64,000 bases of DNA from Thiospirochaeta perfilievii (GTDB lineage: Bacteria > Spirochaetota > Spirochaetia > DSM-2461). Of the stretch, positions 1 to 64,000 are shown piece after piece. The DNA is taken from the NCBI RefSeq assembly GCF_008329945.1, contig NZ_CP035807.1, positions 1,178,001 to 1,242,000 of the forward strand, in the 5' to 3' direction. Numbering within the stretch: position 1 is the first letter of the stretch; each line of letters starts with the position of its first letter. The notes beneath the pieces were generated by a model, which was not told the origin of the DNA, ran no database searches, and was given only the letters and a program-made list of their open reading frames with translations. The position numbers and the translations under genes were made by a program.

Positions 1-651
1 TCCATTTCCGAGCTTTTTATATCATGGAGAAATATTTTATCCATAGGTATCCCAGGTGCACTTGTTCGACTACTACCCCAGGTTGTCCGTCTTGTATTAA
101 CAAAAGTAACAGCTATAGTTGGTGGAACAGTTGCTGTTGCAGCAATAACGGCAGGTAGTAGAATAGAGAGTTTCTCCGCTGTTTTAAGCATGGCTGTAGG
201 TGTAAGCTTAATGCCAATTATGGGTCAAAATTACGGCGCAGGAAAACATGAGAGGGTTGAGAGTACAAGAAAAATTATATTTAAACTCTCTATTATTTTT
301 GGAGTATTTTTAACTATGCTGGCAACTCTTTTTTGGCGGCCATTAGGTGGAATATTCTCTACAAACCCTAGGGTAATAGAGTTAATTGGAATATATTTAG
401 TTATTATGATGATCGGTTCAATTGGGTTAAACCAATATAACTGGTTATCAGAGGGATTAAATGCAATTGGCAAACCAAGGGTTTCATTAAAACTAAACGG
501 CTATGGAACCATACTCCTTCTACTTCCATCCATGTTAATTGGTGCAAAAGCTGCAGGCTTTATTGGAATGGTTATAGGCCTTGCCCTAAGCCAAATAATC
601 CTAGGTTTTATTGCTGAGAATAAAGTCAAAAAGACTTTACTAATACATTGA
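1..651 (+). CDS. MATE-family multidrug/cation antiporter, C-terminal part (5' end outside window)
   Basis: The frame is open from base 1 to the stop at 651, so this is the last 216 or so codons of a gene that begins upstream; the first internal ATG at 190 is not the start. The protein is strongly hydrophobic with several membrane segments and carries the MATE pattern of a loop ending in GQNYGAGKHERV, followed by a helix bundle. MATE proteins are inner-membrane antiporters that expel drugs or metabolites using a sodium or proton gradient. Full members have about 450 residues and 12 helices, so about half is present here. The stop is followed at 698 by an unrelated lipoprotein on the same strand. 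Family assignment rests on composition and the GQNxGA motif; substrate cannot be read. Confidence 0.85.
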   Translation, partial: SISELFISWRNILSIGIPGALVRLLPQVVRLVLTKVTAIVGGTVAVAAITAGSRIESFSAVLSMAVGVSLMPIMGQNYGAGKHERVESTRKIIFKLSIIFGVFLTMLATLFWRPLGGIFSTNPRVIELIGIYLVIMMIGSIGLNQYNWLSEGLNAIGKPRVSLKLNGYGTILLLLPSMLIGAKAAGFIGMVIGLALSQIILGFIAENKVKKTLLIH

Positions 652-697
652 TTCTACTTTAAAGTTATTTCAAAATTAAAAATATAAAAGGATATTT

Positions 698-1753
698 ATG
701 AAAAAACTATTATTAATAGCAATAATGTCAATATTATTGCTAATTTCATGTGACCAAATTGAAGGTCTTTTTAAAAACCCATCAACAGATGATACAGAAA
801 ACCCTACTGTTTCTAGCCTAAACATAACTCCATCGGAGATTACATCAAACTCTTTGGTTTTAACTTGGGAGTTAGCAAGTGATAACATTACTGAACAAAA
901 TGATTTGTTATACAAAGTGGAACAGAGCGTTAATTCAACAACAACTGTTTTACTTGATTGGGTAGCAAACAAGTCAACTTTAAACTTAACAGATCTAACA
1001 GAAGTGACTGAGTATGTTTATTCTGTTAAAGTTAAGGATCAAGCTGGTAACGAACTATCTTATAATACTCTTACACAAGATACACCACATATATATGAAG
1101 GGGTATGGGAATTCTACCAAGAGTCTGAAGATGGATCAAATAGTAATCACTATTTATTTACAATAGAAAAAAACTCAATTAAATTAAGAATCGAAGAAAC
1201 AGAGGATTACCAAATAGAACTAATAATGGATCTAACAGTTGTAGATGACAAAATGACTTTTTCTCCAAACCAAGCAAGGAATTTACCAGATGGTGAATTT
1301 CTAGAGGATACAGATTCTCCAGAACTCACTATGTTCTATAGCGTTGATAAAGATAATATTATCTTTTATGAGGGCGATGAAACATCTTCAAATATTGCCT
1401 CCTGGATTTTAACAAGACAAGGATTTGAGGAATCAAGCTACAACGATGGAGAGTCTATAGTAGGAAGATGGGGTTGGTCCACAACATCAATTATATATAA
1501 TGATGATGGTAGTTTTGAACAGCTAGAAGGGGATCAGGTTCAGGCAAAAGGAAACTATGAAGTACTAAATAATAATAAAAAATATAAACTTAATACTACT
1601 CATATATGGGATGCTAGTTCCCTTAAAGAACTTACAGAAGAAGAAAAGATTGATTATGCAACGGAAGGAGACCTCTACTTAGTTGATGGATTAATGTGTC
1701 AAGATCCTGGATATGGTATTGATAATACAAAGTATATCTATAAAAAAAGATAG
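698..1753 (+). CDS. Lipoprotein with fibronectin-III-like domain
   Basis: 351 residues. A lysine start and hydrophobic core lead to a lipobox ending LLISC with Cys18, so the mature protein should be lipidated and anchored in an outer or inner membrane leaflet. Residues about 38-125 look like one fibronectin type III or Ig-like sandwich, with the typical VLTWE and VKVKDQAGNE strands. The remaining 220 residues are not recognised; their short repeated pattern (WEFYQESEDG..., GRWGWST..., ending in a tyrosine- and lysine-rich tail) is like the calycin-style domains seen in many secreted lipoproteins of unknown role. The start is supported by AAAGGA about 6 nt upstream. It is convergent with the thioredoxin-like gene. 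No function can be inferred beyond envelope location. Confidence 0.75.
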   Translation: MKKLLLIAIMSILLLISCDQIEGLFKNPSTDDTENPTVSSLNITPSEITSNSLVLTWELASDNITEQNDLLYKVEQSVNSTTTVLLDWVANKSTLNLTDLTEVTEYVYSVKVKDQAGNELSYNTLTQDTPHIYEGVWEFYQESEDGSNSNHYLFTIEKNSIKLRIEETEDYQIELIMDLTVVDDKMTFSPNQARNLPDGEFLEDTDSPELTMFYSVDKDNIIFYEGDETSSNIASWILTRQGFEESSYNDGESIVGRWGWSTTSIIYNDDGSFEQLEGDQVQAKGNYEVLNNNKKYKLNTTHIWDASSLKELTEEEKIDYATEGDLYLVDGLMCQDPGYGIDNTKYIYKKR

Positions 1754-1762
1754 TTAATAATA

Positions 1763-1786
1763 ATGGAACTATTAATTTAGTTCCAT
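1763..1786. terminator. Likely bidirectional terminator between convergent genes
   Basis: ATGGAACT and AGTTCCAT form a perfect 8-bp stem around an 8-nt AT-rich loop. It sits in the short gap between the stop of the lipoprotein (1753) and the stop of the opposing thioredoxin-like gene (1797). The following T-run is weak, so efficiency is uncertain. Confidence 0.5.
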
Positions 1787-1796
1787 TTATAATCTG

Positions 1797-2123
1797 CTAA
1801 CTCTCCAACATTTTTGATATTCTTCCAATCCTGGAATCAATATCATCCATGGACATATACCTAGCCTCTCTAATACTCTCCCTGCCCTCTACAAATACAA
1901 GTAGTCCAGGAATCGTAAATAGCGAGTATTGACCTATAATTGTTTCATCATTATCTAGATTTATATAGTACTGATTAAGGTTTGGGTACTTATCTGCAAT
2001 CATTTTTATTTTAGGTTTTAGGGCCTTACAAACACCACAGTTTGTTTTTGATAGGTAGACTAAAACAAACTGATTCTCTTTTATAGCTCCATCAAGCTCT
2101 TCTTTATTGAATAATTCTGTCAT
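1797..2123 (-). CDS. Thioredoxin-like protein (CGVC active site)
   Basis: 108 residues, the normal length of a single thioredoxin fold. The redox motif CGVC follows a beta strand (VLVYLSKTN) and is followed by the usual helix (KALKPKIKMIADKYP). The cis-proline loop is visible as FTIPGLLVF, and the acidic strand YYINLDND matches the family. There is no signal peptide, so it acts in the cytoplasm. CGVC differs from classical CGPC, which points to a variant thioredoxin or bacillithiol/peroxide-type partner rather than the housekeeping TrxA. No clear Shine-Dalgarno is seen before the ATG. It is monocistronic and divergent from the following nuclease relic. Thiol-disulfide exchange is a family-level inference. 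Confidence 0.8.
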   Translation of the reverse strand: MTELFNKEELDGAIKENQFVLVYLSKTNCGVCKALKPKIKMIADKYPNLNQYYINLDNDETIIGQYSLFTIPGLLVFVEGRESIREARYMSMDDIDSRIGRISKMLES

Positions 2124-2242
2124 AATATAAAGATAGTCATATATAGTGTTTAAGTAAAGATATAAAAGGATTAAATAGTAATAATAAAATAGAGTCCTTA
2201 GACTATTATTAACCTATATAGAAAGTAGAATGAAAGATATCA

Positions 2243-3001
2243 ATGATAGGCAATATTAAAAAGTATGAGTCAGATATTGTTTATGAAATATATTTTAAAG
2301 ATAAACCAGTTTATATCTATATTTTGATGGAATTTCAGTCAACTGTATATAAAAAGATGCCAATTAGGCTTCTAAGGTACATATTAGAACTATATGAAGA
2401 TAATGGTAGAAATAGTGAGTCTGGTTTATACCCTGCTATCTTTCCACTCTTACTTTACAACGGAGAATCTAAATGGACTGCTAAGAAGAACATTTCAGAG
2501 GTTATAGACAAAACTATACCTTTAAAATATATTCCAACCTTTGAATATTATCCCATTTTAATAAATGAGATATCTAGAAAGGATCTACTTAAAATACATA
2601 ATGCTGTTTCAGCTATTTTCTATATGGAGAATACAGATTCGGAAGATTATAGAGAAGCAATTGATGATCTAGTGACTGTAATTAAAGATTCGAGTATACT
2701 AGAGACAAAGGTTTTTGCTAACTGGGTTAATAATTTTCTACTAAGCCAGGGTGAAGAGCTTGTATATGAAGATTTTGATAAGATTAAAAAACCTGAGGAG
2801 GTACTACCTATGATGGCTGCAAATATTGAACGGTATAGAGAAAAACTAATTAGTGAGGGTCTAGAACAAGGTATCAAGAAAGGTATAGAGAAAGAAAAAG
2901 TTGAAATCGCTATTAATCTATTAAAAGCTGGTTCAGAATATACTTTCGTAGCCAATATTACCGGATTATCTATTGAAGAACTAAAGAAAATAAAACTATA
3001 A
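2243..3001 (+). pseudogene. Rpn/PD-(D/E)XK nuclease family transposase relic, N-terminally truncated
   Basis: 252 residues. The segment KPVYIYILMEFQST followed by MPIRLLRYILELYED is the core of the Rpn recombination-promoting nuclease / PD-(D/E)XK transposase family (E of MEFQS within the nuclease motif). The tail SEGLEQGIKKGIEKEKVEIA is the charged C-terminal helix typical of these proteins, followed by a short helical domain (FVANITGLSIEELKKIK). Family members usually carry about 50-60 more N-terminal residues with the first catalytic acid; here an in-frame TGA lies at 2231 just upstream, so that part is missing. A short ATG frame at 2230 ends quickly and gives no homologous N-terminus. It probably survives as a fragment next to another mobile element. 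Confidence 0.65.
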
Positions 3002-3054
3002 ATATATTACCAATATGCTATTATTAGTCAAAATTCGATAGCATATAGAAAATA

Positions 3055-4138
3055 ATGATAATCTTTAAATTTGTTCTTAAATTAATTAACTTTTTACTAT
3101 TTTACATCAGTAATAGAAACACGATAGTCCCTAAAGTTGCTCTTAAATGGCAAGAAAACAGAAGATATATGCGCTACTTTGAACAAAATAATATCAAACT
3201 ACCCTTTTCTAAAGAAGAGAAGCTTTTCATATACTCTTTTTATTCAAAAAAGAAGAATATACATAAATATTTTACCCTTATAAAGCCTGAAACAATCCTC
3301 TATAGTTGGAAAAAAGCCATTAATAATATTTGGACTTACAATTCTACATGTAAAAGAAAAGGTAGACCACAGATTTCCTATAAGATTAGAAACCTTATAA
3401 AATCAATGAAAGTAGATAACTACTTATGGGGATGCCTTAGGATTAGAGATGAGTTAATAAAACTAAATATTGATATTTCTAGGGAAACTATTAGAAAAAT
3501 TATTAGTGATTTTAGAAAACAGAATATTATTAAACCTAATTACTCATGGTCAACATTCCTTAGATCCCATTGGAACTCTCTTTTTGCCTGTGACTTTTTT
3601 ACTGTAGATTTTTTTGTGGGATGCATACCGAGCAGTAAAACGTAGTTTTACGACTAGGGTTCTAAAAAATTCTATATATTTTTTATATTACAATTAAAAA
3701 GTAAAAATAGTCCACTGGAATATCACGACTAACCCAACAATCAAATTTTTAAGACAACAAATAAGACTCTTTGAAGAGAACTTCTCTAATTCATATTTAA
3801 TACATGATAATTCTGGTGAATTAAAATATTTTCCTTATGAAGACTATAATATTACAGATATTCCAACGACCCCATATTCACCAAATATGAATGCGTACGC
3901 TGAAAGATTTATAAAATCAATTAGAAAAGAGTGTTTAGACTGGTTTATCATTTTCAAAGAAAAACAACTAAGAAATATTATTAAAGAGTACATCCATAAT
4001 TACAATAATTATAGACCTCACCAGGGAATTAACGGTATACCGAACGGGAAATATCCACCAGAAAACAATAAAGGTAATATAAAGAAACAATCTTTATTAT
4101 TTAGATTACACAACCACCATTACAGGGAAGCTAGTTAA
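3055..4138 (+). pseudogene. Integrase-core transposase, interrupted by a 50-60 bp palindromic insert and frameshift
   Basis: Two frames make one protein. 3055-3645 encodes an N-terminal helical region, then GRPQISYKIRNLIKSM and LWGCLRIRDELIKLNIDIS, the helix-turn-helix of integrase-core transposases, and ends in ACDFFTVDFF, which holds the first catalytic Asp. The frame then breaks at an inserted palindromic sequence. From 3707 a different frame continues the same domain: KIVHWNITTNPTIKFLRQQI, LIHDNSGE (second Asp), NMNAYAERFIKSIRKECLDW (Glu) and the closing NYNNYRPHQGINGIPNG. All three DDE residues are present but no intact reading frame remains, so the element is not autonomous. Confidence 0.75.
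3616..3670. repeat. Small palindromic insert inside the integrase gene
   Basis: The integrase frame is lost between the VDFF codons and the resumption of homology near 3672-3707. The intervening stretch contains a perfect inverted repeat GTAAAAC-GTA-GTTTTAC at 3635-3651, flanked by a GC-richer CCGAGCA / CGACTAGGG context unlike the surrounding AT-rich gene. It looks like a short, structured intergenic repeat that jumped into the gene. No second copy is seen in this window. Edges are approximate. Confidence 0.45.
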
Positions 4139-4244
4139 TAAAAAAATTAATATTTATATCTCAATTACGATTCAACAATGTAGGTTTATTATATAAATAT
4201 TACTTAAAATAGAATATTGGTAAAATATTGTAAATTTAAAGATG

Positions 4245-4272
4245 AAAACTCTGCTTTGAAGCAGAGTTTTTT
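4245..4272 (+). terminator. Rho-independent terminator after the integrase gene
   Basis: AAAACTCTGCTT and AAGCAGAGTTTT form a perfect 12-bp stem around a TG loop and are followed by TT. It lies inside the mobile element, 110 nt after the transposase stop. A degenerate version of the same hairpin is found near 12267-12290 in the second copy of the element. Confidence 0.8.
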
Positions 4273-4320
4273 AATAAACTATAGTAATTATTAGTTCTTC
4301 CGTATTAAATTGTCACTACG

Positions 4321-4388
4321 AGTTTGGCTAACAGATGTATGCACATTACCCTACGTATCCATTTCGCAAGGCGAAAGCTTCGCTTTTA
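4321..4388. repeat. Multi-hairpin repeat, copy a (truncated, mosaic)
   Basis: Right-hand part of the repeat family described at 17097-17235. It begins AGTTTGGCTAACAG, includes the conserved loop TATCCATTT, and is cut on the left by the end of the integrase-core element. Its left stem arm is the long CAGATGTATGCACATT type, but the right arm is a shorter GGCGAAAGCTTCGC sequence, so this copy can no longer form the long stem. It lies just beyond the stop of propeller copy 6. Confidence 0.75.
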
Positions 4389-4403
4389 TTATTTTAGTTA
4401 CAA

Positions 4404-5371
4404 TTACCAATACCTTTTAACCATTTTTAAATAATAACAATCTTCACCCTTAATTAGCCTATATGCATTACCATCATTATCAATTGCAAATCTTGGCATA
4501 TCAGATCTTCTAGCTTCTTTGAAGTCAATAACAAAAAGTGTTAATAATTTACCAGTTTTATCAAAGACAAAACATCCTGCATAGGATGTCCAATAATAAT
4601 TTCCATCTTTATCAATACCACTAAATTTTGCATCTTCTTCAAACTCTAATTCCTTAAAACTTTTTATCTCATCTCTGCTAAAAGATTTCTTAAAAAAAGA
4701 TAAAAACTTAGAAGGACTCTTAGTGATGAACATATCGTTTTCAAATAAATATTTTTCTGATATGATTTTGAGCACAGAACTATTATTGGTAATATATTCT
4801 ATTGCTTCATTATTTAATAATATAGAATAAGGTTTCTCATTTTCTTTTTAGTATCTATAACTACAAAACTATTATTTTTAGCTTCACCAATAAATAGATC
4901 TTCGAATATAGTAGAACCCCAGTAAATTACCTTTTGTGTAGATAGTCCTGTGTGTCCATCAAGAAAAGATCTACTATGAAATTCCATTGTATTAGTTTCC
5001 AAATCATATTTAAATACTGAATTTGATAAGATATCATAATTATATAAGTGATTGTTCTTTATTTCTAAGAATCCTGATACAGTATTTATATCAATATTTG
5101 GAAGAACTATAAAATCTGATAAATCATGTGATGCTTTTACAAATCTATTATTCCATTGATCCCCGAATATAAAATAATCCTTAGTGATTACTATATCTGT
5201 TATACTCTGATGTTCGGCACCTCCGTAATCATATTCTTTTCCTAATTGTCTAATGCTTTTACCGTATGGAATTTCTAATAAAGTTTCCATTGAAACTTTA
5301 TTAATAGCTATTTCACAATATATTGTATTTATAGTTAATATAACTACTATTAAAGATACTATTCTTTTCAT
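4404..5371 (-). pseudogene. Secreted beta-propeller protein, module 6, split by a frameshift
   Basis: Two frames, 4814-5371 (185 aa, with signal peptide MKRIVSLIVVILTINTIYC) and 4404-4775 (123 aa), together give one protein of about 320 residues, matching the intact propellers at 8147-9124, 12457-13431 and 17243-18220. Reading continues without a gap if the frame is shifted in the A-rich run at 4840-4849 on the complementary strand (after VIDTKK into EKPYSILLNNEAIEY). Blade-like repeats such as FVKASHDLSDF and CFVFDKTGKLLTLFV are visible. The start has AAAGGAG 6 nt upstream and lies 2 nt past the stop of the preceding NlpC/P60-like frame, so the pair was coupled. Role unknown. Confidence 0.75.
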
Positions 5372-5373
5372 AT

Positions 5374-7283
5374 TTATTCTCCTTTATTTAACCTTACAAC
5401 ACGCCAATGCCTATCATTTTCTACCCACCAGTTCAATGTTTGAGAGTTCCGTACCCAAGACAAGTTTGAACCTCCATCACTAAAATTAGATTCTATAATT
5501 TTACACTCACTCGGTATAATATTTCCTAAAGAATCCCTTCCAATACTTAGTACTATACCTATGTGCTTCCCTCCGCCAGGATTATTACTATCAGGATCTC
5601 CTATATGATAAAAAATATCACCTGGTTTAACAAAGTTATAGTTTCCTACAACTTTATATTTTCCTAGGTTATTAGTTTCACTATTAGATTTACCAACAAT
5701 AAAAGTAGAATAATTTAAAGTACTGTTTTCATCCCTTAATTGTGAATCTTCTAATGTTCTAGGATAAGCTCTGTTTATGTTATTAGCAGGCCATTTATTA
5801 CCACTAATATTAGCTGCATTTTGAGCAAATCCTATACAGTCAACACCTGCAGCCCTATCACTCCAATATTCCTTTCCAGCTAAAAATGTTCCGTTAGCCT
5901 CAGCATTATTAACAACAGAGTAGATAGATTCCCTAAACTCCTCAGAAGCTTGTATATTAGGATTTTTAGACCACTCAATAAGTCCCAATCCTGGAAGATA
6001 GAGATCTATGGACTGATCCTGTTCCTTCACATAATTGTCCCAGTTATTTTCAAATGCGGTTGTTTCATTCCAGCTTAATAATGATATCCCATGATCAGTA
6101 AAAGGTTCAGATTCATTAAGATCAGCAGTATAATCTTCAACTAACTCATTATACTTTTCAAGTGTAAACAAACTACGATCTGTAACATTTTCTAAATTGC
6201 CCCATTCTGTCTTAGCTTTCTTAAATCTAGTACCAACATTGTTATAGTACTCCGATAGCCTATTTTTCTGAACCAATATTTTATCATTAAACATGAATGG
6301 AGTATCACGACCATTTATAGTTGTTGTACTTTCAGGATAATTATATGCGACACTATCAAGTTTGTTAGTATCACCAAATATAGAATTATATTGTAGTATA
6401 TCGACCACTTGTCCTCCATTTCCAACATTTTCTTCATCTCCATTGTGATTCCACTTATTTTCACTATACCATATAATTTCAGAATCATTTGAGTCTCCAT
6501 TTGCTTTAACAAATCCAAATTCATTATAATGCTCCTCATCACTTAGACCCTTATTAAAAGTATCATTTATTGTTAATGGAGCATTCCATTTATATTTATC
6601 ATTCCAATCCTCAATATTAGTTTCTTCTATATAAAGGTTAGCTCTCCATAGCATCTTCTTGTCATAAACTGCTATAAAGTCTTCATCTTTTGATACACCT
6701 GTTATTACTTCACTGTTTTTTTTACCAAATCTAAGTAAAAAGTCATCACCAGGTCTTATATTAGATTCCATAGGTCGTACTGCAAATTGGGTTAGAGTGA
6801 CTCCTGTTGGAATTGTAAAAGATAATTTATTACTATTTACCTTTAGAGAATAACCTTCATCTAGTTCATATTGACCTTCTGAGTTTTCTGTATAAAACTC
6901 TGGATTATATATAACTTTATATGGACTCTCATTGCTGTTAAGAGGTTCACTACCAATAGGTTTTAGTTCAAATGTTGCTAATAAAATTGCATTTTTACCA
7001 TTTAATGCATAAAACTTAAGTCCATCACCTTTATTTTGGTAAATATTAGAGTCTGCTTCTAATATTGTTTCTTCAGAATCATTAATCTTTTCTTGATAGT
7101 ACTGGTCAAATGGAGGAAGTATTTCAATATCTCTATCACCCTCTTTTAGGTTTTCAATCTCTCCACTATAGTTACCTTTTATTCTGATAGAATCAAATTT
7201 ATATAACTCTCCTGTATTTGGAATCCAAGGATAATCCTTTTTTTCATGTCTTAAATCTATATCTAAACCAATTAATGTAGTGT
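5374..7283 (-). pseudogene. NlpC/P60-like secreted protein, module 6, start-less C-terminal copy
   Basis: The frame is open from the edge of hairpin repeat b (about 7283) to the stop at 5374. The internal ATG at 6771 gives 465 aa, but homology runs straight through it upstream, so there is no native start. It begins at DTTLIGLDIDLR, which aligns with DTELIELDV of the full-length protein (19536-23792), exactly where full-length copies stop being near-identical. Downstream come the RPGDDFLLRF/WRANLY/WNAP unit and a C-terminal papain-fold domain: AGVDCIGFAQNAA (catalytic Cys), VKPGDIFYHIG, GKHIGIVLSI (catalytic His) and a final HWRVVRLNKGE. A silent or dead module. Confidence 0.75.
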
Positions 7284-7396
7284 CTGGCTGCTCCGGGCTA
7301 CGCTTAGCTTCGACCTAGCAAGTTTGTTTGGCTAACAGATGTATGCACATTGCCCTGCGTATCCATTTCGCAAGGCAATGTGCATACATCTGTCGC
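7284..7396. repeat. Multi-hairpin repeat, copy b
   Basis: Begins at CTGGCTGCTCCGGGCTACGC (the first hairpin of the family is missing) and ends at the long stem with loop TATCCATTT and arms of the CAGATGTATGCACATTGCC type. It lies between module 6 and the propeller remnant of module 5, immediately past that propeller's stop codon. Confidence 0.8.
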
Positions 7397-7412
7397 ATTT
7401 TATTTTATGATC

Positions 7413-7830
7413 TTACCATTGTCTGGGTATTTTGTATAAATTTAATATAGTATCTCCATTCAACTTATTTTTAGATAGATAATATACATCTCCATTAGAG
7501 CTAATAGTAGGTAGCATGAATGGCTTTTCTGCGTATTCGAAATCATCTAAAACCCAACCGTTTTCATCAAAAACAAGAATTCCACAAAAATCTCCAAAGT
7601 AAATATTCCCCTGCTTATCTTTACCAATAAAACTTGGATTAGCTACTTCGAGTTTCTTAAATGAAGGGACTCCTGGAACTTCTCTTGGAGCTTTCCTGTT
7701 ACTCCCTTTATGTAATACATTCTTCCAATATTTATATAAAATCTTATAACTGTTATTTTGGATTTCACCTTTCTTAAAGATCCTATATCTATTATCAATA
7801 GTATAATCATATAGTTTAGGTAGATAGCTA
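7413..7830 (-). pseudogene. Beta-propeller C-terminal remnant, module 5
   Basis: Minus-strand translation gives LYDYTIDNRYRIFKK, VPGVPSFKKLE, GILVFDENGWVLDDF and the end LNLYKIPRQW, closely matching the C-terminal half of the propeller at 12457-13431 (YTIDAKRRIFF, IIPGVPDFEKL, GIIIFDSNGWVLDYL, YKIPRQW). The N-terminal half and signal peptide are absent. At its upstream edge it is fused to an N-terminal piece of the NlpC/P60-like protein, so this is a deletion product that has lost more than 3 kb of a module. Confidence 0.75.
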
Positions 7831-8019
7831 TATATGGGTTCTTATTACCATATATTGAATCAAATGATTTCTCATTTATATCTAAGAAAGGTAGTTTAGC
7901 TGTTCTATTTGAGAACTCCTCACTCAATTTACTTGTTACACTCTCTTTACCTAGAACAAAGTGTGATGCAAAAGCTGCTTTAAACTTATTCTGATGTTTT
8001 AATAATTCATAGTATTTTT
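7808..8019 (-). pseudogene. NlpC/P60-like protein N-terminal fragment fused to propeller remnant, module 5
   Basis: From 8019 the frame encodes the same stretch that opens module 2 (ending in SEEFSNRTAKLPFLDINEKS and NPYIAIYLNY), then crosses into propeller sequence at about 7808-7832. Both parents share a short match at the join (roughly CCTAAACTATAT on the minus strand), suggesting microhomology-mediated deletion. The ORF 7643-7927 (94 aa) spans the join but is out of frame with the propeller after it. The upstream edge (about 8019) is the same breakpoint as in module 2 (about 17088), directly next to a hairpin repeat. Confidence 0.7.
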
Positions 8020-8026
8020 AAGTTTT

Positions 8027-8146
8027 GGGCGAATAGTAACTTTAGTTACTACCTGGCTGCTCCGGGCTACGCTTCGCTTCGACCTAGCAAGCTAGTTTGG
8101 CTAAAGCCACCCTACGTATCCATTTCGTAAGGTGGCTTCGCTTTTT
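8027..8146. repeat. Multi-hairpin repeat, copy c
   Basis: Full-length copy beginning GGGCGAATAG, with hairpin TAGTAAC-TTTA-GTTACTA, then CCTGG..., CTAGC-AA-GCTAG, and a final stem AAGCCACC / GGTGGCTT (8104-8111 and 8131-8138) around the conserved loop TATCCATTT. The final stem has a different sequence from copies b, e and f, yet the two arms still pair. It ends at the stop codon of the propeller at 8147. Confidence 0.85.
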
Positions 8147-9124
8147 TTATTTTTTTTTATTCTCTGATACTTTTCTTTGATTAATCCTACTTTCTTTTGT
8201 TAAACTATAAAAATCAATACTTTCAGTCTCTGTTTCTCCATATAACATGAAATATAAGTCACCATTGAGACTAACTGTTGGTTTATGACGATACCATAAT
8301 CCAGGAATAGTGAAATATTCTAAGCACTCACCCCATTTTGAAAGTACTACTATATTTCTTTTACCATTATGATAATCAATAATCCAAAAACTATTTAAAT
8401 CTTTATCAAAGCCAATTATTTCTGAAGAAGTGTAACTTGTATCATCAAAAAAGACAGAATCTTTTAGATCCATAGCACTATTAGTTTTCAAATTTTTAAA
8501 TAGTTTCCTATATGGTGCCATACTTTTAGAAACTGCATAAATATTTAAGTTGTCTTCTAATTTTATTTCAACGTGATCTTCAGAAAAATTTACTAGGTTG
8601 TATTTTGGAGGGAATTCCCCTTTGTTTACACCATTTTCTATATAATAAAATAGACCCTCTGGGTTAGATCTCCTAGTATAAAATAGTTTGTTATCAATAA
8701 AAACAACATCACCATCTATATCTGTATTATCTCTGAAAATATATTTGACTTTTCCCTTATTTAAATATGAGATATGGGAACTAGAAGTACTGTAAATATA
8801 TTTAGTGTCATTAGAAATATACATGTTCTTTATATATATAAATTCATCACCTCTTGATAGGCTATATTCTTCAGTAAGGTCCCAATTATTATCATACTTT
8901 TTTATTTTACTATTCATTGTATCTTTAATATAAAAATTATCTTTAGAATCTATTGTAAATGCGCTAGGTCCTGAGTAAAAATAAATATCATAAAACAATG
9001 GTCTAAAACCAAGTTGAAATGACTCTGTACCTTTAGGAAATTTCTTTGCTAGAGTCAGTTCTAACTCTTCAGCTGATAATTGATTTAATATCAATAAAAT
9101 TATGATTAAGTATATACGTTTCAT
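8147..9124 (-). CDS. Secreted beta-propeller protein, module 4 (intact)
   Basis: 325 residues with a signal peptide (MKRIYLIIILLILNQLSAEE) and repeated blade-like strands such as SKIKKYDNNWDLTEEYSL, FVIDNKLFYTR and FWIIDYHNGKRNIVVLSKWG, the pattern of 6-bladed NHL/TolB-type propellers. It should be exported across the inner membrane; no lipobox is seen. The start has AGGAGATAAT directly upstream and lies 8 nt after the stop of the NlpC/P60-like frame, so translation is probably coupled. The C-terminus is very lysine-rich (VSENKKK) because the gene runs into the T-rich end of hairpin repeat c. Homologous to the propellers of modules 1, 2 and 6 but clearly diverged. Could be an immunity, inhibitor or scaffold protein for its partner; nothing here decides between these. 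Confidence 0.75.
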   Translation of the reverse strand: MKRIYLIIILLILNQLSAEELELTLAKKFPKGTESFQLGFRPLFYDIYFYSGPSAFTIDSKDNFYIKDTMNSKIKKYDNNWDLTEEYSLSRGDEFIYIKNMYISNDTKYIYSTSSSHISYLNKGKVKYIFRDNTDIDGDVVFIDNKLFYTRRSNPEGLFYYIENGVNKGEFPPKYNLVNFSEDHVEIKLEDNLNIYAVSKSMAPYRKLFKNLKTNSAMDLKDSVFFDDTSYTSSEIIGFDKDLNSFWIIDYHNGKRNIVVLSKWGECLEYFTIPGLWYRHKPTVSLNGDLYFMLYGETETESIDFYSLTKESRINQRKVSENKKK

Positions 9125-9132
9125 ATTATCTC

Positions 9133-9717
9133 CTATTTAAATCTTTTAGTTCGAAAATTAGTATAATTTCTATACTTAAAAATCGTATTCAAATTTATAA
9201 CTTTGTATTTCCCACTATCAAAAGCAGATTCTAATAAATAGATCCTTTTATCCAGTTCTTCTGTTCCCTCTTCTATCCTTAATATTATTGCGACATGTCC
9301 TGGTTTATATATGAAGTCTCCAGGTTTTAATTTGGATCTGTTTTGTTCAGAAATAGTATATGAAGCACTATCATAACCACTTGGACCCATTAGTTGTGAT
9401 GTTGGCCAGCTTCCCCATTCTAACATACCTTGAGGAAGATCTTTAACAGTATCATAACTATTATTATTATAGTTTGCAGATTGTGACATAAATCCAGAGC
9501 AATCTACTCCTATTGAGTAAGATGTTAGTACAGATGTGTTACTATTATATATGAAATCTCCATATTTTGCCATCGTTGAAAATCCTGGAGTATATGGTGA
9601 AAAATCTTCTCCATCTATAGTTATTTTATTGAATAAATAAGTTCCATTAAGAGAACCAAATCTGTAATTTATATTACTGTTTTGATATTTTTCTGATTCA
9701 TTATTCCAGAATATAAC
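9133..9717 (-). pseudogene. NlpC/P60-like C-terminal domain, module 4, cut by an IS3 element
   Basis: The frame stays open from the IS boundary (9717) to the stop at 9133; the ATG at 9573 (146 aa) is internal. It encodes YTPGFSTMAKYGDFIYN, then GVDCSGFMSQSANY with the catalytic Cys, LKPGDFIYKPGHVAIILRIE with the catalytic His, and LLESAFDSGKYKV, so the papain-fold core itself looks intact. Everything upstream was lost to the IS3 insertion and rearrangement. It is followed 8 nt later by its propeller partner. Confidence 0.75.
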
Positions 9718-9793
9718 GGTCTAACTTTTTTAAACAGCATATTCTAAAAATTAAATTCACTCCTGTATATATAAATGTATAATAGGAGATAAT

Positions 9794-10072
9794 ATGGGTA
9801 GAAGAAAAAAGCATGATAGTGCATTTAAGTTAAAAGTAGCCTTAGAAGCTATCAAAGAAGAAATTACAGTAAGTGAAATAGCTAGTAATTATGAAATTCA
9901 TCCTCAGCAAGTTAGGCAATGGAAGAGGGAATTCTTACAGAATGCAGAATCAGTTTTTCAAAAAGATGATGTAGATAAGAAGAAAGTAGAAGAATTAGAA
10001 ACTGAAAAGGAAGACCTCCAGAGTTTAATAGGACAACAAACTATAGAGATCAATTTCTTAAAAAAAACTTGA
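9794..10072 (+). CDS. IS3-family transposase OrfA
   Basis: 92 residues. MGRRKKHDSAFKLKVALEAI followed by SEIASNYEIHPQQVRQWKRE is the helix-turn-helix DNA-binding domain of IS3-family OrfA; the C-terminal half (VEELETEKEDLQSLIGQQTI) is a leucine-zipper-like coiled coil used for multimerisation. It stops at an A-rich run (10060-10067). OrfB coding sequence (KKLEKVEHRLKV) continues in another frame right after that run, as expected for a frameshift-produced OrfAB fusion, although the frame relation here is +1 rather than the usual -1. Confidence 0.85.
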   Translation: MGRRKKHDSAFKLKVALEAIKEEITVSEIASNYEIHPQQVRQWKREFLQNAESVFQKDDVDKKKVEELETEKEDLQSLIGQQTIEINFLKKT

Positions 10073-10088
10073 AAAAGTTGAACATCGA

Positions 10089-10928
10089 TTGAAGGTGCCT
10101 ATGGTCTCTAAAGATGAAAAATTATCACTTTCAAAACAGTGTGATCTACTTAATATTAATCGCTCAAGGATATACTATACCCCTAGAACGAAGTCCAAAG
10201 AAGATCTTATGATAATGCGTCTTATTGATGCTTTATATCAAGAGAATCCTTGTATGGGTAGTAGAAGAATGAGTAAAGAAATCTCTAAGACTCATGGTAT
10301 AAAACTAGGTAGACTTAGAGCTCGTAGGTTGATGAGAGAAATGTGTATAAGTGCTATATATCCCAAGAAAAACCTTTCAGTACCTGATTCAGAGCACAAA
10401 ATCTATCCATATCTGCTTAGAAATTTACGGATAGAGAGACCTAATCATGTATGGTCTACAGATATTACATATATTCCGCTTTCAGGTGGTTTTGTATACC
10501 TTACGGCTGTTATTGACTGGTATAGTAGAAAGGTTCTGACATGGAAACTATCAAATACAATGGATGTTGGCTTTTGTAAATCTGTAGTAGTTGAAGCTAT
10601 AGCTAAATATGGTACTCCTGAAATATTTAACACAGATCAAGGGTCTCAATATACAAGCAAAGAATTTACAGATCTACTTAAAGATCATGAAATTAAAATC
10701 AGTATGGATGGTAAAGGTAGAGCTCTAGATAATGTATTTGTTGAAAGGTTATGGAGATCAGTTAAACAGGAAGATGTATATCTTAAGGATTATAGAGATA
10801 TTAGAGATGCAAAAAGGCATCTAACTAATTATTTTGAGTACTATAATAATAGACGAAGACATCAATCTTTAGATGATGAATTCCCTGAAGATATATATTA
10901 TGGTAAGGTTAAATTAATAGCAGCTTAA
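10089..10928 (+). CDS. IS3-family transposase OrfB (DDE integrase core)
   Basis: 279 residues from a TTG start, though natural expression is likely as a frameshifted fusion to OrfA. The N-terminal HTH_21 segment (MGSRRMSKEISKTHGIKLG) precedes the DDE core: VWSTDITYIP (Asp), IFNTDQGSQYTSKEF (Asp) and DNVFVERLWRSVKQEDVYL (Glu), then the closing NNRRRHQSLDD. All catalytic residues are present, so the element may still be active. The ATGGTC at 10101 is an alternative start. Confidence 0.88.
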   Translation: MKVPMVSKDEKLSLSKQCDLLNINRSRIYYTPRTKSKEDLMIMRLIDALYQENPCMGSRRMSKEISKTHGIKLGRLRARRLMREMCISAIYPKKNLSVPDSEHKIYPYLLRNLRIERPNHVWSTDITYIPLSGGFVYLTAVIDWYSRKVLTWKLSNTMDVGFCKSVVVEAIAKYGTPEIFNTDQGSQYTSKEFTDLLKDHEIKISMDGKGRALDNVFVERLWRSVKQEDVYLKDYRDIRDAKRHLTNYFEYYNNRRRHQSLDDEFPEDIYYGKVKLIAA

Positions 10929-10978
10929 TGGCGGGTGTGAATTTAATTATGCTATATGCCTGTTTGATTAATTAGACC

Positions 10979-11247
10979 ACTATAGTCTACATCAATGTCC
11001 TTAATAAAGCTAAAATTCTCATCATAAAAGTTAATTCTAAGATTAACCATATCAATAGTTATATAATTATCATTATAAAATTGTATACCTTTAGGGAAGG
11101 ACTCTGTATTACCTTTATCAAAACCTATCTCATTTTTTCCAGAACCAATATAAAATGTATGGATAAGCTCCTCATTATACCTATTTAAATCTTCTGTTAC
11201 GCCATAATAGCTAACAAAAAAAATAATATAATAACTTTAGTTTTCAA
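10979..11247 (-). pseudogene. Beta-propeller N-terminal remnant, module 3, frameshifted
   Basis: A TTG start at 11247 (KTKVIILFFLLAIMA, signal peptide) overlaps the end of the preceding NlpC/P60-like frame, the same arrangement as module 2 at 13421-13431. The frame hits a TAA just after the signal peptide; after a shift it continues DLNRYNEELIHTFYIGSGKN and YNDNYITIDMVNLRINFYDE, aligning with the N-terminus of the propeller at 12457-13431. It is cut off at 10978 by the IS3 element. Confidence 0.7.
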
Positions 11248-11815
11248 TTTTCAACCTCCCTATAATCCAGTTCTTATGAATGGGATTACCATCTAGATCC
11301 TTTTTTTTATGATAAAAATTCAAATTATTCTTATTACCAACTCCCCATAATCCAATTTTTATCTTTATTATGATAATAACTAAGATCGTTTTTATTACCA
11401 ACTCCCCATAACCCTTTTAAACCTTTTATATTTTTAATTCTTGAATCATGTGTAGATTCAATTAATATTATATCACTAACTTCTATATCTCTGTCCCCAT
11501 TACTTATTATAACATTTTGAACCATGGCTACATGATACCCAGATCCTTGATTAGGTGTAAATACAATATCACCAGGAATCAATCGTTTTCTATTCTCAGG
11601 TTTTGTACCATACTTATCATATTGAGATTCACTCATGATTTCATACAAGTTATTATTATTGACATTATATCCAGAAGTATTCGGGCCTACATCGTGTACG
11701 TTTCTTTCTGCTATATCTGCTAAAAGATTATTTGTAGCTTTCGATATGTATTTTGTCCCTTTATAAGCCTCTGACATATATAACAGTCCACCACAATCTA
11801 CACCTGCTAAAAACC
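11237..11815 (-). pseudogene. NlpC/P60-like C-terminal domain, module 3, with duplicated tail
   Basis: Starts near AGVDCGGLLYMSEAYKGTKY (catalytic Cys just upstream of the ATG at 11777 that opens the 147-aa frame) and continues with HDVGPNTSGYN, RLIPGDIVFTP, YHVAMVQNVI (catalytic His) and LIESTHDSRI. It is close to the C-terminus of the 1191-aa frame of module 2. Near the end, a segment encoding LWGVGNKN occurs twice (about 11331-11352 and 11391-11413), so a 60-bp partial duplication throws the first frame into a premature TAA at 11334; the original end KNWIIGRLKIEN lies in another frame. Upstream it joins an IS66 relic. Confidence 0.7.
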
Positions 11816-12073
11816 TGTAGTAAGATGTATTGTAAATTCTCCATAACTTAAAATTATTGGACTTTCAATATTTGATACGGGACTTGATTTGGTGTTTTCT
11901 TTTATTTCTACAAAATTTGTTTTCTGCAATTTCTTTCTATTCTTATAGAAAGCTGTATTGTGAATACCCTTCTCATTACAAAAAATATCTATACTTTTCC
12001 CACTGTTTTCTTGCTCTACTATCAGTTCTTTCCAATCTCTTGTTTGTCTTTCTTCATTTTTTCCTCCATTTCT
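11807..12073 (-). pseudogene. IS66-family TnpA remnant
   Basis: Minus-strand frame reads DWKELIVEQENSGKSIDIF, NEKGIHNTAFYKNRKKLQK and NFVEIKENTKS, then GEFTIHLTTGF and a stop. This aligns along its length with the intact IS66 TnpA at 40402-40695 (RKQLVIEQQKSGLTITEF, NIKQTTFQNWLRRLKE, KFVKVKLK, INSIKLEIPA). A GGAGG and ATG near 12062-12073 mark the old start, but a frameshift follows within the first codons. The rest of this IS66 element is gone. It is replaced directly by module 3. Confidence 0.65.
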
Positions 12074-12114
12074 AATGGAGTGTAAATGATTATGAAAATT
12101 TTAGAAGGTGGGGT

Positions 12115-12363
12115 TAATTATCGCTTACTTTACATCACCACTATTATAGAGAAGCTAGTTAGTAACTTTGAAAAATGTTAAATCTCAAAAGACATCTTCA
12201 ATTGAGGTTTAATTTAAATATGTCTAAGATTAATAAATAAGAAGATATTAGAATATTATTTGATGAAACCTCTACTGTAAAGTAGAGATTAGCTAATAAA
12301 CTAAAGTAATAAAGAGTCTTAAAATTGTTATTTTTCTTACTTCCGTATTAAATTGTCACTACG
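12115..12363 (+). mobile_element. Integrase-core element, copy 2, 3' remnant
   Basis: The + strand reads LTLHHHYYREAS and a stop at about 12160, matching the C-terminus LHNHHYREAS of the integrase at 3887-4138. It is followed by about 200 bp of noncoding tail with a degenerate version of the copy-1 hairpin (CTCTACT...AGTAGAG near 12270-12290) and the same terminal sequence at 12340-12363. The element ends inside hairpin repeat d. The transposase body is missing. Confidence 0.7.
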
Positions 12364-12445
12364 GGCTACGCTTCGCTCCGACCTAGCAAGCTAGTTTTAC
12401 TAAAGCCACCCTGCGTATGCATTTCGCAAGTTGGCTTCGCTTTTA
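12364..12445. repeat. Multi-hairpin repeat, copy d (left part replaced by a mobile element)
   Basis: Begins GGCTACGCTTCGCTCCGACC directly after the integrase-core element, then CTAGC-AA-GCTAG and a final stem of the AAGCCACC / TTGGCTT type with a variant loop TATGCATTT. It lies 11 bp from the stop of the module 2 propeller. Compared with copy a, the mobile element entered at a different base of the repeat. Confidence 0.8.
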
Positions 12446-12456
12446 TTTTTATGATT

Positions 12457-13431
12457 TTACCATTGTCTGGGTATTTTGTATGTATTAAAAACAGTTACGC
12501 CATTAACTTTCTCACTTGTAGCATAATAAATATCACCATCTTCATTTATTGTTGGGCCCAAGTAAGCAAAATTATTAAATTTTAAATAATCAAGAACCCA
12601 TCCATTAGAATCAAAAATGATTATTCCAGTTTTACTAGACCAATATGAATTTCTACTTAAATCAAATCCTATAAATGGAGAAGTTATTCCACTAAGTTTT
12701 TCAAAATCTGGTACACCAGGTATTATTCTAGGTGGAGTCATATTATTTGCATCATGAAGCTCTACCCAATAATTATATAATGTTATGAAATCATTGTTTT
12801 GAATATGATTTTTAAAAAAAATACGTCTCTTAGCATCTATAGTATAACCATTTAGTAAGTATTTATCTTTCTCATTGAACAATTCCAATGTTTCCTCTTC
12901 ATTTAATAGCCTGGAATATTTCATTTCGTCTTCATCTACTAAGACAAATGAACATAAAGAACCATCATTCATATAATTAAATATAACCTTATCTGTGAAT
13001 AGAACTCTATCTTTAGAAGAAATAGAGTCAGGGAAATTTAGTTCAGTAATATTACCAGTGCTAATATTAAAAGCTGTTACAAATTTATTATACCCACTAC
13101 TAAAAATTATGTTATCCATTATTTTTGACTTACTATTTCTCAATAATCTAAAATCAACTTCCAACTCTTTTTCTAATGAAAAGTCTACATTATAAAAATT
13201 AACCCGTGAATTAACAGTATCAAATAATATAAAATAGTCTTTATATTTCTTTAATAATTTAGGAAATAGTTCATTGTTACCTTTAGATTCTACCCCCTCT
13301 ATTAGACCTATTTCTCCTGGCATTGAACCTGTACTAAAAGTAAAGACATGTTGTTCGTCATAATTATTAAATCCTTCTCCATATAAATAATTACATATAA
13401 TAAAGAAAACAAGCACAAATCTAAATTTCAA
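12457..13431 (-). CDS. Secreted beta-propeller protein, module 2 (intact)
   Basis: 324 residues from a TTG start (minus strand) preceded by GGGAGG; the start lies inside the last codons of the NlpC/P60-like frame (11-nt overlap), so the pair is translationally coupled. Signal peptide KFRFVLVFFIICNYLYGEG, then repeated strand patterns such as RVNFYNVDFSLEKELEVD, KFVTAFNISTGNITELNF and GIIIFDSNGWVLDYLKF typical of 6-bladed propellers. The end FNTYKIPRQW is shared with the remnants of modules 5 and 7. No catalytic residues recognised. Probably periplasmic or surface-exposed, working with the upstream papain-fold protein. Confidence 0.75.
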   Translation of the reverse strand: MKFRFVLVFFIICNYLYGEGFNNYDEQHVFTFSTGSMPGEIGLIEGVESKGNNELFPKLLKKYKDYFILFDTVNSRVNFYNVDFSLEKELEVDFRLLRNSKSKIMDNIIFSSGYNKFVTAFNISTGNITELNFPDSISSKDRVLFTDKVIFNYMNDGSLCSFVLVDEDEMKYSRLLNEEETLELFNEKDKYLLNGYTIDAKRRIFFKNHIQNNDFITLYNYWVELHDANNMTPPRIIPGVPDFEKLSGITSPFIGFDLSRNSYWSSKTGIIIFDSNGWVLDYLKFNNFAYLGPTINEDGDIYYATSEKVNGVTVFNTYKIPRQW

Positions 13432-16400
13432 TTTTTAACCTCCCTATTATCCAGTTTTTATGATTTGGACTTCCATCAGACTTAACAACTTTATGATAGA
13501 AGTCAAGTGTATTTCGATTACCCACACCCCATAATCCTGCAATACCAAAAGAATTCATAATTCCACTATGATGTGTAGATTCAATTAAATAAATATTATC
13601 AACATTAATTTCTCTACTCCCTTCAATTATATCTATTTCTTGTACCATAGCAACATGATAACTTGGGTTTGAGTAAAACATTATATCCCCAGGAATTAAT
13701 CTTTTTCTGTTACTAGGTTTTAAGCCTAAGTCAGGGGTATATTCACTCTCATTCATTATCTCATATAAATTATTACTAGAGTGTGAATAACCTGATGAAC
13801 CAGGACCGACATCATGGACATATCTAGCTGCAATATCTGCTAATATTTCTTTACTTTGATTACTAATGTATTTTGAGTTTGTATAAGCTTCAGCCATATA
13901 AATAAGACCACCACAGTCAACACCAGCTTGTTGGTTAGAATACCAACTATCCGAATCATTTACATCATAATTATCAAAACCACTTACTGTATTAACTTTA
14001 TTTGTACCATCTTTATAAAATAATAATGGTTTATTTTCTGGTGTTGGTTGAGCAAACACTGAATTTTGATATTTAGTTACACCGCTAATAACATTCCACC
14101 CTTTTGCATGTAAAGAATCCCATGCTCCAGGTTTTGGTGCAGTTTTATCATATCTTGACCACCATAATAGTGCATCTTTGGCGTCTAACAAACCAGGTCT
14201 AAGTTTACCAGCAGGATCATTAGGTTCTGCAGGTAGAATTCTCTCGACATCTATACCAACATTCTTATTATAGTCTTCTTTTAATAATTCAATAACCATT
14301 TTATTAACTTCTGAATTATCTTTGTTATATTCATCAATTGCACTACTCATCGCTATTAAAGAAGCAGATTCTCGTAATTGCAACGGAGCTAATTGTTTTA
14401 ATAAGTTATTATAATATAAAAATGGAGAAGTAGTTCTAACAAAATTGTACACCATATAATCAGCAACGAGACCATCACTCCACCTTGAATTATTATATAC
14501 TGCACTAGGAAATGAGACGACTTGTCCTCCATGACCTTCATCTAGATCACTTAAATCTTCCCAGGTCCCATTCATTTTAAACTTTTCAGCTTGAGAATTA
14601 CTCTCCATGATCCTGTTCCATTCATTTTGAGCATACCAAATTGTTTCACTATTATCAGAAGAGTTTGTTGATGCAAGTTTGAAACCAAACTCATTGTAAT
14701 ATTTATCAGTTTGTAAGCCTTTATTTAGTCCTTCATTAATAGTTGTAGGAGCATTCCAAGGGTTCTGTTCATTCCAATCTTTAGAAGATGGAGTTCTTAT
14801 ACCATATTTTTTGTCTGTATCATTATCAATAAATAGGTTTGCTCTCCATAATAGCTTTTTATCGTAAACTGCAAGGAAATCTTTATCTTTTGATACACCT
14901 TGAACCTCTAAGTTATCCTGTTTAGCAAATCTTAATAGGAAATCATCACCTGGTCTTATTTTACTGTTTATTGGTCTAACACCAAACTGAGAGTAGGTTT
15001 TATTTTTAGTTTTAAACTTTAATGTTGATCCTTCGACGTATAATCTGAAATCAGGTTTTGTTCTACCTACAGATGAACTAACAAATATATCTTCTGAATA
15101 CTCTACAGAGTAAGGACTTTCATCTTTTCCAACCAAACCACTATTTTTAAGTTTAAATGTCGCCAATAGAACAAATTCAGTTCTATTTATTTTTTCATTA
15201 TGCTGCTTAGCATAAAATTTAAGTCCATCCCCCTTATTCTGATAAATGTTAGAACCAACTTCAGCTTTTAGTTTTTTATCTTCACCTAAATACTCATGGT
15301 AGAACTCATCAAATGGTGGTAATATAGTTATATCTTTATCATCTTCTTTTAAGTTAGTTAACTCATCATCCCCATAGTTACCTTTTATTTTAATTGTATC
15401 TATACCAAGAATTTCCCCTGTATTAGGAATCCAATGAGATTCTCTAAGTTCACCTGTTCTACTATTTATTATTCTCTTAAACTCCATATCAACATCTAAT
15501 TCAATTAACTCAGTATCAAAGAACTCAAAGTTATCATTAACATATGATATGTTATCACCTGAAGTTGTTGGTTTAACTAACATTCTTCTTAGATGGTATT
15601 TTTTCTCTTCACCAGGTTTAGTAAAACCTCCATAGACACCTTCCTCTGATAACCAGACACCTACATTAGCCATTCTAAAACCACTGTTGATAGAGACTAC
15701 TAATATGTTCTTCATATAATCTTCAACAGTTGAGTTTGAATCTAGACCTGTAAAGTCAGCGGATATTATTACACCTATCATTGGCTCATTGTTTGTATAG
15801 TTAACTAGTATGTCTCCAGGTCTAGCCATTGATAGATCTGGTAGTAGAATCGTAGACCTCTCTAAGTCTACCTTTGTAAATCTATATGGTTTCTTTAGTT
15901 GATCATTAATATCTAAGACATGGTAGGTTGGGTTTTTCTGGATATAGTTAGCATCTAACTCTTCATCTATTTTAGTGTTAAATACGTTTAGGTAATCACC
16001 TGCTATATCAGTCATAGAAAGTGAACCCATAAGTAGACCTAATGAGTCAACACCTGCTGATTTATTAGGGTGATATAAACTATCTTGATCAGCAGAATAT
16101 AGTTGTTTTGTCTCTGATCTAACACCAGGTAGATATGGTTCTATCTCATAAAATGTAGCATCTATACTAGGTAGTGTTGTTTCATATTTACCTGCACCAG
16201 CATCTTTCTTTAAGGTAATTCCTGCTTCTCTGTATAGATCTATCTCATCAACATAACTATCGTAATATGAACTTGTTGCCATAGTTGTTGAAAAAGTACC
16301 ATTTGCAAATGCTGGATAGTTATCCAAGGTATATACATCCCCTATATACTTCTCCATCAACCATCTTCTAGCTAGATTCTGTTTATATAATTTGTAGTTA

Positions 16401-17090
16401 AATGTTTTAGGTGTATCTATACCCATAGCAGAGTATGCTATTGGGTTACCCTGAGAGTTACTATAAGGAGATGTAATTAGGTTTTTATCATATATTTTAC
16501 CTAATGGAGAGTTTTCTTCAACTACACTAGGTCTATTGAATATTTTAACCTCACCATTAAAGTAATTATTTGATCTGTTTGACACATTAAGTAAAGCTCC
16601 GTTAACCCACTCTTTAACTTCAACTGAGTTTGTAGCATATACTTTATAGTCAGATTTATTATTCTCATCTTCCGATCTAACACCAGGAGTATACTCTAGA
16701 GCCCATGTCATATACTTAAGTGCTGACTCTGCAATATCAATTCCCTCTTGTTCAGTAACTTGTCTGTATTGGTTGTAGTTATACTTTATCTCATCTGTAT
16801 TGTTTTCATTAACTTTCTTATTTATTAAATATGATAGTACAGGTTTTGAACTCTTACCATTCTCCACTTCAGTTGCAATATAGTTAAGGTATATAGCTAT
16901 ATATGGGTTCTTATTACCATATATCGAGTCAAATGATTTCTCATTTATATCTAAGAAAGGTAGTTTAGCTGTTCTATTTGAGAACTCCTCACTCAATTTA
17001 CTTATTACACTCTCTTTTCCTAGAATAAAGTGGGATGCAAAAGCTGCTTTAAACTTATTCTGATGCTTTAATAATTCATAGTATTTTTAA
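13421..17090 (-). pseudogene. NlpC/P60-like protein, module 2: long frame without native start
   Basis: An uninterrupted frame reaches from about 17090 to 13421; using a TTG at 16996 it would give 1191 aa. It lacks the first 280 or so residues and the signal peptide of the full-length protein and begins, next to hairpin repeat e, at YYELLKHQNKFKAAFASHF. Residues 1 to about 500 of the 1191-aa frame are near-identical to the full-length copy; after DTELIELDV they diverge. A degenerate papain-like unit (AGVDSLGLL, Cys replaced by Ser) lies near residue 315. The C-terminal domain is intact-looking: AGVDCGGLIYMAEAY near 1027, RLIPGDIMFY, SYHVAMVQEI near 1115. Without promoter and signal peptide it is likely silent unless recombined. 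Confidence 0.8.
15487..17088 (-). repeat. 1.6-kb homology arm, copy in module 2
   Basis: This stretch matches 21437-23035 of the full-length gene. By eye it is identical or nearly so over the roughly 800 bp from 16256 to 17060 and has scattered substitutions from 15487 to 16256. Similarity drops abruptly below 15487, where the variable part of the protein starts. Such an arm would permit homologous exchange of everything downstream. Confidence 0.8.
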
Positions 17091-17096
17091 GTTTTT

Positions 17097-17235
17097 GGGC
17101 GAATAGTAACTGAAGTTACTACCTGGCTGCTCCAGGCTACGCTTCGCACCGACCAAACAAGTTTGTTTGGCTAACAGATATATGCACATTGCCCTGCGTA
17201 TCCATTTCGCAGGGCAATGTGCATACATCTGTCGC
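17097..17235. repeat. Multi-hairpin repeat, copy e (most complete)
   Basis: About 140 bp of successive inverted repeats: TAGTAAC-TGAA-GTTACTA (17104-17121); CCTGG-CTGCT-CCAGG; CCAAACAA-GT-TTGTTTGG; and a 24-bp stem (17175-17198 with 17208-17231, one mismatch) around the loop TATCCATTT. It is GC-richer than its surroundings. It lies between the stop of propeller 1 (17243) and the truncated start of module 2. Five other copies: 4321, 7284, 8027, 12364 and 56020. It could act as a transcription terminator, an mRNA 3' end, or a recombination site. Confidence 0.9.
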
Positions 17236-17242
17236 TCTTTAA

Positions 17243-18220
17243 TTATTTAGCATTTGGGTGATCTTTATACCATTGTTCTCTTAGCTTAGGATCCCAAGTA
17301 TTTATTATTCTTTTTAAAGCTACCTCATGACTATTATATATTAAATATAGTATATCACCACTTGGATGAATCCCAGGCATATAACTACCACCTGTTATGT
17401 AACCTTCCCTATATATTTCACTAATAATAAAAGTTTTAGAGCTATCATATATACGTATTCTTCTATCTGCATCTGTCCAATATATATAATTATTTTTATT
17501 TCTTCCAATGTAAATACGCTTTCCATTATCGTTATCTTTATCAAGTATATCATTTCCAGATATAGATTTAATTTTGTTATCAACAAGAATCTTATTTGAT
17601 TCAGAAATCTTAATATTTGAAATATCTTTATTCTTTATTAAAATATTTATTTGGTCTCGACCTTTTGTAGTAACGAAACCATTACTATCTTTTGTTAGAC
17701 TACTAAAGCAAATAACTTCACCATCTATCATATAAAACAGGATGATTCCATTATCTTCATCATAATAAAAGTTATTATTCTCTAGTTTATTATCATAATA
17801 CTTTTCTACAAAATTCATCTGCCATTGTAGCTCACCATCCCAAGTGTGATATGTAAATCCTATATATTTTTGATATAAAATAAATCCTTCTTTATAAATC
17901 TGGATAGAATGAGGGTATTCTAAATATATATCATTACTAATATCTATTTCGTCAATCTGTTTAAAGTTAAAATCATATACTGACAACCTTTTATTATAAC
18001 CATCAGATATATAAAAAACTTTTTTTGATTCATCATAATAAATTATAGATGGACCGTCTCCTGCTCCATCAATTAAGTATTTATTATATACTGTTGCAAA
18101 CTCATTAATACCTTTACCTGTTTTATATGAAGTTACAAAATCAATTTCAAATTTTGATTCTGCAACCAACATATCCATAGATATTAGTATTACTAAAATA
18201 AATAATCCTATTTTTTTCAT
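17243..18220 (-). CDS. Secreted beta-propeller protein, module 1 (partner of the full-length copy)
   Basis: 325 residues. Signal peptide MKKIGLFILVILISMDMLVA, then blade-like repeats (VFYISDGYNKRLSVYDFNFK, FYYDEDNGIILFYMIDGEV, NYIYWTDADRRIRIYDSSKTF). The ATG overlaps the TGA of the preceding frame (ATGA) and has GGAGG upstream, so it was co-translated with the C-terminus of the 1418-aa protein before the IS3 insertion. That IS3, in the same orientation, now sits 65 bp upstream, so expression may depend on readthrough. Diverged from the propellers of modules 2 and 4 and with a different C-terminus (WYKDHPNAK). Confidence 0.75.
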   Translation of the reverse strand: MKKIGLFILVILISMDMLVAESKFEIDFVTSYKTGKGINEFATVYNKYLIDGAGDGPSIIYYDESKKVFYISDGYNKRLSVYDFNFKQIDEIDISNDIYLEYPHSIQIYKEGFILYQKYIGFTYHTWDGELQWQMNFVEKYYDNKLENNNFYYDEDNGIILFYMIDGEVICFSSLTKDSNGFVTTKGRDQINILIKNKDISNIKISESNKILVDNKIKSISGNDILDKDNDNGKRIYIGRNKNNYIYWTDADRRIRIYDSSKTFIISEIYREGYITGGSYMPGIHPSGDILYLIYNSHEVALKRIINTWDPKLREQWYKDHPNAK

Positions 18221-18284
18221 AACTCCCTCCGTAACCTTACAATGTACCAGTTATTATCTATTTTATCATGAATTATTCAATATC
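18217..18284 (-). pseudogene. Severed C-terminal tail of the full-length NlpC/P60-like protein
   Basis: Between the IS3 element and the propeller the minus strand encodes NNWYIVRLRREL and a stop overlapping the propeller ATG. This matches the tails of the other modules (HWRVVRLNKGE, NWIIGRLKIEI). It is therefore the original end of the gene that now stops at 19536. A stop lies between the IS edge and this piece in the matching frame, so some decay has followed. Confidence 0.65.
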
Positions 18285-18315
18285 AGTGCAGTCATAAATA
18301 CCTAAAATTTAATAT

Positions 18316-19152
18316 TTATGCAGCTGTAAGTTTCTCCGTAATCATCTCCCTAAATACAGTTGGAGGAAATCCACCTTCATTTACAGTACAAATCCTTTGA
18401 CGATTATAATATGTCATCACATATCTCCAGACTATAGTTTTTACTTCCTCTCTTTTCAACTTTTTAGTATTAATCTTATATACTTTCTCTTTTTTTAGAG
18501 TTGCAAAAAAACTTTCCATACGACTGTTATCATAGCATTTACCTACATCACTCATACTCTGAATAGCTTTAAATCCCCCAAGCGTATTTTTATATTTTTC
18601 ACTTGTATACTGCGATCCAGCATCACTATGGATGATGACTCCATTCCCTGGATTTCTTAACTTATATGCCTCCTTGACTGCATTTATACATAATTCTTTT
18701 CTCATATGACTATCCATAGCTAGACTTATTATTTCTCCTCCAAAACAGTCAAATATTGGAGCTACATACAACTTTCCATCAGAGCAAGGTATTTCTGTAA
18801 TATCAGTCAACCACTTCTCGTTTGGTTTAGAAGCTGTAAAATCCCTTTTGATAACATTATCCGGTCTATTTGCTTTTTTATCAGATTTTGTAAGTCCATT
18901 AGGGCTTCTTCTACTCTTATGAAGAAGATTTCCCTTCCTCATTGCTCTAATTACAGTTGATCTGGAACATTTTATTATACCTTTTTGCTTCAAAGCTAAC
19001 TGCATCCTCTCGATTCCATAATTCTCATTATCTGGATGTTCATCTAAAATCTCATGCATTTGGACCAGAAGAAGTTGCCATGCTTTAGGACGGTTTCTAT
19101 TCCTTTTCCATTTATAAAAACCCGTCTCACTGACATTTAGAGATTTGCACAT
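18316..19152 (-). CDS. IS3-family transposase OrfB (DDE integrase core)
   Basis: 278 residues from the first ATG; coding sequence without an ATG (PEEVTKKEIFAYIKDQSVEE) continues upstream toward orfA, so the natural product is probably an OrfAB fusion. Helix-turn-helix segment HPDNENYGIERMQLALKQKG is followed by KWLTDITEIP (Asp), VIIHSDAGSQYTSEKYK (Asp) and SRMESFFATLKKEKVY (Glu), the DDE triad, and YYNRQRICTVNEGGFPP at the end. Probably functional. Confidence 0.88.
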   Translation of the reverse strand: MCKSLNVSETGFYKWKRNRNRPKAWQLLLVQMHEILDEHPDNENYGIERMQLALKQKGIIKCSRSTVIRAMRKGNLLHKSRRSPNGLTKSDKKANRPDNVIKRDFTASKPNEKWLTDITEIPCSDGKLYVAPIFDCFGGEIISLAMDSHMRKELCINAVKEAYKLRNPGNGVIIHSDAGSQYTSEKYKNTLGGFKAIQSMSDVGKCYDNSRMESFFATLKKEKVYKINTKKLKREEVKTIVWRYVMTYYNRQRICTVNEGGFPPTVFREMITEKLTAA

Positions 19153-19217
19153 TTTTATAACTGGTATTGATTCTTCAACACTTTGATCTTTTATATATGC
19201 AAAAATCTCTTTTTTTG

Positions 19218-19493
19218 TTACTTCTTCCGGTCTTTGGCAAAAAAACCAAGAGCATCCTTTAAAATTTCATTAGCTTGCTTTAGCTCTTGAATCTCTTTTT
19301 GCATTTTTAGTTCTCTATCTGTCATTGGAGTTGTATCTTTTTGAACTACATTTATACTCTTTTTACTCCTGTTCCTTCTCCAACCTGAAAGTGTGCTATA
19401 CTTTACTCCAAGTTGATCTGAAGCTTTTTTTAATCCTATTTCATCAGATAATTTTAGAGCCTGATCTTTAAATTCTTTACTGTACGTTGTCAT
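19218..19493 (-). CDS. IS3-family transposase OrfA
   Basis: 91 residues: MTTYSKEFKDQALKLSDEIG and KKASDQLGVKYSTLSGWRRN form the helix-turn-helix, and ELKMQKEIQELKQANEILKD a coiled coil ending DALGFFAKDRKK. The codons for GFF contain a T-run that would let the ribosome slip by -1 into the orfB frame, the standard IS3 expression mechanism. Confidence 0.88.
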   Translation of the reverse strand: MTTYSKEFKDQALKLSDEIGLKKASDQLGVKYSTLSGWRRNRSKKSINVVQKDTTPMTDRELKMQKEIQELKQANEILKDALGFFAKDRKK

Positions 19494-19535
19494 TTATACC
19501 CCTTTATATTTTTTCGGATATTTTAGACTGCACTT

Positions 19536-22500
19536 TTATAATAATCCTCCATCATTCAATGTTTTTTCTTTCCTGACATACCCATAAGTGTTCCAATCTG
19601 TAGACTCAATCAATTTAATATCTGACTCATTTATACTATCACCGTCATTTGCTATCTCATATATCATCATAACATGCATACCTCCATATGTCCCATCACT
19701 TGCTGGAACCGCAGGTTCTGTAGGTGTTGCTTCTTTAGATTTATTACAATAGTAAAGTAGATCTCCTACTTTAATATCTGAAAAGTCATACTCTAAAATA
19801 GGTATACCCTCGTCATCAATACCTATTCGAACTTTCTCACCTTTTTTCTTAATTAGGTATGAGCTCCTATCATAATAAGGGTAATAAGTATCTATTCTAC
19901 TTTCTCCCCATGTTGCTGGAATAATATTCCCCCATATATGAGTGCCTTCTCCATACTTATTACCTAAATAACTAGCTGAATTCTTTACAAAACCTATACA
20001 ATCTGTACCAGCTGTATATCCTGCTGATATATCCTTAGGCCATGCACCACCTCCCATTTGATCAGAAACATTATTAGATAGTGAAGGTAGATAAGCATAG
20101 TAATCTTTCCCACTGATTGTTTTCTGCTCACCAGTAATCGATTTGATTATTGAATCTAGAGTTAGTGGATAATTACCTTCTTCATCTGCTTCGGATAAAG
20201 TCGAAAGTGTATATTTTGTAGAACTATGGATATAGTTAGCATATAACTCTTCAGGTGCAGTTGTTGAATCCCATGTTAGTGTTACTTCTTGTAAGTTGCT
20301 AGTACCACCAGCAACATAGTCTCCGTTTTCTTTAAAGTAGTAATTGAGTAATTTTCTCTGATTATCTGTTTTAAAGTTGAACTCAAAAGGTCCATCCATT
20401 CCAATCCAATCATAAGCGACTTTGTTAGCTTGGTTTACTCCTGCACTATGATTTATTGACCAGGTTGATGAATTTATAGAGATTACACTCTGAGTACCAT
20501 TACCTTGTTCTAACTTGTTATCATCTGTTGATATATTGGTTATATCAAAATCATCCTGTTTATCATGAAATTCATTTACAAGCTTTTCAAAATCATAAAC
20601 TCTATTCCACTCATTTGGTCCATACCATATACTCTCTTCAGTATCCATTACCTGAGTTGATGTTAGAAACCTAGTTTTTACATCTTCTCCTACTTTATAT
20701 TCACCCATAACTTCTTCAGCATCTTCTTTAACTGGAGGAGCATTCCATGGAAAGTTATTATTCCAGTCAGCTTCACCTTTACCTTCATTTATGTAAAGAT
20801 TCGCTCTCCATATCATTTTCTTATCGTATAACGATATGTAATCATGAACTTTTGTTTTTCCACTAATCTCATAGTTATTCTGTAGAGCAAATCTAAGTTG
20901 AAGATCATCACCTGCTCTTACCTTCTCATTTATAGGTCTTATTGAGAATTGATTATATAATGTATTAGTTTCTCCATAAACAGTAAACTTTAACTGGTTA
21001 GATTCTACAGCTAACTTAAAACCATCTTTAACCTGTCCCAATGAGTTCTTAAATATATCTTGATTGTATTCTATATCATAAGGACTTTTACCCTCTTCAT
21101 GATTAGTAATATTACCTTTTAGAGTAAATGTAGCAAGAAGTATATGATTTACTCCATCAGTAGCATAAAACTTATATCCCTTACCTTTATTTCTATATAT
21201 ATTAGACTTATCAGCTGTAATTGCAGCTAATTTTTCACTATCATTAGTAAATGTTCCCCTCATATTAGTATTATACGGATCAAGAGGAGGTAATATCGTT
21301 ACATTTCGATCTTCTTCTTTTAACTTTTCAGGATCATCCCCATAGTTACCTTTAATTTCTATTTTCTCTATAATTAAAAGTTCACCAGTATTAGGAATTA
21401 AATTGATCTCATCACCATTAACACTTTTATAATCAACTTCAACATCTAACTCAATTAACTCAGTATCAAAGAACTCAAAGTTATCATTAACATATGAAAT
21501 GTTGTCACCTGAAGTTGTTGGTTTAACTAACATTCTTCTTAGGTGATATTTTTTCTCTTCACCAGGTTTAGCAAAACCTCCATAGACACCTTCCTCAGAT
21601 AACCAGACACCTACATTAGCCATTCTAAAACCACTGTTGATAGATACTACTAATATTTTCTTCATATAATCTTCAACAGTTGAGTTAGAATCTAGACCTG
21701 TAAAGTCAGCAGATATTATTACACCAATCATTGGTTCTTTGTTAGTGTAGTTAACCAGTATGTCTCCAGGTCTAGCCATTGATAGATCTGGTAGTAGAAT
21801 CGTAGATCTCTCTAAGTCTGCCTTTGTAAATCTATATGGTTTCTTAAGTTGATCATTAATATCTAATACATGGTAGCTAGGATTTTTCTGGATATAGTTT
21901 GCATCTAACTCTTCATCTATTTTAGTGTTAAATACGTTTAGGTAATCACCTGCTATATTAGTCATGGTAAGAGAACCCATAAGTAGACCTAATGAGTCAA
22001 CACCTGCTGATTTATTAGGGTGGTAAAGACTATTTTGATCAGTAGAATACAGTTGTTCTGTCTCTGATCTTACACCAGGTAGATATGGTTCTATCTCATA
22101 AAATGTAGAATCTATACTTGGTAGAGCTGTTTCATATTTACCAGCACCAGCATCTTTCTTTAATGTAATTCCCGCTTCTCTATATAGATCTATCTCATCC
22201 ACATAACTATCGTAATATGAACTTGTTGCCATAGTTGTTGAAAAAGTACCATTTGCAAATGCTGGATAGTTATCCAAGGTATATACATCCCCTATATACT
22301 TCTCCATCAACCATCTTCTAGCTAGATTCTGTTTATATAATTTGTAGTTAAATGTTTTAGGTGTATCTATACCCATAGCAGAGTATGCTATTGGGTTACC
22401 CTGAGAGTTACTATAAGGAGATGTAATTAGGTTTTTATCATATATTTTACCTAATGGAGAGTTTTCTTCAACTACACTAGGTCTATTGAATATTTTAACC

Positions 22501-23792
22501 TCACCATTAAAGTAATTATTTGATCTGTTTGACACATTAAGTAAAGCTCCGTTAACCCACTCTTTAACTTCAACTGAGTTTGTAGCATATACTTTATAGT
22601 CAGATTTATTATTCTCATCTTCCGATCTAACACCAGGAGTATACTCTAGAGCCCATGTCATATACTTAAGTGCTGACTCTGCAATATCAATTCCCTCTTG
22701 TTCAGTAACTTGTCTGTATTGGTTGTAGTTATACTTTATCTCATCTGTATTGTTTTCATTAACTTTCTTATTTATTAAATATGATAGTACAGGTTTTGAA
22801 CTCTTACCATTCTCCACTTCAGTTGCAATATAGTTAAGGTATATAGCTATATATGGGTTCTTATTACCATATATCGAGTCAAATGATTTCTCATTTATAT
22901 CTAAGAAAGGTAGTTTAGCTGTTCTATTTGAGAACTCCTCACTCAATTTACTTATTACACTCTCTTTTCCTAGAATAAAGTGGGATGCAAAAGCTGCTTT
23001 AAACTTATTCTGATGCTTTAATAGTTCATAATATTTATCATTAAAGTTCTCAGCGGTTATATAATCTGATACAGATGGAATACTGGATGAGTTAATATCA
23101 CTAAAAAGTGCTGTAGCATTATCTATAAAATTAGACCTCTCTGCTGTTTCTGTAATACCAGTTACATTACCACCAGCATCTTCATTCTCTGTTATAAAGA
23201 ATGTGGATAAGAAGAAAATAATTTGTTGTTCATAAGTTAGAGTACTATCATCACCAAAGAATGAATTAAAAAATTCTTCTTCACCACTAAAAAAGTTAGG
23301 AGAAACATTCGTATCAATATTATATACTTTTCCACTCTGGGTTATAGTCCATACAGTTAATTTTACTTTGTTTAGAGATGTATCAACTGAGACTTCAACA
23401 TCTCCATTTGAATTAAACTCAGCAAACAGTGCACTGTCTACTTCAACTGTACCCTTAGAAGTTGTTGATTCCTCATCATTTATAGTAATAGTTTTAGTCT
23501 CTGTGGTAGTAATTGATGTAAGTTTTTGTTTAAGTTCAACATTATCATAAATAACATTACCATCTTGATCATATAACGTATCACCGACCTTCACTATTAC
23601 ATATTTAACAGCTTCATCTTGATCTAAGTTATGAAACTTATAGACTATTTTACCGTATCTGTTCTCTGCAGAAACTGCTAGTTCTGCTTTACCATCATCA
23701 CTCTTTGCAGTTTCTGAACCACTTTTTCCAAATAACGAGAGAGACAGAGTTATCATTGTAATTAGTAGTAGTATTCTTTTTATGTTTTTCAT
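19536..23792 (-). CDS. Full-length secreted NlpC/P60-like multidomain protein, module 1
   Basis: 1418 residues, the only copy with a proper start: ATG overlaps the TAA of the giant upstream gene (TAATG) and encodes a signal peptide (MKNIKRILLLITMITLSLSL). Residues about 25-170 look like a beta-rich domain; from 280 the shared module sequence begins (SEEFSNRTAKLPFLDINEKS). Three papain-like units can be seen: near 597 AGVDSLGLL (Cys lost), near 1120 AGVNQANKVAYDW (Cys lost), and near 1260-1370 AGTDCIGFVKNSA, VGDLLYYCN, MHVMMIYEI with Cys and His retained. NlpC/P60 enzymes cut or transamidate peptide bonds, often in peptidoglycan; here the substrate is unknown. An IS3 element removed the last residues (after LNDGGLL). 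Confidence 0.8.
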   Translation of the reverse strand: MKNIKRILLLITMITLSLSLFGKSGSETAKSDDGKAELAVSAENRYGKIVYKFHNLDQDEAVKYVIVKVGDTLYDQDGNVIYDNVELKQKLTSITTTETKTITINDEESTTSKGTVEVDSALFAEFNSNGDVEVSVDTSLNKVKLTVWTITQSGKVYNIDTNVSPNFFSGEEEFFNSFFGDDSTLTYEQQIIFFLSTFFITENEDAGGNVTGITETAERSNFIDNATALFSDINSSSIPSVSDYITAENFNDKYYELLKHQNKFKAAFASHFILGKESVISKLSEEFSNRTAKLPFLDINEKSFDSIYGNKNPYIAIYLNYIATEVENGKSSKPVLSYLINKKVNENNTDEIKYNYNQYRQVTEQEGIDIAESALKYMTWALEYTPGVRSEDENNKSDYKVYATNSVEVKEWVNGALLNVSNRSNNYFNGEVKIFNRPSVVEENSPLGKIYDKNLITSPYSNSQGNPIAYSAMGIDTPKTFNYKLYKQNLARRWLMEKYIGDVYTLDNYPAFANGTFSTTMATSSYYDSYVDEIDLYREAGITLKKDAGAGKYETALPSIDSTFYEIEPYLPGVRSETEQLYSTDQNSLYHPNKSAGVDSLGLLMGSLTMTNIAGDYLNVFNTKIDEELDANYIQKNPSYHVLDINDQLKKPYRFTKADLERSTILLPDLSMARPGDILVNYTNKEPMIGVIISADFTGLDSNSTVEDYMKKILVVSINSGFRMANVGVWLSEEGVYGGFAKPGEEKKYHLRRMLVKPTTSGDNISYVNDNFEFFDTELIELDVEVDYKSVNGDEINLIPNTGELLIIEKIEIKGNYGDDPEKLKEEDRNVTILPPLDPYNTNMRGTFTNDSEKLAAITADKSNIYRNKGKGYKFYATDGVNHILLATFTLKGNITNHEEGKSPYDIEYNQDIFKNSLGQVKDGFKLAVESNQLKFTVYGETNTLYNQFSIRPINEKVRAGDDLQLRFALQNNYEISGKTKVHDYISLYDKKMIWRANLYINEGKGEADWNNNFPWNAPPVKEDAEEVMGEYKVGEDVKTRFLTSTQVMDTEESIWYGPNEWNRVYDFEKLVNEFHDKQDDFDITNISTDDNKLEQGNGTQSVISINSSTWSINHSAGVNQANKVAYDWIGMDGPFEFNFKTDNQRKLLNYYFKENGDYVAGGTSNLQEVTLTWDSTTAPEELYANYIHSSTKYTLSTLSEADEEGNYPLTLDSIIKSITGEQKTISGKDYYAYLPSLSNNVSDQMGGGAWPKDISAGYTAGTDCIGFVKNSASYLGNKYGEGTHIWGNIIPATWGESRIDTYYPYYDRSSYLIKKKGEKVRIGIDDEGIPILEYDFSDIKVGDLLYYCNKSKEATPTEPAVPASDGTYGGMHVMMIYEIANDGDSINESDIKLIESTDWNTYGYVRKEKTLNDGGLL
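21437..23035 (-). repeat. 1.6-kb homology arm, copy in the full-length gene
   Basis: Partner of 15487-17088. The match ends upstream at about 23035, where module 2 passes into hairpin repeat e, and downstream at about 21437, where both proteins read FFDTELIELDV before diverging. Module 6 begins at the equivalent of that same downstream edge. Confidence 0.8.
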
Positions 23793-26700
23793 TATCTGTT
23801 CCCCCGATCGCTTGGTCGAGCAGGAACTTGTTCCGACCAGACTCTCATACTGTTTGTTCTGTGGTTGTACTTATTCTTCTTGTCTGAGTTAAACCAGTCT
23901 AACTCGGGGAAGTAATGGTCTGGGTTCCATTGGTACCACTTCATGTCTTTTATTACTCTCCTGTTCTCTAGTTTGGTAATAGTTGTTTCTATTGGTTCTT
24001 CTACCCTGGTTACTTCTAGTTCAAGTAACTGTAGGTTTTGTGAACCAGTTATTGTTAGCTTGTTATCTACTACGTCTGCAGTTAGTTCTATATAAAAGTA
24101 TCTAGATTGTCTCTCTGTAGGTATCTCTGTTTTAATACCCTCTATAGTTATAGATTGTTTATCGTACCTTACTATTGGACCAACTAGAGCTTTAACCCTG
24201 TATAACCCGTTATTTACAAGGTATTCAAAGGAGTCACCATCTTCAAAGGCGATATACTCTTTGGTTATCTTGTTATTACTCCAGTACTTACCCTCTGGAA
24301 TATCTATGTAAGTAGTCTCACCAACTCTATGTCTATAGTCCTTGTTAAAACCGTAGAACCTACCGTTTTCTTGTTCTTGGTAAGTTGTTACCAGGTTTTG
24401 ACCAAAGTCAAAGGTTTCTGTAGTGTAGTTATCAACTATGTTTAGAGTTGTTGTAGACTCTTTAATATAATCTTGGTAGATATTAAAGCTAGAGGTTATA
24501 GTCGTTAGCCCTGTAATGTTAGGTAATAACTGGTTATTTGTTATTGTTCCGTTATCTACAGACCAGTTGATGTTAGCTTCTATCTCTTCATTGTTAAAGT
24601 TTATTACTTTGTAGTTAATAGGTGTTGGTCTATTGTTTAGTACCTGTGAACCAGAAACAGGTTCTAATATCTTAACTTCACCACGGTTAATTACGTTGTA
24701 AAATCTACTAGTAGTTATAGTGTCAGTTATTGTTGGGTCTACTGGGTTATTAGCTTCAACCTTAACAATTAGTTCTAGAGTCGTATCCTCATCTACATAT
24801 GGTAAGTTGAACTCACCACTAAAGTTAGAACCTAGTTCTACCTCTTGGTTATCCCCTAGTTTGTAAGACCATGATCTATTTATCTGACCTTTAATGTTAG
24901 ATGCTGAGTACCAGTTAAAACTTAAAGGAGTTAGATCTTTAGAAGGGTTAGGACTAAAGATAGTTAAGTCTGCAGCTAAGTTTCTCTTAGCAATTACTAT
25001 GTTTGCACCACCCTGTTGCCACATTGCTGTTCCTGTAATAGTTGCATAATTGTCTGCTGTAACAACTCTGTGGTAGATGTCCGCCCCACCTACAAAGGCG
25101 TACTGGGAGATATCTACATCACTATCTACTAGTGTCCAGGTATCATCTAGCTCTAGTCTGGAGTATTTGTTTCTAAGAACATATAGGTCGATAGTTGTTC
25201 CTGCTGTTATTGTTATGAACTTTTTATCCCAGGCATATTTATCATTGTAGTTACCTACAAGCATCTCTCCACCTATTAAGTAGTCAGGTAGAGACTCTAT
25301 TTTGTTATACTTACCAAACTTTTTCTCGTTCCCTCTGTTTTTAAAGATATATAGTGGATCTCCAACTTGTACATCCCTATTAACATATCTATTACCACTA
25401 CCCCATGAGTATTTGAACTCTTTAATTAGGTCTACAGGTTCTACATCAGATAGATCAAGAACTATAGCGTTCCAACCAGAATCCCTACCAGCGTTATCTA
25501 CAGACCGGAATGTAATATCATACATAATCCCAGCAGGTAGGTTAATTGGGTCTAAGTAGTTTTGAACATCAGCACCATTAACTCTGTACTCTATTCTATT
25601 AACCCCACTATATGAATCTGTAGCACTTAAGTAGACTGTACTAAACTCATCATCTTCGTAGATCTCATACTCTATTGTTGGATTATTAAGGTCTATAATT
25701 CTTTCGTCAGTTTTTATCTCTTCTAGGTTTCCAGCTCTATCCTCTGCATACCATGAGAATGTGTAATCACCCTCTTCAGTAATCTCTACAGCTCTACTGT
25801 AGATATGTTTATCCCCATTTAACTCATAGTGAATATACTCTACTCCGCTAGTTTCATCTGTTGCAGATAGGTTGTAGATTACATTAGATATAGTGTAACC
25901 GTTTAATCCTTCTTGAGCTGTTATTAGGTTTGTAGTAACAGGTATTGAGGTATCAACTTTAAAGTATCTAGACTCTGTTAATCCTCTTAGGCCGTTAGAG
26001 TCTACACCGTAACCAGAGAATGAATATTCACCATCTGGTAGGTTTAGCCCTTCTGTGTAGTTTTTGAATATGGAACTATTGTACTTGTAGTTGCCCTCTT
26101 TAACAAAAGTCTCAGGATCGTTGATGTTTAGTTCTACTATAGGTGTTGTTCTGTAGTAGTCGTTGTTACCATCAGGTGTTGCTGGGTTAGACACAATTGT
26201 TGTAGTTGGAGAGAAGATATTATCTCTACCGTTGTAACATGTAACTACCCCAGCCTGATCTATAGTGAATAACTCTTCACCTACTATTACAGCATCATGT
26301 TGTGGTTCCTGAATTGTCCAGATGTTCTTACCGTTGTAGATGTTTTTAGCCTCTAGTCCTCTATCTCCTGCTACAAAGAACTTCTCTTTAGCAGATATTA
26401 TAGTCCCACTAATTGTAGGAGTAGTTATCTCCTTATCTAAGGTTGTTTTGTTATAGATATGGGTTAGACCATCAACTAAAATTAAGATGTTTTTATCAGT
26501 TAGAACTAGCTCTCCATCTGTTAGTATGATCTGTTTTGTTACTACTTGTTTGTAGTTCTCATCTAAAATTGTTAAATCACCAATTTTTGATAGTAAGACT
26601 ATGTTATTAGAGTCTGTTACAACCTTTTCTATATCTGCTATAGAGTCGTAAACCTCTACCCAACTGTTCTCTACTAGTAGTTGTAGGCTACCTTTACCTG

Positions 26701-29700
26701 TTCTGTAAAGTTGGTTTTTAAACCAGATAGTGTTGTCTAATGTTATATCTAACTGGTTAGTTAACTGACCATCTGTTAGGTTAATGACTAATGTCTCAAC
26801 TTCTGTTTCCAGTAGTAGGTTAAAACCATCTGTGGAGAAGTTTGTAACACCATCTCTACTCCACTTCTTATTACCTAAACTCACTTCCCATGCAGTAAAG
26901 TTATTATCTTTATCTAATGTGAATAGGGTTTCTGAGCTATAGAAGTAGTCAGAGAACTCACCATCTATAGTGTATAGAGGCATACCTGATGTTGCTGATA
27001 GTACGTTTATACCGTTATCCCCTAGGGCGAAGACTTTGTTGTTACCAATTAGAATCTTAGTAGCCATTTGCTGTGTCTTTGTATTCCATTTAACTCTGTT
27101 ATCAGCTGGTGATGGTGTTGGGTTGTATCTAGAGTTACCACCATCTTTACCAGATAATGACCAGGAGTTCTCCTCAATTGTTATTTTAAACTCTTTAGTT
27201 ATAACTCTACCTGTTTCATCTTTTGCAAGAACTACAACTATTTTATTCTCAGCACCAAAGTTTGCCTTACCAGAGATTAATCCTGACTTAGATAGGGTTA
27301 ATCCTGCTGGAAGGTCGTCCTCTTCCTGGAGTGTGTACTGGGTTTCACCTTCACCGTTCTCTGTTATAAGTTGGAAGCTAGAGTCGACACCCTCCATAAA
27401 TGATGGGATAGACTGGGTAGTGAATACGAATGCATCACCGACCTGTACCTCAATAACCTTCTCTACTCTAATATCACCATCGGTACCAACTATTGAAATT
27501 GGGTATGTTCCATTAGGAATTGAGTGGGCCAGTGTTATAGATAGTGTAGTCTCACCATTTAGTTTAAGGTAACTATCTGCAATGTAGGCTGTAATAGCCT
27601 CTGATTGGTTATCTACTTCTAGGTTTACATACTCTGAGTACCCAGAAATAACAACATTAACATCTTTAGACTCACCTGGTTGCATTCTATAGTCATCATC
27701 TTCTGGATATATCTTGTATCCTCTCTCTTTAACATGTAGGGATATAGTGTTAGAAGTGGTTGTTCCTTCTACTACTCTAATATCACCACTTAGAGTTGAG
27801 TTTGAAATTTTGATTGTTAGGATATCTAGATCTCTTCCAGTTACTTCCTGTTTAGTATCACCTATATAAACTTCTGAAGTTTCTGAGAAACCAAACCCAA
27901 AGATAGATAACTCATCACCTGTTAGTATTGAGTAGTTAGATAGGGATGAAATCGTTGGATTTATGGTGTTGTTTGTAACCTTAATCTCAGCTCGTATACT
28001 GTTATCTTCTATATCATCTATTGTAAAGAAATAGGTTCCAGGTTCTGTACCTGTTGGAACATCTATTAAAATATCTTCAAGTGTATCTGCTAGAACATTT
28101 GTAGTATACCAACTACTACTCCAACCCTCAGGAAGGTTATTAACAGTGAATGGGACACTACTGTTAAAATCATTTAACCCAGAAAGAGAGAAAATTAGTT
28201 TTGTAGAATTACCAGGATTAACAACTGAGTATCCCTTGAATGTTGCGATACTCCATGTAGGACCTTCAACTTCTACATCAATTGTGTTCTCTTCACCACT
28301 TGGGGATACAACAGTTATTGTTCGATTTCCCTGTTTCGTATCAAATGGAACATCCGCAGCTAGTCGTCCAAATGTTTTATCTTTAGTAGGAAGCTCTACA
28401 CCATCTAGTAGTAGTTTAGTACCATCCACAAAACCTGAACCGTATATCTCAAAGTTCTTGGTTTCACCTTGACTCCATATCGCTGGAGATACTGAGTCTA
28501 ACATTACAGGAGGATGGGTAACTTTTAATGTCAAAGGTATCTCTATTTTGTTATCCAAATTACCCATATTGTTAATAGTTAATATGTAACTATAAGTTCC
28601 AGGTACTGTATAACTATTTGTAGCTATAGTATAGTTTAGAGTCTCATGTCCACTGGTAATATCTATTAAACTATTATCTAATTTTGGATATATTCCCCAG
28701 GATTGACCTTCTTCGTACTGCTCTGGTGTTAAGCTGTTAAATTCACCTGTAATAAAATCGTAGGAGGAGTTTGTTGTTGTTGGAAAATCTACAATAATAT
28801 CAACTGTATCTGTAACAGAATCCCCTACATTTGTCTCTAGTATTATTGAGTCTCTCTCTGTTCTTATATTATTTAGATTTTCAGTGACATCAGCCAAAGA
28901 TATCTCTTTAGCAATTGATTGGGCACCATATGCACCATTAGAGTCTTTTGCTTTTATTGTTGCTATATAATCATCTTTTTCTAGTCCAGGTATTGTAAAT
29001 TTAGTCATCTGGCCTAGATAGAAATCTTTACTTACACCACTATTTTTATTAGTTAGAGTTAAACTATAACCAGCTACTCTTACACTATCTAGTTTGTCAA
29101 AGCTAACAACTAAGTCCCCATCTTTTGTTTTAGATAGTAATATATTATCTACAGCAGCTAGAGGTTCCTTATAGTTGTTAATTAGTAGTGAACCACCAAT
29201 AAACTCTATTAAGTTAGCGTCTATACCGTTATCTACAGATACATAGATATAATTTTCACCATCTACTAAAGTTGAAGGATCAATTTTTGTTGAAAAACTA
29301 CCATTAGAATCTAATGTTGTCTGAGCTATCTTGTACCCTGTAAATTCATTCATATCTTCTCTTGCGAACAACTCAACTGTTTGACCTTCCTCCATTCCAG
29401 TAGTTGACCCGGATACTGTTAAAGGCTCTGTTATATATCTATTTGTGTAACCGAATGTATCAACAAATAGTTCTGGCTGTTTCTGGTTTCCAAAAACTGT
29501 AACACTATAACTATCATCAGATGGCATGTTATCTACTCTTAAAGTCCAGGAACCAGCTTGAGGTTTATTTACAATAAAGTACATACCCCACTCTGTTCTG
29601 TCTACAGTTACATTAGGGTCTGCTACAGTATACTCTGTTCCATCAGCAGCTATTGCTGTTAATTCAGGATCCCCTTCTCCGTAGTTTACTAAGAATATTA

Positions 29701-32700
29701 GGGTATCAACATCCTCCGACTCACTACTAACTCCAGATCTGGTTAACTTAGTCTTATTCTCCCCAGGAATAGAAAAGTTGTAACTATTAGCAATACTAGA
29801 TGTTCCTCTACTATCTATGTTAAAAATTCTATCGTTATTATTCTTTTCAGCCGATAACCCGCTTCTTGAAAATGGATTATACAGTGTGTACTGGCTAGCA
29901 CCCCAAAGATCAAGCTTTCCATTAGAGTTGGCAAAAACATTTAAGTTAAACCATGCTATATTTATACCACCCTTAATTCCATCGACCCAACCAGACCCCT
30001 TTTTAAACCGACCAAACTGGGCGTATCCTTTAGCTAACCACTCAGTTCTAGATGGAATATTTACCTCTGGAATTGTTACAAACCATAGTTTCTTTCGTTT
30101 TGAGTGAAAAAGAGCTCCTTTCTCAATTCCAAAATCGACATCTGCTGTACCTGAGACTATAGTTTGACCATTCTGATCATATACAAATACCTGGACGGTA
30201 CCACGAACAACAGCAAGAGTTACCTGTAGTTTTCCATAAAAACCTCTACCTGTTATTGCTGCAAGTACTTCTGCTCTAGCGGTACCGTTAAGAACAACGA
30301 GATCTCCTCTAAATGCCCAGTCCCAGTCTGTAATATCTAACCAGATATCAGCATCACCTCTTACTTGAGATCCACCAGTTGAGTCTACAACAGTTAAACC
30401 TAGCTGTATCCTTGTTCCATTATCAAACATAGACCGTAGGCTGCTTGGTATCTCTATTGGAGGACCAAAAGTTAGACCACCTCTTATGCCGTTTAAGAAC
30501 ATACCTGTTGATGCCATAGGTATACCAACTCCTGGTGCTTCCCATGAAAAGTATGCCTGCTCTAAACCTATTGGGTATAAATTACTTGGATTTGTAAAGC
30601 TCACTTTAGTTCCAAATGTACCCATTCCAGGCACTATTAATTTACCACCACCTTTAACATAGTAGCTATCTTTGTTAACGCTGAATGAGACCTTAATATC
30701 CTTAAAACCCATTCCATCACCAACTGTAAAGTCTGGTAGTGCTATATCCCCACCACTAATGTTTAATGATGATGGAGTAACTTCTACTCCATTTATACCT
30801 ATTTCAACTCCACCTACAAAGTCTGGGGTTTTACAATATACCTTATCAAAGGATACTCTACCGTTAACAGCATCTAAGGCTGGTTCGATTAATATAATTT
30901 TAAATCCTGCAATATTTGGGGACTCTATCTTATCTAGGACACACTCCCCAAAAAATGTTCCGTTATAGTCGAAACCTGCATTGTTAAATCCAACCTTCTG
31001 TCCACCCATCTGTGATGGTAGTTTAATTCTAAATGTATCCATTGTAATTCTGTCTGCATTTACTACAAAGTTTGTTATATCTGTTGTAAACCCACCTACA
31101 GTTACTGTTGCATTAGATATTCCTGCTGATATATCTATTATATCACCACCCCAGTCCATTACAAACTTCTCTAGTAGAATAGATTCTGGTAATCCTTCAG
31201 CAAGGGATGATGGAAGGTTTAACTGTCCAACTAGGGATATTCCACTATTACTAACTGTTATATCGTTAAACACAAAATCCATACCTGCAAATAGCGGTGC
31301 TGTTATATTTCCTTCTACTCCAGCTTCAAAGGATATAAGTCCACTATTTGTAGATACTTTAAGATCGTTTATATTAAACTTATCTACACCAAGACCATCC
31401 TTAACTGCTGTTGGCATTACTATACTACCACCAAAATCAAAGACTAGATCATTAGTTCCAACAGGTTCATATAGTACATTTATAGTTCCATCTTCTAGAC
31501 TTAACTCTCCATAGATATCTATATTTAGGTTACTTACACCCATATCGAGGGCTAATATTTTACCTGTTGCATCAAATTTAAATGTATGTACAGGTATCTC
31601 TAACCCTGCTATTCCCTCTGGAAGAGCGTCTCCCTCTGGTAGTTTTGCAGCTGCAGTTAAATCTATAATAAATGATTTACCATCATCGGATTTTAAAAAG
31701 TTAAGGTTTGCTCCCTTACTACCATCGTATTCACCATTAGAAAGACCTCTAACATTTAGGTCACCAAATAGTTTTAACTCAGGACTTAAGGTAACATCGA
31801 AATCGATATCCCCAATAATTCCGTTACTATCTATAGAGAATGCAGATATAGAGGATTTAGTTCCAGCTATACCATCTGGGAATGTTGAACCTAGCTCTAT
31901 AAGGTTACTATTTACACCACTAGGTAAGGTGGAGAATGTAAAGAGACCATTGTCGTCATCCATATCGATCCCAAGTTTCCAGTTTTCCATATAGATTCCA
32001 GCAAACAACTCTCTTCTATCTTCTAGTTCAAATGTAGAGTAGAAGTTAGATACTTTTCCATTTTGATCAATGGTAAATGTCTCAACTGTTGCTACTGTAT
32101 TCTTCAAAAAGTTTGGTAAATTAGGGGCATCTAAGGTTATAGATGTACCTGTAACAGATAGTTCAAATAGCTCTGTCTCTTTAGCATATTTAAGACCTAA
32201 CCCCTTAGTCTCTACAGTGTTTTCAAGCATTGTAAAGATAAAACCATTACCATTTTCATCTACAAAGTCACCTTGAACATCGAATCGCTCAATACTGCCT
32301 GTTGTTACATTGACCTTTATACCAAACTCATCTGCCTTATCACCAATATTTAGGGCTTTCCCAGCAATGCCTGTAGGAAAATCATAACCTAATACAGCTC
32401 TAGCCGATGCTCCTAAAAAGAGATCATCACCCTCTTTAATTAGGGCAAGTTTCCAGCTATCTGAAGTTGGCACCGGTTCTAGATAGAATAACTCATCGAA
32501 TAGAGGTAGAGATTCTGTTTTGCTAGCTGACACACTTAAATCCCCAACACTGAAATCATTCTTTATCTGAAGCGTATGGATGGATAAAGTGGTATTATCT
32601 AATCCCTCTGGGAATTTTGGATCGTTTGGATCATTCTCAGGTATAAATACGGAACCTTCTGTAATCTCTAATCCTCTCTCTTCGCTTAGCGCTAACTCCT

Positions 32701-35700
32701 GTAGTGCAAAGTCCAGATCTTTATATCTGTATGATAGGTTAGAAGCTTTAATGCTCTTAACCTCAAAATACTTTTCATCTCCTGTAGGTTCAGGAATAAT
32801 TGTTATATTCTCAATTTTTAATTGCGGTTTTTCACTTCCATTTGAGTTAAACTCTTTTGGAAGATCTACTGTACCTTCATTTACTATAAGGTTAAAGTCC
32901 TGATCTACAGTAATACCTGTAATTGTGGCATCCCACTGATCAAAGATTCTAAAGTCTATAGAGTCATCTAGAGATAGATTGAATCTTAGCTCACCCTGAT
33001 CCATATCATATGGAACCTCTAGCTCTTTTATAGAGAATCTCTTACCTGCTAACTCCTGAACACCAAAGTCTCCAGGTAGCCTAACCCCACCGGAGAATGA
33101 GATTCCATCAACAGTGTTGACAGGAAGCTCCCCAAATCCTAAATCGTCTATATAAAATGTATATCCCCACATATCAAATGGATCTACTCTAGAGCTTCCT
33201 AACTCGAAGCTACCATCAGAGTTGATCTTAAAGTTTGTCAGTTCAACCTCTTTATTCTCCATCGTGTCTGGGAGAGTAATATTCCCTTCACCAATGGAGA
33301 AACCTTCACCATTAAGATATATATCGTGAAAGTTAAAATGGGTATTAAAAGCATCGAATTCTAGATGAGGTACAGCTGTATCGGAAGTTACTGTACCATC
33401 TCCATGGAGTGTAAGGTGGTCAAAATATATGTACTCTGCTGCAAAGTTCTCTGGTAGAGTTACAAATGAGCTTAGATTAATTCCATCATCTGTTAATCTA
33501 ATAGATTTAACTGTAAATGTTACCTCATCCCCTATTGGATTGAAGCTAAATGGAGTAAAATCCTCTCCACCAAATTTTATCTCTCCGGAAGCGTAATACT
33601 CTATTGGACCCAACTCATGTCCGTTTAATCCTACTATTTTAAGTGTGTTTTCATCTGTTAATAGACCATCGGAGTCGATAGAAATACCGTAACCTCTTAG
33701 GGGAATTGCACCTACAAAGTAGTCAACTTCATCAACCTCTTTTAAGGTGATAATCTCACCATATCCATTTAATAATACATCTTGATCTGGATAATTTAAC
33801 CCAACACTACCTTCTGGGTTCTGTAGGGCTTCAGGAAATAGGATCTGACCAGATAGTAGAATCCCGTTATCTGTTAACTTATAACTACTAGCTGTTACAT
33901 CAAAGCCATTCTCAGATATAAAGTTTATATTTGACGGCTCAGATATGGTCTCTGCTATTGTTCCATTAGAGTCTAATTTAATAGAAGATAGCAGAAGAGT
34001 CTGAGAACCCATTGTAGAGAAAAGTCTAATCTCCCCTGATTCTATATTTATTATGTTCTTATCTACTGAGATACTGTCTGCTAAGACTCTCCAATCTCCA
34101 ATATTAATAAACTGTTTACTATCAGTAATACCAGAGTTAGAGATACCTCCTGGGGTGTAGTTAAAATCGTTAAAAGTTATCTCTCTTCTACCATATTCCT
34201 CAGGTAGTGATAGTGAAGCTTTAGAGTATAGTCCGTCTGCTCTTTGCTCAAACTCAGCTAAGCTGTAGTTCCACCCATCTTTAGTAATTTGTTTTACAGT
34301 ATCTGAAGCACCATAGTATATTACACCATTACCAGAGAACTCTAAACCTTTAAACTTTAACCCATTTAGGTGTTTTTCATCTGGATTTGCCGTATCTAGT
34401 GTCAGGGATCCTACTGTTATTTTAAAGTCTGAACCAATATATTGTAAATTACTAGCCTGGTAGTTGAATCCCTCTATAATAACTTTGTGACTATTTGTAA
34501 CATCAGAGTCTCCCAGGTTTCCTGCTCGATCTAACAGTAGGTTATGTAAAGTAAATGGTTCACCTTTTACATAATCATCTAATGCTAGTTCAATTTCTCT
34601 GAACATTATTGTGTAGTCTAGTCCGTTAGAACCTAAACCTAAAGATTTTACTGTTAAACCAGAACCAAAACTATGATCAACCTTGATTTCATTATCTATA
34701 TTCCATATACCTTCGTCTATTACACTAAAATCTAAAGAAGATATAATAAGCGGTTTTACAACATCTGATAGTTCTGTCTCTCCACCGTAGGTATCTGTCA
34801 AAGTTAAGATTCCTCCATTAATCTCTATTTGGCTTCCTACAACCTCAATATCTGTAGCGGTTAACGAGTAACCAGAGTAATCTAACTCCAGTCTAGTCTC
34901 TAATTTTGCTGCAATATCTTCATCCAGAGATTCACCACTAAATGTATGCCCACTAAATCTATAATTATAATCACCAACACTAAAAGACCCTTCTGTGGTA
35001 AATCCATACTCTGTAAAGTCTATATCATCGACACTAAAGTTGGTTCCATTGTAATCATATGAGAAGTTATCGAAACTAAAACTTTTACCTTTAGTTACAA
35101 TACCTTCATAGGAGATCTCTAAATCTTTGAATCTTACGGAGTTACTTATCTCTCCACTTACTACAAACTCTTGGTTATGAACTATTAACTCGCCATCTGC
35201 AATAATTATTTTATTTTCTCTTAATATTGCTTTTTCAACTTTAATACTGTAATTTTCTGTTTCTATAGTAAATGGATCTGCTGGGCTACCTACAAAATCT
35301 CCTTCCAATATTTTCCAGTTTGAGTTAAGTAGTATTTTTACTAATGACACGCTCTTATCATTTCTAAATATAGAAAAACCTCGCCCGTTACTAGATTCTT
35401 TAGGTAAATAACCTGTGGAAATTCTTAAGTTTTTTCCACTTAAGATAAATTCTAAATCTTCATCTGATTTTATTACCCAGTTATTACTACTATCAAACTG
35501 TTTGTATCCAGTATACAGAGCAGATATTGGCTTATCTGAACTTAAACTTTTTGAGGAAGATAGTAATAGATTATTATTAAATTGTGCTATTCTATTTTCT
35601 GGTAATGTAATATACGGTTCAAAAATCTCTAAACCTAACTCATCAAGAACTAAACCATAGGATTTTAGTGCATAACCACGAATCATAAACTCCAAAGGGT

Positions 35701-38700
35701 TATCCTCTAACTCAATAAGTTTGTATTCTCCATTTTTAAATTCTGTTAATTTATCCTTAAAATCTAAGTTTACTTTAGTTATTTCAACACTGTTTTGCTT
35801 AAGTCCTAAAGCTTTAGGTAGTAAAAGTTCAGCTATTGGGTCTACTAAGGTTTGCCCTACTACTCTATATCCATAATATTCATTATCAAAAGGAATTGAA
35901 TATGCGGGCGCTGTATCAATAATACCTTCACTATCAAAAAAAAGATGTTTTATCTCTTTATTCCCTGCTTTGTCAAAAATCTCTAATTGAGCTCTATATT
36001 TTTTTATTTTTTTGTCTAAACCAATAACTGAAAATGTGTTTGTTTCTGGGGCTAAGATCTCTTTTCCACTTGTTACTGGAAAAATAAGTTCTGATCCATT
36101 ATCTAAAGAGTATAAAGAAAACGTTAATCTCTCAACTCCGGATTTATTATCTTCTACTACTCCCCAAGTAAAGTTTAAATTATTAAAATTTTCATAATCT
36201 TCAATATCTACAGATAAGTAGATATCATCATCTGTAATAGGTTCAATTGTGGGTTTTTCAGAATCAAAATATACCGTATGATAATCAGCATTCTTTTTTC
36301 CTGTCCAATCCTCAGCTACTAATATAAAACTTACTTGCCCACACTCTAAATTTTTATCTAAGCCCTGACTAACAAAACTTTGAAGATCGAAAATTTTCTC
36401 TCTTTTAGTAGTTTCTCCCCAACCTTGTATATCTATATTATTTGGATCCGCAATATATTCATCTAGGTCTTGAGTAAATGTTTCCATATTAACAAACTTA
36501 TAGTAGTATTTTTTAATTCCTGTTAAATCTTTGGGTTCTAACCATGAAAACTGTGCTTTTGTTGCCGAATAGTATTTTTTATCTATAGAATGTGTATCTG
36601 AATCTATTCTAATATTTTTTGGATTAGAGAGGTCTACTCTAAAGGTATAAACCTCTTCTTCACTTAATTTCCCATTATTAGACTCTGCAACAACTCCTAA
36701 GTAGTAGTATTCAAATACTGAGGTATTTTCATTATAACCATTCTCCTCTAAACCAACTAATTCAAGCTTTGAAATAGTTGTGCCTTCTGATATATATTCA
36801 CTAAAAATACTATAAAATTCACTTTTATAAAGTTTATAATGATACTGTTTTATACCTGCCATTCCAGCGTCTGCACTAAAACTAAAGTAGGCATCATCTA
36901 ATGCGACAGTATCTCTTTCAGAGTTGGCTTCAGGGTGGGATGTTGATTTTATTTTTAAATTAGATGGGGAAACGCTATCAATAATTACTGGAAGTGATTT
37001 ACTTAGCTCTGATCTATTTCCTCCATAGTCAATAGCTACACTCTTTATATATGTTACACCATTAAGTAGTGTTACCTTATATTTCCCATCTTCAAATATT
37101 GAAGCAATAGGAGAAAAATCACCATCGATATCTCTGGAACTGTAGAACTCATAGTAAGATACATCCCCATCACGATCTAATACTCTATCGCTTCCTGTTG
37201 GGGCTAAATATACATCCTTATCACTGCTAAATCCAGTTTCTGTAATAGTTTTATATAAATCGTCTTCTTTTATATATGTTGTGAATGAATCTGCAACTGG
37301 GGATGTTTTATCAACTATAAACTCTAAGCCCTCTGTAGATTCTCCATAGTTACCTACATCATCCTTAACTCTAAAGTAGATATAATAGAATCCTTCTGGT
37401 CTACTCTCTACATCGATCTGAGTTTTTCCATCAGCTGTAGTGAGATCAAGCCATGTATCGTCAATTCTATATTGAAGAGTATCAATATCAACATCAAGAT
37501 CGTCCCATGATGGTAAACTTTTAAATGATAGTTTCCCATCTAGTAGATATCCTAGATTATCTAGTTGTCCTAAAGAGCTAAACTCTGGCCCCTTTGTATC
37601 TTTAATAAATTCTATACTTGTAGGGTCTGAAATATTATTTGCCCCATCGGTATAACGCAAATATAATTTCTGGGAACCATCTACACCACTATACCTAACA
37701 GTTAAATCCTCAGGTAATGCTGTCCAGGTTAACTTATCAAAGCTATATTCTAAATTACTGTAATTAGCAGAAAAAGAGCTACTTAGCGTACCATAGTCAC
37801 TAATTAGCGGAAGTGATTTTAAAACAATTTCAGAAATTGTTTTAGAATTAACAAGAGATCCACTAGATATGATTACTGGCTTCTTTCTGTCGATTCTCAC
37901 AGTAACTTCTTTTGCTTTTATACTTTGATTTCCTGCACTATCTATAGCAACTATTTGATATCTATATATATCGTAATGGTTCTCATTTTCTTCATTTAAA
38001 ATCGATAAAAATGTAGGTCTTATATCACTAACTTTAACAGTATCGTCTAGGATAACTTCACCTCTTTTGGTTTTATATTTATGATCTAATAATTTGTAGT
38101 TTACTGTGGAAGAAGAATCATTAGTAAATGTTTTTAATGTTAATGAAGAGTTCTCCCAGTTAAAATGAATAATATCCTGGCTTGAACTTTGTAATATTTC
38201 TTTATCACTATTTAATAGTTCTATTTTAGTTATTTCTGGTTCAATATCGTCATACTCTAACATATATTTCCCAGTTACAATTTGCTCATTACCAAAAATA
38301 TCCTTAACTTTTATATCTATTTTATTAGAACCATTAACCAAGCTATTTAAGTTAAGTGTTGTTGTATTACTGCTACCATCTGAGCTTTGCCAGTTACCAC
38401 CGTTTAAACTATATCTCCAGCTATAACTATCAATATCGCTACGGTCTGTTGCAATGAAAAGTATAGAGACATTACTATTGACAGTCTTATCAAAATCATA
38501 TGTTGTTATAATTTCAGGAGGAGTATTATCAATATTATCAATACTAACAGATTCGGTTCGAAAATTTCCAACCTTATCTATAATCTTAAATTCTACAGTG
38601 CAGTTTTCTGTAACTGTAAAACTTCTACTAACCGAGTGTAAACTATCTATAGATTCTTCATCAGAGTAGAGTGTTATCGGTCCAAGTTTATCATATGGTA

Positions 38701-39109
38701 GGTCATAAATAATATACTCAACCCCAGATCCTAGATCTTCAGCATGAATTGTAACATCTAAAGACCCTTTAACAACATCTGTAGTTGATAACGTTGTTGT
38801 TGGTTTTTCTGGTTTTATAGTATCAACTCTAGGAATAATAATATCTGAATATGTTGTATTACCAGCTTTATCAGTAGCTCTTACCCAAAATGGATCATAG
38901 GAACTAATATTATTTTTATTTATAGTTGCAACTTCATAATCTACAATAGTTACTCCACCTGCATCTTTGTACTCACGCACTGTTTCATAGGGTACAGATG
39001 TCCAATTAAATTCATCATTAGATATTTCAAAAGATTCTATACCTTCATAACTAAAGTCTGATGCAATATGATTCTCAGAATCAAAGAAGTTGTTATTAAC
39101 ATCCCTCAT
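23792..39109 (-). CDS. Giant Ig-like/FN3/IPT/PQQ repeat surface protein (main frame, 5105 aa)
   Basis: 5105 residues from the first ATG, but homologous sequence (DITPPSGFTVDGNDTWGSVN) extends upstream to a frameshift near 39192, joining it to the 269-aa frame at 39157. Residues 1-1100 are tandem Ig-like domains (DNTPPEI, VDTIKPEKP, DKAGNTTYS). About 1130-2960 is a very long repetitive beta-rich region built on FSFDNFSYDYNGTNF- and LPEGIAGLEIPVHTF-type units, like a fibre or solenoid. About 3070-3500 holds FN3-like domains, 3530 onward IPT/TIG domains (PPVMLDSVSPAIWSQGE), 3900 a putative-Ig domain, 3986-4300 a PQQ-type propeller (WSLSGKDGGNSRYN), then more Ig-like repeats. Probably an exported fibre or adhesin. 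Its stop overlaps the ATG of the NlpC/P60-like gene. Confidence 0.85.
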   Translation of the reverse strand: MRDVNNNFFDSENHIASDFSYEGIESFEISNDEFNWTSVPYETVREYKDAGGVTIVDYEVATINKNNISSYDPFWVRATDKAGNTTYSDIIIPRVDTIKPEKPTTTLSTTDVVKGSLDVTIHAEDLGSGVEYIIYDLPYDKLGPITLYSDEESIDSLHSVSRSFTVTENCTVEFKIIDKVGNFRTESVSIDNIDNTPPEIITTYDFDKTVNSNVSILFIATDRSDIDSYSWRYSLNGGNWQSSDGSSNTTTLNLNSLVNGSNKIDIKVKDIFGNEQIVTGKYMLEYDDIEPEITKIELLNSDKEILQSSSQDIIHFNWENSSLTLKTFTNDSSSTVNYKLLDHKYKTKRGEVILDDTVKVSDIRPTFLSILNEENENHYDIYRYQIVAIDSAGNQSIKAKEVTVRIDRKKPVIISSGSLVNSKTISEIVLKSLPLISDYGTLSSSFSANYSNLEYSFDKLTWTALPEDLTVRYSGVDGSQKLYLRYTDGANNISDPTSIEFIKDTKGPEFSSLGQLDNLGYLLDGKLSFKSLPSWDDLDVDIDTLQYRIDDTWLDLTTADGKTQIDVESRPEGFYYIYFRVKDDVGNYGESTEGLEFIVDKTSPVADSFTTYIKEDDLYKTITETGFSSDKDVYLAPTGSDRVLDRDGDVSYYEFYSSRDIDGDFSPIASIFEDGKYKVTLLNGVTYIKSVAIDYGGNRSELSKSLPVIIDSVSPSNLKIKSTSHPEANSERDTVALDDAYFSFSADAGMAGIKQYHYKLYKSEFYSIFSEYISEGTTISKLELVGLEENGYNENTSVFEYYYLGVVAESNNGKLSEEEVYTFRVDLSNPKNIRIDSDTHSIDKKYYSATKAQFSWLEPKDLTGIKKYYYKFVNMETFTQDLDEYIADPNNIDIQGWGETTKREKIFDLQSFVSQGLDKNLECGQVSFILVAEDWTGKKNADYHTVYFDSEKPTIEPITDDDIYLSVDIEDYENFNNLNFTWGVVEDNKSGVERLTFSLYSLDNGSELIFPVTSGKEILAPETNTFSVIGLDKKIKKYRAQLEIFDKAGNKEIKHLFFDSEGIIDTAPAYSIPFDNEYYGYRVVGQTLVDPIAELLLPKALGLKQNSVEITKVNLDFKDKLTEFKNGEYKLIELEDNPLEFMIRGYALKSYGLVLDELGLEIFEPYITLPENRIAQFNNNLLLSSSKSLSSDKPISALYTGYKQFDSSNNWVIKSDEDLEFILSGKNLRISTGYLPKESSNGRGFSIFRNDKSVSLVKILLNSNWKILEGDFVGSPADPFTIETENYSIKVEKAILRENKIIIADGELIVHNQEFVVSGEISNSVRFKDLEISYEGIVTKGKSFSFDNFSYDYNGTNFSVDDIDFTEYGFTTEGSFSVGDYNYRFSGHTFSGESLDEDIAAKLETRLELDYSGYSLTATDIEVVGSQIEINGGILTLTDTYGGETELSDVVKPLIISSLDFSVIDEGIWNIDNEIKVDHSFGSGLTVKSLGLGSNGLDYTIMFREIELALDDYVKGEPFTLHNLLLDRAGNLGDSDVTNSHKVIIEGFNYQASNLQYIGSDFKITVGSLTLDTANPDEKHLNGLKFKGLEFSGNGVIYYGASDTVKQITKDGWNYSLAEFEQRADGLYSKASLSLPEEYGRREITFNDFNYTPGGISNSGITDSKQFINIGDWRVLADSISVDKNIINIESGEIRLFSTMGSQTLLLSSIKLDSNGTIAETISEPSNINFISENGFDVTASSYKLTDNGILLSGQILFPEALQNPEGSVGLNYPDQDVLLNGYGEIITLKEVDEVDYFVGAIPLRGYGISIDSDGLLTDENTLKIVGLNGHELGPIEYYASGEIKFGGEDFTPFSFNPIGDEVTFTVKSIRLTDDGINLSSFVTLPENFAAEYIYFDHLTLHGDGTVTSDTAVPHLEFDAFNTHFNFHDIYLNGEGFSIGEGNITLPDTMENKEVELTNFKINSDGSFELGSSRVDPFDMWGYTFYIDDLGFGELPVNTVDGISFSGGVRLPGDFGVQELAGKRFSIKELEVPYDMDQGELRFNLSLDDSIDFRIFDQWDATITGITVDQDFNLIVNEGTVDLPKEFNSNGSEKPQLKIENITIIPEPTGDEKYFEVKSIKASNLSYRYKDLDFALQELALSEERGLEITEGSVFIPENDPNDPKFPEGLDNTTLSIHTLQIKNDFSVGDLSVSASKTESLPLFDELFYLEPVPTSDSWKLALIKEGDDLFLGASARAVLGYDFPTGIAGKALNIGDKADEFGIKVNVTTGSIERFDVQGDFVDENGNGFIFTMLENTVETKGLGLKYAKETELFELSVTGTSITLDAPNLPNFLKNTVATVETFTIDQNGKVSNFYSTFELEDRRELFAGIYMENWKLGIDMDDDNGLFTFSTLPSGVNSNLIELGSTFPDGIAGTKSSISAFSIDSNGIIGDIDFDVTLSPELKLFGDLNVRGLSNGEYDGSKGANLNFLKSDDGKSFIIDLTAAAKLPEGDALPEGIAGLEIPVHTFKFDATGKILALDMGVSNLNIDIYGELSLEDGTINVLYEPVGTNDLVFDFGGSIVMPTAVKDGLGVDKFNINDLKVSTNSGLISFEAGVEGNITAPLFAGMDFVFNDITVSNSGISLVGQLNLPSSLAEGLPESILLEKFVMDWGGDIIDISAGISNATVTVGGFTTDITNFVVNADRITMDTFRIKLPSQMGGQKVGFNNAGFDYNGTFFGECVLDKIESPNIAGFKIILIEPALDAVNGRVSFDKVYCKTPDFVGGVEIGINGVEVTPSSLNISGGDIALPDFTVGDGMGFKDIKVSFSVNKDSYYVKGGGKLIVPGMGTFGTKVSFTNPSNLYPIGLEQAYFSWEAPGVGIPMASTGMFLNGIRGGLTFGPPIEIPSSLRSMFDNGTRIQLGLTVVDSTGGSQVRGDADIWLDITDWDWAFRGDLVVLNGTARAEVLAAITGRGFYGKLQVTLAVVRGTVQVFVYDQNGQTIVSGTADVDFGIEKGALFHSKRKKLWFVTIPEVNIPSRTEWLAKGYAQFGRFKKGSGWVDGIKGGINIAWFNLNVFANSNGKLDLWGASQYTLYNPFSRSGLSAEKNNNDRIFNIDSRGTSSIANSYNFSIPGENKTKLTRSGVSSESEDVDTLIFLVNYGEGDPELTAIAADGTEYTVADPNVTVDRTEWGMYFIVNKPQAGSWTLRVDNMPSDDSYSVTVFGNQKQPELFVDTFGYTNRYITEPLTVSGSTTGMEEGQTVELFAREDMNEFTGYKIAQTTLDSNGSFSTKIDPSTLVDGENYIYVSVDNGIDANLIEFIGGSLLINNYKEPLAAVDNILLSKTKDGDLVVSFDKLDSVRVAGYSLTLTNKNSGVSKDFYLGQMTKFTIPGLEKDDYIATIKAKDSNGAYGAQSIAKEISLADVTENLNNIRTERDSIILETNVGDSVTDTVDIIVDFPTTTNSSYDFITGEFNSLTPEQYEEGQSWGIYPKLDNSLIDITSGHETLNYTIATNSYTVPGTYSYILTINNMGNLDNKIEIPLTLKVTHPPVMLDSVSPAIWSQGETKNFEIYGSGFVDGTKLLLDGVELPTKDKTFGRLAADVPFDTKQGNRTITVVSPSGEENTIDVEVEGPTWSIATFKGYSVVNPGNSTKLIFSLSGLNDFNSSVPFTVNNLPEGWSSSWYTTNVLADTLEDILIDVPTGTEPGTYFFTIDDIEDNSIRAEIKVTNNTINPTISSLSNYSILTGDELSIFGFGFSETSEVYIGDTKQEVTGRDLDILTIKISNSTLSGDIRVVEGTTTSNTISLHVKERGYKIYPEDDDYRMQPGESKDVNVVISGYSEYVNLEVDNQSEAITAYIADSYLKLNGETTLSITLAHSIPNGTYPISIVGTDGDIRVEKVIEVQVGDAFVFTTQSIPSFMEGVDSSFQLITENGEGETQYTLQEEDDLPAGLTLSKSGLISGKANFGAENKIVVVLAKDETGRVITKEFKITIEENSWSLSGKDGGNSRYNPTPSPADNRVKWNTKTQQMATKILIGNNKVFALGDNGINVLSATSGMPLYTIDGEFSDYFYSSETLFTLDKDNNFTAWEVSLGNKKWSRDGVTNFSTDGFNLLLETEVETLVINLTDGQLTNQLDITLDNTIWFKNQLYRTGKGSLQLLVENSWVEVYDSIADIEKVVTDSNNIVLLSKIGDLTILDENYKQVVTKQIILTDGELVLTDKNILILVDGLTHIYNKTTLDKEITTPTISGTIISAKEKFFVAGDRGLEAKNIYNGKNIWTIQEPQHDAVIVGEELFTIDQAGVVTCYNGRDNIFSPTTTIVSNPATPDGNNDYYRTTPIVELNINDPETFVKEGNYKYNSSIFKNYTEGLNLPDGEYSFSGYGVDSNGLRGLTESRYFKVDTSIPVTTNLITAQEGLNGYTISNVIYNLSATDETSGVEYIHYELNGDKHIYSRAVEITEEGDYTFSWYAEDRAGNLEEIKTDERIIDLNNPTIEYEIYEDDEFSTVYLSATDSYSGVNRIEYRVNGADVQNYLDPINLPAGIMYDITFRSVDNAGRDSGWNAIVLDLSDVEPVDLIKEFKYSWGSGNRYVNRDVQVGDPLYIFKNRGNEKKFGKYNKIESLPDYLIGGEMLVGNYNDKYAWDKKFITITAGTTIDLYVLRNKYSRLELDDTWTLVDSDVDISQYAFVGGADIYHRVVTADNYATITGTAMWQQGGANIVIAKRNLAADLTIFSPNPSKDLTPLSFNWYSASNIKGQINRSWSYKLGDNQEVELGSNFSGEFNLPYVDEDTTLELIVKVEANNPVDPTITDTITTSRFYNVINRGEVKILEPVSGSQVLNNRPTPINYKVINFNNEEIEANINWSVDNGTITNNQLLPNITGLTTITSSFNIYQDYIKESTTTLNIVDNYTTETFDFGQNLVTTYQEQENGRFYGFNKDYRHRVGETTYIDIPEGKYWSNNKITKEYIAFEDGDSFEYLVNNGLYRVKALVGPIVRYDKQSITIEGIKTEIPTERQSRYFYIELTADVVDNKLTITGSQNLQLLELEVTRVEEPIETTITKLENRRVIKDMKWYQWNPDHYFPELDWFNSDKKNKYNHRTNSMRVWSEQVPARPSDRGNR

Positions 39110-39156
39110 AGAGATTATTAAATTTTTATTTACACTACCCCAAGTATCATTACCAT

Positions 39157-39966
39157 CTACGGTAAAACCACTCGGAGGTGTGATATCAATATTTTAACTT
39201 CATATGAAGAGATACTAGACCAGTTTCCTGCATTATCCATAGATCTAAAAAATATTTTATTATTGCTACTAAAAGTTGTAATATATGGAGCTACAATACT
39301 TTCCCATGATCTATTACCTATCTTAACTTCTCTAGTGTTAACCCCTGAATAATCATCTAAAAATGTTGCAGTCACATTAACAGAATCTTTTGTGGGGAAT
39401 GTGTTATTAGAACTGATTGATATTGTTGGGTTTACTTTATCTATATTAGATACTGAAACCGTTTCTGTTGAATAATTCCCTAATTTATCTGTCGCTTTAA
39501 TAGTAACAATATTATTAGAGCTTAACGATACAGAACTTCTAATAGCATAACTTCCAGATCCTACCTTCATTTCAATCTTGTCTAAACCAACACCTGAATC
39601 TGTAGCTGAAGCAGTGACTGTAACATTACCATTAGTCAACCTAGAAGGAGATATTGAACTAGAAATTGATGGAGCGGTATTATCTTTCGTAAAAGAGTAA
39701 TAACCAACAATTACATTTCCTGCAGAAGGAGGAAAAACTCTACCACCATGACTTCTTAACTCATAAGTACCTGTTTCCGAAATTGTAAATTGATAATTTT
39801 GATTCCATGACCAATCTTTCATGGTGTCTAGAGAAAAATAACTCTGTAAGGGATAAGTATCGTTTTTATAACTACCCTTAAAGGTGTAAGAATCTTTAAA
39901 ATAAATAGTTCCACTTAAACTTAAGGTAGATAATAGTATTACTTGAATTAGTGCAAACTTTTTCAT
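39157..39966 (-). CDS. N-terminal part of the giant Ig-like protein (separated by a frameshift)
   Basis: 269 residues with signal peptide MKKFALIQVILLSTLSLSG, an N-terminal beta domain (YFKDSYTFKGSYKNDTYPLQ) and two Ig-like repeats (NTAPSISSSISPSRLTNG, KVNPTISISSNNTFPTKD). It ends SYEVKILISHLRVVLP, but the last residues are an artefact of the shifted frame: adding one A to the AAAA run at 39192-39195 (minus strand) restores YEVKNIDITPPSGFT in the frame of the 5105-aa protein. With this single base the gene 23792-39966 would be exactly 5392 codons. The ATG overlaps the stop of the preceding gene (ATGA). Either a real mutation, phase variation or a sequence error. Confidence 0.8.
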   Translation of the reverse strand: MKKFALIQVILLSTLSLSGTIYFKDSYTFKGSYKNDTYPLQSYFSLDTMKDWSWNQNYQFTISETGTYELRSHGGRVFPPSAGNVIVGYYSFTKDNTAPSISSSISPSRLTNGNVTVTASATDSGVGLDKIEMKVGSGSYAIRSSVSLSSNNIVTIKATDKLGNYSTETVSVSNIDKVNPTISISSNNTFPTKDSVNVTATFLDDYSGVNTREVKIGNRSWESIVAPYITTFSSNNKIFFRSMDNAGNWSSISSYEVKILISHLRVVLP

Positions 39967-40325
39967 TTAGCAACCTCAACAAAATATTTATTTGATTCCT
40001 TCAAAAGTAATACTTCGTTATATATGTTATATTTCATTTCATTTAACATCATAATAGAATAATTTTTTAAATAAGTTTGATTCTTTATAAGTTTTATCAT
40101 TTCAGAATTATTTAGGATGGAAACTTCTAATAACAATTTGTCAACAAGACTTAAATCGATATCTAATTTATCAATAATCAATGAATTAATAATAGAGTTT
40201 GAGTTATGTTTAAATAAATTCATTTCATATTTATCTTGAGATTCTAATAAATAACCTATAAAAACAAATGAATCATAATCGAAGATCTTAAAATCTAAAA
40301 TACTCTTATCTGAAATCAGGGAAGT
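39963..40325 (-). pseudogene. 3' part of an exported protein gene interrupted by IS66
   Basis: The frame is open from the IS66 edge to the stop at 39963; the ATG at 40223 (86 aa) is internal. It encodes TSLISDKSILDFKIFDYDSF, FIGYLLESQDKYEM and a helical tail ending KESNKYFVEVAK. Joined to 42639-43643, with one copy of the 8-bp target duplication removed, it restores a gene of exactly 456 codons, reading LDGK directly into TSLIS. It has no recognised domain. Its stop overlaps the ATG of the giant Ig-like gene, which makes it the first gene of that coupled set. Confidence 0.8.
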
Positions 40326-40333
40326 TTTTCCAT
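40326..40333. repeat. IS66 target-site duplication, left copy
   Basis: TTTTCCAT immediately left of the IS66 terminus; the same 8 bases follow the right terminus at 42639-42646. Eight base pairs is the usual IS66 duplication length, and both copies being identical points to a recent insertion. Confidence 0.9.
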
Positions 40334-40401
40334 GTATCCGTCAAAACTATATGCCATTAAAATATTTTGAAAAGTGATTCATCCTCTATTTGGGAGGATT
40401 T

Positions 40402-40695
40402 ATGAAATCGAAATATACTTTAGAAGAAAGAAAACAATTAGTTATAGAACAACAAAAATCAGGTTTAACAATAACAGAGTTTACTAAACAAAAAAATATT
40501 AAACAAACAACCTTTCAGAATTGGCTTAGGAGATTAAAAGAAACAGAGTCAGAAAAGTTTGTGAAAGTTAAATTGAAATCAGAGAAACCTTTAGAACCAA
40601 CGCTGCTAATGATAAATAGTATTAAACTAGAGATTCCCGCCACAGTATCATCTTCAAAGATAGCTCAGATTATTTCTGTGATAAGAGAGATATAA
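40402..40695 (+). CDS. tnpA: IS66 accessory protein TnpA
   Basis: 97 residues from the ATG at 40402, which has GGGAGG 6 nt upstream; a TTG at 40390 would add four residues (MGGF) but would overlap that ribosome site. KYTLEERKQLVIEQQKSGLT and TEFTKQKNIKQTTFQNWLRR form a transposase-type helix-turn-helix; the tail SIKLEIPATVSSSKIAQIIS is typical of IS66 TnpA. It is required for transposition but its exact role is not known. Its stop overlaps the tnpB start (TAATG). Confidence 0.88.
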   Translation: MKSKYTLEERKQLVIEQQKSGLTITEFTKQKNIKQTTFQNWLRRLKETESEKFVKVKLKSEKPLEPTLLMINSIKLEIPATVSSSKIAQIISVIREI

Positions 40696-41042
40696 TGATA
40701 CTAGATTTTACAAACCTATCTATATATGTAAGACCTGGAGTAACAGATATGAGAAAACAAATAAATGGCTTATCTGTACTGACAGAAGACGAAATGGGAA
40801 TGGATTCCGGTTCAGGAAGCCTTTTTCTATTTTGTAGCCGTAACAGAAAAACATTAAAGTGTATTTACTGGGATCGAAATGGATTCTGTATGTGGCAAAA
40901 AAAACTAGAAAAAGATAAGTTCCCATGGCCAATGACTGAGGAAGATGCTCAAGAAATAACTTTTGAACAGTTAAAGCTACTTTTAGATGGTATTGATTTT
41001 TGGAAAGCCCATAAAGAAATAAAGTTTAAAGAAATGAACTAA
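40695..41042 (+). CDS. tnpB: IS66 accessory protein TnpB (IS66 Orf2-like)
   Basis: 115 residues, the usual length. YVRPGVTDMRKQINGLSVLT, LFLFCSRNRKTLKCIYWDRN and GFCMWQKKLEKDKFPWP are the diagnostic IS66 Orf2 signatures. It overlaps the stop of tnpA by one base and is followed 43 nt later by tnpC. Confidence 0.93.
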   Translation: MILDFTNLSIYVRPGVTDMRKQINGLSVLTEDEMGMDSGSGSLFLFCSRNRKTLKCIYWDRNGFCMWQKKLEKDKFPWPMTEEDAQEITFEQLKLLLDGIDFWKAHKEIKFKEMN

Positions 41043-41085
41043 AGGGGTTTTATAATTATTATTAAAATTGTAGAATTCTTTTGTA

Positions 41086-42615
41086 ATGACAGATATTAAC
41101 AAGCAGGAATTACCTGAGGAAGTTTTAAAATATATAGATTCTCTTGAGAATAAGGTTACTCTTTTAGAAGATGAACTTCGCTTATTAAGAAGTAAACATT
41201 TCGGCAAATCTAGTGAAAAGATGCCTCTTCAAAAAGAACTCTTTGAGGAGTTTGAAGAAACTCCAATGGAAGAGGAGCCTGATGAAGAGATTATTGTTTC
41301 TGAATATAAAAAGAAAAAACCGGGAAGAAAGCCTATCAGTGATGAACTTCCAAGAAAAGATATAATTCATGATATTTCAGAAGAAGATAAAAAATGTGCT
41401 TGTGGTCATGAGCTTGTGAAAATAGATGAGGTTGTAACTGAGAGAATTCAGGTTATACCTGAAAAAGTATATGTAGAGAGACATATAAGACCTAAATATG
41501 CTTGTAGAAACTGTGAAGGTTCTGGAGATGAAGAGAAACCAGTTTTCAGAATTGCTCCTGCAGCTCCATCATTAATACCCGGTAGTATAATAACAGCAGG
41601 ACTTCTTGCTTATATCCTGACTAATAAAATTTGTGACTATCTTCCATTTTATAGGCAGGAAAAGAGATTTGAACGGTTTGGAATCCCAATAAGCCGACAA
41701 AATATGTCTAGTTGGACTATAAAAGCATATAAAAAGCTTCAAATACTTTATGATATTATGAAAACCCACATAAAAACAGGTAATTATCTCCAGATGGATG
41801 AAACCGTTTTAAAAGTTCATGGAGAAGATGGGAAATTAGATTCAAGCAATTCATATATCTGGGTCTCCCGTGGAGGTCCAGTAGGCTCTGAAATTGTTTT
41901 ATATGAATATAATAGATCGCGTAATGCCAATTATATAAAGGATTTCACACAAGGATTCTCCGGCTTTGTCCAGTCTGATGGATATCCCGGGTACGATAAA
42001 ATATTTAAAGACAATGATGATATTATTCACGTAGGCTGTTTAGCTCATGCAAGGCGTGCTTTGTACGATGCTTATGTTGCTTCTAAACAGAAAAATAAGT
42101 CTAATGTTGTAATAAATAAGATCCAAAAGATATATAACGTAGAAAAAAAACTAAGGGCTAAGAATATGACTCCAGGTGAGTTTATTGCAGACAGAAGAAA
42201 GCAGGTTGAACCTCTTTTAGAAGACCTTAAAAAATGGTTGGACAAGAAGGCTGTAAATCTTCGACCAGAAAGTAAGCTCGGAAAAGCTGTGAAATATACT
42301 CTTGGACAGTGGGATAAAATCATTAACTATCTAGATTGTGCTGAACTAACTCCAGATAATAATGCTGCGGAGAGAGTCGTAAAACCTATGGTTATGGGTA
42401 GACGTAACTTCTTATTTTCTGGAAGTCCTGAAGGAGCAGAATCTCTATGTTTTTTCTACTCTATAATTGAAACTGCTAAACTTAATGGGTTAAATCCATA
42501 CGCGTATTTAAAGTGGCTTTTTGAAAATGTAGTTTTACTTTCAGAAGGTGAATCGATGGAACACCTCACCCCTTGGAATTGTGATATGGTAGAAGTTAAT
42601 AAGATTATGCTTTAA
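41086..42615 (+). CDS. tnpC: IS66 transposase TnpC (DDE)
   Basis: 509 residues. An N-terminal coiled coil (LEDELRLLRSKHFGKSSEK) is followed by the zinc-binding segment with CACGHELVKI and YACRNCEGSG, then the DDE_Tnp_IS66 catalytic core: QMDETVLKV (Asp), FVQSDGYPGY (Asp), HVGCLAHARR, and NNAAERVVKPMVMGRRNFLF (Glu). The C-terminal SIIETAKLNGLNPYAYLKWL is also family-typical. It appears complete and probably active. Confidence 0.95.
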   Translation: MTDINKQELPEEVLKYIDSLENKVTLLEDELRLLRSKHFGKSSEKMPLQKELFEEFEETPMEEEPDEEIIVSEYKKKKPGRKPISDELPRKDIIHDISEEDKKCACGHELVKIDEVVTERIQVIPEKVYVERHIRPKYACRNCEGSGDEEKPVFRIAPAAPSLIPGSIITAGLLAYILTNKICDYLPFYRQEKRFERFGIPISRQNMSSWTIKAYKKLQILYDIMKTHIKTGNYLQMDETVLKVHGEDGKLDSSNSYIWVSRGGPVGSEIVLYEYNRSRNANYIKDFTQGFSGFVQSDGYPGYDKIFKDNDDIIHVGCLAHARRALYDAYVASKQKNKSNVVINKIQKIYNVEKKLRAKNMTPGEFIADRRKQVEPLLEDLKKWLDKKAVNLRPESKLGKAVKYTLGQWDKIINYLDCAELTPDNNAAERVVKPMVMGRRNFLFSGSPEGAESLCFFYSIIETAKLNGLNPYAYLKWLFENVVLLSEGESMEHLTPWNCDMVEVNKIML

Positions 42616-42638
42616 CTGCCCAAGAAAATGACGGATAC

Positions 42639-42646
42639 TTTTCCAT
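42639..42646. repeat. IS66 target-site duplication, right copy
   Basis: TTTTCCAT directly right of the IS66 terminus, identical to 40326-40333. Confidence 0.9.
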
Positions 42647-43643
42647 CAAGGACACAATATTTATAAAACAAATTATCTTTAGTTATATAGTATACAGTAT
42701 CTTGAAGAACTAAATATTTTCTAACATCTTCTACAATGTTACTTTCGTCAATATATAAGACTCCATCTAAGTCTTTATATGAAAAAGATTTGATTAGATC
42801 ATCTTCAAAATAAATACTGTATGAATCATAAATATTTTTAACAAAATCACTTTTATAGTTTGTTAGTAGATCATCAATTTGATAAATTTCATATCCATAT
42901 TTCTTAGAAATTAATATCCTATTTTGATTCAAAGGATTACTCATCAATGTAACATGAAGATTTTCAGAAAATACATTGTCATCTAATAGTAAAAATGACA
43001 GTTCAATATTATTAAAAGTAAAATAATTAATTGATAAGTCATTTTTTATAATGAACCCATGGTATATAAATTTATCTTTTAGAAGTAATAAATCAATTTT
43101 GTAATGTGACACATCATTCGAAACAACAATATTGATATCTTCATTATCATTATATGATTTGAGATATAGAACTTCATTAACTTTATAGGCTATCAAATAA
43201 TCTGTCCTAGTATTTTCAATAATACGGAAATCTTCAATACTTTCACCGACTGCATTATCAACTAATTTAATCTTTTCAAGGTTTTCGTCAAAAAACCTAA
43301 GTAAATACACACTATTGTTTAGTCCATCTTTTGTAAAAACCAGAAGTGAAGAACTATTCCTACTCAAATTTAAAGATTCTATTTTATCAATTTTTTCATT
43401 ATCGAACAAGTTATGATTTACAATGACGAAATTATCTGATTTATCTTTTTTCACTTCTTGGACAAGTTCTAAACCAGCTATGTAAAAGAGATGCATATCA
43501 CCATTTCTATTAACTAATAATTCTGGGCTAGAGTCTTCATCAGAGAACTGTACAGGATACTGTTCAGTTTCAGCTATACCATTTGAATAAAGAAAGCTAA
43601 CTGACAACAACAACAACAAAAGAGAGACTAAAAACTTATTCAT
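42639..43643 (-). pseudogene. 5' part of an exported protein gene interrupted by IS66
   Basis: Signal peptide MNKFLVSLLLLLLSVSFLYS, then about 310 residues of alternating strands and loops (MHLFYIAGLELVQEV, SLLVFTKDGLNNSVYLLRFF, KFIYHGFIIKNDLSINYF) resembling an irregular beta-propeller. The last residues VSVIFLGS of the 343-aa frame come from IS66 sequence; the native protein continued into 39963-40325 for a total of 455 residues. Upstream is a 228-bp noncoding gap, so a promoter for the whole minus-strand set could lie at 43644-43871. Function unknown; likely envelope-associated with the giant Ig-like protein. Confidence 0.8.
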
Positions 43644-43761
43644 TATTTCCTACCTAGTATTTGATACTTATATTAATTTCTATATCAATTTATTTTTTTA
43701 TATTATATTTTAATAGAAAATAGCACATATAATGCGATGACACAATAATAATTTTTTTTAC

Positions 43762-43860
43762 TATCAACCAGAAAGATATGATAAAGGACAGAGGTATTTA
43801 CGAAAACTTCATCCTCCTCTTACTAACAACGAAAACACTGTAAAGAGAATGGAGTTATAA
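43762..43860 (+). other. Unassigned coding-like fragment in the 228-bp gap 43644-43871
   Basis: 32 open codons on the plus strand, PERYDKGQRYLRKLHPPLTN and onward to KRMEL then stop, stand out from the AT-rich noncoding DNA around them by balanced composition. There is no start codon or ribosome site. It looks like the tail of a lost gene, possibly mobile, but no family is recognised. The rest of the gap (43644-43761) is AT-rich and may hold the promoter of the minus-strand genes. Confidence 0.3.
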
Positions 43861-43871
43861 CTTTGGTTATA

Positions 43872-44585
43872 TTAATCCAGTTTTTTAATGATTAGACTTT
43901 TTTTATTATGAATAGATGAGTAGAGGCTATGATCTTCACCATAGATTACCCAGTAACCAGTACCAAGAATCCCATTCTGAGGGATAGCAATATTTTTTAC
44001 ATTATTCTCAAAATCTAGAATCTCTACTTTTTTATTTTTAACAGATATTGTTTTAGTCTCATCTTTATAAATAATTTGTGAGCTATTTGATTCAAATAAG
44101 TCCTCTAGAGTAGAATTAGCTGGTTCATTGTATGAGTTAAAGTAATAGTTGCTATTAAAAGCAATATATATTCCAAACTCATCGCTGAAAATTTTATTAG
44201 GAATGGAACCTAGTCCATACTCCTTAGTCCAGATAACACCACCATTACTATCTAGTAGGTATAGAGAATAGTTGTCGTAAGTGGTGTACGTGTTATTAGA
44301 GTTTAAGGAGAAGTAATTCATTCTAGAAGATATTCCCTCTTTTATTTTAATCTCTTTTAGTAATTCACCTTCTGGTGTAAAGATGGCAACTCTTCCTTTA
44401 AAAAAGTCAGGGATATGTATATTACTATTCTGGTCAACATCAAAATATAATGGGGACCATATCCCCTCATCACTTATGTCAATGGATATTTTATTGCGGT
44501 TGTTTCCCCAGTAGATTGTAGTATCAGATAATAAATTAAAAGAAGTTAAAAGTACTACATATAATAGGGTTGTGAATCTATTCAT
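43872..44585 (-). CDS. Exported protein with propeller-like repeats
   Basis: 237 residues. Signal peptide MNRFTTLLYVVLLTSFNLLS, followed by strand-rich repeats: PLYFDVDQNSNIHIPDFFKG, GRVAIFTPEGELLKEIKIKE, YSLYLLDSNGGVIWTKEYGL, matching the NHL style of position-then-value strands. It is shorter than the module propellers and lacks their conserved C-terminus. Its start overlaps the stop of the upstream lipoprotein gene by 8 nt, so the two are coupled. Likely periplasmic or surface-located; no catalytic motif. Confidence 0.7.
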   Translation of the reverse strand: MNRFTTLLYVVLLTSFNLLSDTTIYWGNNRNKISIDISDEGIWSPLYFDVDQNSNIHIPDFFKGRVAIFTPEGELLKEIKIKEGISSRMNYFSLNSNNTYTTYDNYSLYLLDSNGGVIWTKEYGLGSIPNKIFSDEFGIYIAFNSNYYFNSYNEPANSTLEDLFESNSSQIIYKDETKTISVKNKKVEILDFENNVKNIAIPQNGILGTGYWVIYGEDHSLYSSIHNKKSLIIKKLD

Positions 44586-45009
44586 AGTTAACCTCTAATA
44601 AACTTTCAAATTCAGAAAGCACCTGTTCCAATGTTCTCTTTTTGCCATACAGTATAATAACTTCACTGTAACTGTTAGTATCATAAATTGTAAATGTATA
44701 CTCACGAACAAAATTTCCTAATATAATATCTTCTCCTTCTACATAGTCAGAGACCATTAGATATCGAGTATCAAAACTGCTTAAGCTAATACTTTCTAGG
44801 TTAATTTCAGAAGTATAGGTTGTTACCCCCCAACTGTCTTTTAAAAAAAGTTCCTTTATTCCTAGTATGAGGGGATCGGTACCACTACTTACAGTTATAG
44901 ATTTATCGTTTGGGTCAAAATAATCTAGTACCATGTTTTTATTAAAAGCGTCACAAGACAGAAAACTAACTAAGATAAAAAACAGTATAAATGATTGTAA
45001 TTTAAGCAT
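44578..45009 (-). CDS. Small lipoprotein of unknown function
   Basis: 143 residues. Signal peptide MLKLQSFILFFILVSFLSC with Cys19 as lipidation site. The rest (DYFDPNDKSITVSSGTDPL, GVTTYTSEINLESIS, REYTFTIYDTNSYSEVIILY) is a compact alpha/beta domain that I do not recognise. It is the first gene of a coupled pair with the propeller-like protein at 43872. It is divergent from the clostripain-like gene at 45090 with an 80-bp gap between them that must hold promoters in both directions. Confidence 0.7.
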   Translation of the reverse strand: MLKLQSFILFFILVSFLSCDAFNKNMVLDYFDPNDKSITVSSGTDPLILGIKELFLKDSWGVTTYTSEINLESISLSSFDTRYLMVSDYVEGEDIILGNFVREYTFTIYDTNSYSEVIILYGKKRTLEQVLSEFESLLEVNYE

Positions 45010-45089
45010 AAAAAGAAGTTTATCTTATTGTATTATTAAAATAAAGCTAAAATTATGGTAATTTTTAATAAAATAGTATAAAAAATAAT

Positions 45090-46379
45090 ATGCGTAAATT
45101 TAATATTTTTTTTTACTTATCGTCTCTATTTCTAATGCTTTCCTGCAGCTTATATGACAATGATTTTAAGATTAACCGTTTTACGAATAATAAGATCCAG
45201 GTTAAAGAGGAAGGTTGGCTGTTCATGATCTATGTAAGTGGATCTGGAAATCTTGAAGGAGAGAGTTTATTAGATGTAACATCGATGGTTGATGGGTACA
45301 GTAAAAACATAAATAAAAACGATTTAGATATAGTTATACTGCACGATAGAGGTCCAGGATTCTCTACTGATCAAGGAGATTGGACAGGGACTTATCTATA
45401 TGAAGTAACTGATTCAGGATTAAAAACCATTAATAGCGTAGAATCATGGAGGGATTCTATTGACCAAGAAGAGTCTATGGGTTCACAAGATACCTTAGAT
45501 AATTTTTTAACATGGGCTATATCCAACCACTCAAGAGAGAAACAAGCATTAATCCTATGGAATCATGGTGGAGGTTTAAGTGGACAAAGTATTCCAGAAG
45601 CTAGAGCCGTTAGTTGGGATACAGAAGATAGTGGAGATAACATAAATGAAGCACTTTATGTTTATGAGATTCAAGATACATTAAAAAAACATTACAACAA
45701 CCAAACTCAGTTAGATCTACTTGGTTTTGATGCATGTTATATGGGAATGTTAGAGATTGGATATGAGTTTAAAAACATTGTTAACTATATGATAGCATCC
45801 CCTGCAGAAGAGACAGGAGGTTGGAGATATAATGATTTTATAGAGAAAATTTCTAAAGAGAGTTTAGCAGAGCAGATAGCAAAGGAGATAGTCAGCAGTT
45901 ATAGTAATTATAGTTCCACTAATAACCTACCTAACACATTAACTGCGTTTAATCTAAATGAAATAGAAGAAGTAAAAGATATAATCTCTCATTTAGTAGA
46001 AAATATTAAAGCATTAACAGATAGTGAAGTCTTAGCACTTAGACAAAGCAGTATGGAGTACTATCCAGAAGCAGACTCTGTTCTATATCCCTATATTGAT
46101 ATTGGATATTTTGCTGATCAATTAAGTGAATTCAGTAGCTTGGAGTTAAATTTATTAGATTTAAAAAAATCTTTAAATAGAGTTATAGTCTCATCATTTA
46201 ACAATTTACATAGTAATACATTAGAGAATTATATGGGAATTTCTATATTCTTTCCGGAACAAAAAGATGATTACAAGTATCAATGGTGGTATACAGCTGA
46301 TGACACTGGAACTTTTGGTAATGTAGACTTTTGTATAGATACATCCTGGAAGGCTTTAATGAATAGATATTTCAATTAG
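45090..46379 (+). CDS. Clostripain-family (peptidase C11) lipoprotein
   Basis: 429 residues with a lipoprotein signal (FYLSSLFLMLSC, Cys19). The C11 core is clear: WLFMIYVSGSGNLEGESLLD at the start, strand DLDIVILHDRGPG, then ALILWNHGGGLSG with the catalytic His and LLGFDACYMGMLEIGYEF with the catalytic Cys, followed by YMIASPAEETGGWRY. Clostripain-type enzymes usually cleave after Arg or Lys and act outside the cytoplasm. It lies 70 bp upstream of the type II secretion operon on the same strand, so it may be co-expressed with it or be one of its envelope partners. Family identity is firm; substrate is inferred from the family only. Confidence 0.88.
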   Translation: MRKFNIFFYLSSLFLMLSCSLYDNDFKINRFTNNKIQVKEEGWLFMIYVSGSGNLEGESLLDVTSMVDGYSKNINKNDLDIVILHDRGPGFSTDQGDWTGTYLYEVTDSGLKTINSVESWRDSIDQEESMGSQDTLDNFLTWAISNHSREKQALILWNHGGGLSGQSIPEARAVSWDTEDSGDNINEALYVYEIQDTLKKHYNNQTQLDLLGFDACYMGMLEIGYEFKNIVNYMIASPAEETGGWRYNDFIEKISKESLAEQIAKEIVSSYSNYSSTNNLPNTLTAFNLNEIEEVKDIISHLVENIKALTDSEVLALRQSSMEYYPEADSVLYPYIDIGYFADQLSEFSSLELNLLDLKKSLNRVIVSSFNNLHSNTLENYMGISIFFPEQKDDYKYQWWYTADDTGTFGNVDFCIDTSWKALMNRYFN

Positions 46380-46449
46380 AAAATCTATTTAACCAAGTTT
46401 ATCTTTTATAGACTCAATAGGGATTTACATGTAATATGGATAAATATTT

Positions 46450-48603
46450 ATGAAACTAAAAAAAATACTAATTACAATACTTTTGTTGCTACATATAAAA
46501 GCGTATACACAGGAATCTCAAATATTAGAGTTTAATAATAGGCCAATTAGGGATGTATTAATGGTCTTAGCAGACTTAACCAATAAAAATATTATCCCTG
46601 ATGCCACAGTTACAGGAACATGTAGCTACTACTTCTCTACAGAAAACTTAGATGAAGCACTGGACCTATTTCTCCTAAGCCAGAACCTATATATAAGTAG
46701 GCTAGAGTCGGCATATAAAGTATCAAAAATAAAAAGTAGCATCCAGGAGGATCTAATTTCCATCACTTGTAAAGATAGTGATCTCTCCTTGGTACTGGAT
46801 AACTTATCAAACTTAACAGGAAGAACAATACTCTTTGACTCCCTCCCAGGTAGTAGAACTACTTTAAATATTAATGGTTTATCAATAAACAAAATACTAG
46901 AGATAATCTTTGTTAAATACCCAGAGTATATAGTAGAAGATAGTGTTGATTATTTATATATAAAGAGAGAGGTTGTAAGTAATAACTCAAGCACTCCAGA
47001 GTTATCAGAGAGTAATGGTATAGTGCTAAATAGTGATGGTACCTACTCAATAAACCTTATAAAAGTTAGATTTAGACAGGTGTTAACCGAGTTATTTAAC
47101 AAAGCGGGATATGAATACTCCATCCAGGGTAGATCAGACTCTATCATAGATAAGCTATCTTTTAAGAATAAATCATTTATAGAGATGCTAAATCTAATAC
47201 TAGAAGGGGGCAACTCAGACTATGTGCTATCTAATAGTATCTACTACATATTTGATATTAGCAAGACAGAAGTAGCTAACAGACATGTAGAAACGAGGAT
47301 AATAGAGCTAAAACATATTAAAGTGAAAGAGCTATTAAAACTAATTCCCGGAACTTTTATGAGTAACAACGTATTAAAAGTAGATGAAGCCTCAAACTCT
47401 GTAATTGTCTATGGAACAGAGATAAAAAGTGAACCAATTATTAAATTTATCAGTTTAATAGATAAAGAGACAGATAGTACACCAAGATGGTTTGTAATGA
47501 ACTTTATATCATCAGAGATATTTAAAAGTCTCTTAGTTAAAAACTACCCTCAAGACTCCATAATAAATGTGGATGAAAACTCATTTATTATGATGTTAAA
47601 CGATATTGAGTACAAATCTGTTCTTGAGTTAAAAGAGAAGATGGATATTCCACCCAAGAGTACTCTTATAACCTTAAAATATATTAAATCAGATATACTA
47701 ATGGAGCACCTACCAAAAACGATTTCAGCAGATAGTATTATACTTACTCCTAACCCATCAAATATTTTTTATTATGGAAGTCAGGAATCATATAGATCCT
47801 TTTTAGAAGAGTTAAGTAGAATTGACCTTCCCACTCCACAGATTAAATATAAGGTTCTAGTTCTACAAAATACAGTTGGAGATAATTTTAATTTTGGATT
47901 AGATATACGATCCCACTCTGAAAACAATGGGGATATATCTCTTCCAGAGGATGACTGGTCATCTTTTTCCGGGGCTCTAGGAGGTCTACTTAATTTAAAC
48001 TTCAATGTTCTTTCTGCTTTAGGCCCACTATTTAGTTATGAATTACAGGCTGCTTTAAGTGAGAATAGATCTAAAATTCTAGTTGATACAACACTACAGG
48101 CTCTGTCTGGAAAGAAGGTTAGCTTTCGAAATACAACCACTACAAGATTCTACAAATCTACAACAGATGCTGATGGAAAAACAGAGTCTACTGGGGCTAC
48201 TCAGGAGGTTTCCTGGGGGATACTACTAGATATAGAGGGATGGATTAGTGGTGATGGTATGATTACAGTCAATGTTCAATCAACAATATCAGATGAGACT
48301 AAAGTTTCAGGTGAGGCTTCTGGTATTCCTTCTACCTCAGAGAAAATTGTTAATACCGAGGTAAGAACAAAAGAGGGAGAACCTGTTGTTATTGGTGGGC
48401 TTATTAGTAGTAAAAACGAAAGTGTAATAGAGAAGACACCGATACTTGGGGACATACCTCTGCTAGGTAAACTGTTCCAAAAAACAGAGGATAGGGATAC
48501 CCAGTCAGAATTCATAATCTACCTCCTACCTTATATAGATAAATCTACAGAAAACAGTACTGCTTTAAGTATTAAAACTGCTTACAAGGAGTTAATAGAT
48601 TAA
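46450..48603 (+). CDS. gspD: Type II secretion secretin GspD
   Basis: 717 residues. Signal peptide (MKLKKILITILLLLHIKAYT), an N0-type domain beginning ILEFNNRPIRDVLMVLADLT, repeated N-domains (VKELLKLIPGTF, KYIKSDILMEHLPKTISAD), and the secretin channel domain from about residue 470 with LVDTTLQALSGKKVSFRNTT and VVIGGLISSKNESVIEKTPI, LGDIPLLGKLFQ. It forms the outer-membrane gate of the type II system. The stop overlaps the gspE ATG (TAATG). Spirochaete secretins of this kind are often diverged; a PilQ role is less likely because the operon has GspG-type pseudopilins. Confidence 0.9.
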   Translation: MKLKKILITILLLLHIKAYTQESQILEFNNRPIRDVLMVLADLTNKNIIPDATVTGTCSYYFSTENLDEALDLFLLSQNLYISRLESAYKVSKIKSSIQEDLISITCKDSDLSLVLDNLSNLTGRTILFDSLPGSRTTLNINGLSINKILEIIFVKYPEYIVEDSVDYLYIKREVVSNNSSTPELSESNGIVLNSDGTYSINLIKVRFRQVLTELFNKAGYEYSIQGRSDSIIDKLSFKNKSFIEMLNLILEGGNSDYVLSNSIYYIFDISKTEVANRHVETRIIELKHIKVKELLKLIPGTFMSNNVLKVDEASNSVIVYGTEIKSEPIIKFISLIDKETDSTPRWFVMNFISSEIFKSLLVKNYPQDSIINVDENSFIMMLNDIEYKSVLELKEKMDIPPKSTLITLKYIKSDILMEHLPKTISADSIILTPNPSNIFYYGSQESYRSFLEELSRIDLPTPQIKYKVLVLQNTVGDNFNFGLDIRSHSENNGDISLPEDDWSSFSGALGGLLNLNFNVLSALGPLFSYELQAALSENRSKILVDTTLQALSGKKVSFRNTTTTRFYKSTTDADGKTESTGATQEVSWGILLDIEGWISGDGMITVNVQSTISDETKVSGEASGIPSTSEKIVNTEVRTKEGEPVVIGGLISSKNESVIEKTPILGDIPLLGKLFQKTEDRDTQSEFIIYLLPYIDKSTENSTALSIKTAYKELID

Positions 48604-49991
48604 TGGAACTTGTAACTATCGAAGATTATAAAAACGATATAGGCCTTCTTAACCAATATCCAGTTAAATATATAAAAAACAACGGCATATTAAAATTAAA
48701 GGAGAGTGAATCAACCCTGATTATTGGAACAACCAATAGAGCCAGTAAACAGGTATACACTCAACTTGATAATCTACATAAAGAGAAAAAGATTATATAC
48801 TGTAGGGTAAATAGTAGCGAGTTAACATCATATCTATCTAAGTCCAGCTCTATAAACAGTATATATAGCGAGAAAAAAACAGAGCTTACAGACCTTAATA
48901 AATTAGCAAATGATGCTCCAATTATCAATCTTGTTAACTCTATAATAATTGATGGAATAAACCTTGGTTCATCGGATATACATATAGAGGGTTATGACTC
49001 TGAGGTAGTTCTAAGATATAGGGTCGATGGGGTATTAGTAAAGTCGGAGAATATTAGAAAGGAGCTCTTCTCCCCTATTAGTTCAAGAATTAAAATAATG
49101 GCAAATTTAAATATTATGGAGAAAAGACAACCCCAGGATGGTAGAGTTAGTGTCCATCTAGAAGGGGTAGATATAGACCTAAGAATATCAATAGTACCTC
49201 TATCAACAGGGGAGTCTATTGTACTAAGATTATTTGTTAAGAAGAATAATTTAGTTTCCCTGGAGGATTTAGGCTATTATGGAAAAAATTTAAAAATACT
49301 AAAGGACGTTATAAATCTCCCCTATGGTCTTATTCTAATTACAGGGCCTACAGGTTCTGGTAAAACAACAACCTTAAATGCCTTATTACAGTTACTAGAT
49401 AGTTCCCAAAAGAAGATAATTACAATAGAAGATCCTGTTGAGTACTCTGTTCCAGGAGTAAATCAGATACAGGTAAACAATGAAATAGACTTAGGTTTCA
49501 GCGATATACTACGAAGGGTTCTAAGACAGGATCCAGATGTAATAATGATTGGTGAGATAAGGGATAAGGAGACAGCAGAACTAGTTATTAGAGCCTCGTT
49601 AACAGGACATCTTGTACTATCCACCCTACATACCAATGATGCAGCATCCTCTATTTCCAGACTTAAGGATTTGGGAGTAGCTGAGTATCTAATTACATCA
49701 GTACTTAAGGCATCATTTGCCCAGAGATTATTAAGAACGATATGTTCAAAATGTGGTGGAGATGGTTGTAAAACATGCTCAAAAACAGGGTTAAAAGGTC
49801 GTATAGCTATCTCAGAAGGCTTTGTTATGGATGAAACCCTTGAAGCACTTATCCTTGATAACGCAAAACCATATAAAATAAGAAAACATCTAGAAAATTC
49901 AGGGATGAAAAGCCTCTATCAAGCTGGTATTATATCAGCTAATAATAATAAGACAACAATGGACGAAGTAACAAGGGTGCTATCTTGTTAA
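48603..49991 (+). CDS. gspE: Type II secretion ATPase GspE
   Basis: 462 residues. Walker A GPTGSGKTTTLNALL, the Asp box IITIEDPVEYSVPGVNQIQV, Walker B DVIMIGEIRDKETAELV, and the His box GHLVLSTLHTNDAASS are all intact. A Cys cluster (CSKCGGDGCKTCSKTGLKG) gives the GspE zinc motif. The N-terminal domain is shortened relative to the typical 500-570 residues. It powers pseudopilus assembly from the cytoplasmic face. It overlaps gspD by one base and gspF by 7 nt. Confidence 0.95.
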   Translation: MELVTIEDYKNDIGLLNQYPVKYIKNNGILKLKESESTLIIGTTNRASKQVYTQLDNLHKEKKIIYCRVNSSELTSYLSKSSSINSIYSEKKTELTDLNKLANDAPIINLVNSIIIDGINLGSSDIHIEGYDSEVVLRYRVDGVLVKSENIRKELFSPISSRIKIMANLNIMEKRQPQDGRVSVHLEGVDIDLRISIVPLSTGESIVLRLFVKKNNLVSLEDLGYYGKNLKILKDVINLPYGLILITGPTGSGKTTTLNALLQLLDSSQKKIITIEDPVEYSVPGVNQIQVNNEIDLGFSDILRRVLRQDPDVIMIGEIRDKETAELVIRASLTGHLVLSTLHTNDAASSISRLKDLGVAEYLITSVLKASFAQRLLRTICSKCGGDGCKTCSKTGLKGRIAISEGFVMDETLEALILDNAKPYKIRKHLENSGMKSLYQAGIISANNNKTTMDEVTRVLSC

Positions 49992-51139
49992 AGTATCGTT
50001 GCAAGGCAGTTAATAGTTCTGGAACAGTTGTAGAAGTGACCCTGGATGCTAGAGATAAAGATGAGCTATATACTCTATTAAGAGACAGAGACCTCTCCCT
50101 ACTTTCAGCTATAAAGGTTAACTCTAGCAGATTAAAACTTAATAAAAATCAAATAATAACCTTCACCCAGACTATTAGCCTCCTATTGAACTCTAACCTA
50201 TCTATACAGGATGCAATTAAGATTGGACAGACATCCTTTACAGATAAAAAAGTAGTAACACTTTCTAATCTAATTACAGAAAATCTTGATAGAGGAGAGT
50301 CTCTCTCTGGAACATTGAAAACACTAAACCCTGGATTTTCTGACCTCTATATAGGTTTAATAGAGGTAGGAGAAACAACAGGAAATCTTAAAAAAGTAAT
50401 AAATCAACTACACTTTTTCTTAGATAGGGAGAAAAAGTTCAATGATAAGTTAATTGGGGCTATAATTTATCCTATTATTGTTCTATCTATGACTTTAATT
50501 TTTAGTGTGGTATTTGTAATTTTCATCCTACCAGGGTTTAATGAGATGTTCCAAAGTTTAGGTGGAGGATTAGCAGATACCCTTGTAAATAGGGGAAGAA
50601 CTTTAACAACAATTGTAACAATAACTACTCTTCTACTTGCAATTGTAGTTCTAATTCATCTTAAAAGAGATCAGAAGATAGAAGAGATTTATCTAAAAAT
50701 ACCCTTTATTGGTAAAATAGTTCTAGAAAATGAGACATTTAATCTTATTTTTGCTCTATCAGTACTAACTGAGAGCTCCCTAACAATTGAGAACTCTCTA
50801 GATTATGGAAAAAATGTTCTTAAAAACAGTTATCTAAAGAGCCAAATTGATAGTATAAAAAACTCTATAATATGTGGTTCATCTCTATCATTAGCTTTCA
50901 GAGAGACCCTTTTTCCTAGTAAAGTCTCATCCTTTATTCAAGTAGGAGAGAAAACAGGTAATATAACATCTATTTTTAATGAGTTAAGTAGTTATTATCT
51001 GAAAGAGAGTGAAAAGAGAATAGAGCGGTTTATGACTGTGATAGATCCTATTTTCACCCTACTTTTAGGTTCAGGACTACTGCTTCTAATTTCAACATTT
51101 ATTCTACCAGTTCTTACCAAGATGGGGGACTTACTGTGA
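49985..51139 (+). CDS. gspF: Type II secretion inner-membrane protein GspF
   Basis: 384 residues from a TTG start inside the end of gspE. The N-terminal YRCKAVNSSGTVVEVTLDAR is the GspF cap, followed by two T2SSF repeats: FTQTISLLLNSNLSIQDAIK...FSDLYIGLIEVGETTGNL and FALSVLTESSLTIENSLDYG...FPSKVSSFIQVGEKTGNI. Three membrane segments are visible (around 165-190, 215-235 and at the C-terminus). It forms the membrane platform that couples GspE to pseudopilus growth. Its TGA overlaps the GTG start of the next gene (GTGA). Confidence 0.93.
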   Translation: MLKYRCKAVNSSGTVVEVTLDARDKDELYTLLRDRDLSLLSAIKVNSSRLKLNKNQIITFTQTISLLLNSNLSIQDAIKIGQTSFTDKKVVTLSNLITENLDRGESLSGTLKTLNPGFSDLYIGLIEVGETTGNLKKVINQLHFFLDREKKFNDKLIGAIIYPIIVLSMTLIFSVVFVIFILPGFNEMFQSLGGGLADTLVNRGRTLTTIVTITTLLLAIVVLIHLKRDQKIEEIYLKIPFIGKIVLENETFNLIFALSVLTESSLTIENSLDYGKNVLKNSYLKSQIDSIKNSIICGSSLSLAFRETLFPSKVSSFIQVGEKTGNITSIFNELSSYYLKESEKRIERFMTVIDPIFTLLLGSGLLLLISTFILPVLTKMGDLL

Positions 51140-52056
51140 CAAATAATCAGATTGATAACTTTCACACTATAATATTGGATCTATCAAATGTTAATACTAA
51201 AGAAGAGATTGAAAACTATATTCCCAGTCAGTTAGAGTTACACTTCCCTGATCCTTCAGAATTGATTTATGACTATATAATCCTTGGAAAAGGTGTTAAT
51301 AGAAGAGGTCTACTCTGTTACACCTTAAAATCTATAGCAGAAGGTTTAGATCAAAAGAGAATCCTCCATCCTTTCTTACTATTTAAGCATATCTATAATA
51401 GGGATGGAATTTACTCAGTAATATACAACAAAAATATACTAACAGTTGAGATAAAAAATGGGACATATACATCTGCTTCTACAGGTCTACCAGAATCTGA
51501 TATTGATAATCTTATTTTAATATCGGACAACTCTACACCTAACTCCTTAAACTTAAACAAACTATACAAAAAAGTTAAACATGACCTATTTTTTATCAAG
51601 AGTGGGTTTAAATATAGATCAATTTTACTACCGATTTTAGTTTTTTCATTAACTATTTCCCTAACCCTATATGGACTAAATAGGTACAACTACAGTCACC
51701 TTAAATTGAATGAATTACAACAGGAGTTAACCAGCATTCAATTCAAACAGAATAATGCTGAAGAACTAAGGTCAATGTATAACCAGGTAAAAGAGGAGAT
51801 TCATATTATAGAGAGCCATTCAACTCCTGATATTTATTCTATCTTTTCTGAATTAACAAAATATGGAACCGAGTATAAAATTATCAATTTTAGCTACTCT
51901 GATAGGTTTATCAGGATAAATGCTATAACCGATAATAGTTTGAATCTAATATCATCGCTAAATAGATCCGAATTATTCAATTTTAAGCAAAACTCTACTA
52001 TAACTAAGGGTGATTATGAGTATGTAACCTTTAGTGGAGAAGTAATATGCCAATAG
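51136..52056 (+). CDS. GspL/PilM-PilN-like assembly protein
   Basis: 306 residues from a GTG start overlapping gspF. The first 150 residues are cytoplasmic-type alpha/beta (IILDLSNVNTKEEIENYIPS, LIYDYIILGKGVNRRGLLCY) like a reduced GspL/PilM fold; one membrane helix follows at about 160-182 (ILLPILVFSLTISLTLYG), then a coiled coil and a small ferredoxin-like periplasmic domain, as in GspL or PilN. Classical GspL has about 400 residues, so the actin-like part is shortened. Assigned by topology and operon position, not by strong sequence motifs. Confidence 0.6.
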   Translation: MTNNQIDNFHTIILDLSNVNTKEEIENYIPSQLELHFPDPSELIYDYIILGKGVNRRGLLCYTLKSIAEGLDQKRILHPFLLFKHIYNRDGIYSVIYNKNILTVEIKNGTYTSASTGLPESDIDNLILISDNSTPNSLNLNKLYKKVKHDLFFIKSGFKYRSILLPILVFSLTISLTLYGLNRYNYSHLKLNELQQELTSIQFKQNNAEELRSMYNQVKEEIHIIESHSTPDIYSIFSELTKYGTEYKIINFSYSDRFIRINAITDNSLNLISSLNRSELFNFKQNSTITKGDYEYVTFSGEVICQ

Positions 52057-52901
52057 AGAGAAAAGTAATGTTGTCAATATTAACTATAATAATACTCACC
52101 TTTGGTACATATCTTCTATATAACAATTACTACCTGGTTTATAAAGATAATCTAAGTAAAATAGAAAAGTACACCACATTAATTACTAAAACTAAGAACA
52201 GTGAAGAAAACTCTGTCTCAACTGTGGATATTGAGGAGTTAGAACATCGAATTGATGAGTTAAACAACTACTTCTTTGATCAACATTCCATAGTAATTAC
52301 TACTGTAACGACAGATATTCTAAGTAGACTCAAAAGTCACACTATATCTGTCTCTGGATTTCAGGAGGGGATGAACTCAGTCCGATTCACAATTAAGGGA
52401 GATATTAACGACTTAACACGTTTTTTTTATAGCCTCTCCTTAGAGAAAAAATTTTATGACTTTCCAAGTATCTCCATCTCCATGATAGATAACAATAATT
52501 TCCAGGGTAGTATCGATGTAAAAAGAGTCCTTCTAACAGATAAGCCTGTAAATAAGTATATTACAGAGAGTTTTAAGAGGATTAAATTTTCATCAGCCTA
52601 TATTGATAGTAGCCGTATAATGGGAACATCTTTCATTACCCAAGAGGAAGTAGTTGAGAAAGAGCCAGAAGTTATAGAAGATAGAAAGTTAGTCAAAACA
52701 AATAAGTTTCAATTTGTAGGAACTCTTAGACAAAACAAAAAAGAGATAACAATGTTTAGAGAGAGTAGTAATGGACGAATATTTAAATTTCTGTTTGAAG
52801 AAGAGATTGATGGGTGGAAATATTTAGGTTTAAAAATAGTAACTATATGTTTGAAAAGGAAGATATCTTATATGAGGTTAAACAGTGATAAAAATCTATA
52901 A
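52047..52901 (+). CDS. GspM/PilO-like protein with GspC/PilP-like C-terminus
   Basis: 284 residues. One N-terminal membrane helix (VMLSILTIIILTFGTYLLY), a coiled coil (about 30-75), a ferredoxin-like periplasmic domain (VSGFQEGMNSVRFTIKGDIN) as in PilO/GspM, then from about 215 a stretch KTNKFQFVGTLRQNKKEIT...IFKFLFEEEIDGWKYLGL that looks like the PilP/GspC homology region. That would merge two inner-membrane partners of the secretin in one chain. No separate gspC is found in the operon, which supports this. It overlaps its neighbours by 10 and 17 nt. Confidence 0.55.
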   Translation: MPIERKVMLSILTIIILTFGTYLLYNNYYLVYKDNLSKIEKYTTLITKTKNSEENSVSTVDIEELEHRIDELNNYFFDQHSIVITTVTTDILSRLKSHTISVSGFQEGMNSVRFTIKGDINDLTRFFYSLSLEKKFYDFPSISISMIDNNNFQGSIDVKRVLLTDKPVNKYITESFKRIKFSSAYIDSSRIMGTSFITQEEVVEKEPEVIEDRKLVKTNKFQFVGTLRQNKKEITMFRESSNGRIFKFLFEEEIDGWKYLGLKIVTICLKRKISYMRLNSDKNL

Positions 52902-53559
52902 CTTAGTAATTGTGATAATAATTCTAGGATCAATTTCCTGTGTATCGAATAATAATAGAAGTAGTACTCTGTCAAACTCACTTCTTGGAATTCTATATGA
53001 TAATGATAATAACCCATTAAATAATATAGACCTTGAGTTTATTAATAGTGAGTTAGAAACAGTTACAACTACAACGGATATAGATGGAAAGTTCTTTATC
53101 CCGGAGCTGGAGTTTGGTAAATACAAAATTATTATTAGAAATAAAATCATGAACCAAACTGTGGAGATAGAACATTACAGTATAGAGAATATTCTAATTC
53201 TAAGAGTTAAAACGATAACAGATTTAATACTGGACCTTGAGGTCTGTTTAGAAAAATCGGATTTTGATAGATCAAAACTCCTTATTTCTAAGATTGAAGA
53301 AATAGATAAAGATAACGAGTTCTTTATCTATTTAAAAGGGATATACCATTATAAAATAGATGAGATGGATCAATCAGAAACTCTCCTGTTAACTTTAGAA
53401 GGTAGAGATTACGCCTATGTCTACCTACTTCTTGCAGATATTTATCAGTATCATAAAAGCACCCCAAACAGAGCAATTTACTACCTAAAGAAATTTCTTA
53501 ATATAGAACAGGACAAAATAATATACAAACGTTTAGAGGAGTTGGAAAGTGATAATTAG
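52885..53559 (+). CDS. Lipoprotein with carboxypeptidase-regulatory-like domain
   Basis: 224 residues from a GTG start. Signal sequence ends GSISC at Cys19. Residues about 32-75 (LLGILYDNDNNPLNNIDLEF, TTTTDIDGKFFIPELEFGKY) form a carboxypeptidase-regulatory-like or transthyretin-type beta sandwich. From about 105 the chain is helical with TPR-like spacing (YLKGIYHYKIDEMDQSETLL, YLLLADIYQYHKSTPNRAIY). Being inside the secretion operon it may serve as a pilotin or secretin-assembly partner, which are often TPR lipoproteins; this is inference from context. Confidence 0.65.
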   Translation: MIKIYNLVIVIIILGSISCVSNNNRSSTLSNSLLGILYDNDNNPLNNIDLEFINSELETVTTTTDIDGKFFIPELEFGKYKIIIRNKIMNQTVEIEHYSIENILILRVKTITDLILDLEVCLEKSDFDRSKLLISKIEEIDKDNEFFIYLKGIYHYKIDEMDQSETLLLTLEGRDYAYVYLLLADIYQYHKSTPNRAIYYLKKFLNIEQDKIIYKRLEELESDN

Positions 53560-53989
53560 AAAGATATTAAAAGAGGATGATGGTTGGACATTTATTGAGA
53601 CAATTATTGGTATTGCCATAGTACTACTACTAAGTACCGGTGTGGGTGTCGTAGCAACAAAACAACTAAGTAAAGCAAATGTAACAGCAGCTAAAAGTCA
53701 GATTGGCAACTTTAAATTAGCTTTAGAAATCTATAAACAGGACTGTAAAATATACCCAACCCAGGAGCAGGGCTTAGAAGCACTTTACGAGAAACCACAG
53801 TTAAGTCCAGCACCTCTTAACTGGGATGGGCCATATATAGATAAAAAAGTACCTCTAGACCCATGGGATAATGAGTATAAATACAACAACCCAGGTGTAA
53901 ATGGCCTACCATTTACAATAACAAGTCTAGGTGCAGATGCATTACCAGGAGGAGAGGGTATTAATAGTGATATTCACTCCTACGAGTAG
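53549..53989 (+). CDS. gspG: Major pseudopilin GspG
   Basis: 146 residues from a GTG start. After a short leader (KILKEDDG) the cleavage site is G/WTFIETIIGIAIVLLLSTGV: Glu5 of the mature protein is present, but residue 1 is Trp instead of the usual Phe or Met. The globular part is textbook GspG: AALEIYKQD-type helix, YPTQEQGLEALYEKP, GPYIDKKVPLDPWDNEYKYN and the calcium-loop end TSLGADALPGGEGINSDIHS. It builds the pseudopilus that pushes substrates through the secretin. Processed by the peptidase at 55496. Confidence 0.95.
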   Translation: MIIRKILKEDDGWTFIETIIGIAIVLLLSTGVGVVATKQLSKANVTAAKSQIGNFKLALEIYKQDCKIYPTQEQGLEALYEKPQLSPAPLNWDGPYIDKKVPLDPWDNEYKYNNPGVNGLPFTITSLGADALPGGEGINSDIHSYE

Positions 53990-54170
53990 CAATGATGATG
54001 GTTATATTCTACTAGACACTATAATCTCTCTACTAATCCTAACTATTCTCTTAGCAAATGTGTATGGTCTAGTTATTAAGGGTTTACAATTTAAATCAGA
54101 ATTAAATGAGAGAGTGACAGCCTCTATAAATAAAAGTCTGGAATACGATGAGCAGTTCAAAAACCTATAG
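53967..54170 (+). CDS. Very small minor pseudopilin (GspI/GspH-like)
   Basis: 67 residues from the GTG at 53967, which has a strong GGAGGAGAGGG 9-16 nt upstream; the ATG at 53931 would overlap gspG further and lacks a ribosome site. Leader ends NDDG and the mature start is YILLDTIISLLILTILLANV, with Asp instead of Glu at position 5 and Tyr at position 1. The globular domain is almost absent (about 30 residues), far shorter than GspI or GspH (about 120-170). It may act only as a filament-tip initiator. Operon order suggests GspI. Confidence 0.6.
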   Translation: MIFTPTSSNDDGYILLDTIISLLILTILLANVYGLVIKGLQFKSELNERVTASINKSLEYDEQFKNL

Positions 54171-54594
54171 TAATGATGGATTCACATTGATTGAAGTTAT
54201 AGTTGCTATTTTAATTGTAGCAATTATCTCTACTGTTATATACACAAACCTAACTGATATCAGTCAAGCTGTTTCAAAATCTAAACAATCATTAAATAGA
54301 GACTCGGATATTCTTACCCTACGTACAATTTTGTTAACAGAGGTTACCAATATTAATAGTCCCTGGTATATTAAGGAACTTAAGGTAGAAAAGGATGATA
54401 AAGCTATAAAAATCTACTATTATAATGGAGACCCAAATCGATTCATAAGTTTTTACTTTTCAGATGGTATTAGGATATTCATTGATAGTTCAGAGATATT
54501 CTACTCCAACCTATTAGATGGAAAGTTCTTACTAGATAATAGAACACTACAATACACCGAAAAGGAGATTTATTTCTGTCTAACTCTTTTGTAA
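54148..54594 (+). CDS. Minor pseudopilin (GspJ-like)
   Basis: 148 residues. Leader SSKTYSNDG, cleavage G/FTLIEVIVAILIVAIIST with Phe1 and Glu5, the canonical type IV pilin signature. The globular domain (DILTLRTILLTEVTNINSPW, AIKIYYYNGDPNRFISFYFS) is shorter than in typical GspJ. It overlaps the preceding small pseudopilin by 23 nt and is followed by a GspK-like protein, matching the order I-J-K of the pseudopilus tip complex. Confidence 0.7.
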   Translation: MSSSKTYSNDGFTLIEVIVAILIVAIISTVIYTNLTDISQAVSKSKQSLNRDSDILTLRTILLTEVTNINSPWYIKELKVEKDDKAIKIYYYNGDPNRFISFYFSDGIRIFIDSSEIFYSNLLDGKFLLDNRTLQYTEKEIYFCLTLL

Positions 54595-55499
54595 CCTTTT
54601 TATTAGCAATAGTAATCTCAACCCTGGCAATTTTTTTCAGCAACTCACTACTACTCCACAGTAAGCTTTTAAACAAGCAGATTGAAAAGATAGAGAATTT
54701 AGAGTCAGATCTGGATATAATTACATCTATTAACGCTTTATTAAAGAACTCATCTGATCAGTCCACTTTCGATATTATTAGATCGGTAGAAATGTTATCT
54801 AGGGAAAACCTAGGGGTTATGATTGTAGACGAATCCTCAAAGATTGACCTTAACTTTATAGACTTCACCCTATTTAAAGAGTCTGAGTTTCAAAAGCTAC
54901 TAAATAACCGAAGTTGGGTAGATCTCCAAGATGAGAGAGAAGCGTTAGGGTTTATCAATAATATTGAGATCTATAGAGAGTACTTCAGGGATGATGTTGA
55001 GTTCGGTGCTATCTTTACAACCCATAGTAAACCAAATATAAATAATAGCAGTGATATATCTCTAGAAATGTTATACAATTTAGCAACAGCAAATAGTAGT
55101 AGAGCATCAATATTTATAAATAAAGTAATAACTAGACGTAAGAGTCAAAATCCATACACAGAAGAGGAGATAGATAAGGAAATTAGGGATTATGTTACTG
55201 CACTTCCAAGCTGGAACATTAATACCCTAGACCCCAAATTACTTAAAGCTCTTCTCTCCAAATACGATTTAGACTACATGCCTTTATATAGAGAAATAAA
55301 AACAGAGAAAGAATTAAAACAGATATATAGGGTCCCAAAAGAGAAAAGCTCCCTATACACCTATCTAGGAGTAACAACTACCTGTTGGAAGATTACTGTA
55401 GAAGACAATATAAACAGAGTAATGACTACCCTCTGGTATGGGTTAAATGCAGATTTAACAGGATACTTTCTTATAAACAGGAGTAAAATATTACTATGA
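54576..55499 (+). CDS. gspK: Minor pseudopilin GspK-like, non-ATG start
   Basis: The ATG at 54792 would leave out the membrane anchor. The same frame runs upstream through SNSFVTFLLAIVISTLAIFF to a CTG at 54576, preceded by AAGGAG with 8-nt spacing, giving about 307 residues, the usual GspK size. The body has the GspK-like pattern: VDESSKIDLNFIDFTLF, QDEREALGFINNIEIYREYF, and TALPSWNINTLDPKLLKALL, the conserved NINTA/NINTL-type motif. GspK lacks Glu5, as here. It caps the pseudopilus. The start codon is uncertain. Confidence 0.75.
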   Translation: MSNSFVTFLLAIVISTLAIFFSNSLLLHSKLLNKQIEKIENLESDLDIITSINALLKNSSDQSTFDIIRSVEMLSRENLGVMIVDESSKIDLNFIDFTLFKESEFQKLLNNRSWVDLQDEREALGFINNIEIYREYFRDDVEFGAIFTTHSKPNINNSSDISLEMLYNLATANSSRASIFINKVITRRKSQNPYTEEEIDKEIRDYVTALPSWNINTLDPKLLKALLSKYDLDYMPLYREIKTEKELKQIYRVPKEKSSLYTYLGVTTTCWKITVEDNINRVMTTLWYGLNADLTGYFLINRSKILL

Positions 55500-55909
55500 T
55501 CTTATTTTTAATCATAGCTTCAACCCTTCTAGCTATCTATGATATTAAAAAACTGAAAGTTCCTAATCTAGGTAATCTACTGCTACTTGTTGTTGTCTTT
55601 GGTAATCTATTTCTAACAAATTACAATATAATACCACATATTATAAGTGGATTAGCTGCATTTCTAACCTTTATACTGATCTATTTCATTTCTAAGAGAA
55701 AGTTAGGAATGGGAGACTGTAAATATACAGCTATAATCGCTCTACATTTCGGTTACAACTTCTGGTTATACTCTGTTATGACAACATCAATAATTGCTCT
55801 GTTTGTAACAATCCCCCTGCTACTATCTAAGAAGATTAAAAGAGATACAAAAATCCCTTTTATGCCATTTTTAGTATCTGGTTGGATATTATATTATTTT
55901 CTAACCTAA
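55496..55909 (+). CDS. Prepilin peptidase (A24 aspartic protease), methyltransferase domain absent
   Basis: 137 residues with about four membrane segments. The two catalytic aspartates are visible in IYDIKKLKVPN and in GMGDCKYTAII (the GxGDxK motif of prepilin peptidases). Full-length GspO/PilD has about 270 residues with an N-terminal N-methylating domain; that part is missing, so this is a peptidase-only form like archaeal or TadV-type enzymes. It overlaps the GspK gene by 4 nt (ATGA) and closes the operon. It should cleave the four pseudopilins just upstream. Confidence 0.88.
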   Translation: MILFLIIASTLLAIYDIKKLKVPNLGNLLLLVVVFGNLFLTNYNIIPHIISGLAAFLTFILIYFISKRKLGMGDCKYTAIIALHFGYNFWLYSVMTTSIIALFVTIPLLLSKKIKRDTKIPFMPFLVSGWILYYFLT

Positions 55910-56019
55910 TATATAATTTAAAAATCAACACTTATTTCATCTTCTTCTAGTTTAATTATTGTTGTAGTGGTTTATGTGATTATTACTTAGGGTTAGTTTT
56001 AGTTTATTAATTATTAGTT

Positions 56020-56157
56020 GGGCGAATAGTAACAAAGTTACTACCTGGCTGCTCTGGGCTACGCTTTCGCTTCGACCTAGCAAGCTAGTTTGGCTAACAG
56101 ATGTATGCACATTGCCCTACGTATCCATTTCGCAAGGCAATGTGCATACATCTGCCA
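56020..56157. repeat. Multi-hairpin repeat, copy f (dispersed)
   Basis: Full-length copy: GGGCGAATAG, TAGTAAC-AAA-GTTACTA, CCTGG..., CTAGC-AA-GCTAG and the long terminal stem with arms CAGATGTATGCACATTGCC and GGCAATGTGCATACATCTG around TATCCATTT. It is 39 kb away from the nearest other copy, yet again lies just beyond the stop of a minus-strand propeller remnant. The stretch 55910-56019 before it holds no gene. Confidence 0.9.
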
Positions 56158-56174
56158 CTTTTGTTATTATGATT

Positions 56175-56503
56175 TTACCATTGTCTTGGTATTTTGTATA
56201 AGTTAAATACAGATTCCATCAAGTTTTTCTTTTGATAGATAAAATATATCACCATTATTCTTTATAGCTGGACCAAGAAATAATTTCTTCTTAAATTTTA
56301 AATAACTCTAGAGGCCAACCATTTTTTATCAAGTATATGTATACCTGTTGAGACTCCAAAGTATGAATCATTATCGTAATCAACTCCGCTTAAAGTTAAT
56401 CTCCCTTTTTTATATTTTTCAAAAGAAGGTGCTCCTGGAACAAACCTTGGAACAGTTAGATTATTCAACAAATGCAATTCATCCCAGTAATGGTACTTAG
56501 ATT
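56175..56503 (-). pseudogene. Beta-propeller C-terminal remnant, module 7
   Basis: Minus-strand translation gives KYHYWDELHLLNN, VPRFVPGAPSFEKYKKGRLT, YFGVSTGIHILDKKWLA and, after frameshifts, FLGPAIKNNGDIFYLSKEKL and an LYKIPRQW-like end. This matches the last third of the module 2 and module 5 propellers. The rest of the gene and any NlpC/P60-like partner are missing. It shows that the module type has been copied or has moved beyond the main array. Confidence 0.65.
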
Positions 56504-56715
56504 ATACCTTGGAGATTTTTTATAAAATACTTAAATTGTAGTTTTTTTGTTTTGGACAGCTATGATAATTTATTATCAATTTTTAGATTATATATATACA
56601 CATAAAAAAACTAATGTTATTATTTATACAAATTAGTTGCGAGTAGAAACTAAATAATTAATTATATTTGCAATTTAATAAGAAATTTAAAAATATATTT
56701 TACGAGGCTATATTA

Positions 56716-58356
56716 ATGAAATTAACTGCGAGTTCAGCTGTTTTATGCATAATTATGCTATTTTTTACATCATGTCCGAATACTGTTCTGGATGAACTTT
56801 CAATGCATGTGGTAACTTTTAACTCAAATTCAGGGAGCTTAATAGTTAAACAAAATGTATTTGATGGTGATGTAGCAATTAAACCAGCTTCACCAATAAG
56901 AGAAAATTATGTTTTCTCCCATTGGTATGAAGATGAAGACTTAACCAATATATGGTCTTTTGATAACAAAGTTCATAGTGATATAACACTTTATGCTGGT
57001 TGGTTAGATATTCCGAAATATTCAGTTTCATTTAATACTAATTGTGATACTTCCATTCCTTTGCAAATTATTAAAGAAGGCGGATATATAATTGAACCAG
57101 ATGATCCTAAGAAAGAAGGATTTACTTTCATAGGCTGGTATAAAGAAGATACACTAGAGAATAAATGGATATTTAATAACGACAAGGTTATATCAGAGAC
57201 TACACTTTATGCAAACTGGACTTCATTACCTACTAGTGCAGTTACTTTTAGGACTTATTCTGGAAATATTTTAGATACTGTAAATGTAATTCAGGGTGAG
57301 GTTGTAGAAAAACCCACAGATCCTTCAAGACCTGGATATAATTTTGTTAACTGGTTCTCAGATTCAGATTTAACTTTTTTATGGGATTTCAGTAGAGAAA
57401 TTTCTAGTGACATGACTCTTTATGCATCCTGGAAGAAAGCTTATTACTCAGTTACCTTTCTAACGAATTCTGGATCTACAATATCAACAAAATTATTAAC
57501 CTATGGTGTAAAAATAGATAAGCCTATAGATCCTAAAAAAATAGGATATACATTTTTAAATTGGTATTCAGATGCAAACTGTACAGTTTTATGGGATTTT
57601 AATAATGGAACGGTTGCATCAGATTTAACGCTTTATGCAGATTGGTCGCCTATACCTAGTTACCTAGTTTCCTTTAATTCAAACGGAGGATCTAATGTTT
57701 TAAGTGTGTCTGTATACGAGGGAGAGAGTGTTGTAAAACCTCCTGCACCGTCAAAAAGTGATTTTATGTTTTATCAGTGGTATAAGGATTCAACTCTTAC
57801 TGAAATGTGGAATTTTAATAATGATGTTGTAGTTTCTAATATTACTTTATTTGCAAAATATACAAAGGTTGGTACAACAAGTGAATCTGGAGGATATATC
57901 TTTTATGATGATGAAGATGATTATGTAGATGATCTCCCTGGAGTAAGGTTTTTAGAGATAGCTCCAGATAATATATCAACCTCTATGATTTGGGGTAAGT
58001 TCGATTATTCTATAGAAGGAGCAGACGGAACAGAAATAGGTTCAGGGAAACAAAACACTGATGATATTGTGATTAAAGATGATACACCTAATAAAGCTGG
58101 TGATTTTTGCACCGAATATTCCATTACTAGAAATGGTGTTACTTATGATGATTGGTACTTACCATCGATTGATGAACTGATGTTGATCTATAAGAACTTA
58201 AAATCAAATAATATTGGAGGAATTCCATCTGAATGGTATTGGACTTCATCTGAGGTTAGTCCAAAAAAAGCATCGGCTGTAACATTTGGTGGTGGAAATA
58301 TATACTTAAACTCTAAAAGTGTCAAAAATTATGTGATTCCAGTGAGAGCATTTTAG
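56716..58356 (+). CDS. Lipoprotein with InlB-type (Flg_new) repeats and DUF1566-like C-terminus
   Basis: 546 residues from the ATG at 56716 (ACGAGG upstream); the longer frame from TTG 56668 would bury the signal peptide. Lipobox FFTSC with Cys20. Five repeats of about 70 residues follow, each with a VTFNSNSG-type strand, IVKQ.VFDGD, GY.F..WY.D..L...W.F and TLYA.W (Listeria-Bacteroides/InlB B-repeat family). The C-terminal 150 residues (GGYIFYDDEDDYVDDLPG, WYLPSIDELMLIYKNLKSN, SEWYWTSSE) match DUF1566/fibrobacter-type lectin-like domains. Likely a surface lipoprotein. It is 47 nt upstream of the RHS gene on the same strand and possibly co-transcribed. Confidence 0.85.
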   Translation: MKLTASSAVLCIIMLFFTSCPNTVLDELSMHVVTFNSNSGSLIVKQNVFDGDVAIKPASPIRENYVFSHWYEDEDLTNIWSFDNKVHSDITLYAGWLDIPKYSVSFNTNCDTSIPLQIIKEGGYIIEPDDPKKEGFTFIGWYKEDTLENKWIFNNDKVISETTLYANWTSLPTSAVTFRTYSGNILDTVNVIQGEVVEKPTDPSRPGYNFVNWFSDSDLTFLWDFSREISSDMTLYASWKKAYYSVTFLTNSGSTISTKLLTYGVKIDKPIDPKKIGYTFLNWYSDANCTVLWDFNNGTVASDLTLYADWSPIPSYLVSFNSNGGSNVLSVSVYEGESVVKPPAPSKSDFMFYQWYKDSTLTEMWNFNNDVVVSNITLFAKYTKVGTTSESGGYIFYDDEDDYVDDLPGVRFLEIAPDNISTSMIWGKFDYSIEGADGTEIGSGKQNTDDIVIKDDTPNKAGDFCTEYSITRNGVTYDDWYLPSIDELMLIYKNLKSNNIGGIPSEWYWTSSEVSPKKASAVTFGGGNIYLNSKSVKNYVIPVRAF

Positions 58357-58403
58357 ATAATATTTTATTTAAATAACTATATAAAAAAAATGGAGAAAAA
58401 TAT

Positions 58404-61400
58404 ATGAAGAAGTTTTTAATTTTAATGTTATCACTTATTGTAAGTGTTAACATTTTTTCTGATCCAATAAAGACCACAAGTATAACAGTACATTATCCCG
58501 AAACTGTAGCTGCAACCTGTAGTGAGAAAGGGTGTCCTGGTGAAACCAATTGTGGTCATTGTGTAAAAACTCCGCATATAAATTATGATAAAAATGGAAA
58601 TCCTAATGGAGGATACTATACTTTCTCTTGCCCTGGACATCCTTGTACTATTGCTCATACGAAAATTGAGGGTAGAAAAAAAACTATTGAAGTCAGTGTT
58701 GATTTAAATCTTCCCGGAGCTCAACAAAAGATTGATGGTTTTGAAGTATATGTAAAAGAACTCAACGAAGAACTGCAAAAATCACCAAATAATATTTCAG
58801 TTATCCCAGGTTCTTCAGCAACGACTGAAGCTAAATTAAATAATGCTTTGAAAAGTATTTTTAATAAGGTTCCAGATGTAAAGTTCAAAGATAGTACAAC
58901 AATTGCAACTGAAAAAGGAAACAAGTTAGAAGAAGAAAATAATATTACAAAACAAGTTTTATCAGGAGACCCAGTAAGAACAGGGACTGGGGAATTCTTT
59001 ACGAAATCTACTGATTTTACTCTTCAAACAGGAAATTTAACATTTAATATATCTAGGTCATACGCTTCACAAAGAGAGGCTGAAACAGAGAAGTTTGGTT
59101 CATTATGGTCAACTAATCTTGAAACGCATACATTGTGGGGAACCAGGCCTAAAGCTCAAGAGGTTTATGATGAAAAAAAAGATTTTTATACAAAATTATA
59201 TGAAGATTACGATTCTGCTATAGTTTCCTACAATAACTTTGTTACATATGGTACAGAGAGCCATATTAGCTTAGCAGATGCTAGAGGTAAATATGAAGCG
59301 TTAATATCAAACTTAAATTCAATAGAATCAATCCTAGAGAATAAAAAAAAGGAATATTCATATTCTGAAATAACATCATACCTAGATGAACAAAAAAAAA
59401 TCGTAAACAACGAAAAAACAACTTTAGTTCAACCTTATCTTGACGATTTGAATGATATAGAAAGTTATTATAAAAATACGATATATCCCAATATAACATC
59501 ATTTAAAAGTTATATAGATACAAATATTAAACCTTTGGTTGATGATGCGGAAAAACTCCTTAATCTTACAGATGATAGAAATATATTAAATAAATATTTT
59601 AATGATCAATTCAGTTTATCCAATGTTGGAGAAAATTATATAGTATATTTTGATGAATCGAATTCTCCTCATCAATTTTATATTACAGCAAATCCTGATT
59701 ATGAAACATCCAAAAAAATACCAGGTACAAATATTCCAGACTACTATCCTAATGGTTCATTGACCACATATAAAGACAGTAGCCTTTCTTTAGAAATACT
59801 ACCAGAAGGTTTTACTAAACTATCTGAGAATAATGGTACAATTAAAACTTTCAATTCAAACGGGTTATTAGTTAGACAAGAAGATCAAAATGGTAACTAT
59901 TTTGAATACAAATATTCAGGGGAAAAACTAACAACCGTTATAGATAATTTTAAAAGAGAAGTTAAAATAGATTATTTGGACAATAAAATTTCTTTAATTG
60001 TGTTACCTGATGAAACAACAATTAGTTATGCATATACTGGAGATCTTTTATCCGGAATTATCGATCAAGATAAAGATTCTACAAGCTATGAATATGATGG
60101 GAAATTACTAAAAAAGATAACTAAAGCTGACGATAGTTTTCGAACTTATAATTATGAATTACTAAATGGGAAACCAAGGGTGACCTGGACTATGGATGAA
60201 GAAGGTAGAAAAGAATTTTTCTATTACGATTTTAATAGTGACAATTCAATATCTTGTTGTACTTACATTAATGTAGAAGGAATAAAAGAAAAACAATTTT
60301 TTAACAAATTTCTTAAGATTGAAAAAGTTGAATATTACCTAGATGAAAAAGTAGAAACTGTTAAAAAAATTATTTATGACGCAAGTGGTAATGAAATAGA
60401 AACGACGTTGTCTAATTCTGATGGAAATATTTTAGAAAATATTATAAAAACTTATGACAATAAAAATATGGTTACATCAGTTCACAGAAATAAAATCAAT
60501 ATAGAGAATCTCTCATATACCAAGTCAGGAAAAATTGAAACATATTCCTATGTAACACAAAAAGGCTGGGCAACGATAAACTATTTTTATGATAGTTTTC
60601 AAAATTTAAAAAGAGTCTCTTATCCTGATACAACCGAAGAGAAATATTCATATAATAGTAAAGGACAACTAACTCAATTTAAAAATCGAACTGGTCATGA
60701 CATCGATTTTGACTACGATGATTTTGGTAATATAAACAAAAAAAATGAAAAAATTTCAATGTACTCACCTGATAAAGGTGACTATGTAAGTTCGATTGTC
60801 ACTAATATCATAAATGATAAATTAGGACGACCATTAGAAACAAAAATATATCAGGATGGGATTTTACAATATCATTACAAATACAAATACACTAAAAAAG
60901 GATATATAAAGGAGCATAAATCTCTAGATGGTCAAAATCAGTTAGTAATTAACAGTAAAGAGTATAACAATCGGAAGAAGGTGTACAAAGATGTAAATTG
61001 GTATGGCAATGAGAACGTCTACGAATATGATTATACCAATAAATTGTTAAATGTCACAAATAAACTTGGAGAAGTAGTTTCCTTAGGTTATGACTTATTG
61101 GGACGAATGGATCATAAGACCATTACTGATTCCGATAAAAATATTGTTGAAAATTGGTGTTATGCTTATGATGGCAAATCAAGGGTTATTAAAGAGGAAG
61201 AAAGTATATCTGGATATATTAGAGAGTTTACATTCTATGAATATGGAAAGATTAAAACCCAGAAAACACATCTAAATTCCGATGTAACAGATTTTGAAAT
61301 TATTGAATACTTTTATGATACATATTTAAATATTGATAAAGTGGTCCTGAATAAAGAGGAAGTTACAGATTATGAAATCGATCCCGCTAGTGGTCTTGTA

Positions 61401-64000
61401 TTAAATATAACAACCCCAGGTGGTCGAGTTATTGATTATATATACGATGAATTTAATAGAGTAAAAGAGAAAAAAGGTTTTGGAGGAGATTATACATATA
61501 CTTATGATCCATATGGGAGAATAAAATCGATTGAAAACATGGGTGTTATTAAAAATTTTGCTTATAATGGTCGTGGTGATTTGATCAAAGACTGGATTGG
61601 AAATCAAGGTGATAACGCTAGAAAATATGGATATGATGGAGCAGGAAAAACAGTAGCAATTCAAGATAATCTAGGTTCCTGGAAACAAATTGAATATGAT
61701 AAATTAGGAAGGGTAATACGAGAGATCAATCCAGATAAAACAGAAAAAACTCAAACCTGGGAAGTTTTGGATACTGGTGGATATAAAACTTCACTATTAG
61801 ATGAAGATAAATATGTATGGACTAAATACTACGATATACTAGGTAGGCTTACTGTTCAATTAGATCCTAATCAGATTGATTCAGATCTGATTAATCCTAA
61901 CAACATCGATCCTACACAAAAAGGCATAACATATAAGTACGATCCTTTAGGTAGAACAATAAATTATAAAGACCAACTAAATAGTACGTGGAAATATGAA
62001 TACTCTCCTTTAGGTTTAACCAAGGAGATTGATCCATTAATGAGAGAAACAAAATATCAGATGGGGCCAAGTGGAAAGATTAAAAATATCTCTAAACCTG
62101 GGGATGATCTGATGGAATATAATTATAGTTATTATAAGGATATAAATCAGACTCTTTTTAAGGTTGAATCATTCAGTAACGGAAAACTGTTACATACAAC
62201 ATTCTATGATCTAGATAAGATGATTAGTAAAGAAGAAACCCCTCTTCTTGTAACACATGAGTATGTATACAATGAAAAAGGTCAACTAACAAGGGAGATC
62301 AATAGCAGAAGTAATAGTCAAGAATATATATATACAAATGATAGACTATCAGAAAAAAATGATTTTAATAAGGATAACTTTAAATATCAATACGATGATT
62401 ATGGCAATATTATTGATATTAGCATTAACAATGTAAAAAAACTCCACTATGAATATGATAATAATGGACAACTTAAAGAAGCAACCAATTTTGATAGTAA
62501 TCAAACAAATAATTTTACATACAACAACAGAGGATTATTGGAAAGTGCCAAATCTTCTTACGGTTTAGATACTTGGTATACATATACAGATAGAGGGTTA
62601 CTTAAAACAGAAAATAGGACTTCAACAAATTCTCTTATAAATTACAAGTACAATCCTTTAGGTTTACTAGAAGAGATCAGGGGAGATAACCTTTATGGAC
62701 TCTTCAAATACGACAAAAGAGGAATGTTAATTGAAAAAGATTTAGGGGATGGGTTCGCAAATAGAAAATCTTATAATGAGATCGGGCAAATAACTCAAGA
62801 ATCTTTTATTTATGGTAAACAGGTTTACAGTAGCACAGGATATGTTTATAATGATAAGGATCAAATTAATTTTAAAATTAGCGAAAAAGGTGAGTTAACA
62901 TCATACAAATATGATGATCGAAATAGACTGAGTGAAGTATATTATCCCTTAAATGGTAGATTTGTAACGCCATTTCTAGAAGAGAAGAATGAAGTAGGCC
63001 TTGGAAATCCAAACAATAATGGAGCCAATGGAATAGTTCAACCTGAATATTTAAATATATCAACAGAGGAAAGAAATAACATTCAAAATACTTTTGATAA
63101 TCAGGATTTGCAACAAAGTACATTTTTTAATTTCAATCAAAATTTCTGGAAAGAAAGATACAGATACAATTCAGATGGCCAAATAACAGAAAAGGCAGAT
63201 GCCTGGGGAACTATAAATTACTCCTATGAAAATGGACTTATGAGTAAGAGAGGTGAAAATATATTAAGCTATGATAAAAATGGAAACTTATTGAGTGAAA
63301 AAGGATCAACAATAGACTTTGAATACAATTATGATTCTAAAAATAGGTTAATTAAAGCTTTTACTTCTCAATCAGGAAAAAATACAGAAATTGACTATGC
63401 TTATGACGCTTTGGGTCGAAGATTTAGTAGAAATGAGATTGTCTCTAACAATGGAACTCAAGAGAGGAGTAGTTTACAAAACTATAATTATATTGGTAAA
63501 AGCTTTAATTTGGAAAGTAGAAATTATACACAAAAAAGTGGCCTTCAAGACTTACAGAATTACTATTATGGGTCAGGAGAGTTACTAGCATTTTCTGAAC
63601 TGAGTGAGATTCATTACACATTTAGTGATTATCAGGGATCAATGATAGGGTACACCACAGGTAATGGTTTACAAAACAATTATATCTATGATGCTTTTGG
63701 ATCTCCAGTTTTGGGAGATTTTGACCAGGAGAATATTTTGGGATATAATGGTAAAATGTATGACAATGTTACAAAACAGAGTAATTATGGATACAGGGAT
63801 TATCAACCAACAGTAGGTATGTTTACTACAGTTGATCCAATAAAAGATGGCTACAACTGGTATGCATACTGTGGGAATGATCCGATTAACCGAATTGATC
63901 CAAATGGATTAGATTGGATCAAAATAATAAATAGAGATCCTACAACGGATAATACTATTGCCACAGAAGGTGGGGATGTTGGTCACACACAAACCGAAAC
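58404..64000 (+). CDS. RHS/YD-repeat giant protein, 3' end outside window
   Basis: At least 1865 codons, open to the end of the window. The ATG has GGAG upstream and encodes a signal peptide (MKKFLILMLSLIVSVNIFSD). An unusual Cys-rich segment follows (CSEKGCPGETNCGHC, SCPGHPCTIAHT), then a domain ending TGEFFTKSTDFTLQTGNLTF that opens the RHS shell. A coiled-coil insert lies at about 250-390. From 440 onward there are dozens of YD repeats (YDxxGR, YEYDNNGQL, YNYDSKNRL). The core ends with the RHS hallmark GYRDYQPTVGMFTTVDPIKD and WYAYCGNDPINRIDPNGLDW near residue 1830, after which a variable C-terminal (often toxin) domain begins and is cut off by the window edge. Confidence 0.93.
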   Translation, partial: MKKFLILMLSLIVSVNIFSDPIKTTSITVHYPETVAATCSEKGCPGETNCGHCVKTPHINYDKNGNPNGGYYTFSCPGHPCTIAHTKIEGRKKTIEVSVDLNLPGAQQKIDGFEVYVKELNEELQKSPNNISVIPGSSATTEAKLNNALKSIFNKVPDVKFKDSTTIATEKGNKLEEENNITKQVLSGDPVRTGTGEFFTKSTDFTLQTGNLTFNISRSYASQREAETEKFGSLWSTNLETHTLWGTRPKAQEVYDEKKDFYTKLYEDYDSAIVSYNNFVTYGTESHISLADARGKYEALISNLNSIESILENKKKEYSYSEITSYLDEQKKIVNNEKTTLVQPYLDDLNDIESYYKNTIYPNITSFKSYIDTNIKPLVDDAEKLLNLTDDRNILNKYFNDQFSLSNVGENYIVYFDESNSPHQFYITANPDYETSKKIPGTNIPDYYPNGSLTTYKDSSLSLEILPEGFTKLSENNGTIKTFNSNGLLVRQEDQNGNYFEYKYSGEKLTTVIDNFKREVKIDYLDNKISLIVLPDETTISYAYTGDLLSGIIDQDKDSTSYEYDGKLLKKITKADDSFRTYNYELLNGKPRVTWTMDEEGRKEFFYYDFNSDNSISCCTYINVEGIKEKQFFNKFLKIEKVEYYLDEKVETVKKIIYDASGNEIETTLSNSDGNILENIIKTYDNKNMVTSVHRNKINIENLSYTKSGKIETYSYVTQKGWATINYFYDSFQNLKRVSYPDTTEEKYSYNSKGQLTQFKNRTGHDIDFDYDDFGNINKKNEKISMYSPDKGDYVSSIVTNIINDKLGRPLETKIYQDGILQYHYKYKYTKKGYIKEHKSLDGQNQLVINSKEYNNRKKVYKDVNWYGNENVYEYDYTNKLLNVTNKLGEVVSLGYDLLGRMDHKTITDSDKNIVENWCYAYDGKSRVIKEEESISGYIREFTFYEYGKIKTQKTHLNSDVTDFEIIEYFYDTYLNIDKVVLNKEEVTDYEIDPASGLVLNITTPGGRVIDYIYDEFNRVKEKKGFGGDYTYTYDPYGRIKSIENMGVIKNFAYNGRGDLIKDWIGNQGDNARKYGYDGAGKTVAIQDNLGSWKQIEYDKLGRVIREINPDKTEKTQTWEVLDTGGYKTSLLDEDKYVWTKYYDILGRLTVQLDPNQIDSDLINPNNIDPTQKGITYKYDPLGRTINYKDQLNSTWKYEYSPLGLTKEIDPLMRETKYQMGPSGKIKNISKPGDDLMEYNYSYYKDINQTLFKVESFSNGKLLHTTFYDLDKMISKEETPLLVTHEYVYNEKGQLTREINSRSNSQEYIYTNDRLSEKNDFNKDNFKYQYDDYGNIIDISINNVKKLHYEYDNNGQLKEATNFDSNQTNNFTYNNRGLLESAKSSYGLDTWYTYTDRGLLKTENRTSTNSLINYKYNPLGLLEEIRGDNLYGLFKYDKRGMLIEKDLGDGFANRKSYNEIGQITQESFIYGKQVYSSTGYVYNDKDQINFKISEKGELTSYKYDDRNRLSEVYYPLNGRFVTPFLEEKNEVGLGNPNNNGANGIVQPEYLNISTEERNNIQNTFDNQDLQQSTFFNFNQNFWKERYRYNSDGQITEKADAWGTINYSYENGLMSKRGENILSYDKNGNLLSEKGSTIDFEYNYDSKNRLIKAFTSQSGKNTEIDYAYDALGRRFSRNEIVSNNGTQERSSLQNYNYIGKSFNLESRNYTQKSGLQDLQNYYYGSGELLAFSELSEIHYTFSDYQGSMIGYTTGNGLQNNYIYDAFGSPVLGDFDQENILGYNGKMYDNVTKQSNYGYRDYQPTVGMFTTVDPIKDGYNWYAYCGNDPINRIDPNGLDWIKIINRDPTTDNTIATEGGDVGHTQTE

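What the first reader, a model, noticed from the sequence alone, without database searches (positions are those of the whole stretch)
4404..23792. Array of start-less NlpC/P60-plus-propeller modules behind one full-length copy: candidate C-terminal switching system
Only module 1 has a start, signal peptide and upstream operon. Modules 2-6 lack N-termini but keep the C-terminal papain-fold domain with Cys and His and/or a cognate propeller gene with its own signal peptide. This mirrors orphan toxin/immunity modules in polymorphic toxin loci and silent cassettes of variable surface proteins. An NlpC/P60-type effector with a secreted propeller as partner or immunity protein is not one I recognise from described systems.
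Basis: inference. Interest (0 to 1): 0.9.

Follow-up and report, generated by a model that had tools for sequence, protein, structure and literature searches.

The report
Swappable cell-wall toxins with matched shields
A spirochaete carries a long secreted protein whose cell-wall-cutting tail, together with the secreted partner protein that probably blocks it, can be replaced as a unit, with older tail-partner pairs left as start-less remnants downstream; related spirochaetes show the same swaps at otherwise near-identical loci.

Summary
The array is real. On the minus strand a full-length gene (23792-19536) is followed by start-less 3' copies, most with a downstream propeller gene. Corrections: the full-length copy is itself interrupted near its 3' end by an IS3-type insertion, several modules are remnants, and another remnant lies at 56.0-56.5 kb. 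A second, IS-free locus in the same genome holds full gene, propeller, truncated gene, propeller. The family was found only in spirochaetes. There the core nearly always precedes a secreted partner, usually a beta-propeller, mostly follows a giant Ig/TIG/PQQ protein, and often lies near type II secretion genes. C-termini alternate between NlpC/P60-CHAP-like and M23-like domains. Within genomes, C-terminus and partner similarity correlate (rho 0.92; 0 of 2000 shuffles). Two loci of one genome are 95-100% identical through the core, mostly 29-60% through C-terminus and propeller, 95-98% again at the partner's end; an orthologous locus in two related genomes differs likewise. Best reading: a polymorphic toxin system with peptidoglycan-hydrolase tails, propeller immunity proteins and displaced orphan modules, as in CDI/Rhs loci. 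Toxicity, binding and secretion route are inferred. Tse1/Tsi1 is a partial precedent.

The parts
19536..23792 (-). M1: full-length core protein with signal peptide and NlpC/P60-CHAP-like C-terminus, interrupted near its 3' end by an IS3-type element
18316..19493 (-). IS3-type transposase genes separating M1's last codons from P1
17243..18220 (-). P1: secreted propeller, intact
17100..17240 (-). Palindromic repeat r17
13421..17086 (-). M2: start-less core copy from codon ~252 with a different, complete C-terminal domain
12457..13431 (-). P2: secreted propeller, intact
12320..12450 (-). Palindromic repeat r12
11346..11834 (-). M3: C-terminal domain fragment with Cys and His
10970..11227 (-). P3: propeller 5' remnant
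9794..10928 (+). IS3-type element in the M3/M4 region
9136..9700 (-). M4: C-terminal domain cut upstream by the IS
8147..9124 (-). P4: secreted propeller, intact
8030..8153 (-). Palindromic repeat r08
7416..8017 (-). M5/P5: 209-bp core fragment fused to a propeller 3' remnant
7280..7400 (-). Palindromic repeat r07
5374..7280 (-). M6: start-less core copy from about codon 775 with complete C-terminal domain
4404..5371 (-). P6: propeller, frameshifted
4280..4400 (-). Palindromic repeat r04, chimeric stem
23792..39966 (-). Giant Ig-like protein upstream of M1, in two frames (39966-39157 and 39109-23792)
46450..55909 (+). Type II secretion operon: secretin, T2SSE, T2SSF, T2SSG, prepilin peptidase
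56020..56528 (-). Sixth repeat copy (56020-56170) with a propeller 3' remnant (56178-56528)

Best explanation
A polymorphic toxin/immunity system of spirochaetes. A Sec-exported core protein, encoded behind a giant cell-surface-type protein and probably exported by the linked type II secretion system, carries a C-terminal peptidoglycan hydrolase (NlpC/P60-CHAP-like here, M23-like in relatives). The gene directly downstream encodes a secreted beta-propeller that protects the producer by binding its cognate hydrolase. Tail and propeller are exchanged as one unit by homologous recombination between conserved DNA on both sides (core upstream; propeller 3' end and palindromic repeat downstream). 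Displaced pairs remain as start-less orphan modules that can serve as fossils, spare immunity or donors for later switching. Shown: architecture, pairing, domain alternation, exchange between near-identical flanks. Inferred: hydrolase activity, toxicity, propeller binding, T2SS export, present-day switching in this strain.
For: Core, C-terminal module and partner recur across Spirochaetota. C-termini: invariant Cys, His and PGD motif; 7 of 19 members match NLPC_P60, 4 CHAP and 4 ELLD in Pfam, all weakly; other cores end in M23-like domains (E 1e-4 and 8e-4). The partner is a propeller: model pLDDT 71 with propeller proteins as its best PDB fold matches, profile match to NHL domains at 6e-9. 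Unit exchange: L113 vs L114 and L112 vs L118, L014 pair. Co-variation: within-genome rho 0.92, 0 of 2000 shuffles; partial r given core 0.45; M1's core is nearest M2 but its tail and propeller are both nearest one Treponema module. Locus-specific 3' repeats occur only after propellers or their remnants. T2SS genes within ~12 kb of the core in several relatives. Partners often carry SH3b domains. Intact propellers persist beside broken effectors (P1, P4).
Against: No toxicity, binding or secretion was tested. The effector model is poor (pLDDT 49) and found no significant fold match. Several loci are not near T2SS genes (for example Brucepastera), and locus 2 lacks the giant gene. Some relatives attach the same tail to dockerin or CBM3 domains, which fits secreted wall digestion too. 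The window locus itself is damaged. No second strain of the same species was available, so switching here is not observed.
Confidence: 0.68

Rival explanations
1. Secreted bacteriolytic or nutritional wall hydrolases with a dedicated periplasmic inhibitor or folding partner (the downstream propeller), analogous to T2SS lipases with their foldases; variation follows substrate rather than kin conflict.
For: T2SS linkage; hydrolase-type C-termini; dockerin and CBM3 fusions in two relatives.
Against: Exchange of tail plus partner between near-identical flanks and start-less orphan modules are hallmarks of toxin/immunity loci; lone propellers are kept (L057).
Confidence: 0.15
2. Only decayed tandem duplication: the downstream modules are IS-driven debris without a role.
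For: Two IS insertions, frameshifts in P6 and the giant gene, M3 and M5 remnants.
Against: The modules carry different C-termini from M1, not copies of it; the same arrangement recurs in other genera and in an IS-free second locus. As a statement about M3, M5 and P6 alone it may well hold.
Confidence: 0.1
3. Silent-cassette variation of a surface antigen.
For: Start-less cassettes, secreted proteins, homologous flanks.
Against: Catalytic residues are invariant and C-termini alternate between two hydrolase-type domains; the variation covers a paired second gene and the pair co-varies.
Confidence: 0.05
4. Integron cassette array, with the post-propeller palindromes acting as attC sites.
For: The genome has an integron integrase (382 bits); one orientation, start-less modules, palindromes.
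Against: The repeats lack paired RYYYAAC/GTTRRRY boxes and do not resemble sequence around the integrase 2.4 Mb away; modules begin at different points inside one gene; each locus has its own repeat.
Confidence: 0.02

Closest known systems
CDI (cdiA-CT/cdiI) and Rhs loci with orphan toxin/immunity modules
   Same: Large exported protein with exchangeable C-terminus, partner gene directly downstream, orphan pairs with core homology trailing in the same orientation among transposases (PMC4927057).
   Different: No CdiB, FHA or RHS repeats recognised; often T2SS-linked; peptidoglycan-hydrolase-type tails; propeller partners; giant Ig/TIG/PQQ protein upstream.
Tse1/Tsi1 of the Pseudomonas aeruginosa H1-T6SS
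   Same: Papain-fold peptidoglycan hydrolase with a periplasmic partner that resembles a fragmented beta-propeller and occludes the active site (PMC3391265).
   Different: Stand-alone T6SS effector; Tsi1 is a three-sheet fragment, here full-length NHL-like propellers with SH3b or YARHG additions in relatives; no orphan arrays.
Tox-NLPC/P60 class of polymorphic toxins
   Same: NlpC/P60 domain as toxin domain of large exported proteins (PMC3482391).

Membership tests
Polymorphic toxin/immunity systems | Conserved exported N-terminal part with exchangeable C-terminal domain | tested here: met
   L113/L114: 95-100% core, then mostly 29-60%; NlpC- and M23-type tails on related cores
Polymorphic toxin/immunity systems | Cognate partner gene immediately downstream, exchanged with the tail | tested here: met
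Polymorphic toxin/immunity systems | Orphan modules lacking starts, with homology to the core | tested here: met
   window, L014, L048, L057, L061
Polymorphic toxin/immunity systems | C-terminus toxic, partner neutralises it | not testable with these tools
   needs expression experiments
NlpC/P60-CHAP papain-fold hydrolases | Catalytic Cys and His | tested here: met
   invariant in 15 and 19 aligned sequences
NlpC/P60-CHAP papain-fold hydrolases | Significant family profile match or fold match | tested here: inconclusive
   best E 2e-4 (CHAP) and 7e-4 (NLPC_P60); PDB profile search E 0.4-0.7; model too poor
Beta-propeller (NHL-like) | Propeller fold | tested here: met
CDI (two-partner secretion) | CdiB transporter, TPS domain, FHA repeats | tested here: not met
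   no such Pfam match in the core proteins or neighbours scanned; neighbours are T2SS genes
Type II secretion substrate | Signal peptide and dependence on the T2SS | tested here: inconclusive
   signal-peptide-like N-terminus and gene linkage seen; dependence not testable
Integron gene cassettes | attC sites with paired R''/R' boxes | tested here: not met
Tse1/Tsi1 effector-immunity pairs | T6SS delivery and sequence homology to Tse1/Tsi1 | not tested
   no direct comparison made; PDB profile searches returned neither protein

The most novel reading that the evidence does not exclude
A previously undescribed class of polymorphic toxin system in Spirochaetota: a giant surface protein plus core protein delivered through a dedicated type II secretion system, with interchangeable peptidoglycan hydrolases (cysteine or zinc type) and full beta-propeller immunity proteins, kept variable by recombination with orphan cassettes.
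Probability: 0.5. Interest if true: 0.85.

Novelty: new variant of a known kind. Interest (0 to 1): 0.75.

Why it matters
Spirochaetes have few described antibacterial weapons. If true, this gives them a diversified arsenal linked to type II secretion, adds full beta-propellers to the known repertoire of immunity proteins (noted as absent in the 2012 survey), and offers closely related genomes in which tail-partner exchange can be studied directly.

Tried and rejected
Integron cassettes: an integrase exists in the genome but the repeats lack attC boxes and any similarity to sequence near it. Rfam: no match in the window. PADLOC and NCBIfam: no match. PHROGs: no informative match. Plasmids: no relative. 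Structure of the effector C-terminal half: too poor to use. Pfam on the whole core proteins: nothing. Literature: no paper describing this family found among the open papers searched.

Full report
Observation. The window array was reproduced: one full-length gene (M1) and five downstream modules on the minus strand, most with a propeller gene. Profile searches of the whole genome find the C-terminal domain seven times and propellers at only two loci plus one remnant. M2 is 94% identical to M1 over 1.78 kb and then diverges abruptly. M2 and M5 share the same start junction right after a palindromic repeat; M6 starts at another point. The repeat occurs six times in the genome, all in this window; five copies follow P1, P2, P4, P5 and P6, and the sixth sits with a propeller remnant at 56 kb beyond the T2SS operon. 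Copies combine two stem types and two tails in several ways and one copy is chimeric, which suggests recombination inside the repeats (inference). The stems keep their pairing although their sequence differs.

Damage. M1 is interrupted near its 3' end by an IS3-type element; the conserved tail motif lies beyond the insert. A second IS cuts the M3/M4 region, P6 is frameshifted, and the giant gene is frameshifted near 39.15 kb, unless these frameshifts are sequencing errors.

Second locus. At G000:C1:2.522-2.530 Mb (L014) stands an intact version: full gene, propeller, truncated gene, propeller, no IS. The two units are nearly identical for about 400 bp at their 5' end, form a mosaic of 35-100% identity inside (linker, NlpC domain, first part of the propeller), and are 98.5% identical over the last 538 bp of the propeller. 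A different palindromic repeat follows each propeller there and nowhere else in the genome.

Relatives. A pattern scan of 84,980 species genomes returned only Spirochaetota (16 loci); a strict profile search hit 12 of 393 genomes of the phylum. Almost every core or tail is followed by a secreted protein of about 300-530 aa, mostly propeller-like, often with SH3b, YARHG or F5/8-type additions. Modules without signal peptides follow full modules in several genomes. The giant protein is homologous at 11 relative loci and lies directly upstream of the core in those where both ends are seen. T2SS genes lie beside or within about 12 kb of the core in L048, L058/L118, L112, L121, G152 and G067, and about 30 kb away in the window; no such linkage was seen in Brucepastera, G059, G070 or G142.

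C-terminal domains. Most are NlpC/P60-CHAP-like with invariant Cys and His. L069-L072 and L022 instead end in an M23-like domain: Pfam M23 matches two of the five at E 1e-4 and 8e-4, the others are assigned from their HxxxD-like and HxH motifs read directly. Both classes are normally peptidoglycan hydrolases (established knowledge of these families; activity not shown here).

Partner fold. The P2 model (pLDDT 71) has propeller proteins (WD40, NHL, BamB) as its best PDB fold matches, and the partner profile matches NHL domains at E 6e-9.

Unit exchange. In G319 two loci about 1 Mb apart are 100% identical for about 1.7 kb and 95-99% to about 2.3 kb, then mostly 29-60% through the rest of the effector and most of the propeller (one short island of 83%), then 87-98% at the partner's C-terminus. 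The T2SS-linked locus of G319 and of G360, whose sequence matches the T. bryantii B25 locus L058, has 88-99% identity upstream, 35-65% across effector and propeller, 66-90% at the partner's C-terminus and 95-100% downstream. A third comparison shows near-identity except in part of the NlpC domain and one patch of the propeller. Across 31 pairs, tail and partner similarity correlate (Mantel rho 0.52, 0 of 5000 permutations). Within genomes rho is 0.92 and none of 2000 partner shuffles reaches it; between genomes 1 of 500 shuffles reaches the Pearson value and 21 of 500 the Spearman value; controlling for core similarity leaves 0.45. These numbers show joint inheritance, not binding.

Reading. 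Together these are the marks of a polymorphic toxin/immunity system with displaced orphan modules, as proposed for CDI loci, where orphan pairs trail the main gene among transposases (PMC4927057). Tse1/Tsi1 gives a structural model for a papain-fold hydrolase blocked by a propeller-like protein (PMC3391265). [quoted passage not shown] Toxicity, neutralisation and secretion route remain inference.

Noticed in passing
G000:C1:3612702-3613646 (L082:18460-19650) and L082:8961-16334: An integron integrase (382 bits to TIGR02249) lies next to about 12 near-identical units of ~399 bp without long ORFs.
   Followed up: partly
window 39100-39200: The giant 5105-aa frame and the signal-peptide-bearing 269-aa frame look like one gene split by a frameshift.
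   Followed up: partly
L066:5062-7611, L073:8036-10279: The same NlpC-type tail is attached to dockerin and, in L066, CBM3 domains.
   Followed up: no
L057:4411-5466; L116:7184-8101: Propeller-like genes without an adjacent intact effector, possible orphan immunity genes.
   Followed up: no
window 42612-43643 and 43872-44585: Two further secreted proteins between the IS66 element and the T2SS operon; no Pfam match.
   Followed up: no
window 45090-46379: Clostripain-family (C11) protease with a lipoprotein-like start just upstream of the T2SS operon.
   Followed up: no
window M1 and M2, about M1 codons 600-720: The core seems to hold a second, degenerate NlpC-like stretch with Ser in place of Cys (SAGVDSLGLL ... 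PGDILVN).
   Followed up: no
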